From Lawsonibacter asaccharolyticus (GTDB lineage Bacteria > Bacillota > Clostridia > Oscillospirales > Oscillospiraceae): a DNA stretch of 64,000 nt. Where the stretch lies: positions 3,038,001-3,102,000 of the forward strand of contig BFBT01000001.1 of the NCBI GenBank assembly GCA_003112755.1. The letters are read 5' to 3'. Numbering within the stretch: the first letter of the stretch is position 1; each line of letters opens with the position of its first letter. The position numbers and the translations under genes were made by a program. The notes under the pieces were generated by a model. That model ran no database searches, was not told the origin of the DNA, and saw only the letters and a program-made list of their open reading frames with translations. Below, piece after piece: positions 1 to 64,000 of the stretch.

Positions 1-1488
1 TGCTTTGAGACCGTAGCAGACGTCACCATCTGTCAGGAGGAGACCCAGGAGGCTATCGTTCCGGATGCCTGTCCGGACATTCTGCGCATCGTTGAGGTAT
101 GCGGTCAGGCGTGCCTCACAGGAAAACAGGCCCGGGAGGGAATGGCCACCGTCTCCGGCATGGTGCGCGCCTCGGTGCTGTATCTGCCGGAGACGGGGGG
201 ATGTCTGCGCCATATGGAGCTCAGCGTCCCCTTCACCTGCCAGGTCGAGGCCCCCGGCCTGACCTCCCAGGGGACCATTTTGGCCGATCCCCGCCTGCGG
301 TGGGCGGAGGCCCGGGTGCTGAATCCCAGAAAGATCCTGCTCCGGGTGGACCTGGCCGTGGAGATCAGGGCCTGCCAGCCCTGTGAGCGCACCATATGCC
401 AAGGGGTAGAGTCGGCGGAGGAACATGGTATCCGCCAGCTCCAGGAGGAGCAGACCACCGATCAGATCATAGCCGTGCAGGAAAAACCCTTTACATTTAC
501 AGATGGTGTGGACTTGGGGCTATCAGAGGGTGGTGAGCTGCTCAGCCTCCGGGGAGAGCCATCCTGTGAGGAGAGCCGCCTCATTGGTAGCAAGCTGATC
601 TTCAAGGGCAGTGTGGAGCTCCACGCCCTCCTGCGGGACGCGGACGGGACCCTTCGGACAGCCAGGGAGTCCATGCCCTTTTCTCAGATCATCGAAGTTC
701 CTGGGGCCGGAGAGGACGCGGAATGTGAGGTGCGGGTCGTCCTTACCGATCTGAATGCCCCCGCCATTGGGACAACGGTGGGCTCTGCCGAGGTGACGCT
801 GGAGCTCCTGGCCCAGGCGGTGGTGAGGAGCCAGCGGCCGGTCACCATGCTTCAGGATATTTACAGCACCGGATGGATGCTGGAGGTCCAGACCGAGGAA
901 CACACCATGCGCCAGGTGGTGGATCAGTCCATTCGGCCCCAGAGCGTCCGTGAGATCCTGGAGACCACCACCCTGGTACGAAACGCCATAGACGGGTGGC
1001 TGTCCCTAGGGGAGATCCGGCAGAGCCGGGAGGGCGACCAGATGATCCTTTCGGCAGAGGTACTCATCACGGCCCTGTATCTGGATGACGGGGAGGAGCT
1101 TCAGTCTATCCAGCGCACCGTCCAGACGGACTGCAGGCTGGACTGCCCGGTCCAGGCGGTGTGTCAGTGCTGGTGTACCGCCCCAGGCGAACTGGCCGTG
1201 GTGCCGGCGGCCGGCGGACTGGAGGTGCGCTTCACTCTGGAATTCCACTGCCTCTGTCTGGCGGAGCGCAGGCAGGCCGCTATCTCCTCCGCGCGTCTGG
1301 GGGAGGAACGGGCCAAGCCGGACGGGACACAGCCCTCGGTGGTGCTGCGTATGGCCGCTCCGGGAGAGCGGCTGTGGGACATTGCGAAAGCGTACGGTAC
1401 TACCACAGAGGAGATCACCCAAGCCAATGAGCTGGAGGAGGGCTGCCTGCCCACGGGCAGGATGCTCCTGATCCCCCGGGTACGCTGA
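1..1488 (+). CDS. sipL: SipL-like SpoIVA-interacting spore morphogenesis protein (5' end outside window)
   Basis: The reading frame is open from base 1, so the gene starts before the window. The first visible residues (QEETQEAIVPDACPDI) read like a DUF3794 repeat start, and several such segments follow. The C-terminal ~45 residues form a LysM domain (GERLWDIAKAYGTTTEEI ... LLIPRVR). DUF3794 plus a terminal LysM is the layout of SipL of Clostridioides difficile, the functional counterpart of SpoVID, which binds SpoIVA through its LysM domain and ties the coat to the forespore. The next gene is spoIVA, which supports the call. A strong terminator follows the stop codon, so spoIVA is a separate transcript. 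Confidence 0.88.
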   Translation, partial: CFETVADVTICQEETQEAIVPDACPDILRIVEVCGQACLTGKQAREGMATVSGMVRASVLYLPETGGCLRHMELSVPFTCQVEAPGLTSQGTILADPRLRWAEARVLNPRKILLRVDLAVEIRACQPCERTICQGVESAEEHGIRQLQEEQTTDQIIAVQEKPFTFTDGVDLGLSEGGELLSLRGEPSCEESRLIGSKLIFKGSVELHALLRDADGTLRTARESMPFSQIIEVPGAGEDAECEVRVVLTDLNAPAIGTTVGSAEVTLELLAQAVVRSQRPVTMLQDIYSTGWMLEVQTEEHTMRQVVDQSIRPQSVREILETTTLVRNAIDGWLSLGEIRQSREGDQMILSAEVLITALYLDDGEELQSIQRTVQTDCRLDCPVQAVCQCWCTAPGELAVVPAAGGLEVRFTLEFHCLCLAERRQAAISSARLGEERAKPDGTQPSVVLRMAAPGERLWDIAKAYGTTTEEITQANELEEGCLPTGRMLLIPRVR

Positions 1489-1500
1489 TCTCATCGGCAA

Positions 1501-1543
1501 GGAGCCGGACCGGGCCTGTCGGCCTGCGGTCCGGCTCCTTTTT
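1501..1543 (+). terminator. Rho-independent terminator after sipL
   Basis: A perfect 12-bp stem (GGAGCCGGACCG / CGGTCCGGCTCC) with a 14-nt loop is followed by TTTTT. Confidence 0.9.
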
Positions 1544-1574
1544 CAAACAAAGGCTGGAAAAGCTATGCGGCAAG

Positions 1575-1604
1575 GTCATATTCCACAGCTTATCCCCATA
1601 CACT
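1575..1604 (+). promoter_or_regulatory. Sigma-E-type promoter of spoIVA
   Basis: GTCATATT at 1575-1582 and CATACACT at 1597-1604, 14 bp apart, closely match the sigma-E (mother-cell) consensus as known from Bacillus (-35 ATATT, -10 CATACA-T). spoIVA is a classic sigma-E gene. The match is seen directly; its activity is inferred. Confidence 0.75.
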
Positions 1605-1646
1605 GTAAGGAAATCACCGGCTTGCTCGGCCGAAGGAGGAATTTCA

Positions 1647-3125
1647 GTGGAAGATCGCAAAATCTACGAGGATATCGCGCTTCGGACCGAGGGCGATATC
1701 TATATCGGCGTCGTGGGGCCGGTCCGGACCGGAAAATCCACATTTATCAAGCGGTTCATGGAGACGCTGGTCATCCCCAACATTGAAAATGTGTACCGCC
1801 GGGAGCGGGCCAGGGATGAACTGCCCCAGAGCGGCTCCGGGCGTACCATCATGACGGCGGAGCCCAAATTTGTCCCGGAGGAAGCGGTAGCTGTCACAAT
1901 GGAGGGGGGCGCCGCCTTCCAGGTCCGGCTTATCGACTGCGTGGGCTACATGGTGGAGGGAGCGGTGGGACATCTGGAAGGAGAGACCCAGCGGATGGTG
2001 ACCACCCCGTGGTTCGATCACGAGATCCCCATGTCGGAGGCGGCGGAGATCGGCACCCGGAAGGTCATTGCGGAACATTCCACCATCGGCATCGTCATCA
2101 CCACGGACGGGACCATCACCGAGATCCCCCGGGAGGACTATCTGGAGGCGGAGGACCGGGTCATCACGGAACTGAAGGAGCTGGGGAAGCCCTTTCTGGT
2201 CCTCCTCAACTCCGCCTATCCCAACTCGGAGCGGGCCCAGGCCATCCAAGCGGACATCAGCCAGCGGTACGGGGTGGCCTGCCGGGCACTCAACTGCCTG
2301 GAGCTGAGCGAGGGGGACATCAACACCGTCCTGAAGGATGTGCTCTACGAGTTCCCGGTGAAGGAGCTGGACCTGTTCCTGCCCCCCTGGGTGGACGCCC
2401 TGGCTCAGGACCATCCCATCAAGTCTGCCCTGTACACCGCCATCCGGGAGGGGGCCTCCGACCTGTACCGCATCCGGGACGTGGAGCAGACGGTCCGCTC
2501 CATCAAGGAGTGCGAGGAGGTGAGCGACGCCCGGGTGACCTCCATCGACCTAGGCACCGGGCTGGCCGCTGCGGTACTGGACCTGCCCAGGGCCCTGTTC
2601 TACCACACTCTGTCCCAGCAGTCCGGCTTCCAGATCCAGGACGACGGGGATCTGGTCTCTCTGCTGACCCAGCTGGCTGGCGTCAAGGCAGCATATGACA
2701 AGGTGGCAGACGCTCTGAAGGAAGTGGAGGAGACCGGCTACGGCATCGTGGTGCCCTCCATCGATTCCCTGGTGCTGGAGGAGCCGGAGATCGTCCGGCA
2801 GGGGGGACGCTATGGCGTCCGACTCAAGGCCAGCGCCCCCTCCATCCATATGATCCGCGCGGATATTGAGACCGAAGTTGCCCCTATCGTGGGTACGGAG
2901 AAGCAGAGCGAGGAGATGGTCCACTATCTGCTCCAGGAATTTGAGGGGGACACCTCCAAGATCTGGCAGTCCAACATTTTCGGGAAATCCTTCTACGAGC
3001 TGGTGGGGGAGGACCTGAACACCAAGGTCAAGCGGATGCCGGAGGACGCCCGGGAAAAGCTCCGGGAGACCCTCCAGCGCATCATCAACGAGGGCTCCGG
3101 CGGACTGATCTGCATCATCCTGTAA
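1647..3125 (+). CDS. spoIVA: Stage IV sporulation protein A, coat morphogenetic ATPase
   Basis: The 492-aa product has the usual SpoIVA length. The N-terminal TRAFAC-type GTPase-like fold carries the P-loop GPVRTGKST at residues 24-32; in the family this ATPase drives polymerisation of the basement layer of the spore coat on the forespore surface. The C-terminal tail (GSGGLICIIL) matches the conserved SpoIVA end that anchors to SpoVM and the membrane. The start is GTG with AAGGAGGA at 1633-1640, 6 nt upstream. It is preceded by a sigma-E promoter and by sipL, its partner. A terminator follows. Confidence 0.97.
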   Translation: MEDRKIYEDIALRTEGDIYIGVVGPVRTGKSTFIKRFMETLVIPNIENVYRRERARDELPQSGSGRTIMTAEPKFVPEEAVAVTMEGGAAFQVRLIDCVGYMVEGAVGHLEGETQRMVTTPWFDHEIPMSEAAEIGTRKVIAEHSTIGIVITTDGTITEIPREDYLEAEDRVITELKELGKPFLVLLNSAYPNSERAQAIQADISQRYGVACRALNCLELSEGDINTVLKDVLYEFPVKELDLFLPPWVDALAQDHPIKSALYTAIREGASDLYRIRDVEQTVRSIKECEEVSDARVTSIDLGTGLAAAVLDLPRALFYHTLSQQSGFQIQDDGDLVSLLTQLAGVKAAYDKVADALKEVEETGYGIVVPSIDSLVLEEPEIVRQGGRYGVRLKASAPSIHMIRADIETEVAPIVGTEKQSEEMVHYLLQEFEGDTSKIWQSNIFGKSFYELVGEDLNTKVKRMPEDAREKLRETLQRIINEGSGGLICIIL

Positions 3126-3130
3126 CAAAT

Positions 3131-3168
3131 AAGAGGGCAGGGCGCTCCAATCGCGCCCCGCCCTCTTA
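3131..3168 (+). terminator. Terminator after spoIVA
   Basis: AAGAGGGC-A-GGGCGC pairs with GCGCCCC-GCCCTCTT around a short loop, followed by TATATT. Confidence 0.8.
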
Positions 3169-3240
3169 TATTATGTCAACTGGGAGAAAACTGCTTCATA
3201 GTCCTTTCCAAAATACTGCAGCAAATGTGAGCATGAGCCT

Positions 3241-3269
3241 TTGCCTTTTGGACCTATCTGCGGTATAAT
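3241..3269 (+). promoter_or_regulatory. Sigma-A-type promoter of cwlD-radA
   Basis: TTGCCT (3241-3246), a 17-bp spacer and TATAAT (3264-3269) lie 50 bp upstream of the cwlD start. A vegetative promoter suits radA downstream; cwlD itself is sporulation-specific in Bacillus. Confidence 0.7.
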
Positions 3270-3320
3270 AACATGAAAGCGGCCTCCCGGCCATAGGATG
3301 GACGGGAGGTGTATGCCAAT

Positions 3321-4043
3321 ATGAAACATGTCATTTCGGTCCTGTGCGTCCTGGCGGTACTGCTGTGTATGGCCCCCTTCGTGTCTCCGAACGGAGAGGG
3401 AGAGGCTGTCTCCGCCGCTGCCCGCACAGAGACAGGCCCCTTCATCGTGGATGCCGGCCACGGAGGAGAGGACGGCGGTGCGGTCTCGGCAGACGGCACC
3501 CAGGAGAGCGGCATCAACCTGGCCATAGCCCTTCGGCTGGAGGACATCCTGGCTTTCTGCGGTGCCGCCCCCGTCATGCTGCGCCGGGAGGATATCTCCC
3601 TGCACGACCCGGAGGCCGGTTCCCTGAAGGAGAAGAAGTCCTCGGACCTGCGCAACCGGACCCGGGCCGTCCAGGATCTGTCCGGCGCCACCCTGATCAG
3701 TGTCCACCAAAACAGCTACCCGGAGAGCCGCTACGACGGTGCACAGGTGTTCTACGCACCCACAGAGGGCTCCCAGGCACTGGCCGAATACACCCAGGAG
3801 ATCCTGCGCCAAACGCTGGACCCGGACAACGGCAGGCAGGCCAAGCAGATCCCAGACACAGTATATCTGATGAATCACATTGACAACCGGGCGATTTTGG
3901 TGGAGTGCGGCTTCCTCAGCAATCCACAGGAGGCCGCCAGGCTCCGAGACCCGGTCTATCAGACCAAGATCGCCGCAGCCCTGGCCAGCGCCTGCCTGAC
4001 CTTTCAGGGGGAGCGGATCACGGCCCATACCACAGAGATTTGA
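3321..4043 (+). CDS. cwlD: N-acetylmuramoyl-L-alanine amidase CwlD (spore cortex)
   Basis: Product of 240 aa with an N-terminal membrane/signal segment (VISVLCVLAVLLCMAPFV) and an Amidase_3 domain. The zinc-site motifs are visible: DAGHGGEDGG (His), the Glu of TQESGINL, SVHQN (His), and the catalytic Glu of LVECGFLSN. In sporulation CwlD removes stem peptides from cortex peptidoglycan so that muramic lactam can form, which germination enzymes then recognise. ATG 3321 was chosen because GGGAGGT at 3304-3310 is suitably spaced; an in-frame GTG at 3309 overlaps that site. The gene precedes radA by 9 bp, so the two are probably cotranscribed. Confidence 0.9.
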   Translation: MKHVISVLCVLAVLLCMAPFVSPNGEGEAVSAAARTETGPFIVDAGHGGEDGGAVSADGTQESGINLAIALRLEDILAFCGAAPVMLRREDISLHDPEAGSLKEKKSSDLRNRTRAVQDLSGATLISVHQNSYPESRYDGAQVFYAPTEGSQALAEYTQEILRQTLDPDNGRQAKQIPDTVYLMNHIDNRAILVECGFLSNPQEAARLRDPVYQTKIAAALASACLTFQGERITAHTTEI

Positions 4044-4052
4044 GGATGAAAT

Positions 4053-5423
4053 ATGAAGGCCAAGACGGTATTTTATTGTACGGAATGTGGAAATGAGACG
4101 CCCAAGTGGCAGGGGAGATGCCCGGCCTGCGGGGCCTGGAATACGGTGGTGGAGCGGCCCGCAGAACAGGCCCCCAGGAAGGGAGGGCCCGCCCGGGGGA
4201 CATCCGGTATCGGCGTCCCTCTCAGCCGTCCTAAGTCCATGGAAGAGGTAGAGGTCACCGATGAGCTGCGCTTCCGCACCGGGATGGGAGAGCTGGACCG
4301 GGTGCTGGGCGGCGGAGCGGTGCGCGGTTCATTGGTGCTGGTGGGCGGCGCACCAGGCATTGGAAAATCCACCCTGATGCTCCAGATCTGCGACAACCTG
4401 TGCCGGTTCGCCAAGGTCCTGTATGTATCCGGTGAGGAGTCAGAGCGGCAGATCAAGCTGCGGGCCCAGCGGCTGAACGTGGCCGGCGAGGGGCTCTATC
4501 TCCTGTCGGAAACAAACCTGGAACACGTGCTGGACGCAGTCCACAGCCTCCAGCCCGATGTGCTCATCGTGGACTCCATTCAGACCCTCTATCACGGGGA
4601 TATCAGCTCGGGGCCGGGAAGCATCTCCCAGGTGAAGGAGTGTACCATGTCCCTGATGCAGCTGGCGAAAGGGGAGGGGATCACCGTCTTTGTCATCGGC
4701 CACGTGAACAAGGAGGGATCTATCGCCGGCCCTAAGGTACTGGAGCATATGGTGGACTGCGTTCTCTATTTTGAGGGAGAGCGGCAGATGGCCTACCGCA
4801 TCCTCCGGGCGGCGAAAAATCGCTTTGGCGCCACCAATGAGATCGGCGTCTTTGAGATGGCAGACGCGGGACTGACGGAAGTGCCCAACCCGTCGGAGGC
4901 CCTGCTGGCCGGGCGGCCCACCGACGCCCCCGGGACCTGCGTCACCTGCGTGATGGAGGGGGTGCGGCCAGTGCTGGCGGAGGTACAGGCGCTGGTGGTG
5001 CCCTCCAGCCTGGGCAATCCCCGCCGGGTGAGCAACGGGGTGGACTACAACCGGGCCATGCTACTGCTGGCGGTGCTGGAAAAGCGCGGCGGACTGATGC
5101 TCAGCGGCTGCGATGCCTATGTGAACGTGATCGGCGGCCTCTCACTGGAGGAGCCCGCCGCTGATCTGGCCGCTATGATCGCTTTTGCCTCCAGCTTCCG
5201 GGACAGGCCTGTTCCCAGCGACTTGGCCGCCATCGGAGAGATCGGCCTGACCGGCGAGCTGCGGGCGGTGAGTGCCCTGGGACAGCGGCTCAGTGAGGTG
5301 CGGCGCCTGGGATTTACCAAATGCCTGATCCCGAAACGGGTCCAAGGAAAGCTGTCTGTTCCGGAGGGCCTGGACGTGATCCGGGTGGCCAACATCCGGG
5401 AAGCACTGGCCGCCATTTTGTAA
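4053..5423 (+). CDS. radA: DNA repair protein RadA/Sms
   Basis: The 456-aa protein has the full RadA layout: zinc finger C9-x2-C12 ... C23-x2-C26, a RecA-like core with Walker A GGAPGIGKST at 98-107, the RadA-specific KNRFG motif near residue 250, and a Lon-protease-like C-terminal domain without catalytic function. RadA is a DnaB-type helicase that helps process recombination intermediates. It lies 9 bp after cwlD. Confidence 0.97.
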   Translation: MKAKTVFYCTECGNETPKWQGRCPACGAWNTVVERPAEQAPRKGGPARGTSGIGVPLSRPKSMEEVEVTDELRFRTGMGELDRVLGGGAVRGSLVLVGGAPGIGKSTLMLQICDNLCRFAKVLYVSGEESERQIKLRAQRLNVAGEGLYLLSETNLEHVLDAVHSLQPDVLIVDSIQTLYHGDISSGPGSISQVKECTMSLMQLAKGEGITVFVIGHVNKEGSIAGPKVLEHMVDCVLYFEGERQMAYRILRAAKNRFGATNEIGVFEMADAGLTEVPNPSEALLAGRPTDAPGTCVTCVMEGVRPVLAEVQALVVPSSLGNPRRVSNGVDYNRAMLLLAVLEKRGGLMLSGCDAYVNVIGGLSLEEPAADLAAMIAFASSFRDRPVPSDLAAIGEIGLTGELRAVSALGQRLSEVRRLGFTKCLIPKRVQGKLSVPEGLDVIRVANIREALAAIL

Positions 5424-5543
5424 GCGGGGAACAAAGTTGACACAGCCGCTCCCGCCGGTACTCCCGCAGGATGCCGCCCGGGCCAGAGAGCAGTAGCCGT
5501 CCTGTTGGTAGACGCAGGGGTCGGTGCAGACGATCAGGCTCAA
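5142..5543 (-). CDS. Small Cys-rich protein with an antisense-to-radA extension (uncertain)
   Basis: The first ~39 residues (MSLIVCTDPCVYQQDGYC, then a CGSTGGSGCVNFVP-like end) resemble a family of ~40-aa Cys-rich peptides common in Clostridia, often misnamed hydroxymyristoyl-ACP dehydratase. It starts with TTG and has AAAGGTG upstream. The usual stop after FVP is missing here, so the frame runs ~95 codons further, antisense to radA. The N-terminal part (about 5430-5543) is probably the real conserved gene; the extension may be untranslated noise or a lost stop codon. Confidence 0.4.
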   Translation of the reverse strand: MSLIVCTDPCVYQQDGYCSLARAASCGSTGGSGCVNFVPRLQNGGQCFPDVGHPDHVQALRNRQLSLDPFRDQAFGKSQAPHLTEPLSQGTHRPQLAGQADLSDGGQVAGNRPVPEAGGKSDHSGQISGGLLQ

Positions 5544-5630
5544 AAGATCACACCTTTTTCTTTTTGTTTGGCTGAAATGCGGGCCATGATATCATGGTCA
5601 TCAGTGTGCCCAGATGAGAGATATCTATGC

Positions 5631-5677
5631 GAAAAGACCGCATCAGAAAGACTCTAGCTTCCTGATGCGGTCTTTTC
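5631..5677. terminator. Bidirectional terminator-like hairpin
   Basis: A 16-bp perfect stem (GAAAAGACCGCATCAG at 5631-5646 with its complement at 5662-5677) has A/T ends on both sides. It could end radA readthrough or transcription from the right. Confidence 0.7.
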
Positions 5678-5757
5678 GTGCGCATGATCTATGCGATGGC
5701 CGACCGGCTCTTGCAGGCGTCCCTGGAGGCCAAGGCGGCAAAAGCCGGCCGCAGGGC

Positions 5758-5786
5758 TTGCGACCGCTCCGCCGGTGTGGTATGAT
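5758..5786 (+). promoter_or_regulatory. Sigma-A-type promoter upstream of the XerD-like gene
   Basis: TTGCGA (5758-5763), 17-bp spacer, TATGAT (5781-5786). Confidence 0.6.
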
Positions 5787-5824
5787 GCAGGGGAAGCACT
5801 GCGAAGGGAGGTACTGCGGGAAGA

Positions 5825-5864
5825 CTCTCAGGTCAACAAAATAAAAATTTTGTTGACCTGAGAG
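5825..5864. repeat. 18-bp perfect palindrome (hairpin or operator) before the XerD-like gene
   Basis: CTCTCAGGTCAACAAAAT at 5825-5842 is exactly inverted at 5847-5864 around AAAA. It lies in the 5' leader, about 40 nt after the predicted -10 box and 56 bp before the recombinase start. There is no T-run after it, so it looks more like an operator or mRNA hairpin than a terminator. Confidence 0.75.
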
Positions 5865-5920
5865 GAGGAGCAATAGGAGAAAACCGTGTTTTCACCCATC
5901 CCAGGCCCGCAGGCTGCGAT

Positions 5921-6943
5921 TTGGACTACCGCTCAGAATCACCACCCATCCTTCGGGATTTTCTGGTCTATCATGAGACCATCCAGGGCCACTCCCCAAA
6001 AACCGTGGACGAATACTTTCTGGATCTGCGCAGCTTTTTCCGCTATCTCAAGCTGGAAAAACGGCTTGTCCCCAAGGATACGCCCATGGAATCGATCCCC
6101 ATCGATGATGTGGACATCCAACTCATCCGCTCCGTCACTCTGACCGACGTCTACGCCTATATGAGCTATCTCAGCCGAGACCGCGCGGCCCATCCGAACA
6201 GCCCAGACACCAGCTATGGATTGTCTGCGTCCTCCCGGGCACGCAAGGTGGCGACCATCCGCTCATTTTATAAGTACCTCACCAACAAGGCCAAGCTGCT
6301 GACTGAGAACCCTATGCAGGATCTGGATTCCCCCCGCCTCAAGAAGTCACTGCCCCGTTACCTGGATCTGGAAGAGAGCGTGGAATTGCTGGAGTCGGTA
6401 GACGGAGCTAACTCTGTGCGGGATTACTGCATCCTGACCCTGTTTTTGAACTGCGGCCTGCGGATCTCAGAGCTGGTCGGCCTGAACGTGACCGATGTCC
6501 GGGGCGATCAGCTCAGAGTCCTGGGCAAGGGCAACAAGGAACGGGTCCTCTTTCTCAACGAAGCCTGTCAGCAGGCTCTCCAGGATTGGCTGACAGAGCG
6601 GAACATGCTGGCACTGATCGATAAGGAGGCCCTCTTCATCACCCATCAGAACCGCCGGCGCATCTCCCGCGCTGCGGTGCACAAGCTGGTGAAAAAGCAT
6701 CTGGCCGCTTCCGGGCTGGACAGCACCCAGTATTCCGCCCATAAGCTGCGCCACACTGCCGCCACTCTGATGCTTCAAAACGGCGTAGACGTACGCACTT
6801 TGCAGGAGGTCCTGGGCCACGACCACCTGAACACGACCCAGATATACACCCACGTGGACAGCGATGATCTGCGCACCGCAGCCCGTGCCAATCCTCTGGG
6901 GATGGTAAAGAAGAAAAAAAGGGGAAGTGAGGACGAGACATGA
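5921..6943 (+). CDS. Tyrosine recombinase, XerC/XerD type
   Basis: The 340-aa product has an N-terminal SAM-like core-binding domain (VDEYFLDLRSFFRYLK) and a C-terminal catalytic domain with CGLRISEL (first Arg), GKGNKERV (Lys), HKLRH (His-x-x-Arg), LGHDHLNTTQIYTHV (His and the Tyr nucleophile). Such chromosomal proteins usually resolve chromosome dimers at dif; no dif site was recognised here. The start is uncertain: TTG 5921 has a poor ribosome site, whereas a good one (GGAGG, AATAGGAG) serves GTG 5886 in another frame, perhaps a leader peptide. The stop overlaps the next start (ATGA). Confidence 0.88.
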   Translation: MDYRSESPPILRDFLVYHETIQGHSPKTVDEYFLDLRSFFRYLKLEKRLVPKDTPMESIPIDDVDIQLIRSVTLTDVYAYMSYLSRDRAAHPNSPDTSYGLSASSRARKVATIRSFYKYLTNKAKLLTENPMQDLDSPRLKKSLPRYLDLEESVELLESVDGANSVRDYCILTLFLNCGLRISELVGLNVTDVRGDQLRVLGKGNKERVLFLNEACQQALQDWLTERNMLALIDKEALFITHQNRRRISRAAVHKLVKKHLAASGLDSTQYSAHKLRHTAATLMLQNGVDVRTLQEVLGHDHLNTTQIYTHVDSDDLRTAARANPLGMVKKKKRGSEDET

Positions 6944-7338
6944 ACCGATATTCCTGGCTGGAGGGCTATCTGCTGTCCATGCCCGGTGCCGTCACCGACT
7001 ACAAATTGGAATGGCAGTGGCAGCGTTATTTGGTAGGCGGGCGGATGTTTGCAGCCGTCTGCACCCCAGGACCGGAACACGCCGCCCATGCTGGGCGGAC
7101 TATGGTGATCCTGAAGTGCGATCCCAGGCTGGCCGAGGCATTTCGCGAGCAGTACCCGGAGGTAGTGCCCGGTTTTTACAGCGATAAGCGGAATTGGAAC
7201 TCGGTCTATTTGGACGGGGCTCTCCCGGACGACGTGCTGCGGGACTTTTGCGGCATGTCCTATGAACTGGTATTCCAGAAGCTGACCAAGCGGGCCCAAA
7301 GAGAGATCATGGAACAGGAAGAAAAAAGGAGTTCGTGA
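6940..7338 (+). CDS. MmcQ/YjbR family protein
   Basis: The 132-aa protein starts with an aromatic-rich MNRYSWLEGYLLSMPG segment and has the family's lysine/aspartate pattern (MVILKCDPRLAEAFREQYP) and the WNSVYLDG motif of the CyaY-like, double-wing YjbR fold. The biochemical function is unknown; some members bind DNA. It overlaps the recombinase stop by 4 bp, so translation is probably coupled. Confidence 0.85.
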   Translation: MNRYSWLEGYLLSMPGAVTDYKLEWQWQRYLVGGRMFAAVCTPGPEHAAHAGRTMVILKCDPRLAEAFREQYPEVVPGFYSDKRNWNSVYLDGALPDDVLRDFCGMSYELVFQKLTKRAQREIMEQEEKRSS

Positions 7339-7341
7339 CCC

Positions 7342-7707
7342 ATGTATTATGTACTGTTCGTCTTTGCCATGCTCACGCCGGTCCTGATGGCGGTGGTGGG
7401 GCTGATTTGGCGCATCCATCCCCCCAAGCGGGACGGTGGCTTTCTAGCCTACCGCACCGCCCTCTCCAGCAAAACCGAGGAGACCTGGGCCTTCGCCCAC
7501 CGGCACATCTCTAAGCTCTGGCTGCGCATCGGACTCCTTCTCAGCATCCTGTCCGCAGTGCTTATGGTTGTGTTCCGGGAGAGTGCCTCCTCCTTTGTAC
7601 TGTGGCTGATCGGCGGACAGATGGTATTTCTGTGTATCTCCGCATTTCTGGTGGATGCCCTGCTGAAAAACACCTTTGATGAAAATGGCCTCCCCATAGA
7701 GCGTTAA
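7342..7707 (+). CDS. SdpI/YhfL-family membrane protein
   Basis: A 121-aa protein with three predicted membrane segments (residues ~3-23, ~55-75, ~80-102) and the SdpI signature AYRTALSSKTEETWAFAHR between the first two. In Bacillus SdpI gives immunity to the SdpC toxin; most homologues, including this one, have no known toxin partner. It follows the MmcQ gene by 3 bp and ends the operon. Confidence 0.8.
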   Translation: MYYVLFVFAMLTPVLMAVVGLIWRIHPPKRDGGFLAYRTALSSKTEETWAFAHRHISKLWLRIGLLLSILSAVLMVVFRESASSFVLWLIGGQMVFLCISAFLVDALLKNTFDENGLPIER

Positions 7708-7750
7708 AGCGATAGACCTCCCAAAACCAATTAGGAGGTCTATCGCTTAT
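7708..7750. terminator. Convergent bidirectional terminator
   Basis: AGCGATAGACCTCC (7708-7721) pairs with GGAGGTCTATCGCT (7734-7747). It serves the SdpI operon and the converging amidase gene, whose stop lies inside it. Confidence 0.85.
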
Positions 7751-8277
7751 CTGGGGCGGACCCCCAGAATATGGATGCCCCGCAGGGCTTGATATGGGTA
7801 GGTGCTCAACGGCCGGAAGTCGGCGTCCTGGCTGTGGGCGGCCACCAGAATGGTGTCGGGAAAGGCCGGCTGCCGGATCTCCACCACGATAGGATCATGG
7901 GCAAAGACGCCGCCGGCAAAGCTGAGCTGGATAAAATCCCCCGGCTCCAGTTCACCCAGTCCGGCTTCCGTGCCAAAGGGCCCCGGCCTGCTGTCCTTTC
8001 GGGTCAAAAAGTTATAAAAGTAGGGCACGCCGCTCCAGGACGGAGATTTCTGATTTCCGCTGATGTAGTACCATCCGAAGGTAGGCGTATGGTCCATCAC
8101 GCCGCTCCCAGCATAAAGGCATTGGGATGCGAAGTTGGTGCAGTCTCCCCCCAGTTCAGAGAAATCGTAGTACGCCGGATTCCGATCATACGCCCACCGG
8201 TGGGCATAGCGCACCGCAGCCCCGCGGTCATAGGGCAGGATATCGTGCAAAGGACCTCTCCCCTCTCCTGCCCCCAT
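7747..8277 (-). CDS. Amidase-domain protein (amidase_6 type), putative peptidoglycan hydrolase
   Basis: The 176-aa product contains the amidase_6 pattern YDRGAAVRYAHRWAYDRNPAYYDF followed in spaced form by GGDCTNFASQ, with the Cys as likely nucleophile, and a later His (AHSQDADF). Such domains are found in clostridial cell-wall or spore enzymes. No signal peptide is seen. ATG 8277 has no ribosome site; TTG 8250 has GGAGAGGGGAGAGG just upstream and may be the true start. It converges on the SdpI operon. Confidence 0.75.
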   Translation of the reverse strand: MGAGEGRGPLHDILPYDRGAAVRYAHRWAYDRNPAYYDFSELGGDCTNFASQCLYAGSGVMDHTPTFGWYYISGNQKSPSWSGVPYFYNFLTRKDSRPGPFGTEAGLGELEPGDFIQLSFAGGVFAHDPIVVEIRQPAFPDTILVAAHSQDADFRPLSTYPYQALRGIHILGVRPR

Positions 8278-8374
8278 TCTATGCAGAAAACGGTCCCGGG
8301 TTCATCTCACCTGAAAGTTCTGTCTCCTTCTTCTCACCATGGGCCTACGGGGCGGCTTTGGCGAACTAGGTATG

Positions 8375-8400
8375 AAAAAAGGGAGCGCCGAAGCGCTCCC
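8375..8400 (-). terminator. Terminator of fba
   Basis: On the minus strand GGGAGCGC-TTCG-GCGCTCCC is followed by TTTTTT, a textbook stable tetraloop terminator. Confidence 0.92.
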
Positions 8401-8422
8401 CTTTCAAAAGGCAGAAGTTCGA

Positions 8423-9388
8423 TCAGGCCTTGCCGTCGCAGCCCAGCACGTTGATCAGCTTATGCTTGACCAGCTGCTTGATGTTCTCGCGGGCGGGCTT
8501 CAGATACTGCCGGGGGTCAAAGTCGGCGGGATGCTCGGCAAAATACTTACGGATGGTGCCGGTCATGGCCAGACGCAGATCGGAGTCGATATTGATCTTG
8601 CACACGGCGCCCCGTGCGGCCTGACGCAGCTGATCCTCGGGGATGCCCACGGCGTCAGGCATCTTGCCGCCATTCTCGTTGATCATCTTCACAAACTCCT
8701 GAGGCACGGAGGAGGAGCCGTGGAGCACGATGGGGAACCCAGGCAGGCGCCTGACGATCTCATCCAGGATGTCGAAGCGCAGCGGAGGGGGAACCAGCTC
8801 CCCCTTCTCATTGCGGGTGCATTGAGCGGCAGTGAACTTGTAAGCGCCGTGGCTGGTGCCGATGGCGATGGCCAGGGAATCACAGCCGGTGCGGGAGACG
8901 AACTCCTCCACCTCTTCAGGACGGGTGTAATGGGAGTCTTCGGCAGACACATTGACCTCGTCCTCCACGCCTGCCAGAGCGCCCAGCTCGGCCTCCACCA
9001 CTACGCCGTGGTCGTGGGCATACTCCACCACCTTCTTGGTGATCTCGATGTTCTCCTCAAAGGGCTTGGAGGAGGCATCGATCATCACGGAGGTGAAACC
9101 GCCGTCCACGCAGGACTTGCACAGCTCGAAGCTGTCGCCGTGGTCCAGGTGCAGGCAGATAGGCAGGCCGGTCTCAGCGATGGCGGCCTCTACCAGCTTG
9201 ATCAGATAGGTATGGTTAGCATAGGCCCGAGCGCCCTTGGAGACCTGGAGGATCAGGGGGGCGTTGACCTCTTTGGCCGCCTCGGTGATCCCCTGGACGA
9301 TCTCCATGTTGTTGACATTGAACGCGCCGATAGCGTATCCGCCGTCATAGGCCTTTTTGAACATTTCAGTGGTCGTTACCAGTGGCAT
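8423..9388 (-). CDS. fba: Fructose-bisphosphate aldolase, class II
   Basis: The 321-aa protein is a zinc-dependent class II aldolase that splits fructose 1,6-bisphosphate in glycolysis. Visible motifs are the zinc-binding HLDHGDSFE, the catalytic-loop region VEAELGALAGVEDEV, GTSHGAYKF and VLHGSSSVP. ATG 9388 was preferred to the upstream in-frame ATG at 9409 because AAGGAG lies 10 nt upstream of it. The promoter interleaves with that of the divergent pfp. Confidence 0.96.
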   Translation of the reverse strand: MPLVTTTEMFKKAYDGGYAIGAFNVNNMEIVQGITEAAKEVNAPLILQVSKGARAYANHTYLIKLVEAAIAETGLPICLHLDHGDSFELCKSCVDGGFTSVMIDASSKPFEENIEITKKVVEYAHDHGVVVEAELGALAGVEDEVNVSAEDSHYTRPEEVEEFVSRTGCDSLAIAIGTSHGAYKFTAAQCTRNEKGELVPPPLRFDILDEIVRRLPGFPIVLHGSSSVPQEFVKMINENGGKMPDAVGIPEDQLRQAARGAVCKINIDSDLRLAMTGTIRKYFAEHPADFDPRQYLKPARENIKQLVKHKLINVLGCDGKA

Positions 9389-9422
9389 AATGACCATCTC
9401 CTTCTTCAAATTTACATGTTAT

Positions 9423-9451
9423 ATTGTACCATTTCCAATTGCGAAATACAA
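9423..9451 (-). promoter_or_regulatory. fba promoter
   Basis: On the minus strand TTGTAT (9446-9451), 17-bp spacer and TACAAT (9423-9428). It overlaps the pfp promoter. Confidence 0.75.
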
Positions 9452-9467
9452 TAGGACATGGTATGAT
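9439..9467 (+). promoter_or_regulatory. pfp promoter
   Basis: TTGCGA (9439-9444), 17-bp spacer and TATGAT (9462-9467). The -35 region shares 13 bp with the divergent fba promoter. Confidence 0.75.
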
Positions 9468-9542
9468 TTACTTTGGAATTTTCAATAAAGAGATGTGCAG
9501 TTTTCCAATCCCGCTGCAAGATTTTTGAAGGAGGCAACCAAC

Positions 9543-10784
9543 ATGAATCAACTGACTGGAGCCTGTATCATCGGCCAGTCCGGCGGCCCCACCGCCGTCA
9601 TCAACGCCAGTGCCCAGGGCGTCATCCAGACCGCCCTGAAGACTCCCTGCATCACTCAGGTGCTGGGCGCCGCCCACGGCATCAAGGGTGTGCTGGAGGA
9701 CAAGCTGTACGACATGGCTCAGGAGGACCCCGCTGAGCTGGACCTGATGAAATACACCCCCTCCTCTGCCCTGGGCTCCTGCCGCTACAAGCTGGCGGAT
9801 CCCGACGTAGATGATACCGATTACCAGCGTATCCTGGAGATCTTCAAGAAGTACAATGTCCGCTATTTCTTCTACAACGGCGGCAACGACTCCATGGACA
9901 CCTGCAACAAGATCTCCAAGTATATGCAGAAAGTGGGCTACGAGTGCCGCATCATGGGTGTTCCAAAGACCATCGACAATGACCTGAACGGCACCGACCA
10001 CTGCCCCGGCTTTGCCTCCGCGGCCAAGTATATCGCCACCTCCTGCGCCGAGGTGTGGCAGGACGCCCACGTGTATGACACCGGCATGGTCACCATCATC
10101 GAGATCATGGGCCGCCACGCCGGCTGGCTGGCCGGCTCCGCCGCCCTGGCCTCCCTCACCGGCTGCGGTCCCGACCTGGTCTATCTGCCCGAGACCGACT
10201 TTGACATGGACCGGTTCCTCTCCGATGTGAAGGCCGTCTACGATAAGACCGGCAAGTGCATGGTAGCCGTGTCCGAGGGCATCCACTACGCCGACGGCAC
10301 CTTCGTCTCCGAGGCTAAGACCTCCGCTACTGACGGCTTCGGACACGCCCAGCTGGGCGGTCTGGCCTCCATGCTGGCCGAGACCGTGAAGCAGAAGCTG
10401 GGGGCCAAGGTCCGCGGCATCGAGCTCTCCCTGCTCCAGCGCTGCGGGTCCCATCTGGCCTCCAAGACCGATGTGGAGGAGGCATATCTGGCCGGCCAGG
10501 CTGCGGTGGAGGCCGCCGCTGAGGGCTTTACTGACAAGATGGTGGCTTTCCAGTGCACTCGGGATGGCAGCTATGCATGCAAGACCGTCCTGGAGCCCTT
10601 GGATATCGTGGCCAACTTTGAGAAGAAGGTCCCCCGCGCGTGGATCAACGAGGCCGGGAACGGTGTGACTCAAGAGTTCATCGACTATGTGCTGCCCCTG
10701 ATCCAGGGAGAGACCGATGCCCCCAAGGAGAACGCCCTCCCCCGTTTTGCCCGCCTGAAAAAGGTGCTGACCACCAGCCTGTAA
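9543..10784 (+). CDS. pfp: 6-phosphofructokinase, probably PPi-dependent
   Basis: The 413-aa protein has the PFK pattern GQSGGPTAVIN, then GGNDSMDT and PKTIDNDL. In the family the Asp in GG(D/N)D, in place of the Gly of GGDGS, and the Lys in PKTIDND, in place of PGTIDND, mark use of pyrophosphate rather than ATP. The enzyme converts fructose 6-phosphate to the 1,6-bisphosphate, the substrate of the divergent fba. ATG 9543 is preceded by GAAGGAGG. PPi use is inferred from these residues. Confidence 0.93.
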   Translation: MNQLTGACIIGQSGGPTAVINASAQGVIQTALKTPCITQVLGAAHGIKGVLEDKLYDMAQEDPAELDLMKYTPSSALGSCRYKLADPDVDDTDYQRILEIFKKYNVRYFFYNGGNDSMDTCNKISKYMQKVGYECRIMGVPKTIDNDLNGTDHCPGFASAAKYIATSCAEVWQDAHVYDTGMVTIIEIMGRHAGWLAGSAALASLTGCGPDLVYLPETDFDMDRFLSDVKAVYDKTGKCMVAVSEGIHYADGTFVSEAKTSATDGFGHAQLGGLASMLAETVKQKLGAKVRGIELSLLQRCGSHLASKTDVEEAYLAGQAAVEAAAEGFTDKMVAFQCTRDGSYACKTVLEPLDIVANFEKKVPRAWINEAGNGVTQEFIDYVLPLIQGETDAPKENALPRFARLKKVLTTSL

Positions 10785-10799
10785 TAGGTTTCCAGTAAA

Positions 10800-10836
10800 G
10801 AAGCCCTGCATGGCATTGCCTGCAGGGCTTCTTTCT
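10800..10836. terminator. Convergent terminator between pfp and the hydrolase
   Basis: GAAGCCCTGCA (10800-10810) pairs with TGCAGGGCTTC (10821-10831), followed by TTTCT; A/T-rich on both sides. Confidence 0.85.
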
Positions 10837-10847
10837 ATCTCGCTGAA

Positions 10848-11783
10848 TCAGGCCATATGCCGCGCCAGAAAGGCGTCCACCGCGGGCCAGTACAGCTCCG
10901 GCGCCACGGCGGCAGACTCCGCGTGAGCGGCGCCGGGGACGGCCAGCTTCTCCTTCTCGCAGGAGGCGGCCTGATACAGCTCCTCCAGCATCCAGAAAGG
11001 AACAAAGGTGTCCTCCTCTCCGTGGATGAAGAGCGTGGGGGTGACAGAGCGCTCCACCTGTCTCAGGGCACTGGCCTCTGTGATGCTGTAGCCGGCCCGG
11101 ATACGGCAGACCAGATCCGCAGCGTTGAGAACGGGGAAGGGCGGCAGGCCGAACAGCTCCTTCAGCTGGCCAGAAAATTCATCCCAGACAGAGGTATAAC
11201 CGCAGTCCTCGATCACACACCGGACCTGGACAGGCAGATCCGCCTCACCGGAGGCCATCATCACGGTGGCAGCGCCCATAGAGACGCCGTAAAGCACGAT
11301 CTCCGCCTCCGGGTCCTCCGCGATCAGCTGTTGACACCATCGGACCACATCCCGGCGCTCCGGCCACCCCATCCCGATGTAGTCTCCCTCGCTCTCTCCG
11401 TGCCCTCTGGCGTCGGGGAGCAGCACCGTGTAGCCCAAATCAAACAGATGTTTGCCATAGGAGGCCATGCCGGTGGCGTTGTTTTGATAGCCATGGCAGA
11501 GGACAGCGTAGCGGTGAGGGACGCTTCCGTCCACCCGGTAGGCGTGGAGCTCCAGGCCGTCATCACTGATGAGGGACACGTCACGGCTGTCCTTCAGCAG
11601 CCAGCGGGTGTACTCGCTGTCCACGATCCCGGCGGCGGAGCCGAAGCCGCCCTTGGCGTTAGGGTCCAGGGCAAAGGTGTAGAAATAGTTTCCCACAAGG
11701 ATCAGGGCACCCAATGCCAGCAGGATCAAAAGGAAGACGATCACCAGGGCCGCCCTGAGGCCGCAAATCGCTGTTTTATTCAC
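10848..11783 (-). CDS. Alpha/beta hydrolase, membrane-anchored
   Basis: The 311-aa product has an N-terminal transmembrane helix (residues ~12-34) and an alpha/beta-hydrolase fold: oxyanion loop CHGYQNNA, PDARGHGES, nucleophile elbow GVSMGAA (Ser), HGEEDTFVP (Asp) and the final His of GAAHAES. The substrate is unknown. It lies 6 bp after the AI-2E-type transporter gene and is probably cotranscribed with it. Confidence 0.85.
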   Translation of the reverse strand: MNKTAICGLRAALVIVFLLILLALGALILVGNYFYTFALDPNAKGGFGSAAGIVDSEYTRWLLKDSRDVSLISDDGLELHAYRVDGSVPHRYAVLCHGYQNNATGMASYGKHLFDLGYTVLLPDARGHGESEGDYIGMGWPERRDVVRWCQQLIAEDPEAEIVLYGVSMGAATVMMASGEADLPVQVRCVIEDCGYTSVWDEFSGQLKELFGLPPFPVLNAADLVCRIRAGYSITEASALRQVERSVTPTLFIHGEEDTFVPFWMLEELYQAASCEKEKLAVPGAAHAESAAVAPELYWPAVDAFLARHMA

Positions 11784-11789
11784 AGGGGG

Positions 11790-13067
11790 TCACTCCTTTG
11801 GCCTGGAGAGAGGCCCGGTCCGTCCCAGATACTCCTGGGTCTCCACCGGGAGCTTCCGCTTCCCCAGCCCATAGCGTACCAGACGGTTGACCACGCTGTA
11901 AAACATGGCAAAGACCGGGACACCCAGCACCATGCCAGCGAATCCAAACAGCCCGCCGAACAGCAGGATAGAGAACAGCACCCAGAAGCTGGCCAGTCCC
12001 GTGGAGTCCCCCAGGATCTTGGGGCCCAGAATATTCCCGTCAAACTGCTGGAGCACAAGGATAAAGATCACGAAATAAACACACTGGATAGGACTGATGA
12101 TGAGGATCAGCAGGGCGCATGGAATGGCACCGATAAAGGGGCCAAAAAAGGGGATGACATTGGTCACACCGATGATGACCGCCAAAAGGGCGGGGTATGG
12201 GAAGTTAAAGAGATTGCAGCACACCAGCGCGATGATCCCAATGATGAGGGAGTCCAGCAGCTTGCCGTTGATAAAGCCGCTCATGATGCGATAGGCATTG
12301 CGCACCTCCTCCACGATCAGGTCTGCCCAGCGGGTCTCACACACACTGTACACGATCTTTTTGGCCTGGGCAGAGAAGATATCCTTTCTGGCCAGCAGAT
12401 AGACGGAGACGATAACGGCGATCAGCAGGTCCTTGGCCAGCATCAGCAGGGCGATGAACACAGCGGACACACTGGAGAACATGGAGGTGAGCCGGGGAAC
12501 GATCTCCTGCTGGAACCAGGACAAAGAGCTGTTGACGGACTCCAGATTGGGGAGCAGATCGGACTGGAGCCACTCCTCCACCGACACAGCTACCGAGTTG
12601 TAGTAAGGCATGACCGCTGTCTGAATGTCCGGGTTATTGGCCAAAAATTCCATCAGCCGCTCCTGGAGGGTCATAAAATAGCCGGGGATGGACTGGACCA
12701 GCCCTACCACGCTCTCATAGACCTGGGGCAGGACCATGGCCAGCAGGATATAAATGACTAGGGCGGCGAACAGAAGGCTGAGGATGATGGCCACTGCGTT
12801 GAGAAAGCTCAGGTTCCGCCGGTCTGACAGGCGGCTGTCCGGGGTGAGTCCGGTGAGAAATCTTAAAATGGCCCGGTGGATGGGCAGCAACAGGAAAGCC
12901 AGGACCGCTCCGTAGTAGATGGGACGGAGAATGCGGTTGACCGTGGAGAGAAAGCTCAGGATGCCCTTGAAGTGAAAGACGGCAAAAAAGACGAGGATAG
13001 CGGCGGCGATGACCAGAAATGCAGTCACGCCGGCAAAAAAGTATGGATTTTGCGGCTTCTTGTTCAC
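11790..13067 (-). CDS. AI-2E family transporter
   Basis: The 425-aa membrane protein has about eight hydrophobic helices and the typical PF01594 C-terminal region (GVTNVIPFFGPFIGAIP, then GILFGGLFGFAGMVLGVP-like sequence). Family members export varied small molecules or act as Na+/H+ antiporters; the AI-2 name is not evidence of quorum sensing. Upstream lies purB, 18 bp away. Confidence 0.88.
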   Translation of the reverse strand: MNKKPQNPYFFAGVTAFLVIAAAILVFFAVFHFKGILSFLSTVNRILRPIYYGAVLAFLLLPIHRAILRFLTGLTPDSRLSDRRNLSFLNAVAIILSLLFAALVIYILLAMVLPQVYESVVGLVQSIPGYFMTLQERLMEFLANNPDIQTAVMPYYNSVAVSVEEWLQSDLLPNLESVNSSLSWFQQEIVPRLTSMFSSVSAVFIALLMLAKDLLIAVIVSVYLLARKDIFSAQAKKIVYSVCETRWADLIVEEVRNAYRIMSGFINGKLLDSLIIGIIALVCCNLFNFPYPALLAVIIGVTNVIPFFGPFIGAIPCALLILIISPIQCVYFVIFILVLQQFDGNILGPKILGDSTGLASFWVLFSILLFGGLFGFAGMVLGVPVFAMFYSVVNRLVRYGLGKRKLPVETQEYLGRTGPLSRPKE

Positions 13068-13085
13068 GTGGGCAGCTCCTTTTTC

Positions 13086-14528
13086 TCAGACTTTCAGCTC
13101 TGTGTCCTCATCCTTCAGGCAGTCCTGATATTTGGCCAGAGCGGGGGCGACCTGCTCCTTCAGGAACTCCTCCACCTGCTGGGGGCAGCGGCCGATGTAG
13201 CGGCTGGGCTCCAGATGGGCGGTGAGCTCCTCCCGGCTCATACCAAAGGCCGGGTCCTCTGCGATCAGATCGATCAGATTGTTGGGCAGGCCCAGGTCCT
13301 TTACATTCCGCCCGGCCTCCTGGGAGAGCACACGGATACGCTCGTGGAGCTCCTGGCGGTTGCCGCCCCGCTTCACCGCATCCATCATGATGTTCTCGCT
13401 GGCCATGAAGGGCAGCTCCTCCAGAACGTGGCGCTCAATGACCTTGGGATGGACCACCAGACCGGAGGCCACGTTCAGGTAGATGTTCAGGATGGCGTCC
13501 ACAGCCAGGAAGGCCTCTGGCACAGACAGGCGCTTGTTGGCGGAATCATCCAGGGTGCGCTCGAACCACTGGGTCGCGGTGGTGACAGCGGGGTTGCCCG
13601 CGTCCACCATGACGTAACGGGCCAGGGAGCAGATACGCTCGCAGCGCATGGGGTTGCGCTTGTAGGGCATGGCGGAGGAGCCGATCTGGTTCTTTTCAAA
13701 GGGCTCCTCCACCTCCTTCAGGTGGCAGAGCAGCCGCATGTCGGTGGCAAACTTGCTGGCGGACTGAGCGATGCCGGACAGGGTGGACACCACGTTGTAG
13801 TCCATCTTCCGGGAATAGGTCTGGCCGCTCACCGGGACCACGGCGTCAAAGCCCATCTCACGGGCTATCTTCCGCTCCAGCTCCTTGACCTTCTCGTGAT
13901 CCCCCTCGAACAGCTCCAGGAAGGATGCCTGGGTACCGGTGGTCCCCTTGGAGCCCAGCAGCTTCAGGGTGGAGATGCGGTGCTCCACCTCCTCCAGATC
14001 CATGAGCAGCTCGTTCATCCACAGGGTGGCCCGTTTGCCTACCGTCACCAGCTGGGCAGCCTGAAAATGAGTAAAGCCCAGGGTGGGCAGGGCCTTATAC
14101 TCCTCTGCGAACTTGGCCAGCCGGGCGATGACCTTTACCAGCTTGGCCCGGACCAGCTCCAGTCCCTCCCGCATGAGGATCACGTCGGTATTGTCCCCCA
14201 CATAGCAGCTGGTGGCCCCCAGATGGATGATGGGCATGGCTTTGGGGCACAGCTCACCGTAGGTGTGGACATGGGCCATCACGTCATGGCGCAGCTTCCG
14301 TTCCCACTGGGCCGCCTTCTCATAGTCGATATCAGTGATATGGGCCTCCAGTTCATCCACCTGCTCCTGGGTCACCGGGAGCCCCAGCTCCATCTCGGCC
14401 CGGGCCAGCGCGACCCACAGACGTCTCCAAGTGGAGAATTTCTTGTCAGCGGAAAAGAGATACAGCATCTCGTCGCTGGCATATCGGGAGGACAGCGGAC
14501 TTTCATAGGCGTTGGTCGGCATTTGCAT
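13086..14528 (-). CDS. purB: Adenylosuccinate lyase
   Basis: The 480-aa protein is a fumarase/aspartase-superfamily lyase with the signature SSAMPYKRNPMRCE; the catalytic Ser is in this flexible loop. It acts twice in purine synthesis, releasing fumarate from SAICAR and from adenylosuccinate. Two in-frame ATGs (14528 and 14522) follow TGAGG; either could be used. Length and similarity run through to the end. Confidence 0.95.
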   Translation of the reverse strand: MQMPTNAYESPLSSRYASDEMLYLFSADKKFSTWRRLWVALARAEMELGLPVTQEQVDELEAHITDIDYEKAAQWERKLRHDVMAHVHTYGELCPKAMPIIHLGATSCYVGDNTDVILMREGLELVRAKLVKVIARLAKFAEEYKALPTLGFTHFQAAQLVTVGKRATLWMNELLMDLEEVEHRISTLKLLGSKGTTGTQASFLELFEGDHEKVKELERKIAREMGFDAVVPVSGQTYSRKMDYNVVSTLSGIAQSASKFATDMRLLCHLKEVEEPFEKNQIGSSAMPYKRNPMRCERICSLARYVMVDAGNPAVTTATQWFERTLDDSANKRLSVPEAFLAVDAILNIYLNVASGLVVHPKVIERHVLEELPFMASENIMMDAVKRGGNRQELHERIRVLSQEAGRNVKDLGLPNNLIDLIAEDPAFGMSREELTAHLEPSRYIGRCPQQVEEFLKEQVAPALAKYQDCLKDEDTELKV

Positions 14529-14584
14529 CAAACCTCATTTTATTTAGAATCTGGGCAGCTCTCCCCTGCCCGCTTGTATCAAAT

Positions 14585-14613
14585 ATTATAACGTACTCCC
14601 CGGGGGATTGCCA
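14585..14613 (-). promoter_or_regulatory. purB promoter
   Basis: On the minus strand TGGCAA, 17-bp spacer, TATAAT (14585-14590). Confidence 0.55.
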
Positions 14614-14651
14614 GTGCTTTCCCAAATTTTCACGAAAACTTAAGAGAGGAA

Positions 14652-14690
14652 AGCGGGAGCGCGGACATGGGTCTGTCCGTGCTCCCGCTC
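14652..14690 (-). terminator. Terminator of the aspartate aminotransferase gene
   Basis: GAGCGGGAGC-A-CGGACA pairs with TGTCCG-C-GCTCCCGC on the minus strand, followed by TTT. Confidence 0.8.
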
Positions 14691-14703
14691 TGTTTCGTCA
14701 TGT

Positions 14704-15903
14704 TTAGATGGTCTCGCCCTTCAGGAAACGCTCCAGCCGGTTCAGGCCCTCCTTGATGTTCTCAATGGAGGTGGCATAGGACCAGCGAACAAAAGTGGGG
14801 GCACCAAAGCCAGTACCGGGCACCACAGCCACCTTGCCGTACTTCAGGAAGAGGTTGCCGAAATCGTCCGCGTCCCGGATGACCACGCCGTGGAGCTCCT
14901 GGCCGATGAGCTTCTCGATGTTCATCATCACATAGAAAGCGCCGTGGGGCTTGATGCAGCTGACGCCCTCGATGCTGTTCATCCGCTCCACCATGTAGTC
15001 ACGGCGGCGCTCGAAAGCCTTGCGCATGACCTCCACACTCTCCTGGGAGGCAGTGAGGGCGGTCACAGCGGCCTTCTGGGAGATGGAGCTGGGGGAGCCG
15101 GTGCAGTGGCTGAGGTAGTTGGCGATCACCTTGGAGACCTGGTCGTTAGCGGCCACATAGCCGATGCGCCAGCCGGTCATGGCATAGGACTTGGAAACAC
15201 CATTGACCAGCAGGGTGCGTTCCTTGATCTCCGGGCTGATGGAGGCAAGGCTGACGAACTCCTCTCCATCATACACCAGATGATAATAGATCTCGTCGCA
15301 GATCACGTAAATATCCTGTTCTACGCAGACCTTGGCGATCTCCTCCAGCTCCTTGCGGCTGTACATCATGCCGGTGGGGTTGGATGGGTTGTTCAGGATC
15401 ATGGCCTTGGTCTTGGGGGTGATGGCGTCCCGCAGCTCCTGGGCGGTGAGCTTGAAATGGTCCGCCTCCCGGGTCTCCACAATAACAGGCACGCCGCCGG
15501 TCATCTTGATGAGCTCAGAGTAGCTCACCCAGTAGGGAGAGGGCAGGATGACCTCGTCCCCGGGGTTGATGAGGGCCCTCAGGGCCACATAGACACAGGG
15601 CTTGGCGCCGTTGGACACGGAGATCTGCTGGGGGGTGTACTCCACGCCGCAGTCGGCCTTCAGGCGCTGGCAGATGGCCTTGCGCAGCTCCACCGTGCCG
15701 CTGGAGGGAGTGTAGCGGGTCTCGTTGTGCTCGATGGCGGCAATACCCGCCTCTTTGATATAGTCCGGCGTATTGAAGTCGGGTTCTCCGGCTCCAAACC
15801 CGATCACGTCCTGCCCCTCGGCTTTCATCTGCTTGAACAGAGTGTCGATGGCCATGGTGCTGGACGGCTCAACAGCCAGTGCGATCTTGGAAAGCTCTTT
15901 CAT
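14704..15903 (-). CDS. Pyridoxal-phosphate aminotransferase, aspartate aminotransferase type
   Basis: The 399-aa protein belongs to aminotransferase class I, subgroup Ib: GFGAGEPDFNTP, the substrate-binding SGTVELRKAI, ILNNPSNPTG, ICDEIYYHLVYDG and the PLP lysine in SKSYAMTGWRIGY. It probably interconverts aspartate and oxaloacetate. ATG 15903 was chosen over upstream in-frame starts because AAGGAGG lies 11 nt ahead and the family start (MKELSK) begins there. Confidence 0.93.
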   Translation of the reverse strand: MKELSKIALAVEPSSTMAIDTLFKQMKAEGQDVIGFGAGEPDFNTPDYIKEAGIAAIEHNETRYTPSSGTVELRKAICQRLKADCGVEYTPQQISVSNGAKPCVYVALRALINPGDEVILPSPYWVSYSELIKMTGGVPVIVETREADHFKLTAQELRDAITPKTKAMILNNPSNPTGMMYSRKELEEIAKVCVEQDIYVICDEIYYHLVYDGEEFVSLASISPEIKERTLLVNGVSKSYAMTGWRIGYVAANDQVSKVIANYLSHCTGSPSSISQKAAVTALTASQESVEVMRKAFERRRDYMVERMNSIEGVSCIKPHGAFYVMMNIEKLIGQELHGVVIRDADDFGNLFLKYGKVAVVPGTGFGAPTFVRWSYATSIENIKEGLNRLERFLKGETI

Positions 15904-15942
15904 ATCAATGTTGTCCTCCTTCTGGCGAATCACGCATGGCAT

Positions 15943-15971
15943 ATTATATGCGCCGACTTGCAGGATTGCAA
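15943..15971 (-). promoter_or_regulatory. Promoter of the aspartate aminotransferase gene
   Basis: On the minus strand TTGCAA (15966-15971), 17-bp spacer, TATAAT (15943-15948). Confidence 0.8.
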
Positions 15972-16109
15972 GTGGTTTCCGGTTATTTTCCTGAAATTCT
16001 GAACAATTTGGCAGGGGACGGTGCAAGTCAGGGGTAGAGCTCCCTCCATTCTGTGCTTTTTCACCAAATTCTCCTCTGCCCTGTTCCCACTCCCGTTCCT
16101 CCAGAGGGC

Positions 16110-16159
16110 AAAAGGACCCGGGGCCCCCCTCCCGGATCTGGCTTGGGGGTCCCGGGTCT
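16110..16159 (-). terminator. Terminator of the leu genes
   Basis: A GC-rich inverted repeat, AGACCCGGGA-CCCCC with GGGGG-CCCCGGGTCC on the minus strand, followed by TTTT (16110-16113). One internal mismatch pair. Confidence 0.7.
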
Positions 16160-16175
16160 GTGTGTTTTCTCTGAG

Positions 16176-17252
16176 TCAGAGCTTTTCCCGGATGCGCCGG
16201 CCCATCTCCCGGGTCCCGATGGGGATGACGCCGGGCTCGGCGATGTCGGCGGTGCGCCAGCCCTCAGCCAGCACCGCGTCCACGGCGTTTTCGATGGCCT
16301 GGGCCTCCGCGGCCAGGTGGAAGGAGTAGCGGAACATCATGGCCACAGACAGGATGGTGGCGATGGGGTTGGCCTTGTCCTGGCCGGCGATGTCCGGAGC
16401 GGAGCCGTGGATGGGCTCATACAGGCCGGGGGCGGCGTCCCCGATAGAGGCGGAGGGCAGCAGGCCGATGGAGCCGGTGACCATGGAGGCCTCGTCGGAG
16501 AGGATGTCCCCGAACATGTTCTCGGTGACCACCACGTCGAACTGGCCGGGGTCCCGGACGAGCTGCATGGCGCAGTTGTCCACCAGCACGTCCTCATAGG
16601 ACACGTCGGAGTATTCCTCCGCCAGCCGGTGCATCACCTTCCGCCACAGGCGGCTGGTCTCCAGCACGTTGGCCTTGTCCACGCTGGACACCTTGTTCCG
16701 GCGCAGGCGGGCCAGCTCAAAGGCCCGGCGGCCGATGCGCTCGATCTCCTGCTCTGAGTAGGCCATCAGGTCGGTGGCCTCCTCCCCCCTGTCCTCAGTC
16801 TGATAGCGGTCCCGCTTGCCGAAGTAGATGCCGCCGGTGAGCTCCCGGACCATCATCAGGTCGATGCCTTTCTCGGCGGTCTCCTTCTTCAGGGGGCAGG
16901 CGCCGGCCATGGCGGGACGCAGGGCGGCGGGGCGCAGGTTGGCGTACAGCCCCAGGTCCTTTCGGATGGCCAGCAGGGCCGTCTCCGGGCGCTGTTCCGC
17001 TGGCTTGTCGCTGCCCCACTTGGGACCGCCTACGGCGCCCAGCAGCACCGCGTCGCAGGCCCTGCACTTCTCCGCGGTGCCTTCGGGGTAGGACACCCCC
17101 ACTGCGTCAGTGGCGCAGCCGCCCATCAAAATGTCCTCAAAGGTAAAGCTGTGGCCGAACTTCTTCCCCACGGCTTCCATGACCTGGACCGCCTCGCCCA
17201 CTACCTCTGGGCCGATGCCGTCGCCCCGGATCAGCGCGATCTTGTAGTTCAT
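16176..17252 (-). CDS. leuB: 3-isopropylmalate dehydrogenase
   Basis: The 358-aa protein has the isopropylmalate/isocitrate dehydrogenase fold with GDGIGPEV at the N-terminus, the substrate arginines in the RPAALRP region and [10 protein letters not shown], and the signature [15 protein letters not shown]. It oxidises and decarboxylates 3-isopropylmalate in leucine synthesis. Its ATG overlaps the leuD stop by 4 bp. Confidence 0.96.
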
Positions 17253-17734
17253 TTCGCCACCCCCCGGTCCTTCAGGGAGTTGAGCAGGCCGCCGCTTTTG
17301 ATAATTCCGTCAATAAACTCCGGGAAGGGGGCCGCCTGGTAGGTCTTGCCGGTGGTCTCATCGGTGATGACACCAGTGGCAAAATCCACCTCCACCTGGT
17401 CCCCGGCCTGGATCTCCTCCGCCGCTTGGGCGCACTCCATAATGGGGAAGCCAATGTTGATGGCGTTGCGGTAGAAGATGCGGGCAAAGGAGGGGGCGAT
17501 GACGCACTTCACACCGCAGGACTTGATGGCCAGAGGGGCGTGCTCACGGCTGGAGCCGCAGCCAAAGTTAGGACCGGCCACGATGATGTCGCCGGGCTGG
17601 ACGGTGGAAGCGAAGTCCTTATCGATGTCCTCCATGCAGTGGGAGGCCAGGGCCGCGGGAGAGGGGTCGTTCAGGTGCCGGGCGGGGATGATGACGTCAG
17701 TGTCCACGTTGGCACCGTATTTGTAAACCTTCAT
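17249..17734 (-). CDS. leuD: 3-isopropylmalate dehydratase, small subunit
   Basis: The 161-aa protein has the swivelling small-subunit motifs [25 protein letters not shown] and [12 protein letters not shown]. With LeuC it forms the 4Fe-4S isomerase of leucine synthesis. It sits between leuC and leuB in one operon. Confidence 0.96.
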
Positions 17735-17825
17735 TGGTTCGTCGATCCTTTCTTTACAAATTAAGAATTAGGAATGAGGAGTTCGGGACCTTATATTCCC
17801 CATTGCGCCTGAGGCGCCGTTCGCT
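17735..17825. other. 91-bp leuC-leuD spacer with AT-rich TAAGAATTAGGAATGAGGA stretch
   Basis: The spacer holds an AT-rich run resembling short repeat remnants seen between clostridial genes, and a small inverted repeat GGCGCC near 17812. No gene or clear terminator is visible, so leuC-leuD are probably still cotranscribed. Confidence 0.4.
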
Positions 17826-19082
17826 TTAGATGCGGGGGTCGGCCACGCAGCCGGCCACTGCAGAGGCGGCGGCCACGGCGGGAGAGGCCAGGATGACTTC
17901 CGACTGCACATGACCCATGCGGCCCACAAAGTTGCGGTTGGTGGTGGAGACGCAGCGCTCCCCCTCCGCCATGACGCCCATGTGTCCACCCAGGCAGGGG
18001 CCGCAGGTGGGGGCGGAGACAGCGCAGCCGGAGGCGATGAAGATCTCCAGCAGCCCCTCTTTCATGGCTTGGAGGGTGATCTCCTGGGTGGCGGGGATGA
18101 CGATGCAGCGCACATTTTCCGCCACCTTTTTCCCCTTCAGAATAGCAGCGGCCTCCCGCAGGTCCTGGATGCGCCCATTGGTGCAGGAGCCGATCACCAC
18201 CTGGTCGATGTGCAGGCCGGCCACCTCGCTGACCACCTTGGTGTTCTCGGGGAGATGGGGCATGGAGACGGTGGGTTCCAGCTTGTCCAGATCGATGACT
18301 ACCTCCCGTGTGTAGACCGCATCGGGATCGGCCTCAAAGGCCTCGCAGGGGCGGCCCACCCGGCCGTTGATATACTCCATGGTCTTCTCGTCTACGGGGA
18401 AGATGCCGTTCTTGCCGCCGGCCTCGATGGCCATGTTGGAGATGGTGAAGCGGTCGTCCATGGACAGGGAGGACACGCCCTCCCCGGCGAACTCCAGGGA
18501 CTGATACAGGGCACCGTCCACCCCGATCTCGCCGATCAGGTGCAGGATCACATCCTTGCCGCTGACGCAGGGCTGGAGCTTCCCCTTCAGGGTCACCTTG
18601 ATGGCAGAGGGGACCTTGAACCACAGCAGGCCGGTGGCCATGCCCGCGGCCATGTCGGTGGAGCCGATGCCGGTGGAGAAGGCACCCAGCGCGCCGTAGG
18701 TGCAGGTATGGGAGTCGGCCCCCACGATGACCTCTCCCGGGGCGGCCAGCCCCTTCTCGGGGATCAGGGCGTGCTCTACGCCCACCTGGCCCACGTCGTA
18801 GAAATGGGTGATGCTGTGCTTGTGGGCAAACTCCCGTGCCTGCTTGCACAGCTGGGCAGACTTGATATCCTTGCAGGGGGTATAGTGGTCCAGCACAATG
18901 GCGATCCTGTCCTTGTCAAAGACCTGGGTGAAGCCAGCCTTCTCAAACTCCGTGATGGCCACAGGGGTGGTGATATCGTTGCCCAGGACCAGGTTCAGCC
19001 TGGCTTCGATCAGCTGGCCCAGCTGGACTGAGGACAGCCCGGCGGCCTTTGCCAGAATTTTTTGTGTCATCGTCATTCCCAT
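17826..19082 (-). CDS. leuC: 3-isopropylmalate dehydratase, large subunit
   Basis: The 418-aa protein is the aconitase-family large subunit of the short, archaeal/clostridial type. The Fe-S cysteines are seen in VIGSCTNGR and [25 protein letters not shown] is the substrate region. Start ATG 19082 follows GAGGAGG at a spacing of 8. It is divergent from a Crp/Fnr-type regulator. No T-box leader fits in the 120-bp gap. Confidence 0.96.
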
Positions 19083-19139
19083 GGAATGTGCCTCCTCACT
19101 TTTGTGGGTGATTTTTTCCTGTCCAGTATGACGGTTCTC

Positions 19140-19169
19140 TTGCCAAAAGAATGTTAACTATGATACAAT
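19140..19169 (+). promoter_or_regulatory. Promoter of the Crp/Fnr regulator gene
   Basis: TTGCCA (19140-19145), 18-bp spacer, TACAAT (19164-19169). Confidence 0.6.
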
Positions 19170-19202
19170 TAAGAGGATTTCTTGGGAAAAGAGGAGAGAT
19201 CG

Positions 19203-19844
19203 ATGGAATACGCCAACACCTTTTCGCTGGACTTCCCTGTGGAGCTCTGGCGTCCCTTCGCCCAGGACCGCCCCTCGGTCCGCTGCTCCTCCGGCTATCT
19301 GATCTACCTCCAGGGGACAGAGGCCACCTGCTTTTATTATTTGAAAAAGGGAAAGGTAAAGAGCTTCATCCAGTCGGAGGACGGGGCGGAGCGCACCCTG
19401 AACCTGTATCAGCAGGGCTCCATCTTCGGGGAGGCATCCTTTTTTGACGAACTGCCCCGGGTGTCCTCCGCCGTAGCCCTCACCCCCTGCGAGATCGTCC
19501 CCATCGACCGGGAGCAGGTCACGGCGGAATTTACCCGTAATCCAGGCATGGCCATGGCCATGCTGAAATATCTGGCCCGGACGGTGCGGCTGCTGTCCGC
19601 CCATGTGGACGACATGGCCTTCCGTCCGGCAGAGTGGCGGGTGGCTCAGTACCTGCTCTCCGCAGCATCTGGGCAGGATCAGGTGTCCTGTACCCAGGAG
19701 GAGATCGCCTCATCCATCTCTGTTAGCCGGGTGACCGTCAGCCGCATCCTGAACCAATTCTCCCGCAGGGGGCTGGTCGCTCTGGGATACCGGAGCATTT
19801 CTCTTTTGGACCGCAGGACTCTGGAAACGCTCTGCACACCCTAA
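19203..19844 (+). CDS. Crp/Fnr family transcriptional regulator
   Basis: The 213-aa protein has a cyclic-nucleotide-like sensor domain (residues ~1-120, with GSIFGEASFFDELP) and a C-terminal winged HTH (TQEEIASSISVSRVTVSRIL). The Fnr-type N-terminal Fe-S cysteines are absent, so it is not a classical oxygen sensor. Ligand and targets are unknown. ATG 19203 was chosen because of AGAGGAGAG just upstream. Divergent position suggests, but does not prove, control of leuC. Confidence 0.88.
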   Translation: MEYANTFSLDFPVELWRPFAQDRPSVRCSSGYLIYLQGTEATCFYYLKKGKVKSFIQSEDGAERTLNLYQQGSIFGEASFFDELPRVSSAVALTPCEIVPIDREQVTAEFTRNPGMAMAMLKYLARTVRLLSAHVDDMAFRPAEWRVAQYLLSAASGQDQVSCTQEEIASSISVSRVTVSRILNQFSRRGLVALGYRSISLLDRRTLETLCTP

Positions 19845-19885
19845 AGCTGGAGCGGCGCATTTCTGATGCGCCGCTCCAGCTTTTT
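19845..19885. terminator. Convergent terminator
   Basis: AAAGCTGGAGCGGCGCAT is perfectly inverted at 19866-19883, with T-runs both ways. It ends the Crp/Fnr gene and the Sel1 gene. Confidence 0.92.
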
Positions 19886-22544
19886 AGGTCTCTAATGTAT
19901 CCATAAGCTGCCGAAGCTGCTCCAGCTCCGGTTGACAGCCATAGTCCTCTAAGTCCCAGGGGTCCAGCTTCTCACAGAGCAGCGCACGCCCCAGCTGCCG
20001 GGCCGTGTCCGGATCACGCGGCGTTCCGATCCCCAGAGCATAACATCGAATCAGGCGGCAGCGGCAGTTGACGTTTCCCTTTTCCGCACCCGCCTGGTAG
20101 AGCGCAAACGCCTGCTTCGGGTCCTGCTCTACTCCAATTCCGATCTCATAAAAACGCCCCAGTGCCCAAAAGGCAGCTTCATCCCCGGACTGCTGGGCCT
20201 GTCGGTAGCAGTCCAGCGCCTCTGCGATGCGGCCCGCCTGTTCTGCATGCCAGCCCATGTTATAGAGCGCACAGACACTCCCTGCCTCCGCTGCACGCTG
20301 ATACCAAAACATAGCCTGTTCGAAATTTCGGGGCCCTCCCCTTCCATTTGCCAGCATCTCCGCCAGATTGTTCATGCTGGAGGCATTCCCCTTCTCTGCC
20401 GCACACCGGTAATATTCGACTGCCCTGGCGTAATCCTGTTCTGTCCCGATGCCGTATTCATAAGACCAGCCCAAAAGCCCCAAGGAGTCGGCATCCCCCA
20501 CTTCGGCGGACTTGTGAAACCAGATCAACGCCTGCTTCAGGTCCTCTGCAACTCCAATGCCGCCCTGACAGCACCGGCCCAGTTCATACATGGATCGGAC
20601 GGAACCCCGCTCTGCTCCCTGCCTGTACCAGCTTACCGCAGCTGCCGGGTCTTTTTCCACACCTTTTCCCTTTTCATAGCACCAGCCCAGATTTCCCATC
20701 GCAACAGTATTTCCGGCCTGTGCCGCCCGCCGATACCACTCCACGGCCTGCTTCCAGTCCTGGGGAACACCGTGTCCACGCTCATAGCACCACCCCAGGT
20801 TGCACATGGCGTTGTCCTGCTCTTGTTCCGCAGCCCTTCGCAGCCAGATGACTGCCTGCTTGTCATCCTTCCCAATGCCCCTGCCGTGGAGGAGCCGGTA
20901 TCCAAAGCTGCTCATAGAGCGGGGATTGCCCGCTTCCGCGCCTCTGCGATACAGCTCTGTTGCCTGGACCTGGTCCTGCTCTACCCCGATCCCTTCAGAA
21001 TAGCACCAGGCCAGATTTCCCATGGCGCGGATGCTGCCCGCCTCCATTGCACGGCGGTACAAAGCTGCGGCCTTTTTCCCGTCCTGATCCACGCCCTGCC
21101 CTGTCTCATACAGCCACCCCAGGCAGCGGCTGGCTTCCGCGTCTCCGGCCTCAGATGCCTGTTCATACCAGTGCGCGGCAAGAGGGAGGCTGGCCTCTAC
21201 GCCCTCCCCATGCTCATAGTCCCAGGCCAGGCAGTACATGGAACGTACGTCTCCAGACTCGGCTCCACGCTGGAACCACCGGGCGGCTTCGGCGTGGTCC
21301 TGCTCCACGCCTTTTCCGTTGTCATAGCACCAAGCCAGGTTGCCCATGGCCCGGCCGCTCCCGGCCTCGGCGCTCCGCAGATACCACTCCGCCGCCTTCT
21401 CCCAGCTCTGCTCCACGCCCTGACCCGCCTCATAGAGCCAGCCCAGGTTGCACATAGCATCGCTGTCCCCTCCGTCCGCAGAGCGGCGGTACCAGTAGGC
21501 GGCCTGAGCATAGTCCTGTCCGATCCCCCGGCCCTTCTCACAGCACCATCCCAGATCATACTGGGCCGTGGAGTCCCCCTTCTGAGCCCCCAGGGTCCAC
21601 CAGCGGACCGCCTCCTGGTCATTCTGAGGGACCCCATCCCCCTTCAGGCACATCTGTCCCAGCTCGCAGGCCGCGGACTCGGCCCCCAGCTCCCATGCCC
21701 GGACCAGCAGGTCCCAGGCCCGGTCTGGGTCCCGGGGCATCCCGGTCCCATTGAGGCAGCAGATCCCCAGAAGCAGAGCGGCCCGGCTGTGCCCCTGCTC
21801 CGCCGCCTGCGAATAGAGCTGGACCGCGCCGTCCGCGTCCTGCTCCACCCATTTTCCGTGTTCCATCAGCCAGCCCAGACAGCACTGTCCGTCCGCATCC
21901 CCTGCCTGAGCCGCACGGCGGTACCACTGTACGGCCTGCTTGGGGGAGATCTCCGTCCCGATGCCAAACTCATAGTGCCGGGCCAGCTCCGCCTGGCTGG
22001 AGGCGTCCCCCTGAAGGGCGGAGGTCCGCAGCCATTCCAGGGCAGCCTTTTGGTCCTGGGGCAGTCCCAGCCCCTGTTCCAGACAGCGGGCCAGCAGCCT
22101 CTGCCCCCGGGAGGAGCCGTGCTCCGCCGCTCGCCGGAACAGCTCCACCGCCTTTTTCTGGTCTGAAGTGGTGCCGATCCCCTGCTCATAGCAGACGCCC
22201 AGATTGCACACCGCCGACAGGCTCCCCATCTCCACGGCCTGCTGATAAAGCCAGAAAGCCTGGCGGGGGTCGGCCTCCACTCCGAGCCCCTGTTCCATAC
22301 AGATGCCCAGGTTGCAGGTCCCCCAGCCGCTTCCCATTCCGGCGGAGCGGCGGAAGCAGGCCAGTCCCCTCTCTTTCCCATCGGGCCGGCTGATCCAGAA
22401 GACACCAAGGGCAGACCAGTCATCTCCGGTCATCTCCCCCTCCGCCGCCTGGAGCATCCGCTTGCCGCAGCGGGGACAGAACTCCGGCAGCCGGGGCCCC
22501 TCTCCAAAATAGCCGCACCCCTGGTCTGAACAGCGAAAAATCAT
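19884..22544 (-). CDS. Giant Sel1-repeat (TPR-like) protein with N-terminal zinc ribbon
   Basis: The 886-aa product starts with a short Cys-rich ribbon (CSDQGCGYF ... FCPRCGKRM), then about 22 Sel1-like repeats of ~36 residues from residue ~75 to the end. The repeated pattern is A-x-x-WYRRAAEAG-x-x-x-A-M-x-N-LGWCYE-x-G-x-GV-x-QD. Sel1 arrays form solenoids that hold proteins together; the partner is unknown. No signal peptide is seen, so it is probably cytosolic. ATG 22544 follows AAGGAG. Tandem repetition makes its length prone to change between strains. Confidence 0.88.
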   Translation of the reverse strand: MIFRCSDQGCGYFGEGPRLPEFCPRCGKRMLQAAEGEMTGDDWSALGVFWISRPDGKERGLACFRRSAGMGSGWGTCNLGICMEQGLGVEADPRQAFWLYQQAVEMGSLSAVCNLGVCYEQGIGTTSDQKKAVELFRRAAEHGSSRGQRLLARCLEQGLGLPQDQKAALEWLRTSALQGDASSQAELARHYEFGIGTEISPKQAVQWYRRAAQAGDADGQCCLGWLMEHGKWVEQDADGAVQLYSQAAEQGHSRAALLLGICCLNGTGMPRDPDRAWDLLVRAWELGAESAACELGQMCLKGDGVPQNDQEAVRWWTLGAQKGDSTAQYDLGWCCEKGRGIGQDYAQAAYWYRRSADGGDSDAMCNLGWLYEAGQGVEQSWEKAAEWYLRSAEAGSGRAMGNLAWCYDNGKGVEQDHAEAARWFQRGAESGDVRSMYCLAWDYEHGEGVEASLPLAAHWYEQASEAGDAEASRCLGWLYETGQGVDQDGKKAAALYRRAMEAGSIRAMGNLAWCYSEGIGVEQDQVQATELYRRGAEAGNPRSMSSFGYRLLHGRGIGKDDKQAVIWLRRAAEQEQDNAMCNLGWCYERGHGVPQDWKQAVEWYRRAAQAGNTVAMGNLGWCYEKGKGVEKDPAAAVSWYRQGAERGSVRSMYELGRCCQGGIGVAEDLKQALIWFHKSAEVGDADSLGLLGWSYEYGIGTEQDYARAVEYYRCAAEKGNASSMNNLAEMLANGRGGPRNFEQAMFWYQRAAEAGSVCALYNMGWHAEQAGRIAEALDCYRQAQQSGDEAAFWALGRFYEIGIGVEQDPKQAFALYQAGAEKGNVNCRCRLIRCYALGIGTPRDPDTARQLGRALLCEKLDPWDLEDYGCQPELEQLRQLMDTLET

Positions 22545-22568
22545 ACTGCTCTCCTTTCTCTGGCCAGC

Positions 22569-24032
22569 CTACTCCAGGCCCTGCTCCAAAATTCGATAGA
22601 TGGCCTCCATGTCCAAGCTCCGCCGCAGCATGTCAGCCAGCCGGTCATACTGCCGCTCCTTAAAGGTACGGGCGTCCTCGGTGCAGGACTGTTCTCCGTT
22701 CCACTCCACCCCCTTCTCATCCAGGAGCAGATCCACCAGCCCGCAGGTGAACGCACCGCTGTCAAACAGTCCGTGGAGATAGGTCCCAAGCACCCGGCCC
22801 TCCACGGTGAAGATGCTCTCTCCCCCGCTGGTCCCCATATGGATCTCATAGCCCTCCAGAGGACACCCCCTGAGCCGTCCATAAAATCCGTCAGGGAGAT
22901 CCGCTTGACAATACTTCTGTTCTCTGGACTTTTTACGAGAAAAGGTGGTGGCCACCGGCAGGAGTCCCATCCCATGCATGGAGCCGCCTCCCTCCACGCC
23001 CTGGGGGTCCTCCAGAGTGCGGCCCAGCATCTGGAATCCGCCGCAGATCCCGATGACTGGGACACCCTTTCCCACCAGCCGGAGGATCGTCCCCTCCAGC
23101 CCGCTCTGCCGAAGCCAGGACAGGTCGGCCAGGGTGCTCTTCGTACCTGGGAGGATGACCAGATCCGGCCTTCCCAGTGCCTGGACCCTGTCCACATAGC
23201 GCAGTCCTACCGCCGGATGGCGCTCCAGAGGGGCGAAATCGGTGAAGTTGGAGATGCGTGGCAGGCGGATCACCGCCACGTCCAGGGGCTTCCCCTCCCG
23301 TCTAGCAGAAAAGTGCTGGGAGAGGCTGTCCTCTTCATCCAGATCCAGCTCCATCCAGGGCACCACCCCTACCACCGGCACATGGGTCAGCTCCTCCAGC
23401 TGGGTCAGGCCGGGGCGGAGGATCTCCACGTCGCCCCGGAATTTGTTGATGATAGTCCCCTTCACCATAGCCCGCTCATCAGGCTCCAGCAGGGCCATGG
23501 TCCCGTAAAGGGCAGCAAAGACACCGCCCCGGTCGATGTCACCCGCCAGCAGCACAGGCGCCCCCGCCATCCGGGCCATCCCCATATTCACGATGTCCTC
23601 CGCCTTCAGGTTGATCTCTGCGGGGCTGCCGGCCCCCTCCAGTACGACGATATTGTGGGTCTGGGCCAGGGCGTGGTAGGACTCCAGAATAGTGGGGATC
23701 AGCTGCTTTTTGTAGGACAAGTAGGCAGCGGCGGACATGCTGCCCACCACCTCCCCGTTGACGATCACCTGGCTCCCCACATCGCTGGTGGGCTTGAGCA
23801 GGACGGGATTCATCCGCACAGAGGGCTCCACGCCGGCCGCCTCCGCCTGCATCACCTGGGCCCGCCCCATCTCCAGTCCCTCCCGGGTGATGAAACTGTT
23901 CAGCGCCATATTCTGGCTCTTGAAGGGAGCCACAGAGTACCCGTCCTGCCGGAAGATACGGCACAGCCCCGCCGCCAGAACGCTCTTTCCCGCATTGGAC
24001 ATGGTCCCTTGGATCATAATGGATCTAGCCAT
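22569..24032 (-). CDS. cobQ: Cobyric acid synthase
   Basis: The 487-aa CobQ/CbiP protein amidates adenosylcobyrinate a,c-diamide at four positions using glutamine and ATP. It has the P-loop-like QGTMSNAGKS at the N-terminus, a central ATP-binding domain, and a class I glutaminase domain with the Cys of GICGGFQMLG and the His of YEIHMG. It overlaps the cobD stop by 8 bp and ends the cobalamin operon. Confidence 0.96.
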   Translation of the reverse strand: MARSIMIQGTMSNAGKSVLAAGLCRIFRQDGYSVAPFKSQNMALNSFITREGLEMGRAQVMQAEAAGVEPSVRMNPVLLKPTSDVGSQVIVNGEVVGSMSAAAYLSYKKQLIPTILESYHALAQTHNIVVLEGAGSPAEINLKAEDIVNMGMARMAGAPVLLAGDIDRGGVFAALYGTMALLEPDERAMVKGTIINKFRGDVEILRPGLTQLEELTHVPVVGVVPWMELDLDEEDSLSQHFSARREGKPLDVAVIRLPRISNFTDFAPLERHPAVGLRYVDRVQALGRPDLVILPGTKSTLADLSWLRQSGLEGTILRLVGKGVPVIGICGGFQMLGRTLEDPQGVEGGGSMHGMGLLPVATTFSRKKSREQKYCQADLPDGFYGRLRGCPLEGYEIHMGTSGGESIFTVEGRVLGTYLHGLFDSGAFTCGLVDLLLDEKGVEWNGEQSCTEDARTFKERQYDRLADMLRRSLDMEAIYRILEQGLE

Positions 24033-25077
24033 GGAAAGCCTCCCTCTCCTGCTGAATGGCCTGGATCAGCCTCTTATTTTCCCCGCGGTTCCTGACGCAG
24101 ACGCGGTAGAAGCCAGGACCCAGCCCCTGGAAGTCGGCGCAGCTCCGGATCAGGATGCCCCGGTCCAGCAGGCGCTCCCGCCAGCCCTCCTCCCCCTGGA
24201 ACAGCAGGAAATTGGAGTCGCTTGGGTAGACGTGGAACCGCAGCCTGCTCAGTTCCTGAGAGAGATAGCGGCGCTCCTCCTCCAACTGCTGGTGGACGCG
24301 AAATGGCCAGTCTGGCGCATCCTGTAAAGCAGATACCCCTGCCTGTTGTGCCAGCTGTGACACCGGCCAGGGCGGGCCCTCCTCCGCCATAGCGGCCAGC
24401 AGTGCCCGGTCATCGGACAGGCAGTAGCCCAGCCGCAGCCCGGCCATGGCATAGCTCTTGGTCAGGGCCCGCAGCAGTAGCAGCCCTCCGCCCTCCAGCT
24501 CCCGAACCAGCCGGTCCGGCTCCCCTGGAGACAACTCCAGAAAGCACTGGTCCACCACCAGCAGTGCTCCGGCCTCCCGGCAGCGGGCCAGAAGGGCCCG
24601 CAACAGCTGGTGAGAGATCAGTGTGCCTGTGGGGTTGTTGGGATCACAGAGGAACACAGCATCAATTTCCTGGGAAATCTTTCCGAGCAGAGCGCTGGAA
24701 AAGCGGAAATCTTCGTGCATATTTGCGTAATGGAATTTAACTTTACAATTATTTTTGTACAGGGCCCTGTGGTACTCCGAAAAGGTCGGGGCCAGGACCA
24801 GGGCGTGGTCCGGACGCAGAGCTCGGACCAGCCGGTCGATCAGGTCAGAGGCCCCGTTCCCACACAGCACCCAGTCCTCCGGAACGCCGTCCCGGGCGGA
24901 GATGGCCCGCCTTAGGCCACGGCAGAGGGGGTCAGGATAGGCGGGAGAGCGCTCCAGTGCCTCCCGCACCGCCTGGATGGCGCAGGGCGGCACCCCCAAG
25001 GGGTTCAGGCTGATGGACAGATCCAGCACAGGCCGCTCCAGGCCATAGATGTCGCCACCGTGGGTCCTCTCCTCCAT
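24025..25077 (-). CDS. cobD: L-threonine-O-3-phosphate decarboxylase-like (CobD) aminotransferase-fold enzyme
   Basis: The 350-aa PLP protein is of the HisC/CobD group: LSISLNPLGVPP, GNGASDLI, LCDPNNPTGT and the PLP lysine in TKSYAMAGLRLGY. In B12 synthesis CobD makes (R)-1-aminopropan-2-ol phosphate for the nucleotide loop. Position inside the cobalamin operon separates it from histidinol-phosphate aminotransferases. ATG 25077 follows AGGAGGG; upstream in-frame codons overlap cbiB and are less likely. Confidence 0.92.
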   Translation of the reverse strand: MEERTHGGDIYGLERPVLDLSISLNPLGVPPCAIQAVREALERSPAYPDPLCRGLRRAISARDGVPEDWVLCGNGASDLIDRLVRALRPDHALVLAPTFSEYHRALYKNNCKVKFHYANMHEDFRFSSALLGKISQEIDAVFLCDPNNPTGTLISHQLLRALLARCREAGALLVVDQCFLELSPGEPDRLVRELEGGGLLLLRALTKSYAMAGLRLGYCLSDDRALLAAMAEEGPPWPVSQLAQQAGVSALQDAPDWPFRVHQQLEEERRYLSQELSRLRFHVYPSDSNFLLFQGEEGWRERLLDRGILIRSCADFQGLGPGFYRVCVRNRGENKRLIQAIQQEREAFHG

Positions 25078-25088
25078 TTCGCTCCCTC

Positions 25089-26060
25089 CTATCTGAATAT
25101 GTGAGAACACAGCACTGCCGCTGCGGCGCACAGGGCCAGACACAGGACCTCGGTCCCGTACATCAGTCGGTTGGCCGCCAGGATGTCCTCCGGCCGGATG
25201 GGCCGCTCCGCCTCCCCGATGGTGGGCTTTCGGACCAGCGTCCCAAAATAGCTGGCATCCCCGGCCAGCCGGACCCCCAGCGCCCCGGCACAGGCCGCCT
25301 CCGTCTGAGCGGAGTTGGGGGACTTGTGCTTACGCCGGTCCCTGCGCCAGATCCGCAGTGCGTCCCGCCCCCGGAATCCAGGCAACAGAGCGGCGGCCAG
25401 GCACATGAGCAGGGCGGACAGCCGGGCTGGCAAATAATTGGCCGCGTCGTCGGTGCGGGCCGCAGCCCTGCCGAAAAAGAGGTATCGCTCGTTTCGGTAT
25501 CCCACCATGGAGTCCATGGTATTGACAGCTTTGTACACCATGCCCAGGGGCAGCCCGCCCAGAGCCAGCCAGAACAGGGGAGCGATCACGCCGTCAGAGG
25601 TGTTTTCTGCCACCGTCTCCACTGCGGCCCGGGTCACGCCGTCCCGGTCCAGGCACTGGGTATCCCGTCCTACAATGCGGCCAACCGCCCTCTGCGCGTC
25701 CATGAGGCTCCTGCCGGTCAGGGCCCGATACACCGCCATACTCTCATCCCGGAGGCACCGGGCGGCCAGCAGCTGATAGCTGAGCCAGACCTCCGCCGCA
25801 GTCCCCGCCGCCGGAGAGAGGGCATATAGAGCGGCCAGGAGCAGCAGGCTCCCCCCTCCGAAGAGCAGGACCATGGTCAGCACCAGCACCCCGCCAGCCA
25901 GCAGTTCTCCTCCCGGCGTCCTGGGAAAAAGCCGCCGCAGGCCGGTCTCCAGGCGGCTGATGGTCCATCCCATCAGCCGTATGGGGTGGGGCATCCACGT
26001 CGGGTCCCCCAGGAGCCAGTCCAGCGCGGCAGCGGCCAGCAGGACCCACAGGCGGCTCAC
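25089..26060 (-). CDS. cbiB: Adenosylcobinamide-phosphate synthase
   Basis: The 323-aa membrane protein attaches aminopropanol (phosphate) to adenosylcobyric acid. CbiB motifs are clear: LLGDPTWMPHPIRLMGW near the N-terminus, ETVAENTSDGVIAPLFW, and KAVNTMDSMVGY. The start is GTG 26060, which overlaps the cobC stop (GTGA); the longer open frame upstream is antisense-free but lies in cobC. Confidence 0.93.
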   Translation of the reverse strand: MSRLWVLLAAAALDWLLGDPTWMPHPIRLMGWTISRLETGLRRLFPRTPGGELLAGGVLVLTMVLLFGGGSLLLLAALYALSPAAGTAAEVWLSYQLLAARCLRDESMAVYRALTGRSLMDAQRAVGRIVGRDTQCLDRDGVTRAAVETVAENTSDGVIAPLFWLALGGLPLGMVYKAVNTMDSMVGYRNERYLFFGRAAARTDDAANYLPARLSALLMCLAAALLPGFRGRDALRIWRRDRRKHKSPNSAQTEAACAGALGVRLAGDASYFGTLVRKPTIGEAERPIRPEDILAANRLMYGTEVLCLALCAAAAVLCSHIFR

Positions 26061-26638
26061 AGCGTCTCCAGAAGGGTGAAGGCCAGCTCCTTCCCCTCCT
26101 CCACCCGGACCAGATATCCGCCGCAGTTGCTGGGCAGCCAGCTGTAAAAATCCTGATGTGGCACCGCAAAGCCGGACATAGCGGACATCAGGGTCCCGCC
26201 GTGGGCCAGAATCCCGGGCCGGGACATGCCCAGGGCACGGGCCTGCTCCACCACATGGGCCACCCCCCGGCGGCAGCGGGCGATGTGCTCCCCCAGCACC
26301 TCTCCTCCGGGAAAGGCGATGTGGGGGTCCCCCGCCAGCCACGCCTGATAGATGGGGTCGTCCTTCAGCTCTGCCCAAGTCTTGCCCTCAAAGGTTCCGA
26401 AATCGCACTCCTTCAGCGCGTCCACCAGCCGCTGCTCCACGCCGGGAAACAGGATCTCAGCCGTCTGCCGGCACCGGAGCATAGGTGAGACCCACAGCCC
26501 ATCGATGGGAGGCATCTCCCCCCGGCGGCGCTCCGCCAGCGCCACGCCCTCCGGGGCCAGGGGGTGGTCCTGGGAGCCTACATACTGCCGCAGCAGATTC
26601 CCTCTGGTGGAGCTGTGGCGGATCATCAGCAATTCCAT
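26057..26638 (-). CDS. cobC: Histidine phosphatase family protein, probable alpha-ribazole phosphatase
   Basis: The 193-aa protein has the phosphoglycerate-mutase-like fold with MIRHSSTRGN (usually RHG; here Ser follows the catalytic His), CDFGTFEGKTW, and LAHGGT (second His). In B12 synthesis CobC removes phosphate from alpha-ribazole 5'-phosphate. The assignment rests on operon position as well as fold. Confidence 0.88.
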   Translation of the reverse strand: MELLMIRHSSTRGNLLRQYVGSQDHPLAPEGVALAERRRGEMPPIDGLWVSPMLRCRQTAEILFPGVEQRLVDALKECDFGTFEGKTWAELKDDPIYQAWLAGDPHIAFPGGEVLGEHIARCRRGVAHVVEQARALGMSRPGILAHGGTLMSAMSGFAVPHQDFYSWLPSNCGGYLVRVEEGKELAFTLLETL

Positions 26639-26659
26639 GTCTATTCCTCTCTGTCTGTT

Positions 26660-26986
26660 CTATTTTAGTCTTATAGCCAGCCCGCAGGAGATCCGGTACA
26701 CCGCCTCGGCCCTCTCCGCCAGCTGGCAGCAGAGGCGGCCCACCGCCTCCCGCCGCTGCCGTTCCTCCGCCTGGATGGGGACCAGGCCGCAGCCCACCTC
26801 GTTGCAGATCACTGCCCGCAGTCCCATCAGCTCCTCCAGATCCGGGAGGGGGTCCAGCGCCTGGAGGTCGTAGAGTACCTGTGTCCCAGGCCCCAGGACC
26901 GGGGACAACTCCTCCTCCCGGACCCCCAGCTCACGCCGGGCGAAGTCCCGTTTTCCTGCCCCAAGGCCGCCCACGATCAGGATCAT
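26660..26986 (-). CDS. Short CobU-like protein (second copy)
   Basis: The 108-aa product starts MILIVGGLGAGK, a P-loop like that of CobU, followed by ICNEVGCGLVP, where CobU has its conserved D/N-E-x-x-G segment, and a final R-R-E-A-V-G-R-L-C-C-Q-L-A helix typical of CobU. It is about 70 residues shorter than the full-length cobU 0.8 kb away. It may be a specialised or decaying paralogue. ATG 26986 follows GGAGG and overlaps the cobS stop. Confidence 0.75.
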   Translation of the reverse strand: MILIVGGLGAGKRDFARRELGVREEELSPVLGPGTQVLYDLQALDPLPDLEELMGLRAVICNEVGCGLVPIQAEERQRREAVGRLCCQLAERAEAVYRISCGLAIRLK

Positions 26987-27756
26987 ATCAACACCTCCGC
27001 TATCTCTCTCGCCAACACCATCGCCGCCAGACAGCCCAATTCGCACACCTGAAGGAACCACCCCGCCAGGTCACCCGTCAGACCGCCGAACTCCCGACGG
27101 GCCATTTGGATATACCAGAGATAGACGAGGATGGCGGCGGCCACAGCGGCGCAGCCCACCCCCAGCATCCCGATGGCCAGCGCCAGCAGAGCGCACAGAA
27201 ACAGCAAAAACCGCTGCCGCCCCCTCCCCTGCTCCTGCTCCGTAAAGGCGGCCAGCAGGCCGTCCGCCCTGGCCCCCGGCTGGGTCAGCGCCCCGTACCC
27301 CGACATGGCCCGGGAGAGCACGGGGACCAGAGCCAGTACCCACAGATCCTCCTTCTCCCAGCCCGGCTGGCACCACAGGGCGTATTGCAGGAGGAGATAG
27401 GACACACAGCCCAGCACCGCGAAGGCCCCCACGCGGGAGTCCTTCAGGATCTCCAGCTTCCGGGCCCGGTCCTGGTGGGAGGCCAGCGCATCACAGGTGT
27501 CGCAGAAGCCGTCCATATGGATACCACCGGTGTAGGCCAGCGGCAGGAGGACCGCCCCCGCTGCCCGGAGCTGCGGCGTCAGCGTCAGCAGATCCGCCAG
27601 CGCGGACCAGGCCAGCAGGAGCAGACCCAGGACAGCCCCCACCAGGGGAAACGCGCACAAAACCCAGGCCCGGCAGTCGTCGGACCACCGGACCCAGGGC
27701 ATGGGAAGACGGGAGTACATGGAGAAGGCCATAGAGACCGCCCGCAGATACCTCAA
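26983..27756 (-). CDS. cobS: Cobalamin synthase (adenosylcobinamide-GDP ribazoletransferase)
   Basis: The 257-aa polytopic membrane protein joins adenosylcobinamide-GDP and alpha-ribazole (phosphate). It has the CobS metal motif HMDGFCDTCDAL and KDSRVGAFAVLG. TTG 27756 is the likely start: it follows AAGGAGG and overlaps the cobU stop (TTGA). Confidence 0.93.
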   Translation of the reverse strand: MRYLRAVSMAFSMYSRLPMPWVRWSDDCRAWVLCAFPLVGAVLGLLLLAWSALADLLTLTPQLRAAGAVLLPLAYTGGIHMDGFCDTCDALASHQDRARKLEILKDSRVGAFAVLGCVSYLLLQYALWCQPGWEKEDLWVLALVPVLSRAMSGYGALTQPGARADGLLAAFTEQEQGRGRQRFLLFLCALLALAIGMLGVGCAAVAAAILVYLWYIQMARREFGGLTGDLAGWFLQVCELGCLAAMVLAREIAEVLI

Positions 27757-28283
27757 CAGCACTCCTCCTTCCAGATCACCGGCAGTCCGCAGACCACCTC
27801 TATTACCCGGCCGCACCGCCCTGCAGCCAGCCGGTGCAGGCGGGCCAGCCCGTGCAGATAGACCGCCGTCTCGGGAGAACAGGGGACCTCCTCTCCGAAC
27901 ACATCGGCGCTCACCATCACCAGGTTCTGGGCCTGGACGCTGAGCCGCTCCAACCCCTCCGCCGTCCGGAGCAGGGCCCCATCCGGGTCGAAGCCCGAAG
28001 GGGAGAACAGCTCATTGGCCCATAGATTGCCCAGATCCTCCAGCAGCACACTGCTCCCCACCGGGATGGTCAGCCCGTCCAGGTCCCGCGGGCACTCCAG
28101 GGTGGAGAAGCCCTTGTTCTGCCGCAGGGCCCGGTGGCGCCGGACCCGCGCCCGGCTCTCCTCATCCATCGCCTCCATGGTGGCCAGATAGATCCGAGGC
28201 CCCTCACCGGACAGCGCACACAGAAGATCTTCCGCGTACCGGCTCTTGCCGCTGGCCGCGCCGCCGTACACCAGTGCCTCCAT
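27753..28283 (-). CDS. cobU: Adenosylcobinamide kinase / adenosylcobinamide-phosphate guanylyltransferase
   Basis: The 176-aa full-length CobU has the P-loop YGGAASGKSRYAE, the guanylylated-His region RVRRHRALR, ECP, and LLEDLGNLWANE. It phosphorylates cobinamide and activates it with GTP. It follows the cobT stop by 1 bp with no obvious ribosome site, so translation is probably coupled. Confidence 0.93.
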   Translation of the reverse strand: MEALVYGGAASGKSRYAEDLLCALSGEGPRIYLATMEAMDEESRARVRRHRALRQNKGFSTLECPRDLDGLTIPVGSSVLLEDLGNLWANELFSPSGFDPDGALLRTAEGLERLSVQAQNLVMVSADVFGEEVPCSPETAVYLHGLARLHRLAAGRCGRVIEVVCGLPVIWKEECC

Positions 28284-28284
28284 C

Positions 28285-29352
28285 TCAGCTCTGGCGGCGA
28301 TAGGGCGGGATGCCCAGGCCCTGGAAGGTGGCCATGTCCCGATAGATGGACATGGCCATATCCAGCATGGGCATGATGGTCACGGCGCCGGTCCCCTCTC
28401 CCAGCTTCAGGTCCGCCGAAACAATAGGGCGCAGCCCCAGGGCGTCCAGGAGCAGGCCGCTGGAGGGCTCCGCTGACCTGTGGCTGGCGATGAGGGCCTT
28501 GGCCGCGTCCGGGCAGAGCCGCACAGCCAGCAGGGCGGCCGCGGCGGAGATGGCGCCGTCCAGTACCACAGGCACATGGTGGAGGGCAGCCCCCAGATAA
28601 AAGCCCGCCATACCGGCGATATCCAGCCCTCCCACCTTGGAGAGCACATCCAGCGGGTCCCGGGGGTCAGGGGCATTGACTTCGATGGCCCTGCGGATCA
28701 CGGCGATCTTCCGCTCCAGCCCTTCATCTGACAGGCCGGCGCCCCGGCCCGTCACCTCCTCCACCCGCCGCCCCAGCAGCACTGCTGTCACGGCGGCGGC
28801 GGTGGTGGTGTTGCCGATGCCCATCTCCCCTGCCGCCAACAGGCGATATCCCCTGCCCTTGAGCTCCTCTGCCAGCGTGATGCCGGTGACCACTGCGGCC
28901 ACCGCCTCGTCCCGTGTCATGGCAGGGCCCTTGGCGATGCTCCTGGTCCCACGGGTCACGTGGCGGCGCAGCAGGCCGCCCTCCTCCACCGGGTGGGCGA
29001 TCCCGATGTCCACCGGGAACACCTGTGCTCCAGCGGTCCAGGCCATGCGGCAGACACAGGCCTCCCCCCAGGCCATGGAGGCCGCCACAGAGGCCGTCAC
29101 CTCCGGCCCGGTCTGGGTGACCCCCTCCTCAGTCACACCGTTATCTGCGCAGAAGACGGCCAGCGCCTTTCTGTCCAGACTGACATCCGCGGTCCCCTGG
29201 ACTCCGGCGGCCCGGATCACCGCCTCCTCCAGCAGGCCCAGGCCCCCGATGGGCTTGGCGATGGAGTCCCAGCGGCGGGCCGCCTCCGCCATAGCCCCCT
29301 GATCCGCCGGCGTGATGCCAGAGATTGCGATACTCAATACGCTGGTCGTCAT
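28285..29352 (-). CDS. cobT: Nicotinate-nucleotide--dimethylbenzimidazole phosphoribosyltransferase
   Basis: The 355-aa enzyme makes alpha-ribazole phosphate from the lower ligand base. It has KPIGGLGLLEE, FCADNGVTEEGVTQ, EMGIGNTTTAAAV and the catalytic Glu in KLGEGTGA. ATG 29352 follows GGAGGG and overlaps the cbiA stop by 4 bp. Confidence 0.96.
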   Translation of the reverse strand: MTTSVLSIAISGITPADQGAMAEAARRWDSIAKPIGGLGLLEEAVIRAAGVQGTADVSLDRKALAVFCADNGVTEEGVTQTGPEVTASVAASMAWGEACVCRMAWTAGAQVFPVDIGIAHPVEEGGLLRRHVTRGTRSIAKGPAMTRDEAVAAVVTGITLAEELKGRGYRLLAAGEMGIGNTTTAAAVTAVLLGRRVEEVTGRGAGLSDEGLERKIAVIRRAIEVNAPDPRDPLDVLSKVGGLDIAGMAGFYLGAALHHVPVVLDGAISAAAALLAVRLCPDAAKALIASHRSAEPSSGLLLDALGLRPIVSADLKLGEGTGAVTIMPMLDMAMSIYRDMATFQGLGIPPYRRQS

Positions 29353-30731
29353 AATGCTCCCTCCTGAAATCGCCCGCACGCCGCCACGAACCGGGACGCA
29401 AAGGCCGGATTTGACCGAAAATACAGGTGCGGAAATCCCGCGAACAGGGCTCCCTCACACCGGACACAGAGCCACGCTTCGCCCGTCACAGGCTTTTGCG
29501 CCCGGCAGGCCGTTCCGTTGTCCCCACTGTCCCAGCGGTGGAACTCGTGGGCTGCGATGGTCTCCCCCCGAGGAAGATAAGGGGTGTCCTGCTCTGCCGT
29601 CAGGGAGATATAGCCGAAGCGGCCGGTTCCGGATGCCCGTTTTCCCCTGCCGGACAGGACCCCCGCCATGGGCCAGAAGACACCGTTTTCATCCTCCAGC
29701 TCTTCCTGGAGATAGAGAAAACCGCCGCACTCCGCCAGCACTGGCATCCCGGCGCGGGCTGCCGCACAGATCTCCGCCCGCAGAGCCCTGTTCCGGCTCA
29801 GCTGCCGGGCATACAGTTCCGGATAGCCTCCGCCCAGATACAGGCCCTTTGCCCCGGAAGGCAGGTGCCGGCTGGTCAGGGGGCTGAACTCCACCAGCTC
29901 CGCCCCCAGCTCCTCCAGCAGTTCTAGGTTATCCTCGTAATAAAAGGAGAAAGCCCGGTCCCGTGCTACGGCGATGGGTATCCCGCCGCCGCTCCGGGGC
30001 CTCGCTGTCTCCAGCGATGCAGTCAAAGGGGGGGCTGAAGCCGCAATGGCGAACAGGGCGTCCAGGTCCACGCTCTCCTCCATCTGGCCGGCCAGACGCA
30101 GGATCTTCTCCTGAAGCCCCTCTACCTCGGCCGCCGTGATGAGGCCCAGGTGGCGGCTGGCCAGCGCACAGTCCGGCATCCGCGGGATATGCCCCAAAAC
30201 CTGCAGGCCGGTCTCCCTCTCCAAAATGGGTGTGAGATGGCGGCAGAGCTTCGGGGAGCACTGATTCAGGATGACGCCCTGTATCATGTCGGGCGCCCGG
30301 AATGACCGCAGCCCCTGCAAAACAGCAGCCAATGTGAGGGAGGTGCCCCCTGGAACGACGGTGAGAACGACCGGCGTATCCGTAGCCCTGGCCAGGTGCC
30401 AGCTGCTGGCCCGTTCCGTTCCGGCGATCCCGTCATAAAAGCCCATGCAGCCCTCCAGAACGGCCAGGCCATGGCCCGCACCGGCACGGGCCATCAGCCC
30501 CCGCACCGTGGGCTCGTCCGAAAAAAACAAGTCGAGATTGCGGCTGGGCAGACTCAGCACCTCCCGGTGGAAAAGAGGGTCAATATAGTCCGGGCCGCAT
30601 TTGAAGGCACAGGGGTCCACTCCCCGGTTCAGGGCGGCCTGGAGCAGCGCGCAGGTCAGAGATGTCTTCCCGCTGGAGCTGGCAGGGGCCGCCACCATCA
30701 CTCTGGGGAGCGATACGGTCTGATGTTCCAT
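29349..30731 (-). CDS. cbiA: Cobyrinic acid a,c-diamide synthase
   Basis: The 460-aa protein has an N-terminal P-loop (APASSSGKTSLTC) and a C-terminal class I glutaminase domain (LAECGGFLYLQ, with the Cys). It amidates the a and c side chains of cobyrinate, the step before cobQ. It is the first gene of the nine-gene operon; earlier corrin-ring genes are not in the window. Confidence 0.95.
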   Translation of the reverse strand: MEHQTVSLPRVMVAAPASSSGKTSLTCALLQAALNRGVDPCAFKCGPDYIDPLFHREVLSLPSRNLDLFFSDEPTVRGLMARAGAGHGLAVLEGCMGFYDGIAGTERASSWHLARATDTPVVLTVVPGGTSLTLAAVLQGLRSFRAPDMIQGVILNQCSPKLCRHLTPILERETGLQVLGHIPRMPDCALASRHLGLITAAEVEGLQEKILRLAGQMEESVDLDALFAIAASAPPLTASLETARPRSGGGIPIAVARDRAFSFYYEDNLELLEELGAELVEFSPLTSRHLPSGAKGLYLGGGYPELYARQLSRNRALRAEICAAARAGMPVLAECGGFLYLQEELEDENGVFWPMAGVLSGRGKRASGTGRFGYISLTAEQDTPYLPRGETIAAHEFHRWDSGDNGTACRAQKPVTGEAWLCVRCEGALFAGFPHLYFRSNPAFASRFVAACGRFQEGAL

Positions 30732-30767
30732 GGATCAAGTTCCTCCCAGTGGGTTCCTCGGATTCTC

Positions 30768-30796
30768 ATTATAGCGGCTCTCCAGACAAAATGCAA
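30768..30796 (-). promoter_or_regulatory. Promoter of the cobalamin operon
   Basis: On the minus strand TTGCAT (30791-30796), 17-bp spacer and TATAAT (30768-30773). The leader to cbiA is only about 30 nt, too short for a B12 riboswitch. Confidence 0.8.
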
Positions 30797-30925
30797 TCTG
30801 AGAATCCAGACATTCCTGCCCTTTCCAGGCCCGATCCAGAAAGCTCCTCGGAAAAAAGAGGGCGATCCGCCGCGGACATGCTCTGGGACGCCTGTGTCCC
30901 GCCGGGGCCGCCGCTCTCCCCACGG

Positions 30926-30933
30926 CATAGGAT
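30926..30933 (+). promoter_or_regulatory. Weak candidate sigma-E/K -10 element before cotJ
   Basis: CATAGGAT fits CATA-NNN-T of mother-cell sigma factors, but no -35 match is seen at the right distance. Confidence 0.25.
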
Positions 30934-30979
30934 GGTGCGGAGGAGCAATCCTCCAATCCACACAAGGAGGAATCCTGCA

Positions 30980-31444
30980 TTGAACAAAGAAACTTGCAGC
31001 GCGGCCGGATCGGCCAGCTGCCCGGACTATTTCGGCACACTCCCCTCTTGTGCCGGGCTGGCTGTCCCCTATGTCCCCTTTCAGCAGAATGGGTCTCAAA
31101 AATATTCTCAGGGGGATGCCCTGAGTAACGGTACGCTGTTTCCCGGTCTGAATCTGCCCTTCCATCTGAAAGTGGAAGGCAGCACCCTTCCCTCCAATCC
31201 GCTGGTAGAGCTCCAGGCACTGGAGTTCGTGGTGCTCGAGCTGGGCATCTATCTGGATACCCATCCGGATGACATGGAGGCATTCCAGCTGTTCCAGCAG
31301 TATGCTGCCATGGAAAAGTCCGCCAAGGCGGCCTATGAAAAGCGGTTCGGGCCGCTGATGAAAAGCACGGCGGCCACGGAGGACACCTACCGTTGGCTCC
31401 AGGACCCATGGCCCTGGAACTACCAGCAGAATGAGGTGAAGTGA
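30980..31444 (+). CDS. Spore coat protein, CotJA-CotJB fusion
   Basis: The 154-aa product joins two coat proteins usually encoded separately. Residues ~10-65 are CotJA-like (LAVPYVPFQ, then YSQGDALSNGTLFPGLNLPF). Residues ~75-154 are CotJB-like (LQALEFVVLELGIYLDTHPDD, with YEKRFGPL and WLQDPWPWNYQ at the end). No stop lies between them. TTG 30980 is chosen because AAGGAGG lies at 30964-30970. The following cotJC begins 1 bp after its stop, so the cotJ operon order A-B-C is kept. Confidence 0.82.
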   Translation: MNKETCSAAGSASCPDYFGTLPSCAGLAVPYVPFQQNGSQKYSQGDALSNGTLFPGLNLPFHLKVEGSTLPSNPLVELQALEFVVLELGIYLDTHPDDMEAFQLFQQYAAMEKSAKAAYEKRFGPLMKSTAATEDTYRWLQDPWPWNYQQNEVK

Positions 31445-31445
31445 C

Positions 31446-31871
31446 ATGTTTATTTATGAAAAAAAGCTCCAGTTCCCGGTAAAGATCGCCACGCCTAATC
31501 CCAAACTCGCCGCTTTTATTATCAGTCAGTACGGAGGTCCCGACGGGGAGCTGGGCGCTTCCATGCGCTATCTGTCCCAGCGCTACTCTATGCCTTATGC
31601 CGAGGCAAAGGGACTGCTCACCGACATCGGTACTGAGGAACTGGGCCATATGGAGATGGTGGCTGCCATCGTCCATCAGCTGACCCGGAACCTCACTGAC
31701 GAGGAGGTACGGAACTCCCCGTCCTTTGCCCCCTATTTTGTAGACCACACCACCGGCGTCTATCCCACGGCAGCTTCGGGCTTCCCCTGGAGCGCCGGCT
31801 CTATCCAGTCCACGGGCGACGTCATCGCTGACCTTACAGAGGACCTGGCAGCAGATGGTGCAATGGCGTAA
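31446..31871 (+). pseudogene. cotJC: cotJC, 5' part, interrupted by the mobile element
   Basis: Residues 1-136 match CotJC, a Mn-catalase-like spore coat protein (YEKKLQFPVKIATPNPKLA, DGELGASMRYLSQRY, TDIGTEELGHMEM, LTEDLAAD). The match stops in the third helix of the ferritin-like bundle. The last codons (from 31856) belong to the element, with a stop at 31869-31871. Two metal ligands of the family (Glu of the third helix and the His of the fourth) are lost, so this piece should be inactive. The missing 74 codons lie in frame at 58624-58845. Confidence 0.93.
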
Positions 31872-31877
31872 GGCCAA
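31832..31877. other. attL: left junction of the element in cotJC
   Basis: The central dinucleotide GA is at 31854-31855. To its left is cotJC sequence (CCTGGCAGCA); to its right is the element arm at 31856-31877 (TGGTGCAATGG-C-GTAAGG). The 8 bp GCAGCAGA at 31848-31855 recur at 58624-58631. Confidence 0.88.
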
Positions 31878-31895
31878 CAGCCCTTAAAATGCATC

Positions 31896-31938
31896 AAACT
31901 CCCTGATTCCGCAACAAAAACGGAATCAGGGAGTTTTC
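31896..31938. terminator. Terminator just inside the left end
   Basis: AAACTCCCTGATTCCG (31896-31911) pairs with its complement at 31921-31936, followed by TTCC. It separates cotJ transcription from the element. Confidence 0.85.
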
Positions 31939-31952
31939 CTATCTTATACGGT

Positions 31953-32993
31953 TTAAGTCAGCGCTGTCAAGCCCTTCTCCTTCAGGAAACCATCTGCATT
32001 TTGAATCGCCGCATCAATTTCTTTGTGGTTGATCCGGTTCAAGTCGGCCTCCTTCTCCCCCTTCAAAACCAGCCGCACCTTGCACATCTGGAAGAGCATG
32101 CTTACCAACCGGACCGTGTTCTCTGTCAGCGTCTTCTCCGCATCGGAATAAAGATTCCAGTCAGTTTTTCCGGACAAAATCACCAGATTGCCGAGCTGCT
32201 CCAGATGACGCCGGTAGACCCGATCTACAGCGGAGAGTGTTTTTTCAAATTTTGCCTCCGTATCGGCCAGCTCCACCAAATACAGCCGGATCTGGTTGAT
32301 TTCTTCCTCCGCCTTTTTCATTTGCTCCATGGCTTGATTGGCCTTATCTGAGAGCTTGCTGCCGGTCAGATTGAAGATGATCCCACCAACCAGAAGTCCC
32401 ATGCCCAACGTCGTCGCGCCGAGAATCGTCGTACCAAGTGCGATCCCTCCGCCGCCGGCCGCAATCGCTCCGCCGCCCAGAGCAGCCAGCGTGGCATTGG
32501 TTGCCGCAGCGCCGCTCAATGAGGCAATGGCCGTTCCGGTAGAGGCTGTCCCAAACGCCATAACGGCGGCTGTTGTCGCACCAGCAGCGGCAAACCCACC
32601 GGCTGTGCCCAACGCGGCACCGCCAAGACCGCCCAGCAGGACTCCCGCTCCTACAGATACTTCCTTCAGTTCCTCGGCATTATACATGGGGATCTTCACA
32701 TCATCCTTGCTATATTCTTGGAACTCAGGGCGGTTCTGGATTCGGTCAAAAATGTCGGAAAATTTCTGAAAGCTCTCCAGGATCTCCAGTTCTTTCTTAC
32801 CCAGCGTATCCATGGCTTCGGTCGTCTGCTTGTTCTGCGCTTCAAAGCGAGCAATGTTGTCCTGGTGCCGCTGTTCCGCACTCTTCATGGTGTCGTGAGC
32901 TTTTTTCATTTTTACGCCCCCATGAATGGCGCTTCCAACCCCGGCAGCAGCGGCAGCAGCGGCGGCTCCTCCTAAAATAAGCGGTAATGGCAT
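31953..32993 (-). CDS. Gly/Ala-rich membrane protein of unknown function
   Basis: The 346-aa product has an Ala-rich N-terminal hydrophobic segment (MPLPLILGGAAAAAAAAGVG), a coiled-coil-like charged region (~30-90), a long Gly/Ala-rich hydrophobic stretch (~115-215, glycine-zipper-like), and a C-terminal helical, charged region. This resembles pore-like or membrane-remodelling effector proteins, but no family is recognised. ATG 32993 has AGGAGG upstream. It is the last gene of a minus-strand group with the two genes to the right. Confidence 0.75.
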   Translation of the reverse strand: MPLPLILGGAAAAAAAAGVGSAIHGGVKMKKAHDTMKSAEQRHQDNIARFEAQNKQTTEAMDTLGKKELEILESFQKFSDIFDRIQNRPEFQEYSKDDVKIPMYNAEELKEVSVGAGVLLGGLGGAALGTAGGFAAAGATTAAVMAFGTASTGTAIASLSGAAATNATLAALGGGAIAAGGGGIALGTTILGATTLGMGLLVGGIIFNLTGSKLSDKANQAMEQMKKAEEEINQIRLYLVELADTEAKFEKTLSAVDRVYRRHLEQLGNLVILSGKTDWNLYSDAEKTLTENTVRLVSMLFQMCKVRLVLKGEKEADLNRINHKEIDAAIQNADGFLKEKGLTALT

Positions 32994-33007
32994 GATAATA
33001 TCCTCCT

Positions 33008-33250
33008 TCACTCTTTCAATAATTTACATGCCTCTTTATTGAGACGGATATACTCCTCATAAGTCATCATCTCCTGAAAAAACAGATGATAACATTCATC
33101 GACCCGGCACAAAAGCGGCCGGTTTTCATAAATGCTGCACAGATTTCCAGCCAGGTACCGGCACGTCCCGTCCCCCCGGTCCAGTTCGGCATACAGCTTG
33201 GACTTCCTTAGATTCCGGCAGCATGCTCCGCATCGATCGCAGTAAAACAT
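33008..33250 (-). CDS. YkgJ-like cysteine-cluster protein
   Basis: The 80-aa protein has Cys residues in the pattern CDRCGACCRN, CRYLAGNLCSIYENRP, LCRVDECY, typical of the YkgJ/CxxCxxCC zinc- or iron-sulfur-binding family. Length is at the short end of the family. Its ATG overlaps the stop of the upstream gene (TGATG), so translation is coupled. The next gene begins 14 bp beyond its stop. Confidence 0.8.
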   Translation of the reverse strand: MFYCDRCGACCRNLRKSKLYAELDRGDGTCRYLAGNLCSIYENRPLLCRVDECYHLFFQEMMTYEEYIRLNKEACKLLKE

Positions 33251-34542
33251 CACCGAAACACCAGATGATTCTTTTTGTTGGACATAAAGGTATCAAAATT
33301 TCCCTGCCAAGGAAGGTCAATTCCTAAGTCAATCATGGATTTCCGAAGAAGGATGTTAAGTTGATCTTCTGTCTGAACGTGATCCATATACTGAAGCGAA
33401 TGATTATAAAATTCCGTTTCTTGCTGGAAAGATTCCAAATCAATGCTCTTCAGTTGGGTAAGATAGAGCTCGAGACTTTTGTTAATCCGCTTATATGCAT
33501 CCAATTGTTTTTGAAGTGAAAGCGCAATTCCGGTACGAATACAGATTTCTTTCAAAACCAATGTACTGAAACGTACCCAGGCAATCAGATTCATACGCAA
33601 AAAGAGATTTAACCAATTCCCGCCAGAACGAATAGCCGCATCTGCTCCATCCATCAGACACAGCGTGCCGTGTCCAAAAAGTAGCATTACTCTCAAATCC
33701 GCATGAGCTTGCGTTGGCACACACTCGGTCAAAGGAATTCCACGATAAAAATACCTCTTTATTGTCCAAATGAGCCGAATGGTTAAATCACATACCAGAA
33801 CCGGGATCGCCATAGCAAGGCTAAAACGGGCATCATATCCCTCTTGGAAAGCCCGGATTGCTAAGGTCGCAAAATCTTGTCGATCTTTTCCGATTTGAAA
33901 ACTTCCAAAATTACAAAATTGAAAAAGCTCAAAAAAAGGAATAGCCACGCCTGTCCCTCGTCCAGAATTTCCTCGACTACCGGAACTCCCTGCAATATCG
34001 GACATGATATGTCCAAACCAGTTTGCCACACCACAGAAAAGTTTTGAAATAACATTATGTCCTTGCAATTCGAATGTCTGTGTCTGTATTGTAATTAGTT
34101 TTCCATTGCTGATAAAGGAAGCAGTTGAGGTAAATTGGTTCAGAATGGAAAAAAAGAGCCCGACGACATCCGGCGAGTGGGCCAGCGATTTTATATGATG
34201 ATTCTTGGTGCTCATAGCAAAAACGCTGTCTACATCCGCTGTGTAACGTTGATCATAATTTACTTTAAATTTTCGCTCTAAGTAACCGATTGCACTGGCA
34301 ACATTGCTTTCCTTTCCAGCAGCCGGTTTCCAGCCTGTCATGCTTACAAATTTCATGACGGCAGTATCGACCTGTTTGTCCGTCCACTGCCCAAGCGCAC
34401 TCTCGCCCGGAGCCCCTACAAAAAAAATATCAAGCAAACCTGCAATGGCTCCGCAGGCAATGGAACACAAATAATCTTGTGTCTCACAGGAATCCTGTCT
34501 TAACAAGACAGCATCACTTTTGGAAATGGCTCCCCACTCCAT
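33250..34542 (-). CDS. Membrane-associated protein of unknown function
   Basis: The 430-aa protein has an N-terminal segment with a hydrophobic patch (CSIACGAIAGLLDIFFVG), a Gly/Ser-rich turn (SDIAGSSGSRGNSGRGTG), then hydrophobic stretches around residues 240-260 and 310-350. I recall similar proteins scattered in Clostridia but cannot name a family. Bases here are markedly more A+T-rich than in the chromosome. ATG 34542 follows GGAAGGAG. Linked to a WYL regulator upstream and a Cys-cluster protein downstream, it may belong to a regulated defence or stress module. Confidence 0.7.
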   Translation of the reverse strand: MEWGAISKSDAVLLRQDSCETQDYLCSIACGAIAGLLDIFFVGAPGESALGQWTDKQVDTAVMKFVSMTGWKPAAGKESNVASAIGYLERKFKVNYDQRYTADVDSVFAMSTKNHHIKSLAHSPDVVGLFFSILNQFTSTASFISNGKLITIQTQTFELQGHNVISKLFCGVANWFGHIMSDIAGSSGSRGNSGRGTGVAIPFFELFQFCNFGSFQIGKDRQDFATLAIRAFQEGYDARFSLAMAIPVLVCDLTIRLIWTIKRYFYRGIPLTECVPTQAHADLRVMLLFGHGTLCLMDGADAAIRSGGNWLNLFLRMNLIAWVRFSTLVLKEICIRTGIALSLQKQLDAYKRINKSLELYLTQLKSIDLESFQQETEFYNHSLQYMDHVQTEDQLNILLRKSMIDLGIDLPWQGNFDTFMSNKKNHLVFR

Positions 34543-34565
34543 TATGGATTCTCCTTCCAATTATT

Positions 34566-35492
34566 CTACAACCGTTTGACTCGATTCCCCTGACTTTTCA
34601 GCCACATATCGATCCCCTTTCCAAACACTTCCGCCCGGATCTCATACGTCCCGTCCCGCTCGCCGACAATCTCCGCTGTGGGCAGGCGGTCCAGGACGGC
34701 TTCCACCGACAGTCCCTGATACAGAAAATGAACCGTCCGCAGCCTCCCTCCGTACATGAATTGGACCCGCTTTCGAAATTCCCCTTCTGAAAAGCGCTGA
34801 CTATATGGGACGGTGAAGTGTTCCGATTGTACCTGGATCTGTTCCAGGCGGTCCACCCGATAGATAGTGGGATAGGGGTCCTCCGGATATTCAAATTCCT
34901 CATTTCGGTCCACGTTTTTCAAAAATGCCGCCAAATAAAAGTAGAACTCGGAGCACATCAGGCCCACTGGTTGGAGCCGGCGGTGCTTCTTCTCTCCTGT
35001 CTGAGTTTGATAATCCGCCTCGATCTCTGAATGGGTCTGAATGGCCTGCCCCAGGGTCCATAAAATGTCTACCAGCGGTTTTCCGTGGCGGGGCTCCACA
35101 TAACAATGGCGCTCGTTGGAAAGAATCTCCTGGAGCTTTTCCCGCTCCGGCGGCCGTATGCCAGGAGCCAGGAGTTTATCCAGAATCTGATCCAGCTCCC
35201 GCTTTGATAGCGACCGGCTTTCTAGGAGAATCTTGCAAACCGCCAGCATTTCCCCACAGGAGAGAAGCGCACCCTCACCCTCGGACAGCCGGTAGCAGTT
35301 CCGCTCCGGATCATAGTGGATCTCCAACGGCGGAGTCTGCTCCGCAAAAAAGTTCCGGAGCTGTTCAATATCCCGCTGAATGCTGCGCTCAGACACGCCA
35401 AAGACTTGCGCAGCCTCTTTCTTCCAAATGCTCCCCCGGTTGACCAACTGATCGTACAGAGATAGGAGGCGGAATCCTTTTTCCTCTGCCAT
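34566..35492 (-). CDS. WYL-domain transcriptional regulator
   Basis: The 308-aa protein has an N-terminal winged HTH (residues ~8-60, SVSERSIQRDIEQLRNFF-like) and a WYL domain (~150-225: KHRRLQPVGLMCSEFYFYLAAF, YRVDRLEQI), with a C-terminal extension. WYL proteins bind ligands or nucleic acids and often repress phage-defence loci. It lies 23 bp upstream of the unknown membrane protein and probably controls that group. It is divergent from an XRE regulator. Confidence 0.88.
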   Translation of the reverse strand: MAEEKGFRLLSLYDQLVNRGSIWKKEAAQVFGVSERSIQRDIEQLRNFFAEQTPPLEIHYDPERNCYRLSEGEGALLSCGEMLAVCKILLESRSLSKRELDQILDKLLAPGIRPPEREKLQEILSNERHCYVEPRHGKPLVDILWTLGQAIQTHSEIEADYQTQTGEKKHRRLQPVGLMCSEFYFYLAAFLKNVDRNEEFEYPEDPYPTIYRVDRLEQIQVQSEHFTVPYSQRFSEGEFRKRVQFMYGGRLRTVHFLYQGLSVEAVLDRLPTAEIVGERDGTYEIRAEVFGKGIDMWLKSQGNRVKRL

Positions 35493-35672
35493 TTCTCTCC
35501 CTCCTTCTCCATTATACCGACCGGGTTAGACGGAAACTGTCCATGAGAAGAAAAAAGCTCCTGTTTCCTATCCCTTATTCTACCCTAAAAGTTCTTTTAT
35601 TTCAACACCAAAAGTTTATTTATAGAAGGAACTCTCCGGGATAAACTGAATGAAACTACTGGGGGGCGCTAT
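35493..35672. promoter_or_regulatory. Divergent regulatory region between the WYL and XRE genes
   Basis: Contains a minus-strand TATAAT (35511-35516) for the WYL gene and an AT-rich stretch with a repeated AAAAGTT-T-TTTAT-type motif (about 35587-35620). These may be operator sites. Confidence 0.4.
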
Positions 35673-35999
35673 ATGGACTGGATAGCAATCGGAAGCAGGA
35701 TACGAAAACAGCGGGAATATCTTGGCTACACCAGAGAACAGTTTGCCGAACTGCTGGAGGTCACACCGAAATTTTGTTCGGATATTGAACTCGGCGTCAA
35801 AGGGATGTCTGTTCCGACCCTCTGTAAGATATCTTCCACGCTCCGTCTGACCACAGATTATATTCTATTTGGCAGAGCAGAGGTCCGGGCCGACGATCCA
35901 ATCTCTCTTCTCCTCCACAGTTGTACAAATACAGAGCGGGAGTATGCCGAAAGTCTGTTAAAAACCTTTCTTTTGGCCATGAGTCAGGACCACCCGTAA
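35673..35999 (+). CDS. XRE-family HTH regulator
   Basis: The 108-aa protein has an N-terminal lambda-repressor-like HTH (IGSRIRKQREYLGYTREQFAELLEVTPKF, split here as IGSRIRKQREYLGY and TREQFAELLEV). Its last codons (DHP and stop) fall in a hairpin (CCACCCG-TAAAA-CGGGTGG) that looks like the end of the neighbouring IS200-type element, so the C-terminus may have been altered by that insertion. Confidence 0.82.
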   Translation: MDWIAIGSRIRKQREYLGYTREQFAELLEVTPKFCSDIELGVKGMSVPTLCKISSTLRLTTDYILFGRAEVRADDPISLLLHSCTNTEREYAESLLKTFLLAMSQDHP

Positions 36000-36660
36000 A
36001 ACGGGTGGCCTGCACTGACCCTATAAGGGTCTAGTATTGGCCGCGCCTCAAGGCGCGGTGAAACGGTCTGCCGACCGCATTCTCTTACGAGCGGCCCCAC
36101 CAAGTGGGGCTGCTCTTACTTGCTCTTATTAACCGGCTCACCCGTAAACGGGTCATAGTATTCTTTGATTGTGAGCTGGTCGCTTATTTTGTCTTCCTGG
36201 AGCTGATTTCGGATATACTCCGCAATGGCTTTTTTGTTTCTTCCCACCGTATCCACGTAATATCCCTTACACCAGAACTGTCGATTTCCATACTTATACT
36301 TCAAATTCGCATGTCGATCGAATATCATCAGTGAACTTTTTCCTTTGAGATATCCCATAAACTGTGATACACTATACTTCGGTGGTATACTTACGAGCAT
36401 ATGGATATGATCCGGACAAGCCTCTGCCTCTATGATTTCCACACCTTTATACTCGCACAGTTTCCGAATAATCACCCCGATATCCGATCGAATCTGCCCA
36501 TATATCACTTGTCTTCGATATTTTGGGGCGAAGACTATATGATACTTACAGTTCCATTTTGTGTGGGCCAAGCTGTCTGTTTCTTCTTTTTTCTTTATCA
36601 CTGATATTCCTCCTTCGTTTTTGAGATGCGGTCGGCCAACCACTCTCATTCTACCGAAGT
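35985..36660 (-). mobile_element. IS200/IS605-type insertion sequence (ends approximate)
   Basis: tnpA is flanked by stem-loops: CCACCCG/CGGGTGG (35990-36005), GACCCT/AGGGTC (36018-36032), CGCGCC/GGCGCG (36038-36053) and GCCCCAC/GTGGGGC (36095-36111). Such hairpins are what Y1 transposases bind. No tnpB is present. Exact ends cannot be set without comparison. Confidence 0.65.
36116..36601 (-). CDS. tnpA: IS200/IS605 family transposase TnpA (Y1 type)
   Basis: The 161-aa Y1 HUH transposase has KYHIVFAPKYRRQVIYG, the His-hydrophobic-His motif CPDHIHMLVSIPP, and the C-terminal helix with the catalytic Tyr (IAEYIRNQL). It cuts single-stranded DNA and moves by peel-and-paste. GTG 36601 follows AAGGAGG; the longer upstream reading is not needed for the family. 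Confidence 0.9.
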   Translation of the reverse strand: MIKKKEETDSLAHTKWNCKYHIVFAPKYRRQVIYGQIRSDIGVIIRKLCEYKGVEIIEAEACPDHIHMLVSIPPKYSVSQFMGYLKGKSSLMIFDRHANLKYKYGNRQFWCKGYYVDTVGRNKKAIAEYIRNQLQEDKISDQLTIKEYYDPFTGEPVNKSK

Positions 36661-36778
36661 CTGCAAATAAAAAGTCAATAGGGAAATAAAGCAAAATTGA
36701 GGAGAGAAAAAGGCCATGCCAAAAGCGGCCAGCAGGTAAAGGACGCTGGCCGGATGGTCAGGTATGTAACAGTGCACA

Positions 36779-37192
36779 TTACTTCTGAGGCAGAATAATC
36801 GTTGCTTTAGAGAAGTTGTTCCAGTCAAGGCACTGCCCACAGCGGTCACAATAGGACTGGTATTCCCGTTCCATAGTCCTTCTACATTGCGGGCAAACAG
36901 GAAAACCCGTCACGCCAGAGAGGTATCGAAAGCAGCGGATGTGTGTAACTGGCATCGGTTCGCGGAAGGCCATCTCTCTCCAGAACTCTGAGGGGATCAA
37001 CAGGTCATTTGGCGTCAGTTCAAAGCCAACGCAGAGTTTTTCCAGCGTCAGGATCGTGGGCGCAGTCTTGCCTCTGGCAATGTCGCCAAAGTACCTGGAA
37101 CTGAGGTCACATCGTTCCGAGGCAGCTTCATAGCTGAGCTTTTGAGTATCACATAATTTGAGGACGGAGGTGGATAAATTGTCTAAAAACAT
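36779..37192 (-). CDS. HTH regulator with C-terminal zinc ribbon
   Basis: The 137-aa protein has an XRE-type HTH (LSYEAASERCDLSSRYFGD) and a C-terminal double-Cys ribbon (VCPQCRRTMEREYQSYCDRCGQC). No partner is obvious; the gene sits between two insertion sequences. The ribosome site is weak. Confidence 0.75.
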   Translation of the reverse strand: MFLDNLSTSVLKLCDTQKLSYEAASERCDLSSRYFGDIARGKTAPTILTLEKLCVGFELTPNDLLIPSEFWREMAFREPMPVTHIRCFRYLSGVTGFPVCPQCRRTMEREYQSYCDRCGQCLDWNNFSKATIILPQK

Positions 37193-37269
37193 CTTAATCG
37201 CTCTCTTTCTGTCATAAGATGCTTTTAGCGTATGGGCAATATGGTTCTGCTACAAGGAAGGATACTTCC

Positions 37270-38481
37270 TTAATTTTCCTCCAGAGATGCCAGATATTCT
37301 TTTACTCTGCCATAATAGATGCGCAGGAACTTGTTGGCGCCGGCTGTCATGTAAACCAGATAGGGTTTGCCCTCGGCTCGTTTCTTGTCCATGAAACGGT
37401 ATACCGGGTCATCCTGGGGCTGTGTTTTCAGTAGGCAGTCCATAACCAGGAATAAGGCGCGGCGCAGCTCCGGCGGCCCGCTTTTGGAAACCCTTGTGCT
37501 CTTAGCCTCGTGAGTGCCGGACTGGTCAGCGCCAGGGTCAACGCCCGCAAAAGCGGTAATGGCGTTTCGGTGGGTAAACCGGGCCACATCCCCAAGCTCC
37601 GCCATAAGCTGAGGGCCGAGAGAATCGCCTACACCGTGCATGGCCATGACCACAGGGTATTCCGGGAGCTGGGCTGCCAGGGCCTGCATTTCAGCCTTGA
37701 GCCGTTCCAGAGAGGCAGAGACGGCGTTCAGCGCATCAATGGCCTGCCGGACCATGGTTTTGGTCAGAGCGTCCTTGGGGAGCATGGCAATCAGGTCCTG
37801 TGCTCCGGTGTGGACCTCAACGGCTTTGCTCTGGCTGAAGTTGTAGCCATGCCGTTTACACCACTTACGGTAACGCTCGGCAAAGGCAGTGAGGCTCATG
37901 TTTCGCACACAGTCCACATGCCAAAAGGCCGTGGCAAAGTCCACCCACTTCTGGCTGCCGTCCTCACGGACAGGGCTGTCAAATAGGGCGTTGACGCCGG
38001 GATAGGTCTGGTCAAGAAGGGCGATGAGGTTGTTTTTCATCATCGTCTTAGTCTTAGCGTATAGACTCTGCTGCCGGTTCAGCGTTTTCAGTTGCATTCG
38101 AATCGTATCCATGGGTGTATGTTGGCGCAATTCTGCCCAGTTGTCAAGCCCATAGCGGGCAATCTTCCGGGCATCTGCCTTGTCTGTTTTCACTTTTCGC
38201 AGGGTGTTGTTCCCGTAGTCTTTGATAAGCTTCGGATTGACTGCGCTGACAAAGACGCCCTCCTCATGAAGAAAACGGGCTACCGGCTCATAGTACCGTC
38301 CGGTATGCTCCATGACTACTCGTGTCTCACCGTCCAGGCTTTTCAAGTAGTCTGCCAGCTCCTTGAGTTCACTGCCGGTGTGACCAATAGAAAATGGTTT
38401 TGCTACCACTTCTCCAAAAGGGCGGAGAACGGATACCATGCTCTTTCCTTTGGAAACATCGATCCCTGCCACATTGTTCAT
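37270..38481 (-). CDS. IS110 family transposase
   Basis: The 403-aa protein has the IS110 layout: an N-terminal RuvC-like DEDD domain (GIDVSKGKSMV, VVMEHTGRYYEP, NPKLIKDY, KTDKADARKIARYG) and a C-terminal transposase_20 domain with GVGDSLGPQLMAELGD, ITAFAGVDPGADQSG and the catalytic Ser in VSKSGPPELRRALF. It appears intact. ATG 38481 follows GAGGAG. IS110 enzymes are guided by a bridge RNA from the element's non-coding end. Confidence 0.94.
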   Translation of the reverse strand: MNNVAGIDVSKGKSMVSVLRPFGEVVAKPFSIGHTGSELKELADYLKSLDGETRVVMEHTGRYYEPVARFLHEEGVFVSAVNPKLIKDYGNNTLRKVKTDKADARKIARYGLDNWAELRQHTPMDTIRMQLKTLNRQQSLYAKTKTMMKNNLIALLDQTYPGVNALFDSPVREDGSQKWVDFATAFWHVDCVRNMSLTAFAERYRKWCKRHGYNFSQSKAVEVHTGAQDLIAMLPKDALTKTMVRQAIDALNAVSASLERLKAEMQALAAQLPEYPVVMAMHGVGDSLGPQLMAELGDVARFTHRNAITAFAGVDPGADQSGTHEAKSTRVSKSGPPELRRALFLVMDCLLKTQPQDDPVYRFMDKKRAEGKPYLVYMTAGANKFLRIYYGRVKEYLASLEEN

Positions 38482-38733
38482 ATTGATCGCTCCTCATCAT
38501 GGATTTGTTTTGGCGACCAGCCATTCCACCATTGCCGATCCAATCTATTTGATGACACGGGCGCACCAAGGAGGTGGCTCAACCTGCATAAATCGAACGC
38601 TGCGAATGAGAGGCCGGCTGACGGACTTCGTCACGGACGCGCTGGTCCTTGGAGGTATACATCAGGCCAAGACTCTCTCATTCTAACAGCTTAGGCAACG
38701 ATGCGGAAAAAGACACGGCTGGCTGCCGTGCCT
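38482..38733 (-). ncRNA. Candidate IS110 bridge-RNA region (non-coding left end)
   Basis: About 250 bp upstream of the IS110 gene carry no credible ORF. IS110-group elements place a structured bridge RNA here. Short inverted repeats are visible (CTGACGGACTTCGTCACG near 38619; CGGCTGGCTGCCG near 38716). The boundaries are a guess and no loop-target match was tested. Confidence 0.4.
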
Positions 38734-38833
38734 TCAACCGTAAATACATTGTAATAGGAGGTTTATCTTTTCTACGTATAGGCATACCCTTTTGGGAGCC
38801 ACGGGCATAGCCCGTGGTTGCCGTTTTACAATA
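38734..38833. other. Gap with IS-end-like hairpin
   Basis: Contains GCCACGGGC-ATA-GCCCGTGG at 38798-38817, similar in style to IS200/IS605 ends; no gene is seen. Confidence 0.4.
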
Positions 38834-38868
38834 CAAAAAAAGATTCGCCTTAACCGGCGAATCTTTTT
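38834..38868. terminator. Terminator of the resolvase gene
   Basis: AGATTCGCC (38841-38849) pairs with GGCGAATCT (38856-38864); T-runs on both strands. The resolvase stop codon is in the loop. Confidence 0.85.
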
Positions 38869-39404
38869 GCTTTCCGATAAAATGTGCTGGGTGACAAGTT
38901 CAGCTTTCTCATAGCTTCTGCTGCTGTCAGCTCTCCTGCCTGCCACCGCCGTATAACTATGTCCAGACCTGGCGGCTCAATGGGTTTTCGCCCCTTGTAT
39001 CGGCCCTGACCTTTTGCAGCCGCAATTCCCTCCCGCTGCCGCTGGAGGATGTATTCCCGTTCCAGTTCTGCCACCGCACCAAAGACGGTCAGCATAAACT
39101 TTCCTGTGGGCGTCGTAGTGTCGATCGCCTCCTTCTGGGATATGAATTCCACTCCTTTACCCGTAAGGCGCTCTACTAATTCGAGCAGGTCGCGGGTGTT
39201 CCGAGCAAACCGGCTGATCGACTCGACAATAACGGTATCCCCCTTTCGCACATATTCCATCATTTTCTGCAGTTCCGGTCTCTGTGCATTTTTCCCACTG
39301 GCCCGGTCAATGTAGAGCTCATCCACCCCCAGGCGTTCCATCAGAATCTCCTGGCGAATCGTATTCTGCTCTTGTGTGCTCACTCTGATATAGCCGATTC
39401 TCAT
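38850..39404 (-). CDS. Small serine recombinase (resolvase/invertase type)
   Basis: The 184-aa protein has the catalytic serine in IGYIRVSTQEQN, ESISRFARNTRDLLELV, and a C-terminal HTH (LTAAEAMRKLNLSPSTFYRKAK). It is of the Hin/Pin/TnpR size. It could resolve or invert DNA in the element; no partner sites were found. It is too short to be the element's integrase. ATG 39404 follows GAAAGGA. Confidence 0.9.
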   Translation of the reverse strand: MRIGYIRVSTQEQNTIRQEILMERLGVDELYIDRASGKNAQRPELQKMMEYVRKGDTVIVESISRFARNTRDLLELVERLTGKGVEFISQKEAIDTTTPTGKFMLTVFGAVAELEREYILQRQREGIAAAKGQGRYKGRKPIEPPGLDIVIRRWQAGELTAAEAMRKLNLSPSTFYRKAKRFAG

Positions 39405-39421
39405 CGTTCAATTCCTTTCTC

Positions 39422-39450
39422 TTGTCAAATGTACAGTTCCTTGGTATACT
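39422..39450 (+). promoter_or_regulatory. Promoter of the MntA-HepT pair
   Basis: TTGTCA (39422-39427), 17-bp spacer, TATACT (39445-39450). Confidence 0.75.
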
Positions 39451-39497
39451 AAAATTAATAAAGTTTGTACAGAATCTTGTTTCGGGAGGTGGCTATC

Positions 39498-39794
39498 ATG
39501 GCGGTTCGCACGCTATCTGAGATCCAGGATATCGTTTCCCGCTTAGCCAGACAATACGGTGCGAAGCGGATCTATCTATTTGGCTCTTACGCCCGCGGAG
39601 ATATGAATGAGGACAGCGATATCGATCTCCGTATTGATAAGGGCGCAATCCAAGGGTTGCAGCTAGCAGGTCTTCTCCTTGATCTGGAAGACTCTCTTGG
39701 CGTGTCCGTTGACTTGATTCCGACCACCAGTTTGGAGCCCCATTTTTTGGAGTCCATTCACAACGATGAGGTGCTGCTATATGAAGCCTCTTGA
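39498..39794 (+). CDS. Minimal nucleotidyltransferase antitoxin, MntA-like
   Basis: The 98-aa protein has the MNT signature LFGSYARGDMNEDSDIDL with both metal-binding Asp residues. In characterised MntA-HepT systems the nucleotidyltransferase adds AMP to the HepT toxin and silences it. ATG 39498 has GGGAGGT upstream. It overlaps the HepT gene by 14 bp. Confidence 0.9.
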   Translation: MAVRTLSEIQDIVSRLARQYGAKRIYLFGSYARGDMNEDSDIDLRIDKGAIQGLQLAGLLLDLEDSLGVSVDLIPTTSLEPHFLESIHNDEVLLYEAS

Positions 39795-40143
39795 TCGTGA
39801 CATCCACATCCTGGAGCATATTGTCTCCTATTGTCAGCAGATTGAGGAAACGGTTGCCCGTTTTGGCAATGACGGCTCCATTTTTTCTTCAGATCCTATT
39901 TATCGAAACGCAGCCGCTCTCTGTATCCTACAGATTGGGGAACTGGTAGGAAAATTGAGTGAGGAATTTCAATCTCAGCATTCTTCGATTCCCTGGCGTC
40001 AAATCAAAGCCATGCGGAATATTGTCGCACATAGTTATGGTACCGTAGATCCAGAAACTACTTGGGAGATCATTCAATATGACATTCCAAAGTTAAAGGA
40101 ATATTGTGCTTCCCTCTTAGATACTCCTACAGAAAAAACCTGA
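39781..40143 (+). CDS. HepT-like (DUF86) toxin
   Basis: The 120-aa helical protein carries the HEPN RNase motif R-x4-6-H in MRNIVAHSYGTVD, including the Tyr that MntA modifies in known systems. It probably cleaves RNA when not modified. It is coupled to the antitoxin gene and closed by hairpin terminators. Confidence 0.9.
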   Translation: MKPLDRDIHILEHIVSYCQQIEETVARFGNDGSIFSSDPIYRNAAALCILQIGELVGKLSEEFQSQHSSIPWRQIKAMRNIVAHSYGTVDPETTWEIIQYDIPKLKEYCASLLDTPTEKT

Positions 40144-40151
40144 ACAGTTCT

Positions 40152-40207
40152 CAAAAGGATCGGTTCCCAAATTGGCACATGCCAAATCTCGGAAACCGAC
40201 CCTTTTG
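40152..40207. terminator. Hairpin after the toxin-antitoxin operon
   Basis: CAAAAGG-A-TCGGTTCC pairs imperfectly with GGAAACCGACCCTTTTG, with an inner TTGGCA-CAT-GCCAA hairpin. Confidence 0.65.
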
Positions 40208-40215
40208 AAATACAT

Positions 40216-40258
40216 AAACCGTGTGCTACTAGGGTATGCCCTATTGGCACACGGTTTT
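40216..40258. terminator. Terminator of the DUF3846 operon
   Basis: AAACCGTGTGC (40216-40226) pairs with GCACACGGTTT (40247-40257), inner AGGG/CCCT stem. Confidence 0.75.
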
Positions 40259-40261
40259 GGT

Positions 40262-40621
40262 TTATTCAGGTAGGATCAGCAGACTTCCGCTGATGTTCAG
40301 GAACTGCTCTGGTCGCTGGAAGATGCTCATATATCTCTGAATCTGTTCCTCAGTCAGGGAAGCAAGGCTGTCCCCGGCCAGTCCGCACACAAAGAAAGGG
40401 CCGGCGATCATATCATAGACCGTCCCATCTTCCGTTCGCAGGGCTCGATTCAGGGGCAGCTTCAGCAGCTTTCCTTCCTCGTGACACACAAGGGCGGCAG
40501 AATCCTGAAAGGGATAAACTGCTTGGATTGGGCCGCCCACCACCTGCTGTATTGCCTTCAGACCCTGTGAGATTTCTCTTACAGAGGGCACTTTTCCTGG
40601 CTCCACCACTAGAATTTTCAT
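40262..40621 (-). CDS. DUF3846 domain protein
   Basis: The 119-aa protein (MKILVVEPGKVPSVREI, then GGPIQAVYPF and AGPFFVCGL) matches the DUF3846 pattern found on phages and integrative elements of Firmicutes; function unknown. ATG 40621 lies 10 bp after the upstream stop; an in-frame ATG at 40651 has a better ribosome site (GGAGGA) and would overlap the previous gene. Confidence 0.78.
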   Translation of the reverse strand: MKILVVEPGKVPSVREISQGLKAIQQVVGGPIQAVYPFQDSAALVCHEEGKLLKLPLNRALRTEDGTVYDMIAGPFFVCGLAGDSLASLTEEQIQRYMSIFQRPEQFLNISGSLLILPE

Positions 40622-40631
40622 GCGCTTTTTC

Positions 40632-41567
40632 TCACCATAATTCTCTGCCATATAGAGCATCCTCCAACTCTTCGGGCGTAAATCCTTCCTGGTACAGCTG
40701 ATCAATGTCCTCCGGTGTGTATCCAAAGGCGGCAGCCACTGACTTGATTTCCTCCAGGTAAGGGTCCGCTTCTTCCGTCTTTTCTCCAAACCTGCGCCAA
40801 CTGCTGTACGGATACCATCCCGGCCATCGCCAGGAGGAAAACAATTTACTGTCGTCAAACTCTCCGTAGGAGATATGTCCGTCCTCATCGATTTTCAAAA
40901 TCCCTCCGCTCTGAATTGAGACCGGCATCGGTTTTCCAAACGGCAGACGCAGACGCCGCAGCACCCGGTTCAGAATCTCCTCAGTAGACGCATACAGGTA
41001 AAGTCCCACACTTGGGTAGTGGTAGAGACACATGGGGTTGTCCCCCTTGATGAAGTACAGCTCATTCTTAGGCCCCAGCAGCGTGACGGTGTAGGAGCCC
41101 TCCAGCTGTTCAGCCATCCACCGGAGGCTGTCAAATTTCAGCGCTCCCTCCCGCTCCAGGAGCTGGACCGCCACATAGCTGTCCGTCTCTATCCTGGTCC
41201 TGGGCAGCCGCAGCTTTTTCCGCAGCGACCGGTCGTTCTGGATCACCCCGTTGTGGGCCAGAGCAAAGGGGCCCTCCTTGACACGGCCCAGAAATGGGTG
41301 GTTGTTGTAGTTACGTTTTTCACTTCCCTGGGTAGTCATGCGGGTGTGCCCCATCACCACCCAGGCATCCCCGGGAATCCTCCAATGCATGGCATGGGCG
41401 GGCCGTGGACGCTTGTAGATGTGGAGCTGTCCCCGGCTGTGGTAGGCGATTCCGGTGGCATCCGTTCCCCGTACCTCGCAAGCTGTGGAGAGAATGGTGA
41501 GAATCCGGTTTCTCTCCCCTTTGGACAGGCTGTGGCCGTAGTCGATCAGACCGAATAGGCAGCACAT
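40632..41567 (-). CDS. Class II glutamine amidotransferase-like protein
   Basis: The 311-aa protein begins MCCLFGLIDYG: Cys at position 2 is the N-terminal nucleophile of Ntn-type glutaminases. Further motifs are RGTDATGIAY, HTRMTTQG, NNHPF, LAHNGVIQND and DSYVAVQLLE, as in GlmS/PurF-type domains. It has no attached synthetase domain, so the ammonia or glutamyl product probably serves a partner; the amidoligase gene directly upstream (overlap of start with stop region) is the obvious candidate. Confidence 0.85.
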   Translation of the reverse strand: MCCLFGLIDYGHSLSKGERNRILTILSTACEVRGTDATGIAYHSRGQLHIYKRPRPAHAMHWRIPGDAWVVMGHTRMTTQGSEKRNYNNHPFLGRVKEGPFALAHNGVIQNDRSLRKKLRLPRTRIETDSYVAVQLLEREGALKFDSLRWMAEQLEGSYTVTLLGPKNELYFIKGDNPMCLYHYPSVGLYLYASTEEILNRVLRRLRLPFGKPMPVSIQSGGILKIDEDGHISYGEFDDSKLFSSWRWPGWYPYSSWRRFGEKTEEADPYLEEIKSVAAAFGYTPEDIDQLYQEGFTPEELEDALYGRELW

Positions 41568-41568
41568 G

Positions 41569-42684
41569 TTACAGCTCCTCCTCTCCATTTACCGGCTCAT
41601 TCACATATAGGCGGCGTTCTTTCAAATACTGCACCAACTCCGGGGTCTGACAGCCAGAGACAAAAGTGGTCCAGGACATAGCCTTCAGCTCCTCGTCAGA
41701 CAGAAAAATCGCCACATCGCAGATTCGTTCAATGAGCTGCAATGTGGCGATCAAGGTGTTGTATTTTAAGGTACCCCGGAAAATCCGAAACTCGATGGTA
41801 CTGTCGTTCTGGAGATTGACACAGGTATAGCGGCTTCCATTGGCCCCCTTCTTGGCGTGGTCCAGGATGTCCTTGGGATATTCTTTGTAGCCGTATCGGG
41901 CCGCCCAGTGCTCCAGCTGGCGCGGTGTCCGGCGGCTGAACTTCAGCAGTTCCTCCCAGTGCTTCTCAAAGAAGTAGAGCACCCGGGCAATGGCGCTATC
42001 CTGCTCCTGATGGGTCTCACCGAAGGCGGCGCGGCTCACATGGACATGGAGCCCGCAGGTCCCGACCTGATGGCTCCGGTACCCCATGGAGACCGCCTCC
42101 CGCAGGATCTCACTCCAGGGCATGTTCTTCTGGTGGAACTCCAGGGCCATGGGATGGGTCACGATCTCAAATCCGTCATTCAAAGAGCCGTCGTGCTTAC
42201 AGTAGACCAGTTCCCGATCCCCGTTGGCCAAGTCCAGAATCTCCTGGGCATTCTCGCTGCACTCTCCCGCTCCATCAATCTCCAGCTCCACCCCAAAATA
42301 ACGGGGGCCTTTGCCGTAAAAGATCGGGTCAGGCTTGTAGTAGTAATCCTGGATAGCCTTGTGGTCAGCGGAGCGGGAGTAACAGTCGCGGCACAGGGGC
42401 TCCTCGTTGCCCACATCGTCCCAGGCGTAGAAGACGCGGGCGTTAGGAATCAGCGCTCCACAGCGGGTGCAGTTGGTATAGAGCCGCTCATAGCAGCTTT
42501 GGCAGAGGGGCGTATCGGAGTCACCGGCGTTGTTGTCGCTCCAGATTCGTTCTCCGCAGACGGAACAGGTTTCCGTCTCTTGCTCCAGGCAGTCCGGGCA
42601 GAGGTCCTGGTCGTCGAACTCCCGCCGCTGGTCCAGATCGTACTCACCGCCGCAGACGACACATGTAAAAGTTTCTCCTGTCAT
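41569..42684 (-). CDS. Amidoligase family protein with N-terminal zinc-ribbon region
   Basis: The 371-aa protein opens with four Cys pairs (CVVCGGEYD, CPDCLEQ, CSVCGERIW, CQSCYERLYTNCTRCG, CRDC), then the amidoligase_2 core: RYFGVELEIDG, DGSLNDGFEIVTHPM, GTCGLHVHVSRAAFG and TIEFRIFRGTL. This is a glutamine-synthetase-like COOH-NH2 ligase; the family is predicted to form peptide-like amide bonds. Neighbouring GATase II supports a joint pathway. ATG 42684 follows AGGAGG. Confidence 0.88.
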   Translation of the reverse strand: MTGETFTCVVCGGEYDLDQRREFDDQDLCPDCLEQETETCSVCGERIWSDNNAGDSDTPLCQSCYERLYTNCTRCGALIPNARVFYAWDDVGNEEPLCRDCYSRSADHKAIQDYYYKPDPIFYGKGPRYFGVELEIDGAGECSENAQEILDLANGDRELVYCKHDGSLNDGFEIVTHPMALEFHQKNMPWSEILREAVSMGYRSHQVGTCGLHVHVSRAAFGETHQEQDSAIARVLYFFEKHWEELLKFSRRTPRQLEHWAARYGYKEYPKDILDHAKKGANGSRYTCVNLQNDSTIEFRIFRGTLKYNTLIATLQLIERICDVAIFLSDEELKAMSWTTFVSGCQTPELVQYLKERRLYVNEPVNGEEEL

Positions 42685-42803
42685 GGTTCTTCGTCCTCCT
42701 GCTTGATCACATAGTCGATGGCCGCGCACAGCAGGGCTGCCGCAGCCGCCAGAAGAACCCCGAGCAGTTTCTCTCGGGCCTCCTGGCGGTCATCCTGATT
42801 CAC
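42681..42803 (-). CDS. Small single-pass membrane protein
   Basis: A 40-aa product from GTG 42803: charged start (NQDDRQEAREK), hydrophobic helix (LLGVLLAAAAALLCAAI) and acidic tail. Its GTG overlaps the stop of the next small ORF upstream (GTGA) and its own stop overlaps the amidoligase ATG, so it fits a coupled operon. Function unknown. Confidence 0.55.
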   Translation of the reverse strand: MNQDDRQEAREKLLGVLLAAAAALLCAAIDYVIKQEDEEP

Positions 42804-42889
42804 CCCACGGTGGTGCAGACTTGCCGGAACAGTTGATTCACCAGTTCCACGATGACGGCGCGAATGACGGATAAAAGCGTTTTCAGCAT
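42800..42889 (-). CDS. Very short hydrophobic peptide (29 aa)
   Basis: ATG 42889 follows a strong AAAGGAGAGG site. The peptide (MLKTLLSVIRAVIVELVNQL...) is amphipathic/hydrophobic, like small holin-like or toxin-like peptides. It is the first ORF of the amidoligase operon. The good ribosome site and overlap with the next ORF are the only support. Confidence 0.5.
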   Translation of the reverse strand: MLKTLLSVIRAVIVELVNQLFRQVCTTVG

Positions 42890-42918
42890 GGTTTCCCTCT
42901 CCTTTCCAACGTAAAATG

Positions 42919-42972
42919 AAAAAAGCCGGAAGCTGTGATCGAGGCGTAAACCTCAGCAGTTTCCGGCTTTCT
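42919..42972. terminator. Bidirectional hairpin upstream of the amidoligase operon
   Basis: AAAGCCGGAA pairs with TTCCGGCTTT around an inner GAGG/CCTC stem; A-run left, T-run right. Confidence 0.65.
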
Positions 42973-43053
42973 ATTGAAATGATATATTTTTGAAGGGGAC
43001 AGGAAAAGCAAACAGGGTGCAACAGGGGAATAATACAAAAAGGGGGAATTCAT

Positions 43054-43266
43054 ATGTACCGTGATTCACTCGACTACGCCCAGGACCGGTTCACAAACGT
43101 CCTGGAATCCTGCGCCGTCCTTACTCCGGCTGAAGTAATGGAAGTTCTTGGAATTTGGAAAAATAGTGTCTATACACTCTTGAATTCCGGGAAGCTCCGT
43201 GGATTTCGGATTGGAAGAAGCTGGAGGATTTCAGCAGAGGCACTGGAGGAATTCATTGCAAAATAA
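43054..43266 (+). CDS. Excisionase-like DNA-binding protein (MerR/HTH_17 type)
   Basis: The 70-aa protein has the Xis-type winged helix: LTPAEVMEVLGIWKNSVYTL, GKLRGFRIGRSWRI, ALEEF. Such proteins direct integrases toward excision or act as regulators on mobile elements. ATG follows GGGGGAA. Its position in the middle of the element, convergent with the 715-aa gene, does not show which recombinase it serves. Confidence 0.8.
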   Translation: MYRDSLDYAQDRFTNVLESCAVLTPAEVMEVLGIWKNSVYTLLNSGKLRGFRIGRSWRISAEALEEFIAK

Positions 43267-43351
43267 ATCGCTAAATCGACTGATATTTTTAAAAAATATT
43301 ATTTAATAGATTTAGTGCGTATAATCAGTCTCGTTTCAACCACCTTTATCA

Positions 43352-43397
43352 AAAAAACGCGCCGGCATTCTCTTCAGGAAGTGCCGGCGCGTTTTTT
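43352..43397. terminator. Strong bidirectional terminator
   Basis: A 16-bp perfect stem AAAAAACGCGCCGGCA / TGCCGGCGCGTTTTTT. Confidence 0.92.
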
Positions 43398-45521
43398 CTT
43401 ATTTAGCCGTGAACCCGAGCGGTAAGAGCTTGTGTCTTGCTCCATCTTCTGCAGTGCAACGTGCACGATTTTATGAGCCAAAAATTTCTCCGACAAAATT
43501 TGGGCGCGGATTTTCAGGACGGATACTTTTTCAGAACTCCCCACCTTGGTTCGAATCTCAAAAGAGCGGCGGGTCTGATTGTCTCGCTGTACTGTCTCCA
43601 GAAAACCTGCCTTCTCCATCAACAGTTCCCAGCTCCGTTTTGTAAGTTTTTGATCTTCTGCAAACAGATTTTTTAGCTCAGGAAAATAGGAATTTTTTAG
43701 CAAGAACATTCGTTCCCTCGGGTCGTACCAGAGGCAAACAGTTTCCCTATCACTACCTTTCCCACGAACACGGGCATATCGATTTTCGGAAATCAGTTTT
43801 TTCAAGTATGCCTCTAGGACATCCCGAACTGGAAACTCCGGCTGGAACTGCTGCCACTCTCTCAGGAGTGCACGTTCCAACTGTGCGAGCATAGGTCCTC
43901 GCTCCTCCTTCGGAGCGCACAACCGTAAGAAATGCCGATATGCTGCCAAAAGATAAGTAACCTTTTTCTGCGATTCCACATCCAGGTCGTATTTTTTTAC
44001 ATCCTCCACTACGTCCTCGTAAAGGTGTTTGAGCGTATGCCGTTCTACCGAAACTTCTCTCTGAGCAGCCCGGATTTTTTTATAGGCCTGCCGGAAAAGA
44101 TGACGGAACTCTTCCTCCAGGTGATTTATTTGAGCGATTCGATCAGATTCCCCGTCTCTTGTTTCATCTCTGGCATCCTCGACATCTGTAAAAACAAGCT
44201 CCTCCAGTGATTCTGATCGTAATATCTCAGGCTTTCGATACCAATCCTCAGGGGTATCACCTGAGAAGGCAAAATCGTGCCTATCGGCTGCCGCCATGAG
44301 ATCATGAACGAGACGCTCAATGATTTTGGATGACTTTTGGGAGACAATCTTTTGCATGGCCGTCCAGTTGTCGATGGACCTACCGCACAGCTTCACTGTG
44401 AAGTACGCCAAAAGCGGCTGCAAAAAGGGCTCTGCAGGGAATTTTGCTGCCGCTGGGATGGTAAGAGACAGGCACAACTTTTGGGCCGAGACTTCCACAG
44501 AAGGTTTTCTGCCCACCCACAGTACACCGGCCTTCTGAAGGATCTTCGCCTCAAATTCGGACATCGAAATATCCTTACGTACCATTTTCTCTGTGGCTTG
44601 AAAGATCTTTACCCCATCTACAATCTGGAAACGCGGCGGAAGTTTAGGGACGATATCACAGCACAACTTTGCCAGCTGGGTTGCTTTGTCCAGGTCCATG
44701 CAGGAAACACAAATTGCAAGCTGTTCAGAAAAATGTTTTTTTACTTGCAGATACGGCGTCGACCGGTCCAGTCGATGGAACTGGGGAAAAAACGGCTTCA
44801 GGACCGAGAACAACGTAAAGGCCAGCAGTATGGCTGCAATATCCCCTGCATTCGATTGAAGCAAACTTTTGAGGCGGTTCCATGCCTGATCCTTCGCTTC
44901 GGTCAATTCGGGTCCTAATATTGTATACGGACATCCTAAATAGTAGGCGATTCCCTCCTTTGTAAACTGCCAGACTGGAATGGGCCCCATTCCCCAACAC
45001 CGAACCAGAAAATTATTGAAGAGAACTTTGTTAATCCGCGCTACCTGCTGTTTTGGAAAGGGAAAAACCGGAACTCCTATACTGCCTGACTGGTGTTCTG
45101 TGCTGCACCTAAGAATCCGACCGGATCTATCAGTTTCGATCAAAGAGAGGCGTGTATTTGAGGCCCCATTTAACGTCCAGCTCTCCGCCAAAATATATCG
45201 AAACTTGAGGGCTTCCGGCGCCATGGAATACTTTCTGCATTCAATATCGATTGGTTTAAGGAACCAAATACTCTTTTTCTCTTCTTGATGTTTTTTGGGG
45301 GGATTCTTAAACCATTTGACGCGCTGTTTGCCCCGTTTGTTATGATACGAACATTTGCAGATACAAATACTGGAGACCGCATTCGCCAAATATGAGCTCT
45401 TGGAGGATGGCCGGTAAAGAGTAATATTGTTTCGGGAGAGGCGAATCAAAAGTTCTTTGCCGCAATCTTCCCAAAAACTTTCCGCCAGCTCTCTGTCTTC
45501 TTGCGATATGGGCGTCACCAC
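43374..45521 (-). CDS. 715-aa protein of unknown function
   Basis: No family was recognised. A basic Cys/His-containing N-terminal part (CICKCSYHNKRGKQRVKWF) is followed by a mixed domain with a hydrophobic stretch (IAAILLAFTLFSVLKPFF), a helical, charged middle (~460-560), and a C-terminal domain (CLWYDPRERMFLLKNSYFP ... LMEKAGFLETVQRDNQTRRSFEI) that looks like a winged-helix or primase/helicase-tail domain. No Walker motif is seen. GTG 45521 follows AGGAGGTG. It could be a replication, mobilization or defence protein. Confidence 0.65.
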   Translation of the reverse strand: MVTPISQEDRELAESFWEDCGKELLIRLSRNNITLYRPSSKSSYLANAVSSICICKCSYHNKRGKQRVKWFKNPPKKHQEEKKSIWFLKPIDIECRKYSMAPEALKFRYILAESWTLNGASNTRLSLIETDRSGRILRCSTEHQSGSIGVPVFPFPKQQVARINKVLFNNFLVRCWGMGPIPVWQFTKEGIAYYLGCPYTILGPELTEAKDQAWNRLKSLLQSNAGDIAAILLAFTLFSVLKPFFPQFHRLDRSTPYLQVKKHFSEQLAICVSCMDLDKATQLAKLCCDIVPKLPPRFQIVDGVKIFQATEKMVRKDISMSEFEAKILQKAGVLWVGRKPSVEVSAQKLCLSLTIPAAAKFPAEPFLQPLLAYFTVKLCGRSIDNWTAMQKIVSQKSSKIIERLVHDLMAAADRHDFAFSGDTPEDWYRKPEILRSESLEELVFTDVEDARDETRDGESDRIAQINHLEEEFRHLFRQAYKKIRAAQREVSVERHTLKHLYEDVVEDVKKYDLDVESQKKVTYLLAAYRHFLRLCAPKEERGPMLAQLERALLREWQQFQPEFPVRDVLEAYLKKLISENRYARVRGKGSDRETVCLWYDPRERMFLLKNSYFPELKNLFAEDQKLTKRSWELLMEKAGFLETVQRDNQTRRSFEIRTKVGSSEKVSVLKIRAQILSEKFLAHKIVHVALQKMEQDTSSYRSGSRLNKKKRAGTS

Positions 45522-45608
45522 GTCTCCTGCACCTCCTTTGCCCTCTTAGGTTTCCTAGGGCTTATAAAAAATTATACCAGCCCAACACAGTCCATAACGG
45601 GTTCCCCA

Positions 45609-45646
45609 GGGAATGCTCACTGCACAGAAATATTGCGGGCATTCCC
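45609..45646. other. Candidate oriT-like inverted repeat
   Basis: GGGAATGC (45609-45616) and GCATTCCC (45639-45646) flank 22 nt just upstream of the mobilization genes. Inverted repeats next to nic sites are typical of oriT, but no nic sequence is recognised. Confidence 0.3.
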
Positions 45647-45690
45647 CGCTTGCGGAAATCGTACCAAACAAGGAGTGAAATGAACTCACA

Positions 45691-45957
45691 ATGAAAAAAA
45701 GAAAACCAATCCTGGTCTATCTTACATCGGATGAACTGCAACACATCACCGAATCGGCCAAGAATGTTGGGATGGATCGCTCTGCTTATATCCGGCACCG
45801 GTGCCTCCATGAGAATCCCAATCAGGAGTCCATCAGCCGCAACCTAGCGCAGCTCCTCTGCGACTTGGCGAACACGGCACAGGAGCTGGACTGTGGCAAG
45901 GAGCTTCTGGGGCGACTCAGCAGCTTGGAGGAACTGCTTTGGCAATCTATCGGGTAA
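45691..45957 (+). CDS. MobC-like relaxosome accessory protein
   Basis: The 88-aa protein begins KKRKPILVYLTSDELQHI, a ribbon-helix-helix start, followed by SAYIRHRCL, as in plasmid mobilization MobC proteins that help the relaxase at oriT. It overlaps the relaxase gene by 19 bp. Confidence 0.7.
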   Translation: MKKRKPILVYLTSDELQHITESAKNVGMDRSAYIRHRCLHENPNQESISRNLAQLLCDLANTAQELDCGKELLGRLSSLEELLWQSIG

Positions 45958-46415
45958 TCCATCGGCCAGAAAAATACCACGATTGGAATGCGATCCGAGA
46001 TTTACTTCAATATGTCACCTCTCCCAAAAAGGCAAAGAACGGACTTATCTTTGGCGGAGCTCTCTTTCCGAACATTGCAGCATACTCTATGGAGGGACTC
46101 TGCCGGGCGTTCGATAAGACAGAGGGACTTCTGCTCCGGCACTCGATTCTCAGCTTCTCCCCAGAAGAGAGGATCGATGCCTGGGACGCAGCGGACATCG
46201 CAACCCGAGCCATCCGCTATTACAAACAGCAGTACCAGATCTTAGCAGCTGTACATGAAGACAGACCTCATATTCATATCCATTTCGTGATGAACACCCT
46301 CAACTACCGCACAGGGAAGAAGTATCCCGGAGATCGAGCTGATTACTATGGCTTCCTGGCATACCTTGGTAAAATTTTAAAACCCTATGGACTAAAGGTC
46401 AAGCTAGAAAAATAA
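45939..46415 (+). CDS. Short relaxase/mobilization nuclease domain protein
   Basis: The 158-aa product has the N-terminal part of MobA/VirD2-type relaxases, including the three-His metal motif HIHIHFVMNT and an N-terminal Tyr (YRVIHRP). Full relaxases exceed 300 aa, so this is a minimal or truncated version. TTG 45939 is the start, coupled to mobC. It implies the element was or is mobilizable by a helper conjugative system. Confidence 0.75.
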   Translation: MAIYRVIHRPEKYHDWNAIRDLLQYVTSPKKAKNGLIFGGALFPNIAAYSMEGLCRAFDKTEGLLLRHSILSFSPEERIDAWDAADIATRAIRYYKQQYQILAAVHEDRPHIHIHFVMNTLNYRTGKKYPGDRADYYGFLAYLGKILKPYGLKVKLEK

Positions 46416-46446
46416 TCAAATATCATCCTATTAGAGAAACAGCAAT

Positions 46447-46454
46447 CATAAAAT
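46447..46454 (+). promoter_or_regulatory. Weak candidate sigma-E/K -10 element before the serine recombinase
   Basis: CATAAAAT fits the mother-cell -10 pattern CATA-NNN-T; no convincing -35 at the right distance. Confidence 0.2.
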
Positions 46455-46478
46455 GACTGAGAAAGGAGCACACCCTTT

Positions 46479-46628
46479 ATGAATCGACTTCCTCTCCCTA
46501 CCCCATCCTGCCGGAGCGTATTCCGGAAATCCGAGACTCCCCTGACGGCGGAACGATACACCAAGATCTGGATCCAGCTGATCAACCAGATGGAGCGCTC
46601 CAGCTCCATCGCTGCAGGGCTCCAGTAA
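46479..46628 (+). CDS. Small protein upstream of the serine recombinase
   Basis: A 49-aa product (ends LTAERYTKIWIQLINQMERS then SSIAAGLQ) with AAAGGAG ahead of ATG 46479. It lies 67 bp before the recombinase, where similar short ORFs occur in related elements. Function unknown; it could influence recombination direction. Confidence 0.55.
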   Translation: MNRLPLPTPSCRSVFRKSETPLTAERYTKIWIQLINQMERSSSIAAGLQ

Positions 46629-46695
46629 CAGCCACAAAAGCGGTCTCTTGACGAGCATTGTCAGGGGGCCGCATTTTTTATAGGAGCGATGTCCA

Positions 46696-48252
46696 ATGTC
46701 CAAAGCCGCAATCTACTGCCGTCTGTCGGAAGAAGACCGGAATAAGGCCTCCGCCGAGGACGACAGTGCCAGCATACAAAACCAGAAGTCCATGCTTCTA
46801 CAGTACGCCATACAGCAGGGCTGGGAAGTATTTCACATTTACAGCGACGATGACTACACAGGTTCTGACCGAAACCGTCCGGAGTTTCGCCGCCTTCTAG
46901 CGGATGCTCAGGCCCATAAATTTGATATCATCCTCTGCAAAACTCAGTCCCGCTTTACCCGTGAGCTGGAACTGGTAGAAAAATACATACACGGTCTTTT
47001 CCCGCTGTGGGGAATCCGTTTCGTCAGCATTGTGGACAATGCGGATACCGACAACAAGGGGAACAAAAAATCCCGCCAGATCAATGGTCTGGTAAACGAA
47101 TGGTATCTGGAGGACATGTCCGACAATATTCGCAGCGTCCTCACCAATCGCCGGGAACAGGGCTTTCATATTGGCGCCTTCGCCCTCTACGGATACCAGA
47201 AGGACCCGGCTCAGAAGGGCCATCTGATCATTGACCCAGAGGCCGCCGCAGTCGTGCGCCGGGTCTTTACCTTGTTTTCACAAGGATACGGAAAAACGGC
47301 CATCGCCCGAATTCTGAATGAGGATGGGATCCCCAATCCCACCGAGTATAAGCGCCAGAAAGGATTGCGGTACCAATCTCCCCCTGGAAAAACAGGAACG
47401 CTGTGGAAATATCCTGCCATCTCCCACATGCTGACCAATGAGATCTACATCGGCAACATGGTCCAGGGGCGGTACGGCAGTGTATCTTATAAAAGCAAAC
47501 AGAACAAGCCCCGCCCCAAAGATCAATGGATCCGGGTCGAACACACTCACGAGGCAATCATCGACCAGGACCTATGGGAGCGGGTTCAGGCCTTAATAAA
47601 CGAAAAGACAAAACCCTTTACAGGTGGGTCGATTGGGCTCTTTGCCAAAAAGGTTCGCTGCGCCAATTGCGGATACACTATGCGCTCCACGAAAAACCGC
47701 GGGCGGCACTATCTCCAGTGCTCCAACCGGCGCGTTTCAAAAGAGGCCTGTACCGGCGCATTTATTTCCGTGGAAAAGCTGGAACGCATCGTGGTCCAGG
47801 AATTGAACCGGCTTTCCGCGCAGTATTTGGATCAAGATAAGCTGGAACGAAACCTGGAGTTTTCCAGCTCTCTCCTGGCTCAAAGACAGAAGGTGCTGGA
47901 TCAACGTTCCAAATATCAGGCACAGCATGAGGAGTTCCAGACGGGCCTGCGAGAGCTCTATCTGGATAAGGTACGGGGAATTCTGTCCGAGTCGGATTTT
48001 CTCAGTCTCTCCCAGGACTTCTCCAAGGAAAAGGAACTGCTCGAGGGAAAAATCGCGGAAACCAACCGTCGGCTGGAAGAACTGGACGCCCGGATTGCCG
48101 CCGGGGACAACCGCCGGGAACTGGTCCAGCGTTACACTAATCTGGAGCACCTGACCCGTGAAATGGTGGAGGCCCTCATTGACTATATTTTAGTGGGAAA
48201 ACGCCAGCCTGGCGAAAATGATCCGCCGGTTGAAATACATTGGAATTTCTAA
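46696..48252 (+). CDS. Large serine recombinase (element integrase/excisase)
   Basis: The 518-aa protein has the three expected parts: catalytic resolvase domain (AIYCRLSEEDRNK with the catalytic Ser; QSRFTRELELVEKYI), the recombinase domain (~155-270: GAFALYGYQKD, VRRVFTLFSQGYGKTAIARIL), a zinc ribbon (CANCGYTMRS ... YLQCSNRR ... CTGAF) and a coiled coil (~390-450). This is the TnpX/SpoIVCA-like group. It is the natural enzyme for the cotJC junctions, which show serine-integrase architecture. Intact, with a strong terminator after it. Confidence 0.93.
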   Translation: MSKAAIYCRLSEEDRNKASAEDDSASIQNQKSMLLQYAIQQGWEVFHIYSDDDYTGSDRNRPEFRRLLADAQAHKFDIILCKTQSRFTRELELVEKYIHGLFPLWGIRFVSIVDNADTDNKGNKKSRQINGLVNEWYLEDMSDNIRSVLTNRREQGFHIGAFALYGYQKDPAQKGHLIIDPEAAAVVRRVFTLFSQGYGKTAIARILNEDGIPNPTEYKRQKGLRYQSPPGKTGTLWKYPAISHMLTNEIYIGNMVQGRYGSVSYKSKQNKPRPKDQWIRVEHTHEAIIDQDLWERVQALINEKTKPFTGGSIGLFAKKVRCANCGYTMRSTKNRGRHYLQCSNRRVSKEACTGAFISVEKLERIVVQELNRLSAQYLDQDKLERNLEFSSSLLAQRQKVLDQRSKYQAQHEEFQTGLRELYLDKVRGILSESDFLSLSQDFSKEKELLEGKIAETNRRLEELDARIAAGDNRRELVQRYTNLEHLTREMVEALIDYILVGKRQPGENDPPVEIHWNF

Positions 48253-48270
48253 ATTAGAGATAAATATTCG

Positions 48271-48308
48271 CCTAGGAAAAGAAACTCATGTTTCTTTTCC
48301 TAGGCTTT
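48271..48308 (+). terminator. Terminator after the serine recombinase
   Basis: A 15-bp perfect stem CCTAGGAAAAGAAAC / GTTTCTTTTCCTAGG with loop TCAT, then CTTTT. Confidence 0.9.
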
Positions 48309-48353
48309 TAATCAAACGATTTTCTCGCTTCATGGAGACCCACATAACAATAC

Positions 48354-48707
48354 TCATCTATCCTCTTCTTCCAGAAGTTGAAGTTCAAAGGGAAATTCGA
48401 AACATTCTTCCGCTTCTGTATTTCTATATACCTCCTCTGATACCGTGATCAGCTGAATTCCTTCAAAATCATTTACCTTTCTTTTGGGATCTCCAGAAAC
48501 TTTCATTTCAAACCCCTGCTCGTTAGGGGCAGAAAAAACCATAACTGCTCCTGCCGCAGAGTCAGTTTCACATATCCGCTTCCACAAGAGATCCCGAATC
48601 CTGGAATTGACCCTTCCGACAAATACCCCAGGTTTCAACTCTAGAAACCACCGAGTCAGTTCTCCACGCACGCTCTCCGGAGCAGAATCCATTGCAATCA
48701 CTGTCAT
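48354..48707 (-). CDS. cas2: CRISPR-associated protein Cas2, type I-E
   Basis: The 117-aa protein has the I-E Cas2 pattern RGELTRWFLELKPGVFVGRV, RIRDLLWKRI, AVMVFSAPNEQGFEM. With Cas1 it forms the spacer-integration complex. ATG overlaps the cas1 stop by 4 bp. The C-terminal ~25 residues are acidic and extend the usual core slightly. Confidence 0.95.
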   Translation of the reverse strand: MTVIAMDSAPESVRGELTRWFLELKPGVFVGRVNSRIRDLLWKRICETDSAAGAVMVFSAPNEQGFEMKVSGDPKRKVNDFEGIQLITVSEEVYRNTEAEECFEFPFELQLLEEEDR

Positions 48708-49636
48708 AGAAGGTCCCTTTCCGCAGCATAGTTTTTTCCTCCGTTGATTGTATCCTGGCGGTCATCCCACAGGGAGCCTACAGTTGGACCGTTGACCATT
48801 TCTTCCTCTACCGTCTCCTGGAAAATCCATTCCAGATCTTGAGCAATTCGAGACAAGATACGTGCATTTGCAAAATATGCCCGGCAAGTTAGTCGAATCC
48901 GCTTTTTTTGCGGCTCACCCTGTTTCATTTTCTGGATTGCTTCAAATGCAGCCGGAATGGTTGTCTCCGCTTTATATAAATCTGCAACGTCATATACAAA
49001 CGAGAGCTGCTTTCCTGTATGAATAAATCCCAGTCCTGGTGAGTAGCCCAATGAAACAATAGCAGCATGGCACAGACCATAGAGCAGAGCATTAGCCTCA
49101 GACAGCGCTTGATTGACTGGGTCTGCCTGATCCCACTCCTCTGTTTTGTACGAACGTTTTTTCCAGCGAACTCCAGTTGTCCTCGCTGCTAGTTCATAGG
49201 CCTTCCGAACCCGAATTCCTTCCATTCCCCGCAGTTGTTGTAACGTCAATCCCTCCGTTTTTAAGTTCGAAAACCGAATCTGATACATCCTTTTTGCCAC
49301 TTCCAGATGCCGCTCTGCGTCCATACATGCTTTTGCCTGGACCAACAGATTCTTCGCACTTCTAGTCTCCCCTACTCCCGCAGCATAAAACCGCTCGGCA
49401 TGTTCTCCACACCAAATCGCCATACATCCGTTATTACAAATCGCCCGAATCGCTGCATGGGTCACACTGGTTCCCGGTCCTAGCAACAAGCATGTCATGC
49501 CGGCAATTGGGATGGGTGTCCGCCCCTGCTTCTGAATTGCTACAATCGCAGTGTCGTTCTGCTCAATGACAGCATGTTCTAAATATAAATAACTGATGCT
49601 GTCTTTCAATTTAGGCAATTCCTGTAAGTTCTTCAA
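48704..49636 (-). CDS. cas1: CRISPR-associated endonuclease Cas1, type I-E
   Basis: The 310-aa integrase has the Cas1e features LPKLKDSISYLYLEHA, the catalytic Glu in SEANALLYGLCHAAI, His in GFIHTG, and Asp in FVYDVADLYK. TTG 49636 is the likely start (GGGAGGG 7 nt upstream; MKNLQELPKL is the family start). The start is 53 bp from the CRISPR array, so it may be expressed from array transcription. Confidence 0.94.
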   Translation of the reverse strand: MKNLQELPKLKDSISYLYLEHAVIEQNDTAIVAIQKQGRTPIPIAGMTCLLLGPGTSVTHAAIRAICNNGCMAIWCGEHAERFYAAGVGETRSAKNLLVQAKACMDAERHLEVAKRMYQIRFSNLKTEGLTLQQLRGMEGIRVRKAYELAARTTGVRWKKRSYKTEEWDQADPVNQALSEANALLYGLCHAAIVSLGYSPGLGFIHTGKQLSFVYDVADLYKAETTIPAAFEAIQKMKQGEPQKKRIRLTCRAYFANARILSRIAQDLEWIFQETVEEEMVNGPTVGSLWDDRQDTINGGKNYAAERDLL

Positions 49637-49689
49637 CAATATTCCCTCCCTGCATTGAAAATCTTCAGTTTCCAGACGACGGATAGACG

Positions 49690-51370
49690 TGCCCACTCTT
49701 CACATGCGTGGGGTTTACTACGTTGGCCATGCTGATGGTGACCTCGTTGTACGGCCCATTTCCACGCACGTGGGGTTTACAGTTTTGGACTCCATATTTT
49801 TAGCCCTTTCAATAGTCCATCCCTACGTGCGTGGGGTTTACTCAATATAGAGTGGCAGGTCACCGGCACTGATCGGTCCATCTCCACGTACGTGAGGTTT
49901 ACGTCATGGATAATGTCTATCTTGATACGTATTACGGTCCATCCCCACACATGTGGGGTTTACTCCTCCATGTTGCAGTCACGGGCAGCGTTCTGCGGTC
50001 CATCCCCACGTGCGCGGGGTTTACGGCCTGCTCAAAGGTGGTCTTGTCATCCACCATCAGTCCATCCCCACGCACGTAGGGTTTACGATCCCGAATGGCC
50101 ATGCAGGCTGCGGCAAGACCGGTCCATCCCCACATGCGTGGGGTTTACGAGGGATTCAAGCTAGACGACACCCCCCACTACGGTTCATCCCCACGTGCGT
50201 GGGGTTTACCGTTGAGTAACGCCGAGATATGTTGCGATTGCCGGTCCATCCCCACATACGTGGGGTTTACTTTTCCCCTCAGCTTATGGGACCCACTTAC
50301 TACGGTCCATCCCCACATACGTGGGGTTTACTACAGCCGGGGGACTGCAGCAGTAGCCCGAAACGGTCCATCCCCACATACGTGGGGTTTACTTCTGGGT
50401 CAGGCCCAGTTCCTCGCGGCGGGCCGGTCCATCCCCACATACGTGGGGTTTACCGCATCGCCGCCCATGTGGCCGGCGACAAAGCCGGTCCATCCCCACA
50501 TACGTGGGGTTTACGACCGGGCGACACCCGCGGTCAGGATGATGGACGGTCCATCCCCACATACGTGGGGTTTACAATTGGGGTGTCCGCGTGCCGTCGT
50601 GTGGTTGCGGTCCATCCCCACATACGTGGGGTTTACGGCAAGACCTACTGTGGGATCGTCCGCGTCCACCGGTCCATCCCCACATACGTGGGGTTTACGG
50701 CAAGACCTACTGTGGGATCGTCCGCGTCCACCGGTCCATCCCCACATACGTGGGGTTTACTCCAAGCACGGCTACAAGCCCAGCTGCGTGATCGGTCCAT
50801 CCCCACATACGTGGGGTTTACTTTTCTCAGATGAGCGAATATTATTGGAGCGCCGGTCCATCCCCACATACGTGGGGTTTACGGATAGACCAGCCGGTTG
50901 GCCGTCCAGCTGCTCGGTCCATCCCCACATACGTGGGGTTTACACCTGGTTTTGAGTCTGGATCTTTCTCTATTACGGTCCATCCCCACATACGTGGGGT
51001 TTACGAATAGCGCTGGTGCATCATGTACACAGGGTTCGGTCCATCCCCACATACGTGGGGTTTACTACGGCGGGCTGGACCTGTCCACCACCACCGACGG
51101 TCCATCCCCACATACGTGGGGTTTACGATTGGTCGAAGATCGCCCGGAGGATCTCCATCGGTCCATCCCCACATACGTGGGGTTTACGACCTCCCCCTCA
51201 TCTACACGACCCGGGAGGACGGTCCATCCCCACATACGTGGGGTTTACACTGCCGCGGCCGTGGCGTCCTATGTGCTGGCCGGTCCATCCCCACATACGT
51301 GGGGTTTACGTAAAGGTGCCCCAGTCGGCCGCATAGCCGAGCGGTCCATCCCCACATACGTGGGGTTTAC
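49690..51370 (-). CRISPR. Type I-E CRISPR array, 28 repeats and 27 spacers
   Basis: Repeats are 29 bp, spacers 32 bp (33 bp in five cases), period 61. On the plus strand the repeat reads CGGTCCATCCCCAC-ATAC-GTGGGGTTTAC; the stem is CCCCAC/GTGGGG with a 4-nt loop. The 19 copies from 50242 to 51370 are identical; the nine copies from 49690 to 50209 have drifted, the first one most. New spacers are added at the uniform end, so the leader is on the right and the array is transcribed leftward. The spacer at 50637-50669 is repeated at 50699-50731. Confidence 0.98.
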
Positions 51371-51458
51371 ACTGAAATAAAATCAAAAATTTCGCGCGCA
51401 AGCAGTAAAACAGCACTTTTACCAGCGGAAAAATTCAAAATTTTATTTCTAGTAAAAA
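51371..51458 (-). promoter_or_regulatory. CRISPR leader
   Basis: An 88-bp AT-rich stretch between the cas6e stop and the first conserved repeat, as expected for a leader with array promoter. No single promoter stands out. Confidence 0.75.
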
Positions 51459-52073
51459 TCAAGAGCTCAGCAGCAGCATTCCAAGTCCATACGATTTTCC
51501 GGGACCAATTCCCTCCCGGACTGCATTTTGAAATAGCACTGCATCTGTAATTTGGAGCGTTCCCTGATAGTGATATTGATCCAGATACATCCGGCCGCCC
51601 CGCGCTGGCACATGACGGCCAGTCAGCTGGCTGCCCTCCAACTCCTGACAACTCAGTAGCCGAAACCCATTCTGCTCTCCTTTCCTGGTTAGCCATGTAC
51701 AGCGTTCTTCCAGAGTCCTGAGAATCCGGCGCTGGCTGTTTTTCCCGTTCTTCTGCGCCACCTTTTTTGTAGGCGATGCCAGCAGATCAAATCTCCAAAT
51801 CTGCCCCTCCTGCATGGCATTCAGCCAGGGCGTCAGATCCCGCTCCCCAGAAAAATGCATACCCGGCAACAGGCGTTCCCGATTCGCAGGCCGATTGGAA
51901 TAGAGATAGATTGCCAGTGCGTACCTGTCCTCACGGACCCGATAGATTACGCCCGAGCTTTTCCGATCACTCTCAAAAAGCCCCATAATCATTTGATGAA
52001 GCTGCTGGCAGTCGCCCAATGCCTGCCGGATACCACGCTGCTGAGGAATCAAGTCAATTTTCGTCAGATACAT
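51459..52073 (-). CDS. cas6e: crRNA endonuclease Cas6e
   Basis: The 204-aa protein starts MYLTKIDLIPQQRGIRQAL with the Cas6e-type HQMIMGLFE (active-site His region) and ends with the Gly-rich AVREGIGPGKSYGLGMLLL loop of RAMP proteins. It cuts pre-crRNA at the repeat stem. ATG 52073 follows GGGAGGG and overlaps cas5e by 20 bp. Confidence 0.95.
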   Translation of the reverse strand: MYLTKIDLIPQQRGIRQALGDCQQLHQMIMGLFESDRKSSGVIYRVREDRYALAIYLYSNRPANRERLLPGMHFSGERDLTPWLNAMQEGQIWRFDLLASPTKKVAQKNGKNSQRRILRTLEERCTWLTRKGEQNGFRLLSCQELEGSQLTGRHVPARGGRMYLDQYHYQGTLQITDAVLFQNAVREGIGPGKSYGLGMLLLSS

Positions 52074-52749
52074 CTTGTCCCTCCCTGGTGATAACCCCTC
52101 GATAGACGGTTCGAAGGCCAAACTCTCGTCCCCCTGAGAGTCTTTCGTCAGGCCGGGTAAAACTCCCCACCCCGTCTCCTGGAATCTCACATTCATAGTA
52201 CAACGCCTGCGGAGCGGATTTGTCTCCCTTCCGCATACAGACCGGGTAGCGCTGGATCGCATCCAATAAGTCGGAGTATGCCTCTGTCACTCCTTCAAAC
52301 ACAGGTCGGGATGGGACACAGCTCTTTCGTCCCAGGTAGATGGGCCACACCGGCTGCTTCAGAGCCGCTGTCACCCGCTCCCGCCAATCATCCGGCAGAT
52401 CCAGCACCACCAAAAAACTGGCGTCCTGGAGATACCAGCGAGGTGAGATGACCGTGTTGCTTGACCGGGGCTTCCCCTCCGCGTTATAAAGCGGATACCC
52501 CTGTACCGTGTGGAAATCCAGCACACGGATCCCGGGGCGATCCACCCGCACCGCCATATGTAGGGCTGCGGACAGAGCTGCAATCTCCGGATCTCCCCGC
52601 TCTAATCCCATAGCGCACGACAAAAGACCTACAACGCCGGATTTGCTTGGAAAATCCCCACTGTCCCGGACGTCCCATTTAGAGTGGTCCCCCCAGGACT
52701 GCAGCGCCCCTTCCAGCCGCAGGATCAGCAAAGTTTTCTTTTCTTCCAT
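52054..52749 (-). CDS. cas5e: Cascade subunit Cas5e
   Basis: The 231-aa RAMP protein has LRLEGALQSWGDHSKWDVRDS and FPSKSGVVGLLSCAMG, typical of Cas5e (CasD), which caps the 5' handle of crRNA in Cascade. ATG 52749 has GAGG upstream. Confidence 0.95.
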   Translation of the reverse strand: MEEKKTLLILRLEGALQSWGDHSKWDVRDSGDFPSKSGVVGLLSCAMGLERGDPEIAALSAALHMAVRVDRPGIRVLDFHTVQGYPLYNAEGKPRSSNTVISPRWYLQDASFLVVLDLPDDWRERVTAALKQPVWPIYLGRKSCVPSRPVFEGVTEAYSDLLDAIQRYPVCMRKGDKSAPQALYYECEIPGDGVGSFTRPDERLSGGREFGLRTVYRGVITREGQDVSDEN

Positions 52750-52759
52750 CACATTCGCC

Positions 52760-53902
52760 TCACGCCAGAGCAGCCGCCACCTGTTCGATCAATTCTGTCA
52801 GTGTCTTGCACACCGTAGTCTCACATTCTGGTACGATAGAGCATGCTGTGGGACAGAACCACAGCCGTTGTTTCACGTTTAATCCAAAACTGTTCTGTAT
52901 CGTGTCAACTTGACTAGCCAGCGCCTGAACACTGCCCTTCACCAAATCGTAGTCATTGGCCAGCTCCGGTTTAATCGGCCGCACAAAGGCGTTGACCATA
53001 CTGACCGGCACCTTCTCCTCCTTGCATTCCACAAGGATCGCACTGGGAAGCACGTTTCCAGCAAAGCTGTTCTGTTTCCCTGATGGGTTGGTCAACGCCA
53101 TAGTACGGATCAACGCAGGGATGGCCGCTTTCACCAACTGCTCTGCATCCGGCGTATCCTTCAGGTTTTTCATCAAAATATCCGTATCCAGAGAGGCATA
53201 GATGTAGTAGCATGCGGAGTTGTAATCGGTATCCCCGATCATGGCGGACCCTTTTTCCTCTATCACCTCCCCGGAGAGCAGATCATCCATGGCGGTGAAA
53301 TAGTCGGATTCCATGTTCATCTTATTGGTAGAGATAGCATGGGCCACCTGCATGGCGGCTTCCACATCCCGGAACGCATTGGAAGTCACCATTCTCCCAA
53401 AGAGTGCCATGTCCAGTGTGACAGGGCGGCTCTCCGCTCCCTTTACCGCCTCCTGCAGATCCTTTGCCTTCAATGCCTTGACCTCTTTCAGGGATGGACA
53501 ATCCTTGAGCTTTTCATAAATAGCTTCCGCCACCGCCTGGATATCTTCCGGCGCATAGAACACAATCTGTGCGGTGTAGCTGCCATCCTTATTCTCTGCG
53601 CCGTCTTTGTTGCCAAATCCACTGATTTTGGGGAATACAGTGTCAATATACTCTTGACTGACTCCCATCTCCGCCAGCTTCTCTGCCACCAGTTGGGGCA
53701 GCTTACGGGTTCGAATGCCCAGATGTTCCGCTCCGATGGTCTGAGAGAACAGCGGCGAACGCCTCCAGCTCCGCTTCAAGCACTGGCTGGACACACGGCC
53801 CCGGGTCGTTCCGCCAAACATACAGGACTTGGGAGCGCCAGACTCATCCCGGTTCAGATTGACCGGGGGATAGTTTTTCAGCATATGGATCTCGTATAGC
53901 AT
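52760..53902 (-). CDS. cas7e: Cascade backbone subunit Cas7e (Cse4/CasC)
   Basis: The 380-aa protein has the Cas7e start EIHMLKNYPPVNLNRDESG and GGTTRGRVSSQCLKRSWRRS, and later DMALFGRMV and VQVAHAIST-type segments (here AMQVAHAISTNKMNMESDYFT broken at residue ~195). It forms the six-unit crRNA filament. Confidence 0.96.
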   Translation of the reverse strand: MLYEIHMLKNYPPVNLNRDESGAPKSCMFGGTTRGRVSSQCLKRSWRRSPLFSQTIGAEHLGIRTRKLPQLVAEKLAEMGVSQEYIDTVFPKISGFGNKDGAENKDGSYTAQIVFYAPEDIQAVAEAIYEKLKDCPSLKEVKALKAKDLQEAVKGAESRPVTLDMALFGRMVTSNAFRDVEAAMQVAHAISTNKMNMESDYFTAMDDLLSGEVIEEKGSAMIGDTDYNSACYYIYASLDTDILMKNLKDTPDAEQLVKAAIPALIRTMALTNPSGKQNSFAGNVLPSAILVECKEEKVPVSMVNAFVRPIKPELANDYDLVKGSVQALASQVDTIQNSFGLNVKQRLWFCPTACSIVPECETTVCKTLTELIEQVAAALA

Positions 53903-53905
53903 GGG

Positions 53906-54427
53906 TCATTCTCCTTCCTGTTCATCCAATGTTTCTTTCGGCTTGGTATAAAGTGCCCGGGCCCATTTCCGCTGCACACTCTGTTTCTCTCCGTTCCAAT
54001 AGAACAGATCCTCCAGCAAATGCTGACAGTCCACTGCATATCCTTTCGACCTCACAAACCGGATCAGTCTGGACAGCTTTTTGAGCATAAATCCATCCTC
54101 GTCCCACTGGAGATCCAGAAGCATTTCCAATCGGTGGCCGGTGCTCTCGGACATCTCTTTATCCCGACCAAGTTGATAGAAGATCTGCTCCAAAGGCTGG
54201 CGGCGTTTCTCATCTGTATCCCAGAGACAGTACAGACAAGCTGCCGCAAATGCTCGCTCCTCCTGCCACTGCGGTATGGAGAAAGGCAGGCACTGAAAGA
54301 AAACACGCATGGCCTGTCCATCCGCCTGACTCAGCATGGTCCCAGCTTCCCGTTTCAGAGATGCACGCTCTCCTCTCGGCAAGGTATCAAGCCGCTGGAA
54401 GAAACTGCTCCAATCCACTTCCTTCAT
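53906..54427 (-). CDS. cse2: Cascade small subunit Cse2 (CasB)
   Basis: The 173-aa helical protein has the Cse2 pattern (RGERASLKREAG, CLYCLWDTD, RRQPLEQIF, GYAVDCQHLLEDLFYW, RKWARALY). It stabilises the R-loop. ATG 54427 overlaps the cse1 stop by 4 bp. Confidence 0.92.
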   Translation of the reverse strand: MKEVDWSSFFQRLDTLPRGERASLKREAGTMLSQADGQAMRVFFQCLPFSIPQWQEERAFAAACLYCLWDTDEKRRQPLEQIFYQLGRDKEMSESTGHRLEMLLDLQWDEDGFMLKKLSRLIRFVRSKGYAVDCQHLLEDLFYWNGEKQSVQRKWARALYTKPKETLDEQEGE

Positions 54428-55869
54428 GTCTTCATCCCCTTCTTGATTGCCGCGATTTCTTTTCCAAGTACTTTTTGCTGATAATCCATAACCTGGAGCA
54501 TAGCTCTTCCGCGCAGGGTCAGCTGCTCCAAGGTCCAATCTGCACATTCCGCTGCTGTCCTGCATTGCCAGCTGATGGCCGCTGTCAGATTGGCAGCATA
54601 ATCAAATCCAGGCTGTGCCAACGCATCAAACTGGCTCCACAGTATCTGCTCGCAAACAGCGTAGTACCTCTGTCTGGCCTGAACACGGCTCTCCTCCGGG
54701 ATCTCCTCCAGGGCCAGCGCTTTATAAAGCGCCCGGCCCAACCGCTCCGCCTGCGCGACAAACTCGGTAATAAAGCGCAGCGCGTTCTCATTCCCCAGTA
54801 ACTTTTTGGGAATTTGAAGGTCGTGCCTCTGTGCCCTCATATAGTTTGCCTGATTGGTCTGAACTCCGTAAATCACAAGAGACATCGGACGATCCGAGGT
54901 ATCCAATTTTTCATACTGCGCTATGATCTGGGGAGCACGCTTTCCTTTCGTGTCAATCAGATCCGTTAGGTTGCGCCAGATCGCTTCATCCGCAGATGGC
55001 TTCCAGTTAAATCGTCCCTTTGCATTGTATCGGTATGTAACATGCGGGTCTGTCCAAGAATCTGTCACTTCAAAGTTCATTCCTTGGCTGAAATATACGT
55101 TTTCAACGTATTCACCAGACTCATCTGAAATTAGATGGATCCGCCTTGCTGGGAAAAACATACCAAACAGCCATGATGTCCTCGCCACTTTTTGTTTGGA
55201 TACCACTTCATCCGGATTACGCCACAAGACCGGAGGCCGATCAAGGGGCAGATCAATTCGATCCACCTCGATCATACCAAACACTAAAGTCTGAAACAGG
55301 TTCTTTCCCCGGATCAGTGTAAACCATGGCGGAGCGCCGTTCATATTAGAGGGATACCCCTGCGCCCCTGCGGTACAAAAAATCTGCGCAGCCAACATCA
55401 TCCGCAGCGCTTTGCCGGGCGTGTAAGTGATCTTCTCCCGCTTGTGATCGAAATGGATGTGGTTGTTCCCATTTGGGATAGAGTAATCCAATGTGGAGAC
55501 CGGTTTTGGATCTCGATCCCAATCTGCACGATATCGGGTCTGTAAAAATGGCCGCTCTGAATCGAAGAGGTCAAAGCTCACCCCCTCCTGTTCACACTGG
55601 CGCACATAGCGCTGGATAGTATCCCAATCAAATTGCCCCTCATCCAATAACTCCTCCAATACTTCCTCATCCTCTGGTCGAAGCATGTCCATGAGAAACA
55701 CGATCAGAAAGCGGTAAACACTGTACTCTACCATAGGAGATGGATCCTGAATTTCGCTGAGCAGGTGGGCCCTCTCCAGCGTTTCCAGCAGGCTAAGCTC
55801 TTTCATGCTTCCGTCCAGCTCTTTTACTGGGATCCACGGCTGCGTTAAAATTTGAAATGACGCCTTCAC
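54424..55869 (-). CDS. cse1: Cascade large subunit Cse1 (CasA/Cas8e)
   Basis: The 481-aa protein has the CasA pattern: FQILTQPWIPVKE at the start, DLFDSERPFLQTR, GKALRMMLAAQIFCTAGAQG-type segment, and the four-helix C-terminal bundle. It reads the PAM and recruits Cas3. GTG 55869 is preferred (AAGGGG 8 nt upstream); the more upstream GTG 55878 overlaps cas3. Confidence 0.94.
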   Translation of the reverse strand: MKASFQILTQPWIPVKELDGSMKELSLLETLERAHLLSEIQDPSPMVEYSVYRFLIVFLMDMLRPEDEEVLEELLDEGQFDWDTIQRYVRQCEQEGVSFDLFDSERPFLQTRYRADWDRDPKPVSTLDYSIPNGNNHIHFDHKREKITYTPGKALRMMLAAQIFCTAGAQGYPSNMNGAPPWFTLIRGKNLFQTLVFGMIEVDRIDLPLDRPPVLWRNPDEVVSKQKVARTSWLFGMFFPARRIHLISDESGEYVENVYFSQGMNFEVTDSWTDPHVTYRYNAKGRFNWKPSADEAIWRNLTDLIDTKGKRAPQIIAQYEKLDTSDRPMSLVIYGVQTNQANYMRAQRHDLQIPKKLLGNENALRFITEFVAQAERLGRALYKALALEEIPEESRVQARQRYYAVCEQILWSQFDALAQPGFDYAANLTAAISWQCRTAAECADWTLEQLTLRGRAMLQVMDYQQKVLGKEIAAIKKGMKT

Positions 55870-55874
55870 ACACC

Positions 55875-58457
55875 TCACCCCTTCTCAAAAAATATACCCA
55901 ACTCTTTGTCTGCAACGATTTGGGTTCCATCAGCTTGAGTATACCGCATATTTCCATTTTCATCTACTGTGGCAGTATAAATTTCGATCCCCTCCAGCAG
56001 TCTTCTGCCGAAGATCACGCCTTCCGTTCCGTGCCGCAGAAGTTTTGCCCGAACAGAGACACTGGCCTTCAGGATCTCACGCGCCTCTTCTCTGGTCACA
56101 TCTGATAGACACAGTCGGTCTCCACAATGCTGACTTTTGCTGCGTAAAGATCCAAACCGCTCCGGCGGCAAAAGTACAATACGTACGGTCGGTTCACCCA
56201 AGCGCGTCTTGGCCGAGAGGTAGCTGCTGCTTTCCAGATCGTCAAATTGAATCCGTTCAGCTTCTTTGATCGGGGTGTATCCCTTTTCAGGGGCATTGAT
56301 CAGATAACCTCCGCCGGCCGCCGCTTTAACCTGATCTTCCATTAGGTGATCTATCCAGAGATCCAATTCCTCCGGTGGAGCCGCTTCTGGGCTGTAGCCT
56401 TGCTCCACCAATGTGGGCAGATCCTCTGGAATCTGTATTTCACTGCGTTCTTCCAACAGATGAATACTCTGCTTCAGAAGACACTCTGGGTAAATATAGC
56501 CGTCCGCCTCAAATTTTCCTGTCTCATCAGGAATCAGCACATAGAACCGTGGGGCAGCAAGATGAGGCGGCCGGGGCGTATCTTCATGGCGAAACTCCCG
56601 TCCAAGGCGCTGGAGCAGAAGGTCAATTGGCGCGATCGAAGTCATCATAACGTCAAAATCCACATCCAGAGACTGCTCCACCACCTGAGTGGCCACTAGA
56701 ATAGCCTTCTGCGGGCGAGCTGCCTTTTCTTTTCCAAAGAGACGGATACAGCGCTGTTCGATTTGATCCCGCTGGCCAATCGGAAAACGCGCATGGAATA
56801 AAAGCAATTCTCCATCAAATTCTTTGGTTTTGAGCGCTTGGTAGGTCTCCTGGGCTTGCTGGACGGTATTGAGCAAAATACAGAGGCATCCACCGTCTTT
56901 CACCAGTCCCATCGCCTTCTCGGCAATCTGTTCCGCATGATGCAGCACCGGGCAAAGCTCGACGGATACTGTCTGTCGTTTTTCCGTCCGGCTGACCGGC
57001 CGCACGATTACATTCCCTGACTCTGTTACAGCAGTAATCGAAGGATAGCATGGCTGGATTGGATGATCGGTATAGGCAGACAACATTTGCGCCTTTTTCT
57101 CCGGCGGAAGAGTGGCAGACAACAGGACCACAGGGATCTCCAGGGCTTTACACCATTCTAGCAGCCGATGGAGGATCTCACTCATATAGACATCGTAGGA
57201 GTGGAGCTCATCGATCACCAAAGTTTTCTCTGCCAATCCCAGCAGCCGCAAAACGCCGTATTTCACCAGCAAGACAGACATCATTGCCTGATCCACCGTG
57301 CCAACCGCATAGGAACTCAATAACCCTCGACGCACTGGAAGAAGCCAGCTTGAGGCATAGCGCTCCTCCTCTGTCTCGAATTTAGGCCAGGATTGGGTAT
57401 TGTCTCCGTCAACCAGCCAGGCCATACTGTGAAGGAGACGGACTGAGTCTGGAAACTGATGCAGCTTTAATAAAGTCCGCATACGTCCAACCATCTGATT
57501 GGAGGTAGCTGCTGTAGGCAAACCAACATAGAAACCACTTTTCCCCCACTGTTTGGCCCTTCGAATCCCTGCATAGATTCCGGCCTCCGTTTTTCCCTCC
57601 CCCATAGGTGCCTCCAACAGTACCACAGAAATGCGCTCCTGTGCCTGTTGAAAAAGGGCCTCAGTTTCTGATTGCAAGCCCCGCATTACATCTCTTGGAA
57701 TATTGGGCCACACATCATGAAATTCATTTCCAAAGTCTGCGGCCTGCGATGTCAGTCCGCTCAGCATCAAAAATTTTTCCGCAAGACATTTTGCGTGCTC
57801 CTCCCCATCCGGCTGATTGATCCAGAGTTCTGCTTGGGCAAAATAGTTACTGGATGCAATCCAGTCCGACAGGATCACAATTCCAAGCAGCAGCGCACCT
57901 ACACTTCCTCTGTTTTCTTTCCCAAGAGGGGGTAAAAATAATTCCTCAGAGCGTAAAAATCGAAGCCGCATCCAGTGCTCGAATTCTTCCTGAAGATGAT
58001 TCCAAAAGAGATCTTGCCGGTCCCCTTCCGTTCCGCTTTTCCCTTGGTGATGCACTTCTAGAATATCCGCATAGAATTTAGCTGCGCTTTGATTCGAGGC
58101 TTCCTTCCAGAGGCGTTCCCGCAGACAACGCCAGGTAGTTTTCTCATGACGGATCTGGTTTAAAGCAGGAAAGTCTGGTTTTACACCCTCTTTATCCATA
58201 CTTTCCTTCATAGGCAACCAGCGATATTGAAATTGCCCTTCTATCTTACCCACATCATGAAGGGATACAAGGTATCCAATCCAGTCTGTAAATTTCTCTG
58301 GAGTGCACGATAATAACGCCAACAATTTATTTCGTACGCCTGGGACAATCATCTTATGAACGATGACTTGTGCGACAATCCCAGAAATGAAGGAATGGGT
58401 CAGAATGGATTGAAAAGGTTCTGTCTTCGCCCATATCTGTTGTAAACCAATGCTCAT
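55875..58457 (-). CDS. cas3: CRISPR-associated nuclease-helicase Cas3
   Basis: The 860-aa protein joins an N-terminal HD nuclease (LTHSFISGIVAQ, SLHDVGKIEGQFQYRW) and a superfamily 2 helicase: LLEAPMGEGKTEAG (Walker A), VIDELHSYD (Walker B), LLSATLPP, TQVVEQSLDVDFD and QRLGREFRH. It degrades target DNA after Cascade binding. ATG 58457 follows AGGAGGT. It is the first gene of the cas operon. Confidence 0.96.
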   Translation of the reverse strand: MSIGLQQIWAKTEPFQSILTHSFISGIVAQVIVHKMIVPGVRNKLLALLSCTPEKFTDWIGYLVSLHDVGKIEGQFQYRWLPMKESMDKEGVKPDFPALNQIRHEKTTWRCLRERLWKEASNQSAAKFYADILEVHHQGKSGTEGDRQDLFWNHLQEEFEHWMRLRFLRSEELFLPPLGKENRGSVGALLLGIVILSDWIASSNYFAQAELWINQPDGEEHAKCLAEKFLMLSGLTSQAADFGNEFHDVWPNIPRDVMRGLQSETEALFQQAQERISVVLLEAPMGEGKTEAGIYAGIRRAKQWGKSGFYVGLPTAATSNQMVGRMRTLLKLHQFPDSVRLLHSMAWLVDGDNTQSWPKFETEEERYASSWLLPVRRGLLSSYAVGTVDQAMMSVLLVKYGVLRLLGLAEKTLVIDELHSYDVYMSEILHRLLEWCKALEIPVVLLSATLPPEKKAQMLSAYTDHPIQPCYPSITAVTESGNVIVRPVSRTEKRQTVSVELCPVLHHAEQIAEKAMGLVKDGGCLCILLNTVQQAQETYQALKTKEFDGELLLFHARFPIGQRDQIEQRCIRLFGKEKAARPQKAILVATQVVEQSLDVDFDVMMTSIAPIDLLLQRLGREFRHEDTPRPPHLAAPRFYVLIPDETGKFEADGYIYPECLLKQSIHLLEERSEIQIPEDLPTLVEQGYSPEAAPPEELDLWIDHLMEDQVKAAAGGGYLINAPEKGYTPIKEAERIQFDDLESSSYLSAKTRLGEPTVRIVLLPPERFGSLRSKSQHCGDRLCLSDVTREEAREILKASVSVRAKLLRHGTEGVIFGRRLLEGIEIYTATVDENGNMRYTQADGTQIVADKELGIFFEKG

Positions 58458-58607
58458 AGGAATACCTCCTCTCACTTATATTGAAATCATTTTACATTCA
58501 AATCTGTCCAATAAATGAGACTCAGGAAAATTTTTTATTTCTGTGATTTTGAGTATAACATTATTTGAACGCTGTTTGTACAATAAAGATTACTGCCTCT
58601 AAGAAAG
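58458..58607 (-). promoter_or_regulatory. AT-rich region upstream of cas3
   Basis: Probably holds the cas operon promoter; candidate -10 boxes on the minus strand include TATACT near 58553 and TAAAAT near 58490, but no -35 is convincing. An inverted repeat TTGAA-N-TTCAA spans about 58483-58503. No gene is seen. Confidence 0.4.
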
Positions 58608-58653
58608 TTGTCCTTACACCATTGCAGCAGAGCAGAAAGCCCGCCTCACCTAT
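58608..58653. other. attR: right junction of the element in cotJC
   Basis: The element arm 58608-58629 (CCTTAC-A-CCATTGCA core) meets the central GA at 58630-58631, followed by cotJC sequence (GCAGAAAGCCCGCC). Confidence 0.88.
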
Positions 58654-58848
58654 GACAATATCCTGCGTCTCAGTGATGACCCGGATGTGAACAACGTGAT
58701 CCGCTTCCTGCGGGAGCGGGAGATCGTCCACTTCCAGCGCTTCGGCGAGTGTCTGCGGCTGTGCAAGGAAAAGATGAACAGCAAGAATGTCTATCTCACC
58801 AACCCCGCATTCGACAAACAGATGACGCCCCAGCCCCGAAATGCCTGA
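58624..58848 (+). pseudogene. cotJC: cotJC, 3' part, separated by the element
   Basis: This is an open frame of 74 codons with no start. It encodes the CotJC C-terminus: AAEQKARLTYDNILRL, then SDDPDVNNVIRFLREREIV and HFQRFGECL, with the missing Glu and His ligands. Its first 8 bp (GCAGCAGA) duplicate the end of the 5' part, and the frame is continuous with it. Joined, the two give 208 codons, a normal CotJC length. The terminator of the cotJ operon follows. Confidence 0.93.
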
Positions 58849-58877
58849 GTGTCCCGGAGTCTGTTATCAAAAGGTGC

Positions 58878-58914
58878 AAAAAAGCCTGCGGTCCATCAGA
58901 CCGCAGGCTTTTTG
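58878..58914. terminator. Bidirectional terminator after cotJC
   Basis: GCCTGCGGTC-CATCA-GACCGCAGGC with AAAAA before and TTTTT after. Confidence 0.92.
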
Positions 58915-58919
58915 TGGGT

Positions 58920-60041
58920 TCAGACCCGGATCAGCTCATAGGTCCGGCTGCCCAGGCCGATCTTTTCCCCATGGGCCAAGCAGCTCTCCCACTCGCACTC
59001 CGGCGTCACATTCCGGAAGTGGTCGTGGAGATCATGGAAGCCTTCCTCGTGCATCCGGTCATCCAGAAGGCTGCCTGGGATGGGCTGCTGCCGCAAACAG
59101 GCATCCACGCACGCCTGGTCCAGGGCCACCGGGTCAAACGAAGCGAACATCCCCACATCAGGCAGAATGGCCATATCGTTGTCCCCATGGCAGTCGCAGT
59201 AGGGAGATACATCGATCACCAGGCTGATGTGGAACTGGGGCCGTCCATCCACCACCGCCTTGGCGTATTCGGCCATCTTCCGGTTCAGCTGCTCACAGGC
59301 ACAGTCGTTGGGGTTAAAAATGGCATCAAAGTTACACACCGCGATGCACCGCCCGCAGCCCACGCACTTTTCCTGGTCAATAAATGCCTTACCCCCATCG
59401 TAGGAGATAGCGTCCTGCCCGCACTGCTTGATGCACTGGCGGCAGCCTGCGCAGCGCTTCTGCTTCACCACCGGCTTTCCGCCGGAGTGCTGCTCCATCT
59501 TGCCCCGGCGGCTCCCGCACCCCATGCCAATATTTTTCAGCGCACCGCCGAACCCGGTCTGCTCATGGCCCTTGAAGTGGCTCAGGCTGATGAACACATC
59601 TGCATCCATGATGGCACGGCCGATCTTAGCCTTCTCCACATACTCGCCCCCCGCCACCGGGACCTCTACGTCATCATTGCCCCGCAGGCCATCTCCAATG
59701 ATGACCTGACAGCCGGTGGAGAAGGGGGAAAACCCGTTCTCATAGGCGCTCTCAATGTGCTCCAGGGCATTTTTCCGCCTCCCCGGGTAGAGGGTGTTGC
59801 AGTCCGTCAGAAAGGGAACGCCGCCCAGCTCCTTCACCACATCCGCCACCGCCTTGGCGTAGTTGGGCCGCAGATAAGTCAGGTTCCCGGGTTCTCCGAA
59901 GTGGAGCTTGATGGCCACCAGCTTTTTTTCCATGTCGATCTCACCGATCCCAGCGCTACGGATCAGCCGCTGAAGCTTGGTGAGCTGGCTTGTCCCCACA
60001 GGGGCCCGGAGGTCCGTAAAGTAAACTTTCGATTTGTTCAT
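58920..60041 (-). CDS. DUF362 domain protein with two 4Fe-4S clusters
   Basis: The 373-aa protein has an N-terminal DUF362 part (KLHFGEPGN, LRPNYAKAV, SLSHFKGHEQTGFGGALKNIGMG broken by Gly-rich loop) and an internal ferredoxin domain with CAGCRQCIKQCG and CVGCGRCIAVCN at residues ~190-230. Such proteins are thought to move electrons; the substrate is unknown. ATG 60041 has GGAGA upstream. Confidence 0.88.
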   Translation of the reverse strand: MNKSKVYFTDLRAPVGTSQLTKLQRLIRSAGIGEIDMEKKLVAIKLHFGEPGNLTYLRPNYAKAVADVVKELGGVPFLTDCNTLYPGRRKNALEHIESAYENGFSPFSTGCQVIIGDGLRGNDDVEVPVAGGEYVEKAKIGRAIMDADVFISLSHFKGHEQTGFGGALKNIGMGCGSRRGKMEQHSGGKPVVKQKRCAGCRQCIKQCGQDAISYDGGKAFIDQEKCVGCGRCIAVCNFDAIFNPNDCACEQLNRKMAEYAKAVVDGRPQFHISLVIDVSPYCDCHGDNDMAILPDVGMFASFDPVALDQACVDACLRQQPIPGSLLDDRMHEEGFHDLHDHFRNVTPECEWESCLAHGEKIGLGSRTYELIRV

Positions 60042-60085
60042 AGATCTCACATCTCCTCACATGCATCGATTGCATCGATCAAAAC

Positions 60086-61042
60086 TCAGTTGGACGGCAT
60101 CTGTTGTTTGGCGCGTCTGATCTCCAGTATCCCGGGGATGATATTGGCAAACGAGCCCGCCAGGATCAGCAGGATACCCGCCAGCATATTGCCCGGGATC
60201 TCCTCCCCGTGGACCATCCAGGCCAGTATGGGCGAGAGCGCCGGCTTGAAGAAATACACCAGCGAGACCACGCTGGCCGGCTGGTATTCCATAGCCAGGA
60301 AGTAGGCGCAGAAACCCACGCCGGCCACGCCGGCCGAGACATAGAGCACATAGGGCAGGTTCTGGAGGGTATAGCCCTCCAGAATGGGGATCTGGGCAAA
60401 GGAGGGCAGACCGATGGACTGGAAGAATCCCGCCACGGCGGGGATATGGGTGATCAGGATAAAGCAGAAAATGATGACGCTCCCGAAGAGGAAGCTGAAG
60501 CAGGTGACCACCGCGCCCCCGTACTCCGCACACTTTCGTTTGCCCATCACCCCGTAGATGGAGAACAGCACAGTGGAGCACAGGGCCAGTCCTACGCCCA
60601 CCATGTTCAGCTTGATATGCAGGGGGTTGATAATGGCCAGGGTCCCCAGGATCTCCAGACTCAGGGCTGCCAGATGGCGCCTCTTGATGGGCTCCTTCAG
60701 GATCATGAAGGCAAAAAAGGTAACAAAGACTGGGTTGCAGCTGAACAGGACCGCCACCACGGAGGACTCGGTAAAGTTGATGGACATCTGATAGATCGGC
60801 ATGCAGATGGCAATGCCGATCAGGCCCAGCAGGGCGAAATAGGCCACGCTTTTCCGGTCCAGGCGCTTGCTTCGCTTCTTTAGGGTGTAGACAGCCACCG
60901 GGGCCAGAAAAACGAAGCCGATGGAAAAGCGGGCCAGCGTCAGCTGGACCGGATTGACCTCCCCCGCGATGAGTTTCAGCACCACCTCCATGGAACTGAA
61001 CGCGATAGTTGCAATCAGGATAAAAAAATATCCTTTTTTCAT
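60086..61042 (-). CDS. EamA/DMT-family transporter
   Basis: The 318-aa protein has ten predicted membrane helices in two EamA halves (the second with FSIYGVMGKR and AYFLAMEYQPASVVSLVYFFKP, split by loops). It probably exports metabolites; the substrate cannot be told. A minus-strand TATAAT lies at about 61087-61092. Confidence 0.9.
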   Translation of the reverse strand: MKKGYFFILIATIAFSSMEVVLKLIAGEVNPVQLTLARFSIGFVFLAPVAVYTLKKRSKRLDRKSVAYFALLGLIGIAICMPIYQMSINFTESSVVAVLFSCNPVFVTFFAFMILKEPIKRRHLAALSLEILGTLAIINPLHIKLNMVGVGLALCSTVLFSIYGVMGKRKCAEYGGAVVTCFSFLFGSVIIFCFILITHIPAVAGFFQSIGLPSFAQIPILEGYTLQNLPYVLYVSAGVAGVGFCAYFLAMEYQPASVVSLVYFFKPALSPILAWMVHGEEIPGNMLAGILLILAGSFANIIPGILEIRRAKQQMPSN

Positions 61043-61121
61043 GTTAAGTGTCTCCCCTTACAGGCTCATGTAAGTTTGTTTTTTGATTATAGCACAGCAG
61101 GCCCTGAAAAGGAACCAAAAC

Positions 61122-62606
61122 TCAGAGCAGACACCGAAACGGCTGGACCAGGAGCGATGTGATGGGATAAAGTGCATGCTTCCAGTCTCCGTTATCCCAG
61201 GGGGTCACCCCTTCCTTCTCCACATAGGTCTCCAGTCCGGACACCAGCAGAGAATCCTCCTCCATTTCCGCTAGGTAATGTTCCAAGACCGCATTAAATT
61301 CCTCCCCATGGATCACGAACATCACTTCCGTATCCACATAGGTGCTGCGCATATCCAGATTGTAGGAGCCTACCGCCGCGAGGTCCTGGTCAATGAGCAG
61401 GGACTTTCCGTGGGAGGAGTAATCCCCGTACCACTCCCATACCTGAGCACCGGTATCCAGCACCCGAGCCTTATTGCGGTAATAGTCGGAAGAGGCCATA
61501 AAATTGTCCCCTACTCCCATGGAGTTGATCTGAACGGAGAAGGGCACCCCGCGCCCAGCCACCCGTGAAAGTCCGTCATACATCGACTGATCACATACTG
61601 CGTAGGGTGTTTGGAGGTAGACTCTCTCCTCAGCACCCTCCATCAGCTGCTGCAGCTGCCACCATACCAGAGGTTCTTTTGCCAAAATATTGATCGGGTT
61701 ATGGATAAAAGTCACAGCTTTTAATGGGACCGTGGCCTCTATGTAATCTGTATTCTGTTTGCTCAAAAGCTCCGGATGAGCCTCCCTCCATGTGCTGTGC
61801 CGCATATGGAGGGCTTCTGTCTCCAGAAGTACGCTCTTTCGATAGAAAAATGGTGCGGACTCCAGCCAGGTTTTGCTGTGGCTGTCAGACCAAACCATCT
61901 GAAAGTACTGCTCCACCTGATGGAGTACGCTCTCACCGCTGTCAGCCGTCCCTGCGGCAGAATTATAGAACAGAATATCCAGGTCATGACTCTTTTCCGG
62001 GTCCGGGACATAGTCCCCTAAAAACTTATCAAACGTGTTTCGTCCGCCTGCCAGCAGCAGCCGGTCATCTGAGAGAATATATTTGTCATGGAGCCTGCCG
62101 TTAAAGGTCCAGGGCATGAGCGGATTGGGCGTATTATAGAAACGGATCTCAATATTGGGATGTGCGCCCAGGGCATAAAACACCGGCGAGGAGGCCATGC
62201 TGACCAGGCCGTTCATCCCATCCGTGAGGACCTGGACCTGGACCCCGCGCTCCGCTGCCGCCAGGAGGGCCGCTGCCACATCCCTGCCGCTCTCACAATC
62301 CCGGATATCAAAATTGGTGAAAATCAGCCGCTTCTGCGCCTCTTCAATCATGCGGATCCGGATCTCCAGTGCGGCAACATTGTCATCTATCAGGGCTGCA
62401 CGATCCACGCTTCCAGTCCCATAAAATCCACTTTTGTCAAATCCTCTCTGAAATTCTTTTGACACTCCCGGCTGGAACAGAAATGGGAGCCACATTCCCA
62501 GGAGCAGATAGACCGCATAACACAGAAAAACCACTGGCAGAATCCGCAGTATAAGGTGTACATGCCGGCCACCAGCTCCCCCTGCTTTGATAAATAAATG
62601 TTTCAT
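61122..62606 (-). CDS. Phospholipase D / cardiolipin synthase-like protein
   Basis: The 494-aa protein has an N-terminal membrane helix (ILPVVFLCYAVYLLLGMW) and two HKD motifs: HDKYILSDDRLLLAGGRN and HGKSLLIDQDLAAVGSYNL. Both catalytic His-Lys-Asp sets are complete. Most likely it is a membrane-anchored phosphatidyltransferase or phosphodiesterase; true cardiolipin synthesis is not shown. Confidence 0.87.
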   Translation of the reverse strand: MKHLFIKAGGAGGRHVHLILRILPVVFLCYAVYLLLGMWLPFLFQPGVSKEFQRGFDKSGFYGTGSVDRAALIDDNVAALEIRIRMIEEAQKRLIFTNFDIRDCESGRDVAAALLAAAERGVQVQVLTDGMNGLVSMASSPVFYALGAHPNIEIRFYNTPNPLMPWTFNGRLHDKYILSDDRLLLAGGRNTFDKFLGDYVPDPEKSHDLDILFYNSAAGTADSGESVLHQVEQYFQMVWSDSHSKTWLESAPFFYRKSVLLETEALHMRHSTWREAHPELLSKQNTDYIEATVPLKAVTFIHNPINILAKEPLVWWQLQQLMEGAEERVYLQTPYAVCDQSMYDGLSRVAGRGVPFSVQINSMGVGDNFMASSDYYRNKARVLDTGAQVWEWYGDYSSHGKSLLIDQDLAAVGSYNLDMRSTYVDTEVMFVIHGEEFNAVLEHYLAEMEEDSLLVSGLETYVEKEGVTPWDNGDWKHALYPITSLLVQPFRCLL

Positions 62607-62668
62607 CTTATCTGTAAACCTCCGGGCTTTGTTATGAGAGCAGACGCTTTCATTCTCTATTTTTCATT

Positions 62669-62697
62669 ATTATAGAACGAAACGACTTTTTTCTCAA
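62669..62697 (-). promoter_or_regulatory. Promoter of the phospholipase-D-like gene
   Basis: On the minus strand TTGAGA (62692-62697), 17-bp spacer, TATAAT (62669-62674). Confidence 0.75.
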
Positions 62698-62789
62698 GGG
62701 GATATGATCGGAACCCACACAGGCTTTCGATCGCACTGTCCCTCAGAAGCAGACGGCGGACCGTCTGCCCCCTGCTGGCCTCCAATGAG

Positions 62790-62826
62790 CTGACAGCCGG
62801 GTATTCTCTATCAGAATACCCGGCTG
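62790..62826 (-). terminator. Hairpin after tyrS
   Basis: CAGCCGGGTATTC pairs with GAATACCCGGCTG around a 7-nt loop; no long T-run, so termination is likely but not certain. Confidence 0.6.
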
Positions 62827-62837
62827 CCTCTGACTTT

Positions 62838-64000
62838 TCACATCTTTACGCGGTGGAACACCTTTTTTCCTTTTTTGAGCATCAGGCCGTCGCCTGCCAT
62901 CTGGTCGGCAGTGTAGGATGCGGCCACGTCGGTGACCTTCTCCCCGTCCACCTCCACGCCGCCCTGTTCCACCAGGCGGCGGGCCTCCTTCTTGGAGGGA
63001 GCCAGCTTGCACTTCATCATCAGGTCCAGGATGCCGATGGAGCCGCCGGCCAAGTCCTCCTGGGACAGCTGGGTGGCCGGGACATTGCTCATGTCTCCGC
63101 CGCCCACAAAGAGGGCCTTGGCGGCCTCCTGGGCCTTCTCAGCCTCCTCCTTGCCGTGGACCAGAGCGGTCAGCTCATAGGCCAGGATCTCCTTGGCGGT
63201 GTTCAGCTGGCTGCCCTCCCACTTGTCCATCTCGTCGATCTGCTCCAGAGGCAGGAACGTGAGCATGCGCAGGCACTTGAGCACGTCGCCGTCGCCTACG
63301 TTGCGCCAGTACTGATAGAACTCATAGGGGCTGGTCTTGCTGGGGTCCAGCCACACCGCGCCCTTGGCTGTCTTGCCCATCTTCTTGCCCTCGGAGTTGA
63401 GCAGCAGGGTGATGGTCATGGCGTGGGCGTCCTTGCCCAGCTTTCTCCGGATCAGCTCAGTGCCGCCCAGCATGTTGGACCACTGATCGTCGCCGCCGAA
63501 CTGCATGTTGCATCCGTAGTGCTGGAACAGGTAGTAGAAGTCGTAGGACTGCATGATCATATAGTTGAACTCCAGGAAGGAGAGTCCCTTCTCCATCCGC
63601 TGCTCATAGCACTTGGCCCGAAGCATGTTGTTCACCGAGAAGCAGGCTCCCACATCCCGCAGCAGCTCGATATAGTTCAGTTTCAGTAGCCAGTCGGCGT
63701 TGTTCACCATCTGGGCCTTGCCCTCACCAAACTCGATGAACCGCTCCATCTGCTTTTTGAAGCAGTCGCAGTTGTGCTGGATGGTCTCCGGGGTCATCAT
63801 GTTCCGCATGTCGGTGCGGCCGGAGGGGTCCCCAATATAGCCGGTGCCGCCGCCGATGAGTGCGATGGGCCGGTTGCCCGCCATCTGGAGGCGCTTCATC
63901 AGGCACAGGGCCATGAAGTGGCCCACATGGAGGGAGTCGGCAGTGGGGTCAAAGCCGATGTAGAACACCGCCTTCCCCTCATTCACCATCTTGGAGATCT
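62838..64000 (-). CDS. tyrS: Tyrosyl-tRNA synthetase (5' end outside window)
   Basis: At least 387 codons are visible. The class I HIGH motif appears as LHVGH, with YIGFDPTADS before it; MQFGGDDQWSN binds tyrosine, and KMGKT is the KMSKS equivalent. A C-terminal S4 RNA-binding domain (SKKEARRLVEQGGVEVDG) closes the protein. The frame stays open to base 64000 (residues ISK precede the first Met), so about 20-25 N-terminal residues are missing. Confidence 0.96.
   Translation of the reverse strand, partial: ISKMVNEGKAVFYIGFDPTADSLHVGHFMALCLMKRLQMAGNRPIALIGGGTGYIGDPSGRTDMRNMMTPETIQHNCDCFKKQMERFIEFGEGKAQMVNNADWLLKLNYIELLRDVGACFSVNNMLRAKCYEQRMEKGLSFLEFNYMIMQSYDFYYLFQHYGCNMQFGGDDQWSNMLGGTELIRRKLGKDAHAMTITLLLNSEGKKMGKTAKGAVWLDPSKTSPYEFYQYWRNVGDGDVLKCLRMLTFLPLEQIDEMDKWEGSQLNTAKEILAYELTALVHGKEEAEKAQEAAKALFVGGGDMSNVPATQLSQEDLAGGSIGILDLMMKCKLAPSKKEARRLVEQGGVEVDGEKVTDVAASYTADQMAGDGLMLKKGKKVFHRVKM

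What the first reader, a model, noticed from the sequence alone, without database searches (positions are those of the whole stretch)
31446..58848. cotJC is split by a 26.8-kb serine-integrase element whose excision would restore the gene exactly: a skin-like element
Seen: codons 1-134 of cotJC (31446-31847) and its last 74 codons (58624-58845) are in the same frame and share GCAGCAGA at the break. Joined, they give a 208-codon CotJC with all four metal-ligand helices. Known: sigK (skin), spsM, spoVFB and similar sporulation genes are interrupted by serine-recombinase elements that leave the mother-cell chromosome during sporulation. Inferred: this element may behave the same way, as cotJC is a late mother-cell gene in Bacillus. 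I know of no description of cotJC as such a target.
Basis: partly seen in the sequence, partly recalled or inferred. Interest (0 to 1): 0.96.

Follow-up and report, generated by a model that had tools for sequence, protein, structure and literature searches.

The report
CotJC spore-coat gene split by CRISPR-carrying element
In a bacterium with spore-forming genes, the spore-coat gene cotJC is cut in two by a 26.8-kb mobile DNA element that carries a CRISPR defence system and is predicted to cut itself out, restoring the gene, when a spore is made; many relatives have the same gene split at one or more of four places.

Summary
cotJC is split inside codon 137 by a 26,776-bp element (31848-58623). 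Joining the flanks gives one 208-codon CotJC, the genome's only cotJC. The element holds a large serine integrase, mobilisation genes and a complete type I-E CRISPR-Cas system.

Of the 80 closest integrase relatives, 73 lie in stretches with a cotJC piece that ends near this codon, in eleven named genera. cotJC is also split at three further points; all four lie at metal-ligand motifs. In the window's genus, 22 of the 32 sampled genomes with a cotJC match have it split; some relatives' genes are in three pieces.

Distal pieces show no relaxed selection (dN/dS 0.099; intact genes 0.125). The window's piece has no start codon before codon 156. A sigma-E-like promoter precedes the integrase operon in 49 of 78 loci, but the window has only a one-mismatch match. 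The same genome's sigK is also split, by a skin-type element.

Excision itself was not seen: no attP match in 64 genus genomes. Mother-cell excision is the best inference, not shown.

The parts
30980..31444 (+). fused cotJA-cotJB, directly upstream of cotJC (start codon TTG 30980 is my choice; the ORF tool starts at 30662)
   Evidence: Pfam CotJA and CotJB in window:30662-31444
31446..31871 (+). cotJC proximal piece: codons 1-136 plus element-coded tail DGAMA and stop (141 aa)
31848..31878 (+). attL: shared core GCAGCAGA (likely crossover GA at 31854-31855) plus right attP arm TGGTGCAATGGCGTAAGGCCAAC
31848..58623 (.). the whole 26,776-bp intervening element
34566..35492 (-). WYL-domain regulator (cargo)
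   Evidence: Pfam
36116..36694 (-). IS200-type transposase (cargo)
   Evidence: Pfam
37270..38481 (-). IS110-type transposase (cargo)
   Evidence: Pfam
38850..39404 (-). small serine recombinase, 184 aa
   Evidence: Pfam, PHROGs
40262..42729 (-). DUF3846, glutamine-amidotransferase and amidoligase genes (cargo)
   Evidence: Pfam
45691..46415 (+). NikA-like mobilisation protein (45691-45957) and short MobA/VirD2-type relaxase (45939-46415)
   Evidence: Pfam
46428..46454 (+). weak sigma-E-like promoter CTA-N16-CATAAAAT (one mismatch to the motif seen in 49 of 78 loci)
46479..46628 (+). 49-aa small ORF, candidate recombination directionality factor
   Evidence: BLAST finds relatives upstream of the integrase in 76 of 81 loci (window included) from this query, 77 from other queries; function inferred
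46696..48252 (+). large serine integrase, 518 aa; Y7, R9 and S11 invariant in 8 aligned sequences (window included)
48354..49696 (-). cas2e (48354-48707) and cas1e (48704-49696)
   Evidence: NCBIfam TIGR01873, TIGR03638
49690..51370 (.). type I-E CRISPR array, 28 repeat copies (up to 8 of 29 bases differing) and 27 spacers
51459..58475 (-). cas6e, cas5e, cas7e, cse2, cse1, cas3
   Evidence: Pfam
58607..58631 (+). attR: left attP arm GTTGTCCTTACACCATT plus core GCAGCAGA (likely crossover GA at 58630-58631)
58630..58848 (+). cotJC distal piece: codons 137-208 and stop; no in-frame start codon before codon 156

Best explanation
cotJC is split at codon 137 by a 26,776-bp serine-integrase element whose excision would restore a 208-codon gene exactly, and which is likely cut out of the mother-cell chromosome during sporulation while the forespore would keep it. 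Shown: the split, the att sites, the integrase, the shared target codon in relatives, and the constraint on a distal half that has no start codon of its own here. Inferred: sigma-E would switch on the small ORF plus integrase operon in the mother cell; the small ORF is predicted to act as directionality factor; attL x attR recombination would join codons 136 and 137 before sigma-K transcribes the cotJ operon. The mother cell dies, so the excised circle, CRISPR-Cas included, would be lost at no cost to the element, which would be inherited through the spore. The element looks like a mobilisable element whose kin move between species and re-enter the same codon, not a fixed host part. A second split gene in this genome, sigK, would need the same kind of excision.
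For: Exact join; sole cotJC match in the genome. Shared site: 73 of 80 closest integrase relatives have a cotJC piece in the fetched stretch, with alignment ends near codon 136-137; one more by reading (L129) and one further along the same contig (L058). Conserved inverted arms in 57 relatives' attR. Integrase ends a median 80.5 bp from the attR crossover, 49 of 58 loci within 300 bp, window included. In the genus, none of the 7 intact-only genomes shows this integrase at 67% identity or more (G018 has the 45% paralogue; for some genomes only part of the candidates was scored), while 10 of 15 with a codon-137 break do. Distal-core dN/dS in split genes 0.099 (bootstrap 0.071-0.133) against 0.125 (0.040-0.182) in intact ones; over 59 codons of complete pieces 0.154 (0.116-0.196) against 0.190 (0.104-0.243). 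Of 59 distal pieces, 49 reach the normal C-terminus (48, L124 re-read); 5 of the other 10 are cut by a second element at codon 176 and a sixth, L107, reads alike. Only 2 of 58 distal pieces have a start codon with a ribosome-site-like sequence; the window has no start. Sigma-E-like ATA-N15-18-CATANNNT in 49 of 78 loci, spacer 17 in 45 of 49, against means of 1.7 in shuffles and 3.7 in random windows. spo0A, spoIVA, sigE present; sigK split. Precedent: C. difficile skin, with a sigma-E-controlled directionality factor (PMC5025042, passages).
Against: No excised form was found: attP pattern, up to 2 mismatches, 0 of 64 genus genomes; two exact patterns in viral contigs, none, a weak negative since exact patterns would miss diverged arms. 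One attP-like junction (L058) appears to lie between two tandem integrases, not in a circle. Integrases are more alike between species than the cotJC genes they sit in, in most close pairs, so elements arrive recently and part of the constraint on distal halves predates insertion; the pieces were also found by translated similarity, which favours open ones. A first dN/dS on 63 codons gave 0.192 split against 0.117 intact; it included pieces cut at codon 176, and the clean set does not show the difference. The window lacks both the strict and the loose motif and has only a one-mismatch match; with one integrase per 80% cluster the motif is in 7 of 13. GA at the crossover is invariant only by construction, since junctions were anchored on that codon. 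Six order-sample genomes (G109, G114, G123, G132, G143, G178) show a break near codon 138 and are not among the 18 with the integrase, though its list does not show which others were searched. In the window the integrase is 10.4 kb from attR. G025 has a cotJC with an internal deletion and no element at it.
Confidence: 0.77

Rival explanations
1. Plain selfish insertion: the element breaks a dispensable spore-coat gene and is not developmentally excised; cotJC is simply a well-conserved target that costs nothing during growth.
For: Elements move horizontally and recently. All four insertion points lie at conserved metal-ligand motifs, as expected of target choice alone. No excised form was seen. 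G025 carries a damaged cotJC with no element at it.
Against: No relaxation of selection in split distal halves; with 22 of 32 split in the sampled genus genomes, decayed halves should be common. All 59 distal pieces found keep an open core, though the search favours open ones. The one genome seen whose integrase lacks its conserved end (P. capillosus An827, premature TGA) also has a second, intact cotJC, and no codons 1-59 were found for its split copy.
Confidence: 0.13
2. Mobile element with constitutive low-level excision: cotJC is restored in a few cells as a by-product of transfer, without mother-cell control, as partly reported for the yabG element of C. botulinum.
For: Mobilisation genes beside the integrase. 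Tandem and double insertions in relatives. The window's promoter is a weak sigma-E match. The yabG element was seen excised at all time points (PMC10747680, passages).
Against: Sigma-E-like motif at a steady place, median 284 bp before the integrase, in 49 of 78 loci. attP matched in none of 64 genus genomes.
Confidence: 0.12
3. The two halves are made and work as two separate polypeptides.
For: Both halves are conserved; 41 of 58 distal pieces have some in-frame ATG, GTG or TTG upstream.
Against: In the window no in-frame start precedes codon 156, and only 2 of 58 distal pieces pair a start codon with a ribosome-site-like sequence. Residues E137 and H170, metal ligands by recall, would lie on a piece that is not translated alone.
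Confidence: 0.02
4. Assembly artefact.
For: Both integrase and CRISPR repeats can mislead assemblers.
Against: Both junctions lie inside one 3.5-Mb contig. The same codon is split in dozens of independently deposited genomes and in a genome assembled to one contig (G007).
Confidence: 0.01

Closest known systems
skin elements in sigK (B. subtilis, C. difficile)
   Same: Large serine recombinase, short shared core, insertion inside a mother-cell sporulation gene with exact restoration on excision; in C. difficile the directionality factor is under sigma-E (PMC5025042, passages).
   Different: Target is a structural coat enzyme, not a regulator. Four target points in one gene. The candidate directionality factor lies directly upstream of the integrase behind one sigma-E-like promoter, whereas C. 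difficile CD1231 is constitutive. Excision unproven here.
gin in gerE, SP-beta in spsM, vfbin in spoVFB, yin in yabG
   Same: Sporulation-gene-intervening elements; gin is a non-phage mobile element, as this one appears to be (PMC5595907 and PMC10747680, passages).
   Different: None of these targets cotJ. yin was described as unique to one strain, while the cotJC integrase clade spans many genera. CRISPR does not occur in the yin paper's main text; the other papers were not checked for it.
phi027 prophage beside a CotJC-like gene, C. difficile R20291
   Same: A mobile element next to a CotJC homologue, CDR20291_1465 (PMC11222575, passages).
   Different: The gene is described as adjacent, not as split, and the passages seen do not mention restoration in sporulation ('skin' does not occur in the text).
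Integrative mobilisable elements and SCC-type cassettes
   Same: Serine recombinase with distant NCBIfam matches to CcrB, CcrC and XisF; relaxase genes; tandem insertions in relatives.
   Different: NCBIfam cut-offs not reached; the target is internal to a gene whose two halves remain constrained.

Membership tests
skin-like sporulation-gene-intervening element | Located inside a sporulation gene | tested here: met
   cotJC, downstream of Pfam CotJA/CotJB
skin-like sporulation-gene-intervening element | Precise restoration of the reading frame on excision | tested here: met
   In silico join gives 208 codons
skin-like sporulation-gene-intervening element | Encodes its large serine recombinase | tested here: met
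   46696-48252; that it acts on these att sites is inferred from relatives
skin-like sporulation-gene-intervening element | Excised circle forms in sporulating cells | not testable with these tools
   No reads; attP pattern absent from 64 assemblies
skin-like sporulation-gene-intervening element | Mother-cell sigma factor controls recombinase or directionality factor | tested here: inconclusive
   Sigma-E-like motif in 49 of 78 loci, one mismatch in the window
skin-like sporulation-gene-intervening element | Directionality factor present | tested here: inconclusive
   Conserved 49-aa ORF before the integrase; no Pfam or NCBIfam match
skin-like sporulation-gene-intervening element | Prophage-like content (reported for most, not for gin) | tested here: inconclusive
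   Mobilisation genes and CRISPR-Cas; no structural phage gene among the window proteins scanned, which were only part of the element's ORFs for PHROGs
integrative mobilisable element | Integrase plus relaxase, no full conjugation set | tested here: inconclusive
   NikA-like and short relaxase; origin of transfer not sought
type I-E CRISPR-Cas (cargo) | cas3, cse1, cse2, cas7, cas5, cas6e, cas1e, cas2e and array | tested here: met

The most novel reading that the evidence does not exclude
cotJC is the most heavily used docking gene for developmentally excised DNA in anaerobic Clostridia: different, distantly related serine integrases have settled on its metal-ligand motifs (four points: GGP/DGE35, IGT/E64, AA/E137, FG/E176), most sampled species of the window's genus carry the gene in pieces, and spore formation would assemble it by one or more excisions, discarding the mother cell's CRISPR immunity in the process.
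Probability: 0.65. Interest if true: 0.93.

Novelty: new variant of a known kind. Interest (0 to 1): 0.87.

Why it matters
Programmed gene repair in sporulation is known from a handful of genes, mostly in Bacillus and a few Clostridium strains. If cotJC behaves as inferred, it is common across gut Clostridia, has arisen repeatedly at four points of one coat enzyme, and sometimes needs two excisions per gene. It would explain how mobile elements, including defence systems, live for free in a conserved gene: the gene is needed only in a cell that is about to die. It would also mean that annotation reads cotJC as truncated in many gut spore formers, and it gives a simple PCR test in culturable strains.

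Tried and rejected
Free circle: attP patterns in viral contigs and in 64 genus genomes gave nothing. L058 looked like an intact attP, but its genome has a distal cotJC piece further along the same contig, beyond a second integrase, so it reads as a junction between tandem elements; I dropped the circle claim.

Old, vertically inherited insertions: I hoped to show constraint after insertion on co-inherited pairs, but integrase dS is well below cotJC dS in most close pairs, so this was abandoned and kept as a caveat.

GA invariance: one search seemed to show GA in 58 of 58 attR and 10 of 10 attL (window included in both), but the junctions were anchored on that Glu/Asp codon, so it is true by construction; only 10 of 27 proximal pieces passed the pattern. 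I no longer use it as evidence.

Strict sigma-E promoter in the window: absent. Sigma-K pattern before the integrase: 5 of 78 against 1.0 in shuffles, not pursued. Phage collection: only distant integrases, all below 60% identity. First dN/dS scripts used a pattern that matched nothing or a 63-codon region polluted by second-site insertions (split 0.192, intact 0.117); replace them. The script stopped on a division by zero after printing; one search repeats it. The sigK join printed was out of frame; one search is the correct one. A site-61 dN/dS had only 2 and 1 pairs and is not used.
Full report
WHAT IS THERE. The window is G000:C1:3038001-3102000 of a 4.28-Mb genome in 7 contigs. cotJC begins at 31446 behind a fused cotJA-cotJB. 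After codon 136 the reading frame runs into DGAMA and a stop coded by the element. The remaining codons 137-208 lie at 58630-58848. The shared 8 bp GCAGCAGA gives a 26,776-bp element, and joining the flanks gives one 208-codon ORF. No other cotJC match was found in the genome.

ATTACHMENT SITES. The rebuilt attP has inverted arms GTTGTCCTTACACCATTGCA / TGCAATGGCGTAAGGCCAAC round a short core. Across 58 attR (57 relatives and the window) the arm keeps the consensus GTTG..CTT....AT.GCA, and the right arm in 10 attL (window included) mirrors it; 17 other proximal pieces did not pass the script's pattern. In G003 the bases shared by attL and attR shrink to GA, so the crossover is likely the GA that begins the codon for residue 137; either glutamate codon would fit. 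GA invariance is by construction and not evidence.

THE ELEMENT. It carries a 518-aa large serine integrase with Y7, R9 and S11 invariant in 8 aligned sequences; that this is the catalytic motif is recalled. It also has a small serine recombinase, NikA-like and short relaxase genes, two insertion sequences, an amidoligase cluster and a complete type I-E CRISPR-Cas system with 28 repeat copies. In most loci the integrase ends within 300 bp of attR (49 of 58, window included; median 80.5 bp); here the CRISPR-Cas block separates them by 10.4 kb, and by 9.0 kb in P. capillosus An827, whose array shares two spacers.

A SHARED TARGET. A scan of species genomes found 395 relatives of the integrase and kept the best 80, 69-95% identical; the other 315 were not examined. 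Of these 80, 73 hold a cotJC piece in the fetched stretch, with alignment ends near codon 136-137. L129 is a further one by reading, and L058 has its distal piece further along the same contig. Of the other five, L131 ends 89 bp after the integrase; L081 and L099 show an attP-type arm followed by other sequence (L099 reads like an M14 carboxypeptidase gene, untested); in L092 and L127 nothing was recognised in the 300 bp read. Named hosts with a cotJC piece are Pseudoflavonifractor, Flintibacter, Oscillibacter, Roseburia, Blautia, Parablautia, Clostridium fessum, Diplocloster, Anaerotruncus, Anaerotignum and Caproiciproducens.

HOW COMMON, AND WHERE ELSE cotJC IS SPLIT. My reading, which sampled 37 of the 64 genus genomes held: 5 have no match; of the other 32, 22 have cotJC split (G000, G003-G009, G013, G015-G017, G019, G021, G024, G026, G027, G029, G032, G034-G036), 7 are intact, G010 has an intact copy plus a split remnant, G025 has an internal deletion and G030 is unclear. 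For some split ones only one piece was found (for example G004, G008, G009, G017), in incomplete assemblies. This integrase was found in none of the 7 intact genomes and in 10 of 15 with a codon-137 break (G018 has a 45% paralogue, and for some genomes not all candidates were scored). In an order-wide sample at least 33 of 119 genomes with a match show a break near codon 61 or 137 (my reading of a truncated table). Four break points were read in sequence: after GGP before Glu35 (proximal side only, L162, L163; integrase not identified), at IGT/Glu64 (L040, L165-L167, L169-L171, L175), at residue 137, and at FG/Glu176 (L046, L056, L061, L079, L094, L164, L173, L174). CotJC aligns with solved manganese catalases; that E35, E65, H68, E137 and H170 are the metal ligands is recalled from Lactobacillus catalase and this alignment. 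The points thus lie at the four ligand motifs. At Glu64 and Glu176 other large serine integrases sit beside the junction, about 24-25% identical to this one where aligned. Some genes are in three pieces, for example L061 and L094.

DOES IT MATTER TO THE CELL THAT THE HALVES CAN BE JOINED? Pooled dN/dS of the 38-codon distal core is 0.099 (bootstrap 0.071-0.133; 266 pairs from 61 split genes, limited to pairs that are not saturated) and 0.125 in intact genes (0.040-0.182; 27 pairs, 15 genes); split against intact gives 0.097 (163 pairs). Over 59 codons of 44 complete split pieces it is 0.154 (0.116-0.196; 89 pairs), and 0.190 (0.104-0.243; 32 pairs) in 15 intact genes. An earlier 63-codon run gave 0.192 split and 0.117 intact, but it included pieces cut at codon 176. 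Of 59 distal pieces (window included), 49 reach the normal C-terminus (48, plus L124, mis-anchored there and re-read). Of the other 10, L056, L061, L094 and L120 have a second integrase beside a codon-176 junction, L079 has the junction and a third piece elsewhere, L107 reads alike, L077 is cut by the contig end, and L114, L119 and L130 are unresolved. The distal piece in the window has no in-frame start before codon 156; of 58 pieces 17 have none before residue 137, 26 have an ATG, and only 2 pair a start with a ribosome-site-like sequence. Caveats: in most close pairs integrases are more alike than the cotJC genes around them, so insertions are recent and some constraint predates them; and pieces were found by translated similarity. 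A natural contrast, n=1: in An827 the integrase lacks its conserved end (premature TGA), no codons 1-59 were found for the split copy, and a second intact cotJC is present, spanning two contigs with a 77-bp overlap.

CONTROL BY THE SPORULATION CASCADE. A 49-aa ORF lies directly before the integrase; related ORFs are found in 77 of 81 loci. Directionality factors of 53 and 72 aa are reported or proposed in PMC10747680 (passages). Before it, ATA-N15-18-CATANNNT occurs in 49 of 78 loci (81 less 3 with under 200 bp upstream), with spacer 17 in 45 of 49 and a median 284 bp before the integrase; shuffles average 1.7 and random windows 3.7; the strict form is in 25 of 78. These loci are related by descent: with one integrase per 80% cluster it is 7 of 13, against 0.7 in simple shuffles and 0.5 in random windows. 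C. difficile sigma-E promoters have ATA and sigma-K promoters AC at -35, with similar -10 elements (PMC3789822, passages). The window itself has only CTA-N16-CATAAAAT, one mismatch. A sigma-K-like AC-N15-18-CATAG[AG]AT precedes cotJ in 8 of 10 genus loci examined, no chance control run; the window keeps only CATAGGAT. An order of events follows by inference: sigma-E excises, then sigma-K expresses the repaired operon.

THE HOST. spo0A, spoIVA (it lies at window 1647-3125) and sigE (sigE told from sigK by reading) are present. sigK is split by an 8,635-bp element with its own serine recombinases and core CTATGTAT; joining restores ...SRSYVSRIEK.... So this genome carries at least two candidate intervening elements. 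The pattern used for sigma-E was not found before the sigK element's recombinases.

LITERATURE. Five library searches naming cotJC or manganese catalase and three on intervening elements listed no description of cotJC as such a target; searches matched thousands of papers, of which the top 15 and 10 were listed. The nearest remark is a prophage adjacent to a CotJC-like gene in C. difficile R20291 (PMC11222575, passages). A Roseburia intestinalis sporulation paper had no 'cotJ' in its text (PMC11913394, passages). Most subscription papers and bioRxiv are not held.

VERDICT. Observation confirmed. The skin-like reading is supported by comparative evidence but excision is unobserved. The wider pattern, one coat gene docked at four ligand motifs across gut Clostridia, is the more important finding.

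Noticed in passing
own genome G000:C1:473087-481722 (L154): sigK is split by an 8,635-bp element with serine recombinases, core CTATGTAT, a second skin-type element in this genome.
   Followed up: partly
window 49690-51370: Spacer-sized matches to Flavonifractor phage Cormatin (terminase gene, 36 bases at 97%) and to gokushovirus/Microviridae capsid genes: the element's CRISPR appears aimed at gut phages.
   Followed up: partly
L055 / L036 (P. capillosus An827): A kindred CRISPR-bearing element with two shared spacers, integrase with a premature stop, split cotJC remnant plus an intact second cotJC.
   Followed up: partly
L058 1567-1620; L078: Two integrases in a row; in L058 the junction after the first is attP-like, which suggests tandem accretion at one site.
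   Followed up: partly
L066 1671-1768, L080 9575-9672, L059 6455-6535: pemK RNA (Rfam RF02913) lies just before the sigma-E-like promoter of the integrase operon in three of four loci tested.
   Followed up: no
L099 after 6111: A close integrase relative borders what reads like an M14 carboxypeptidase gene instead of cotJC, a possible alternative target.
   Followed up: no
G000:C1:2236091-2237635 (L157): A 46%-identical recombinase elsewhere in this genome, with relatives in many genus members; its target was not identified.
   Followed up: no
L040 (G032): The codon-61 element carries ParB-like, dehydrogenase and acetyltransferase-like genes and ends in a 546-aa serine integrase beside attL.
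   Followed up: partly
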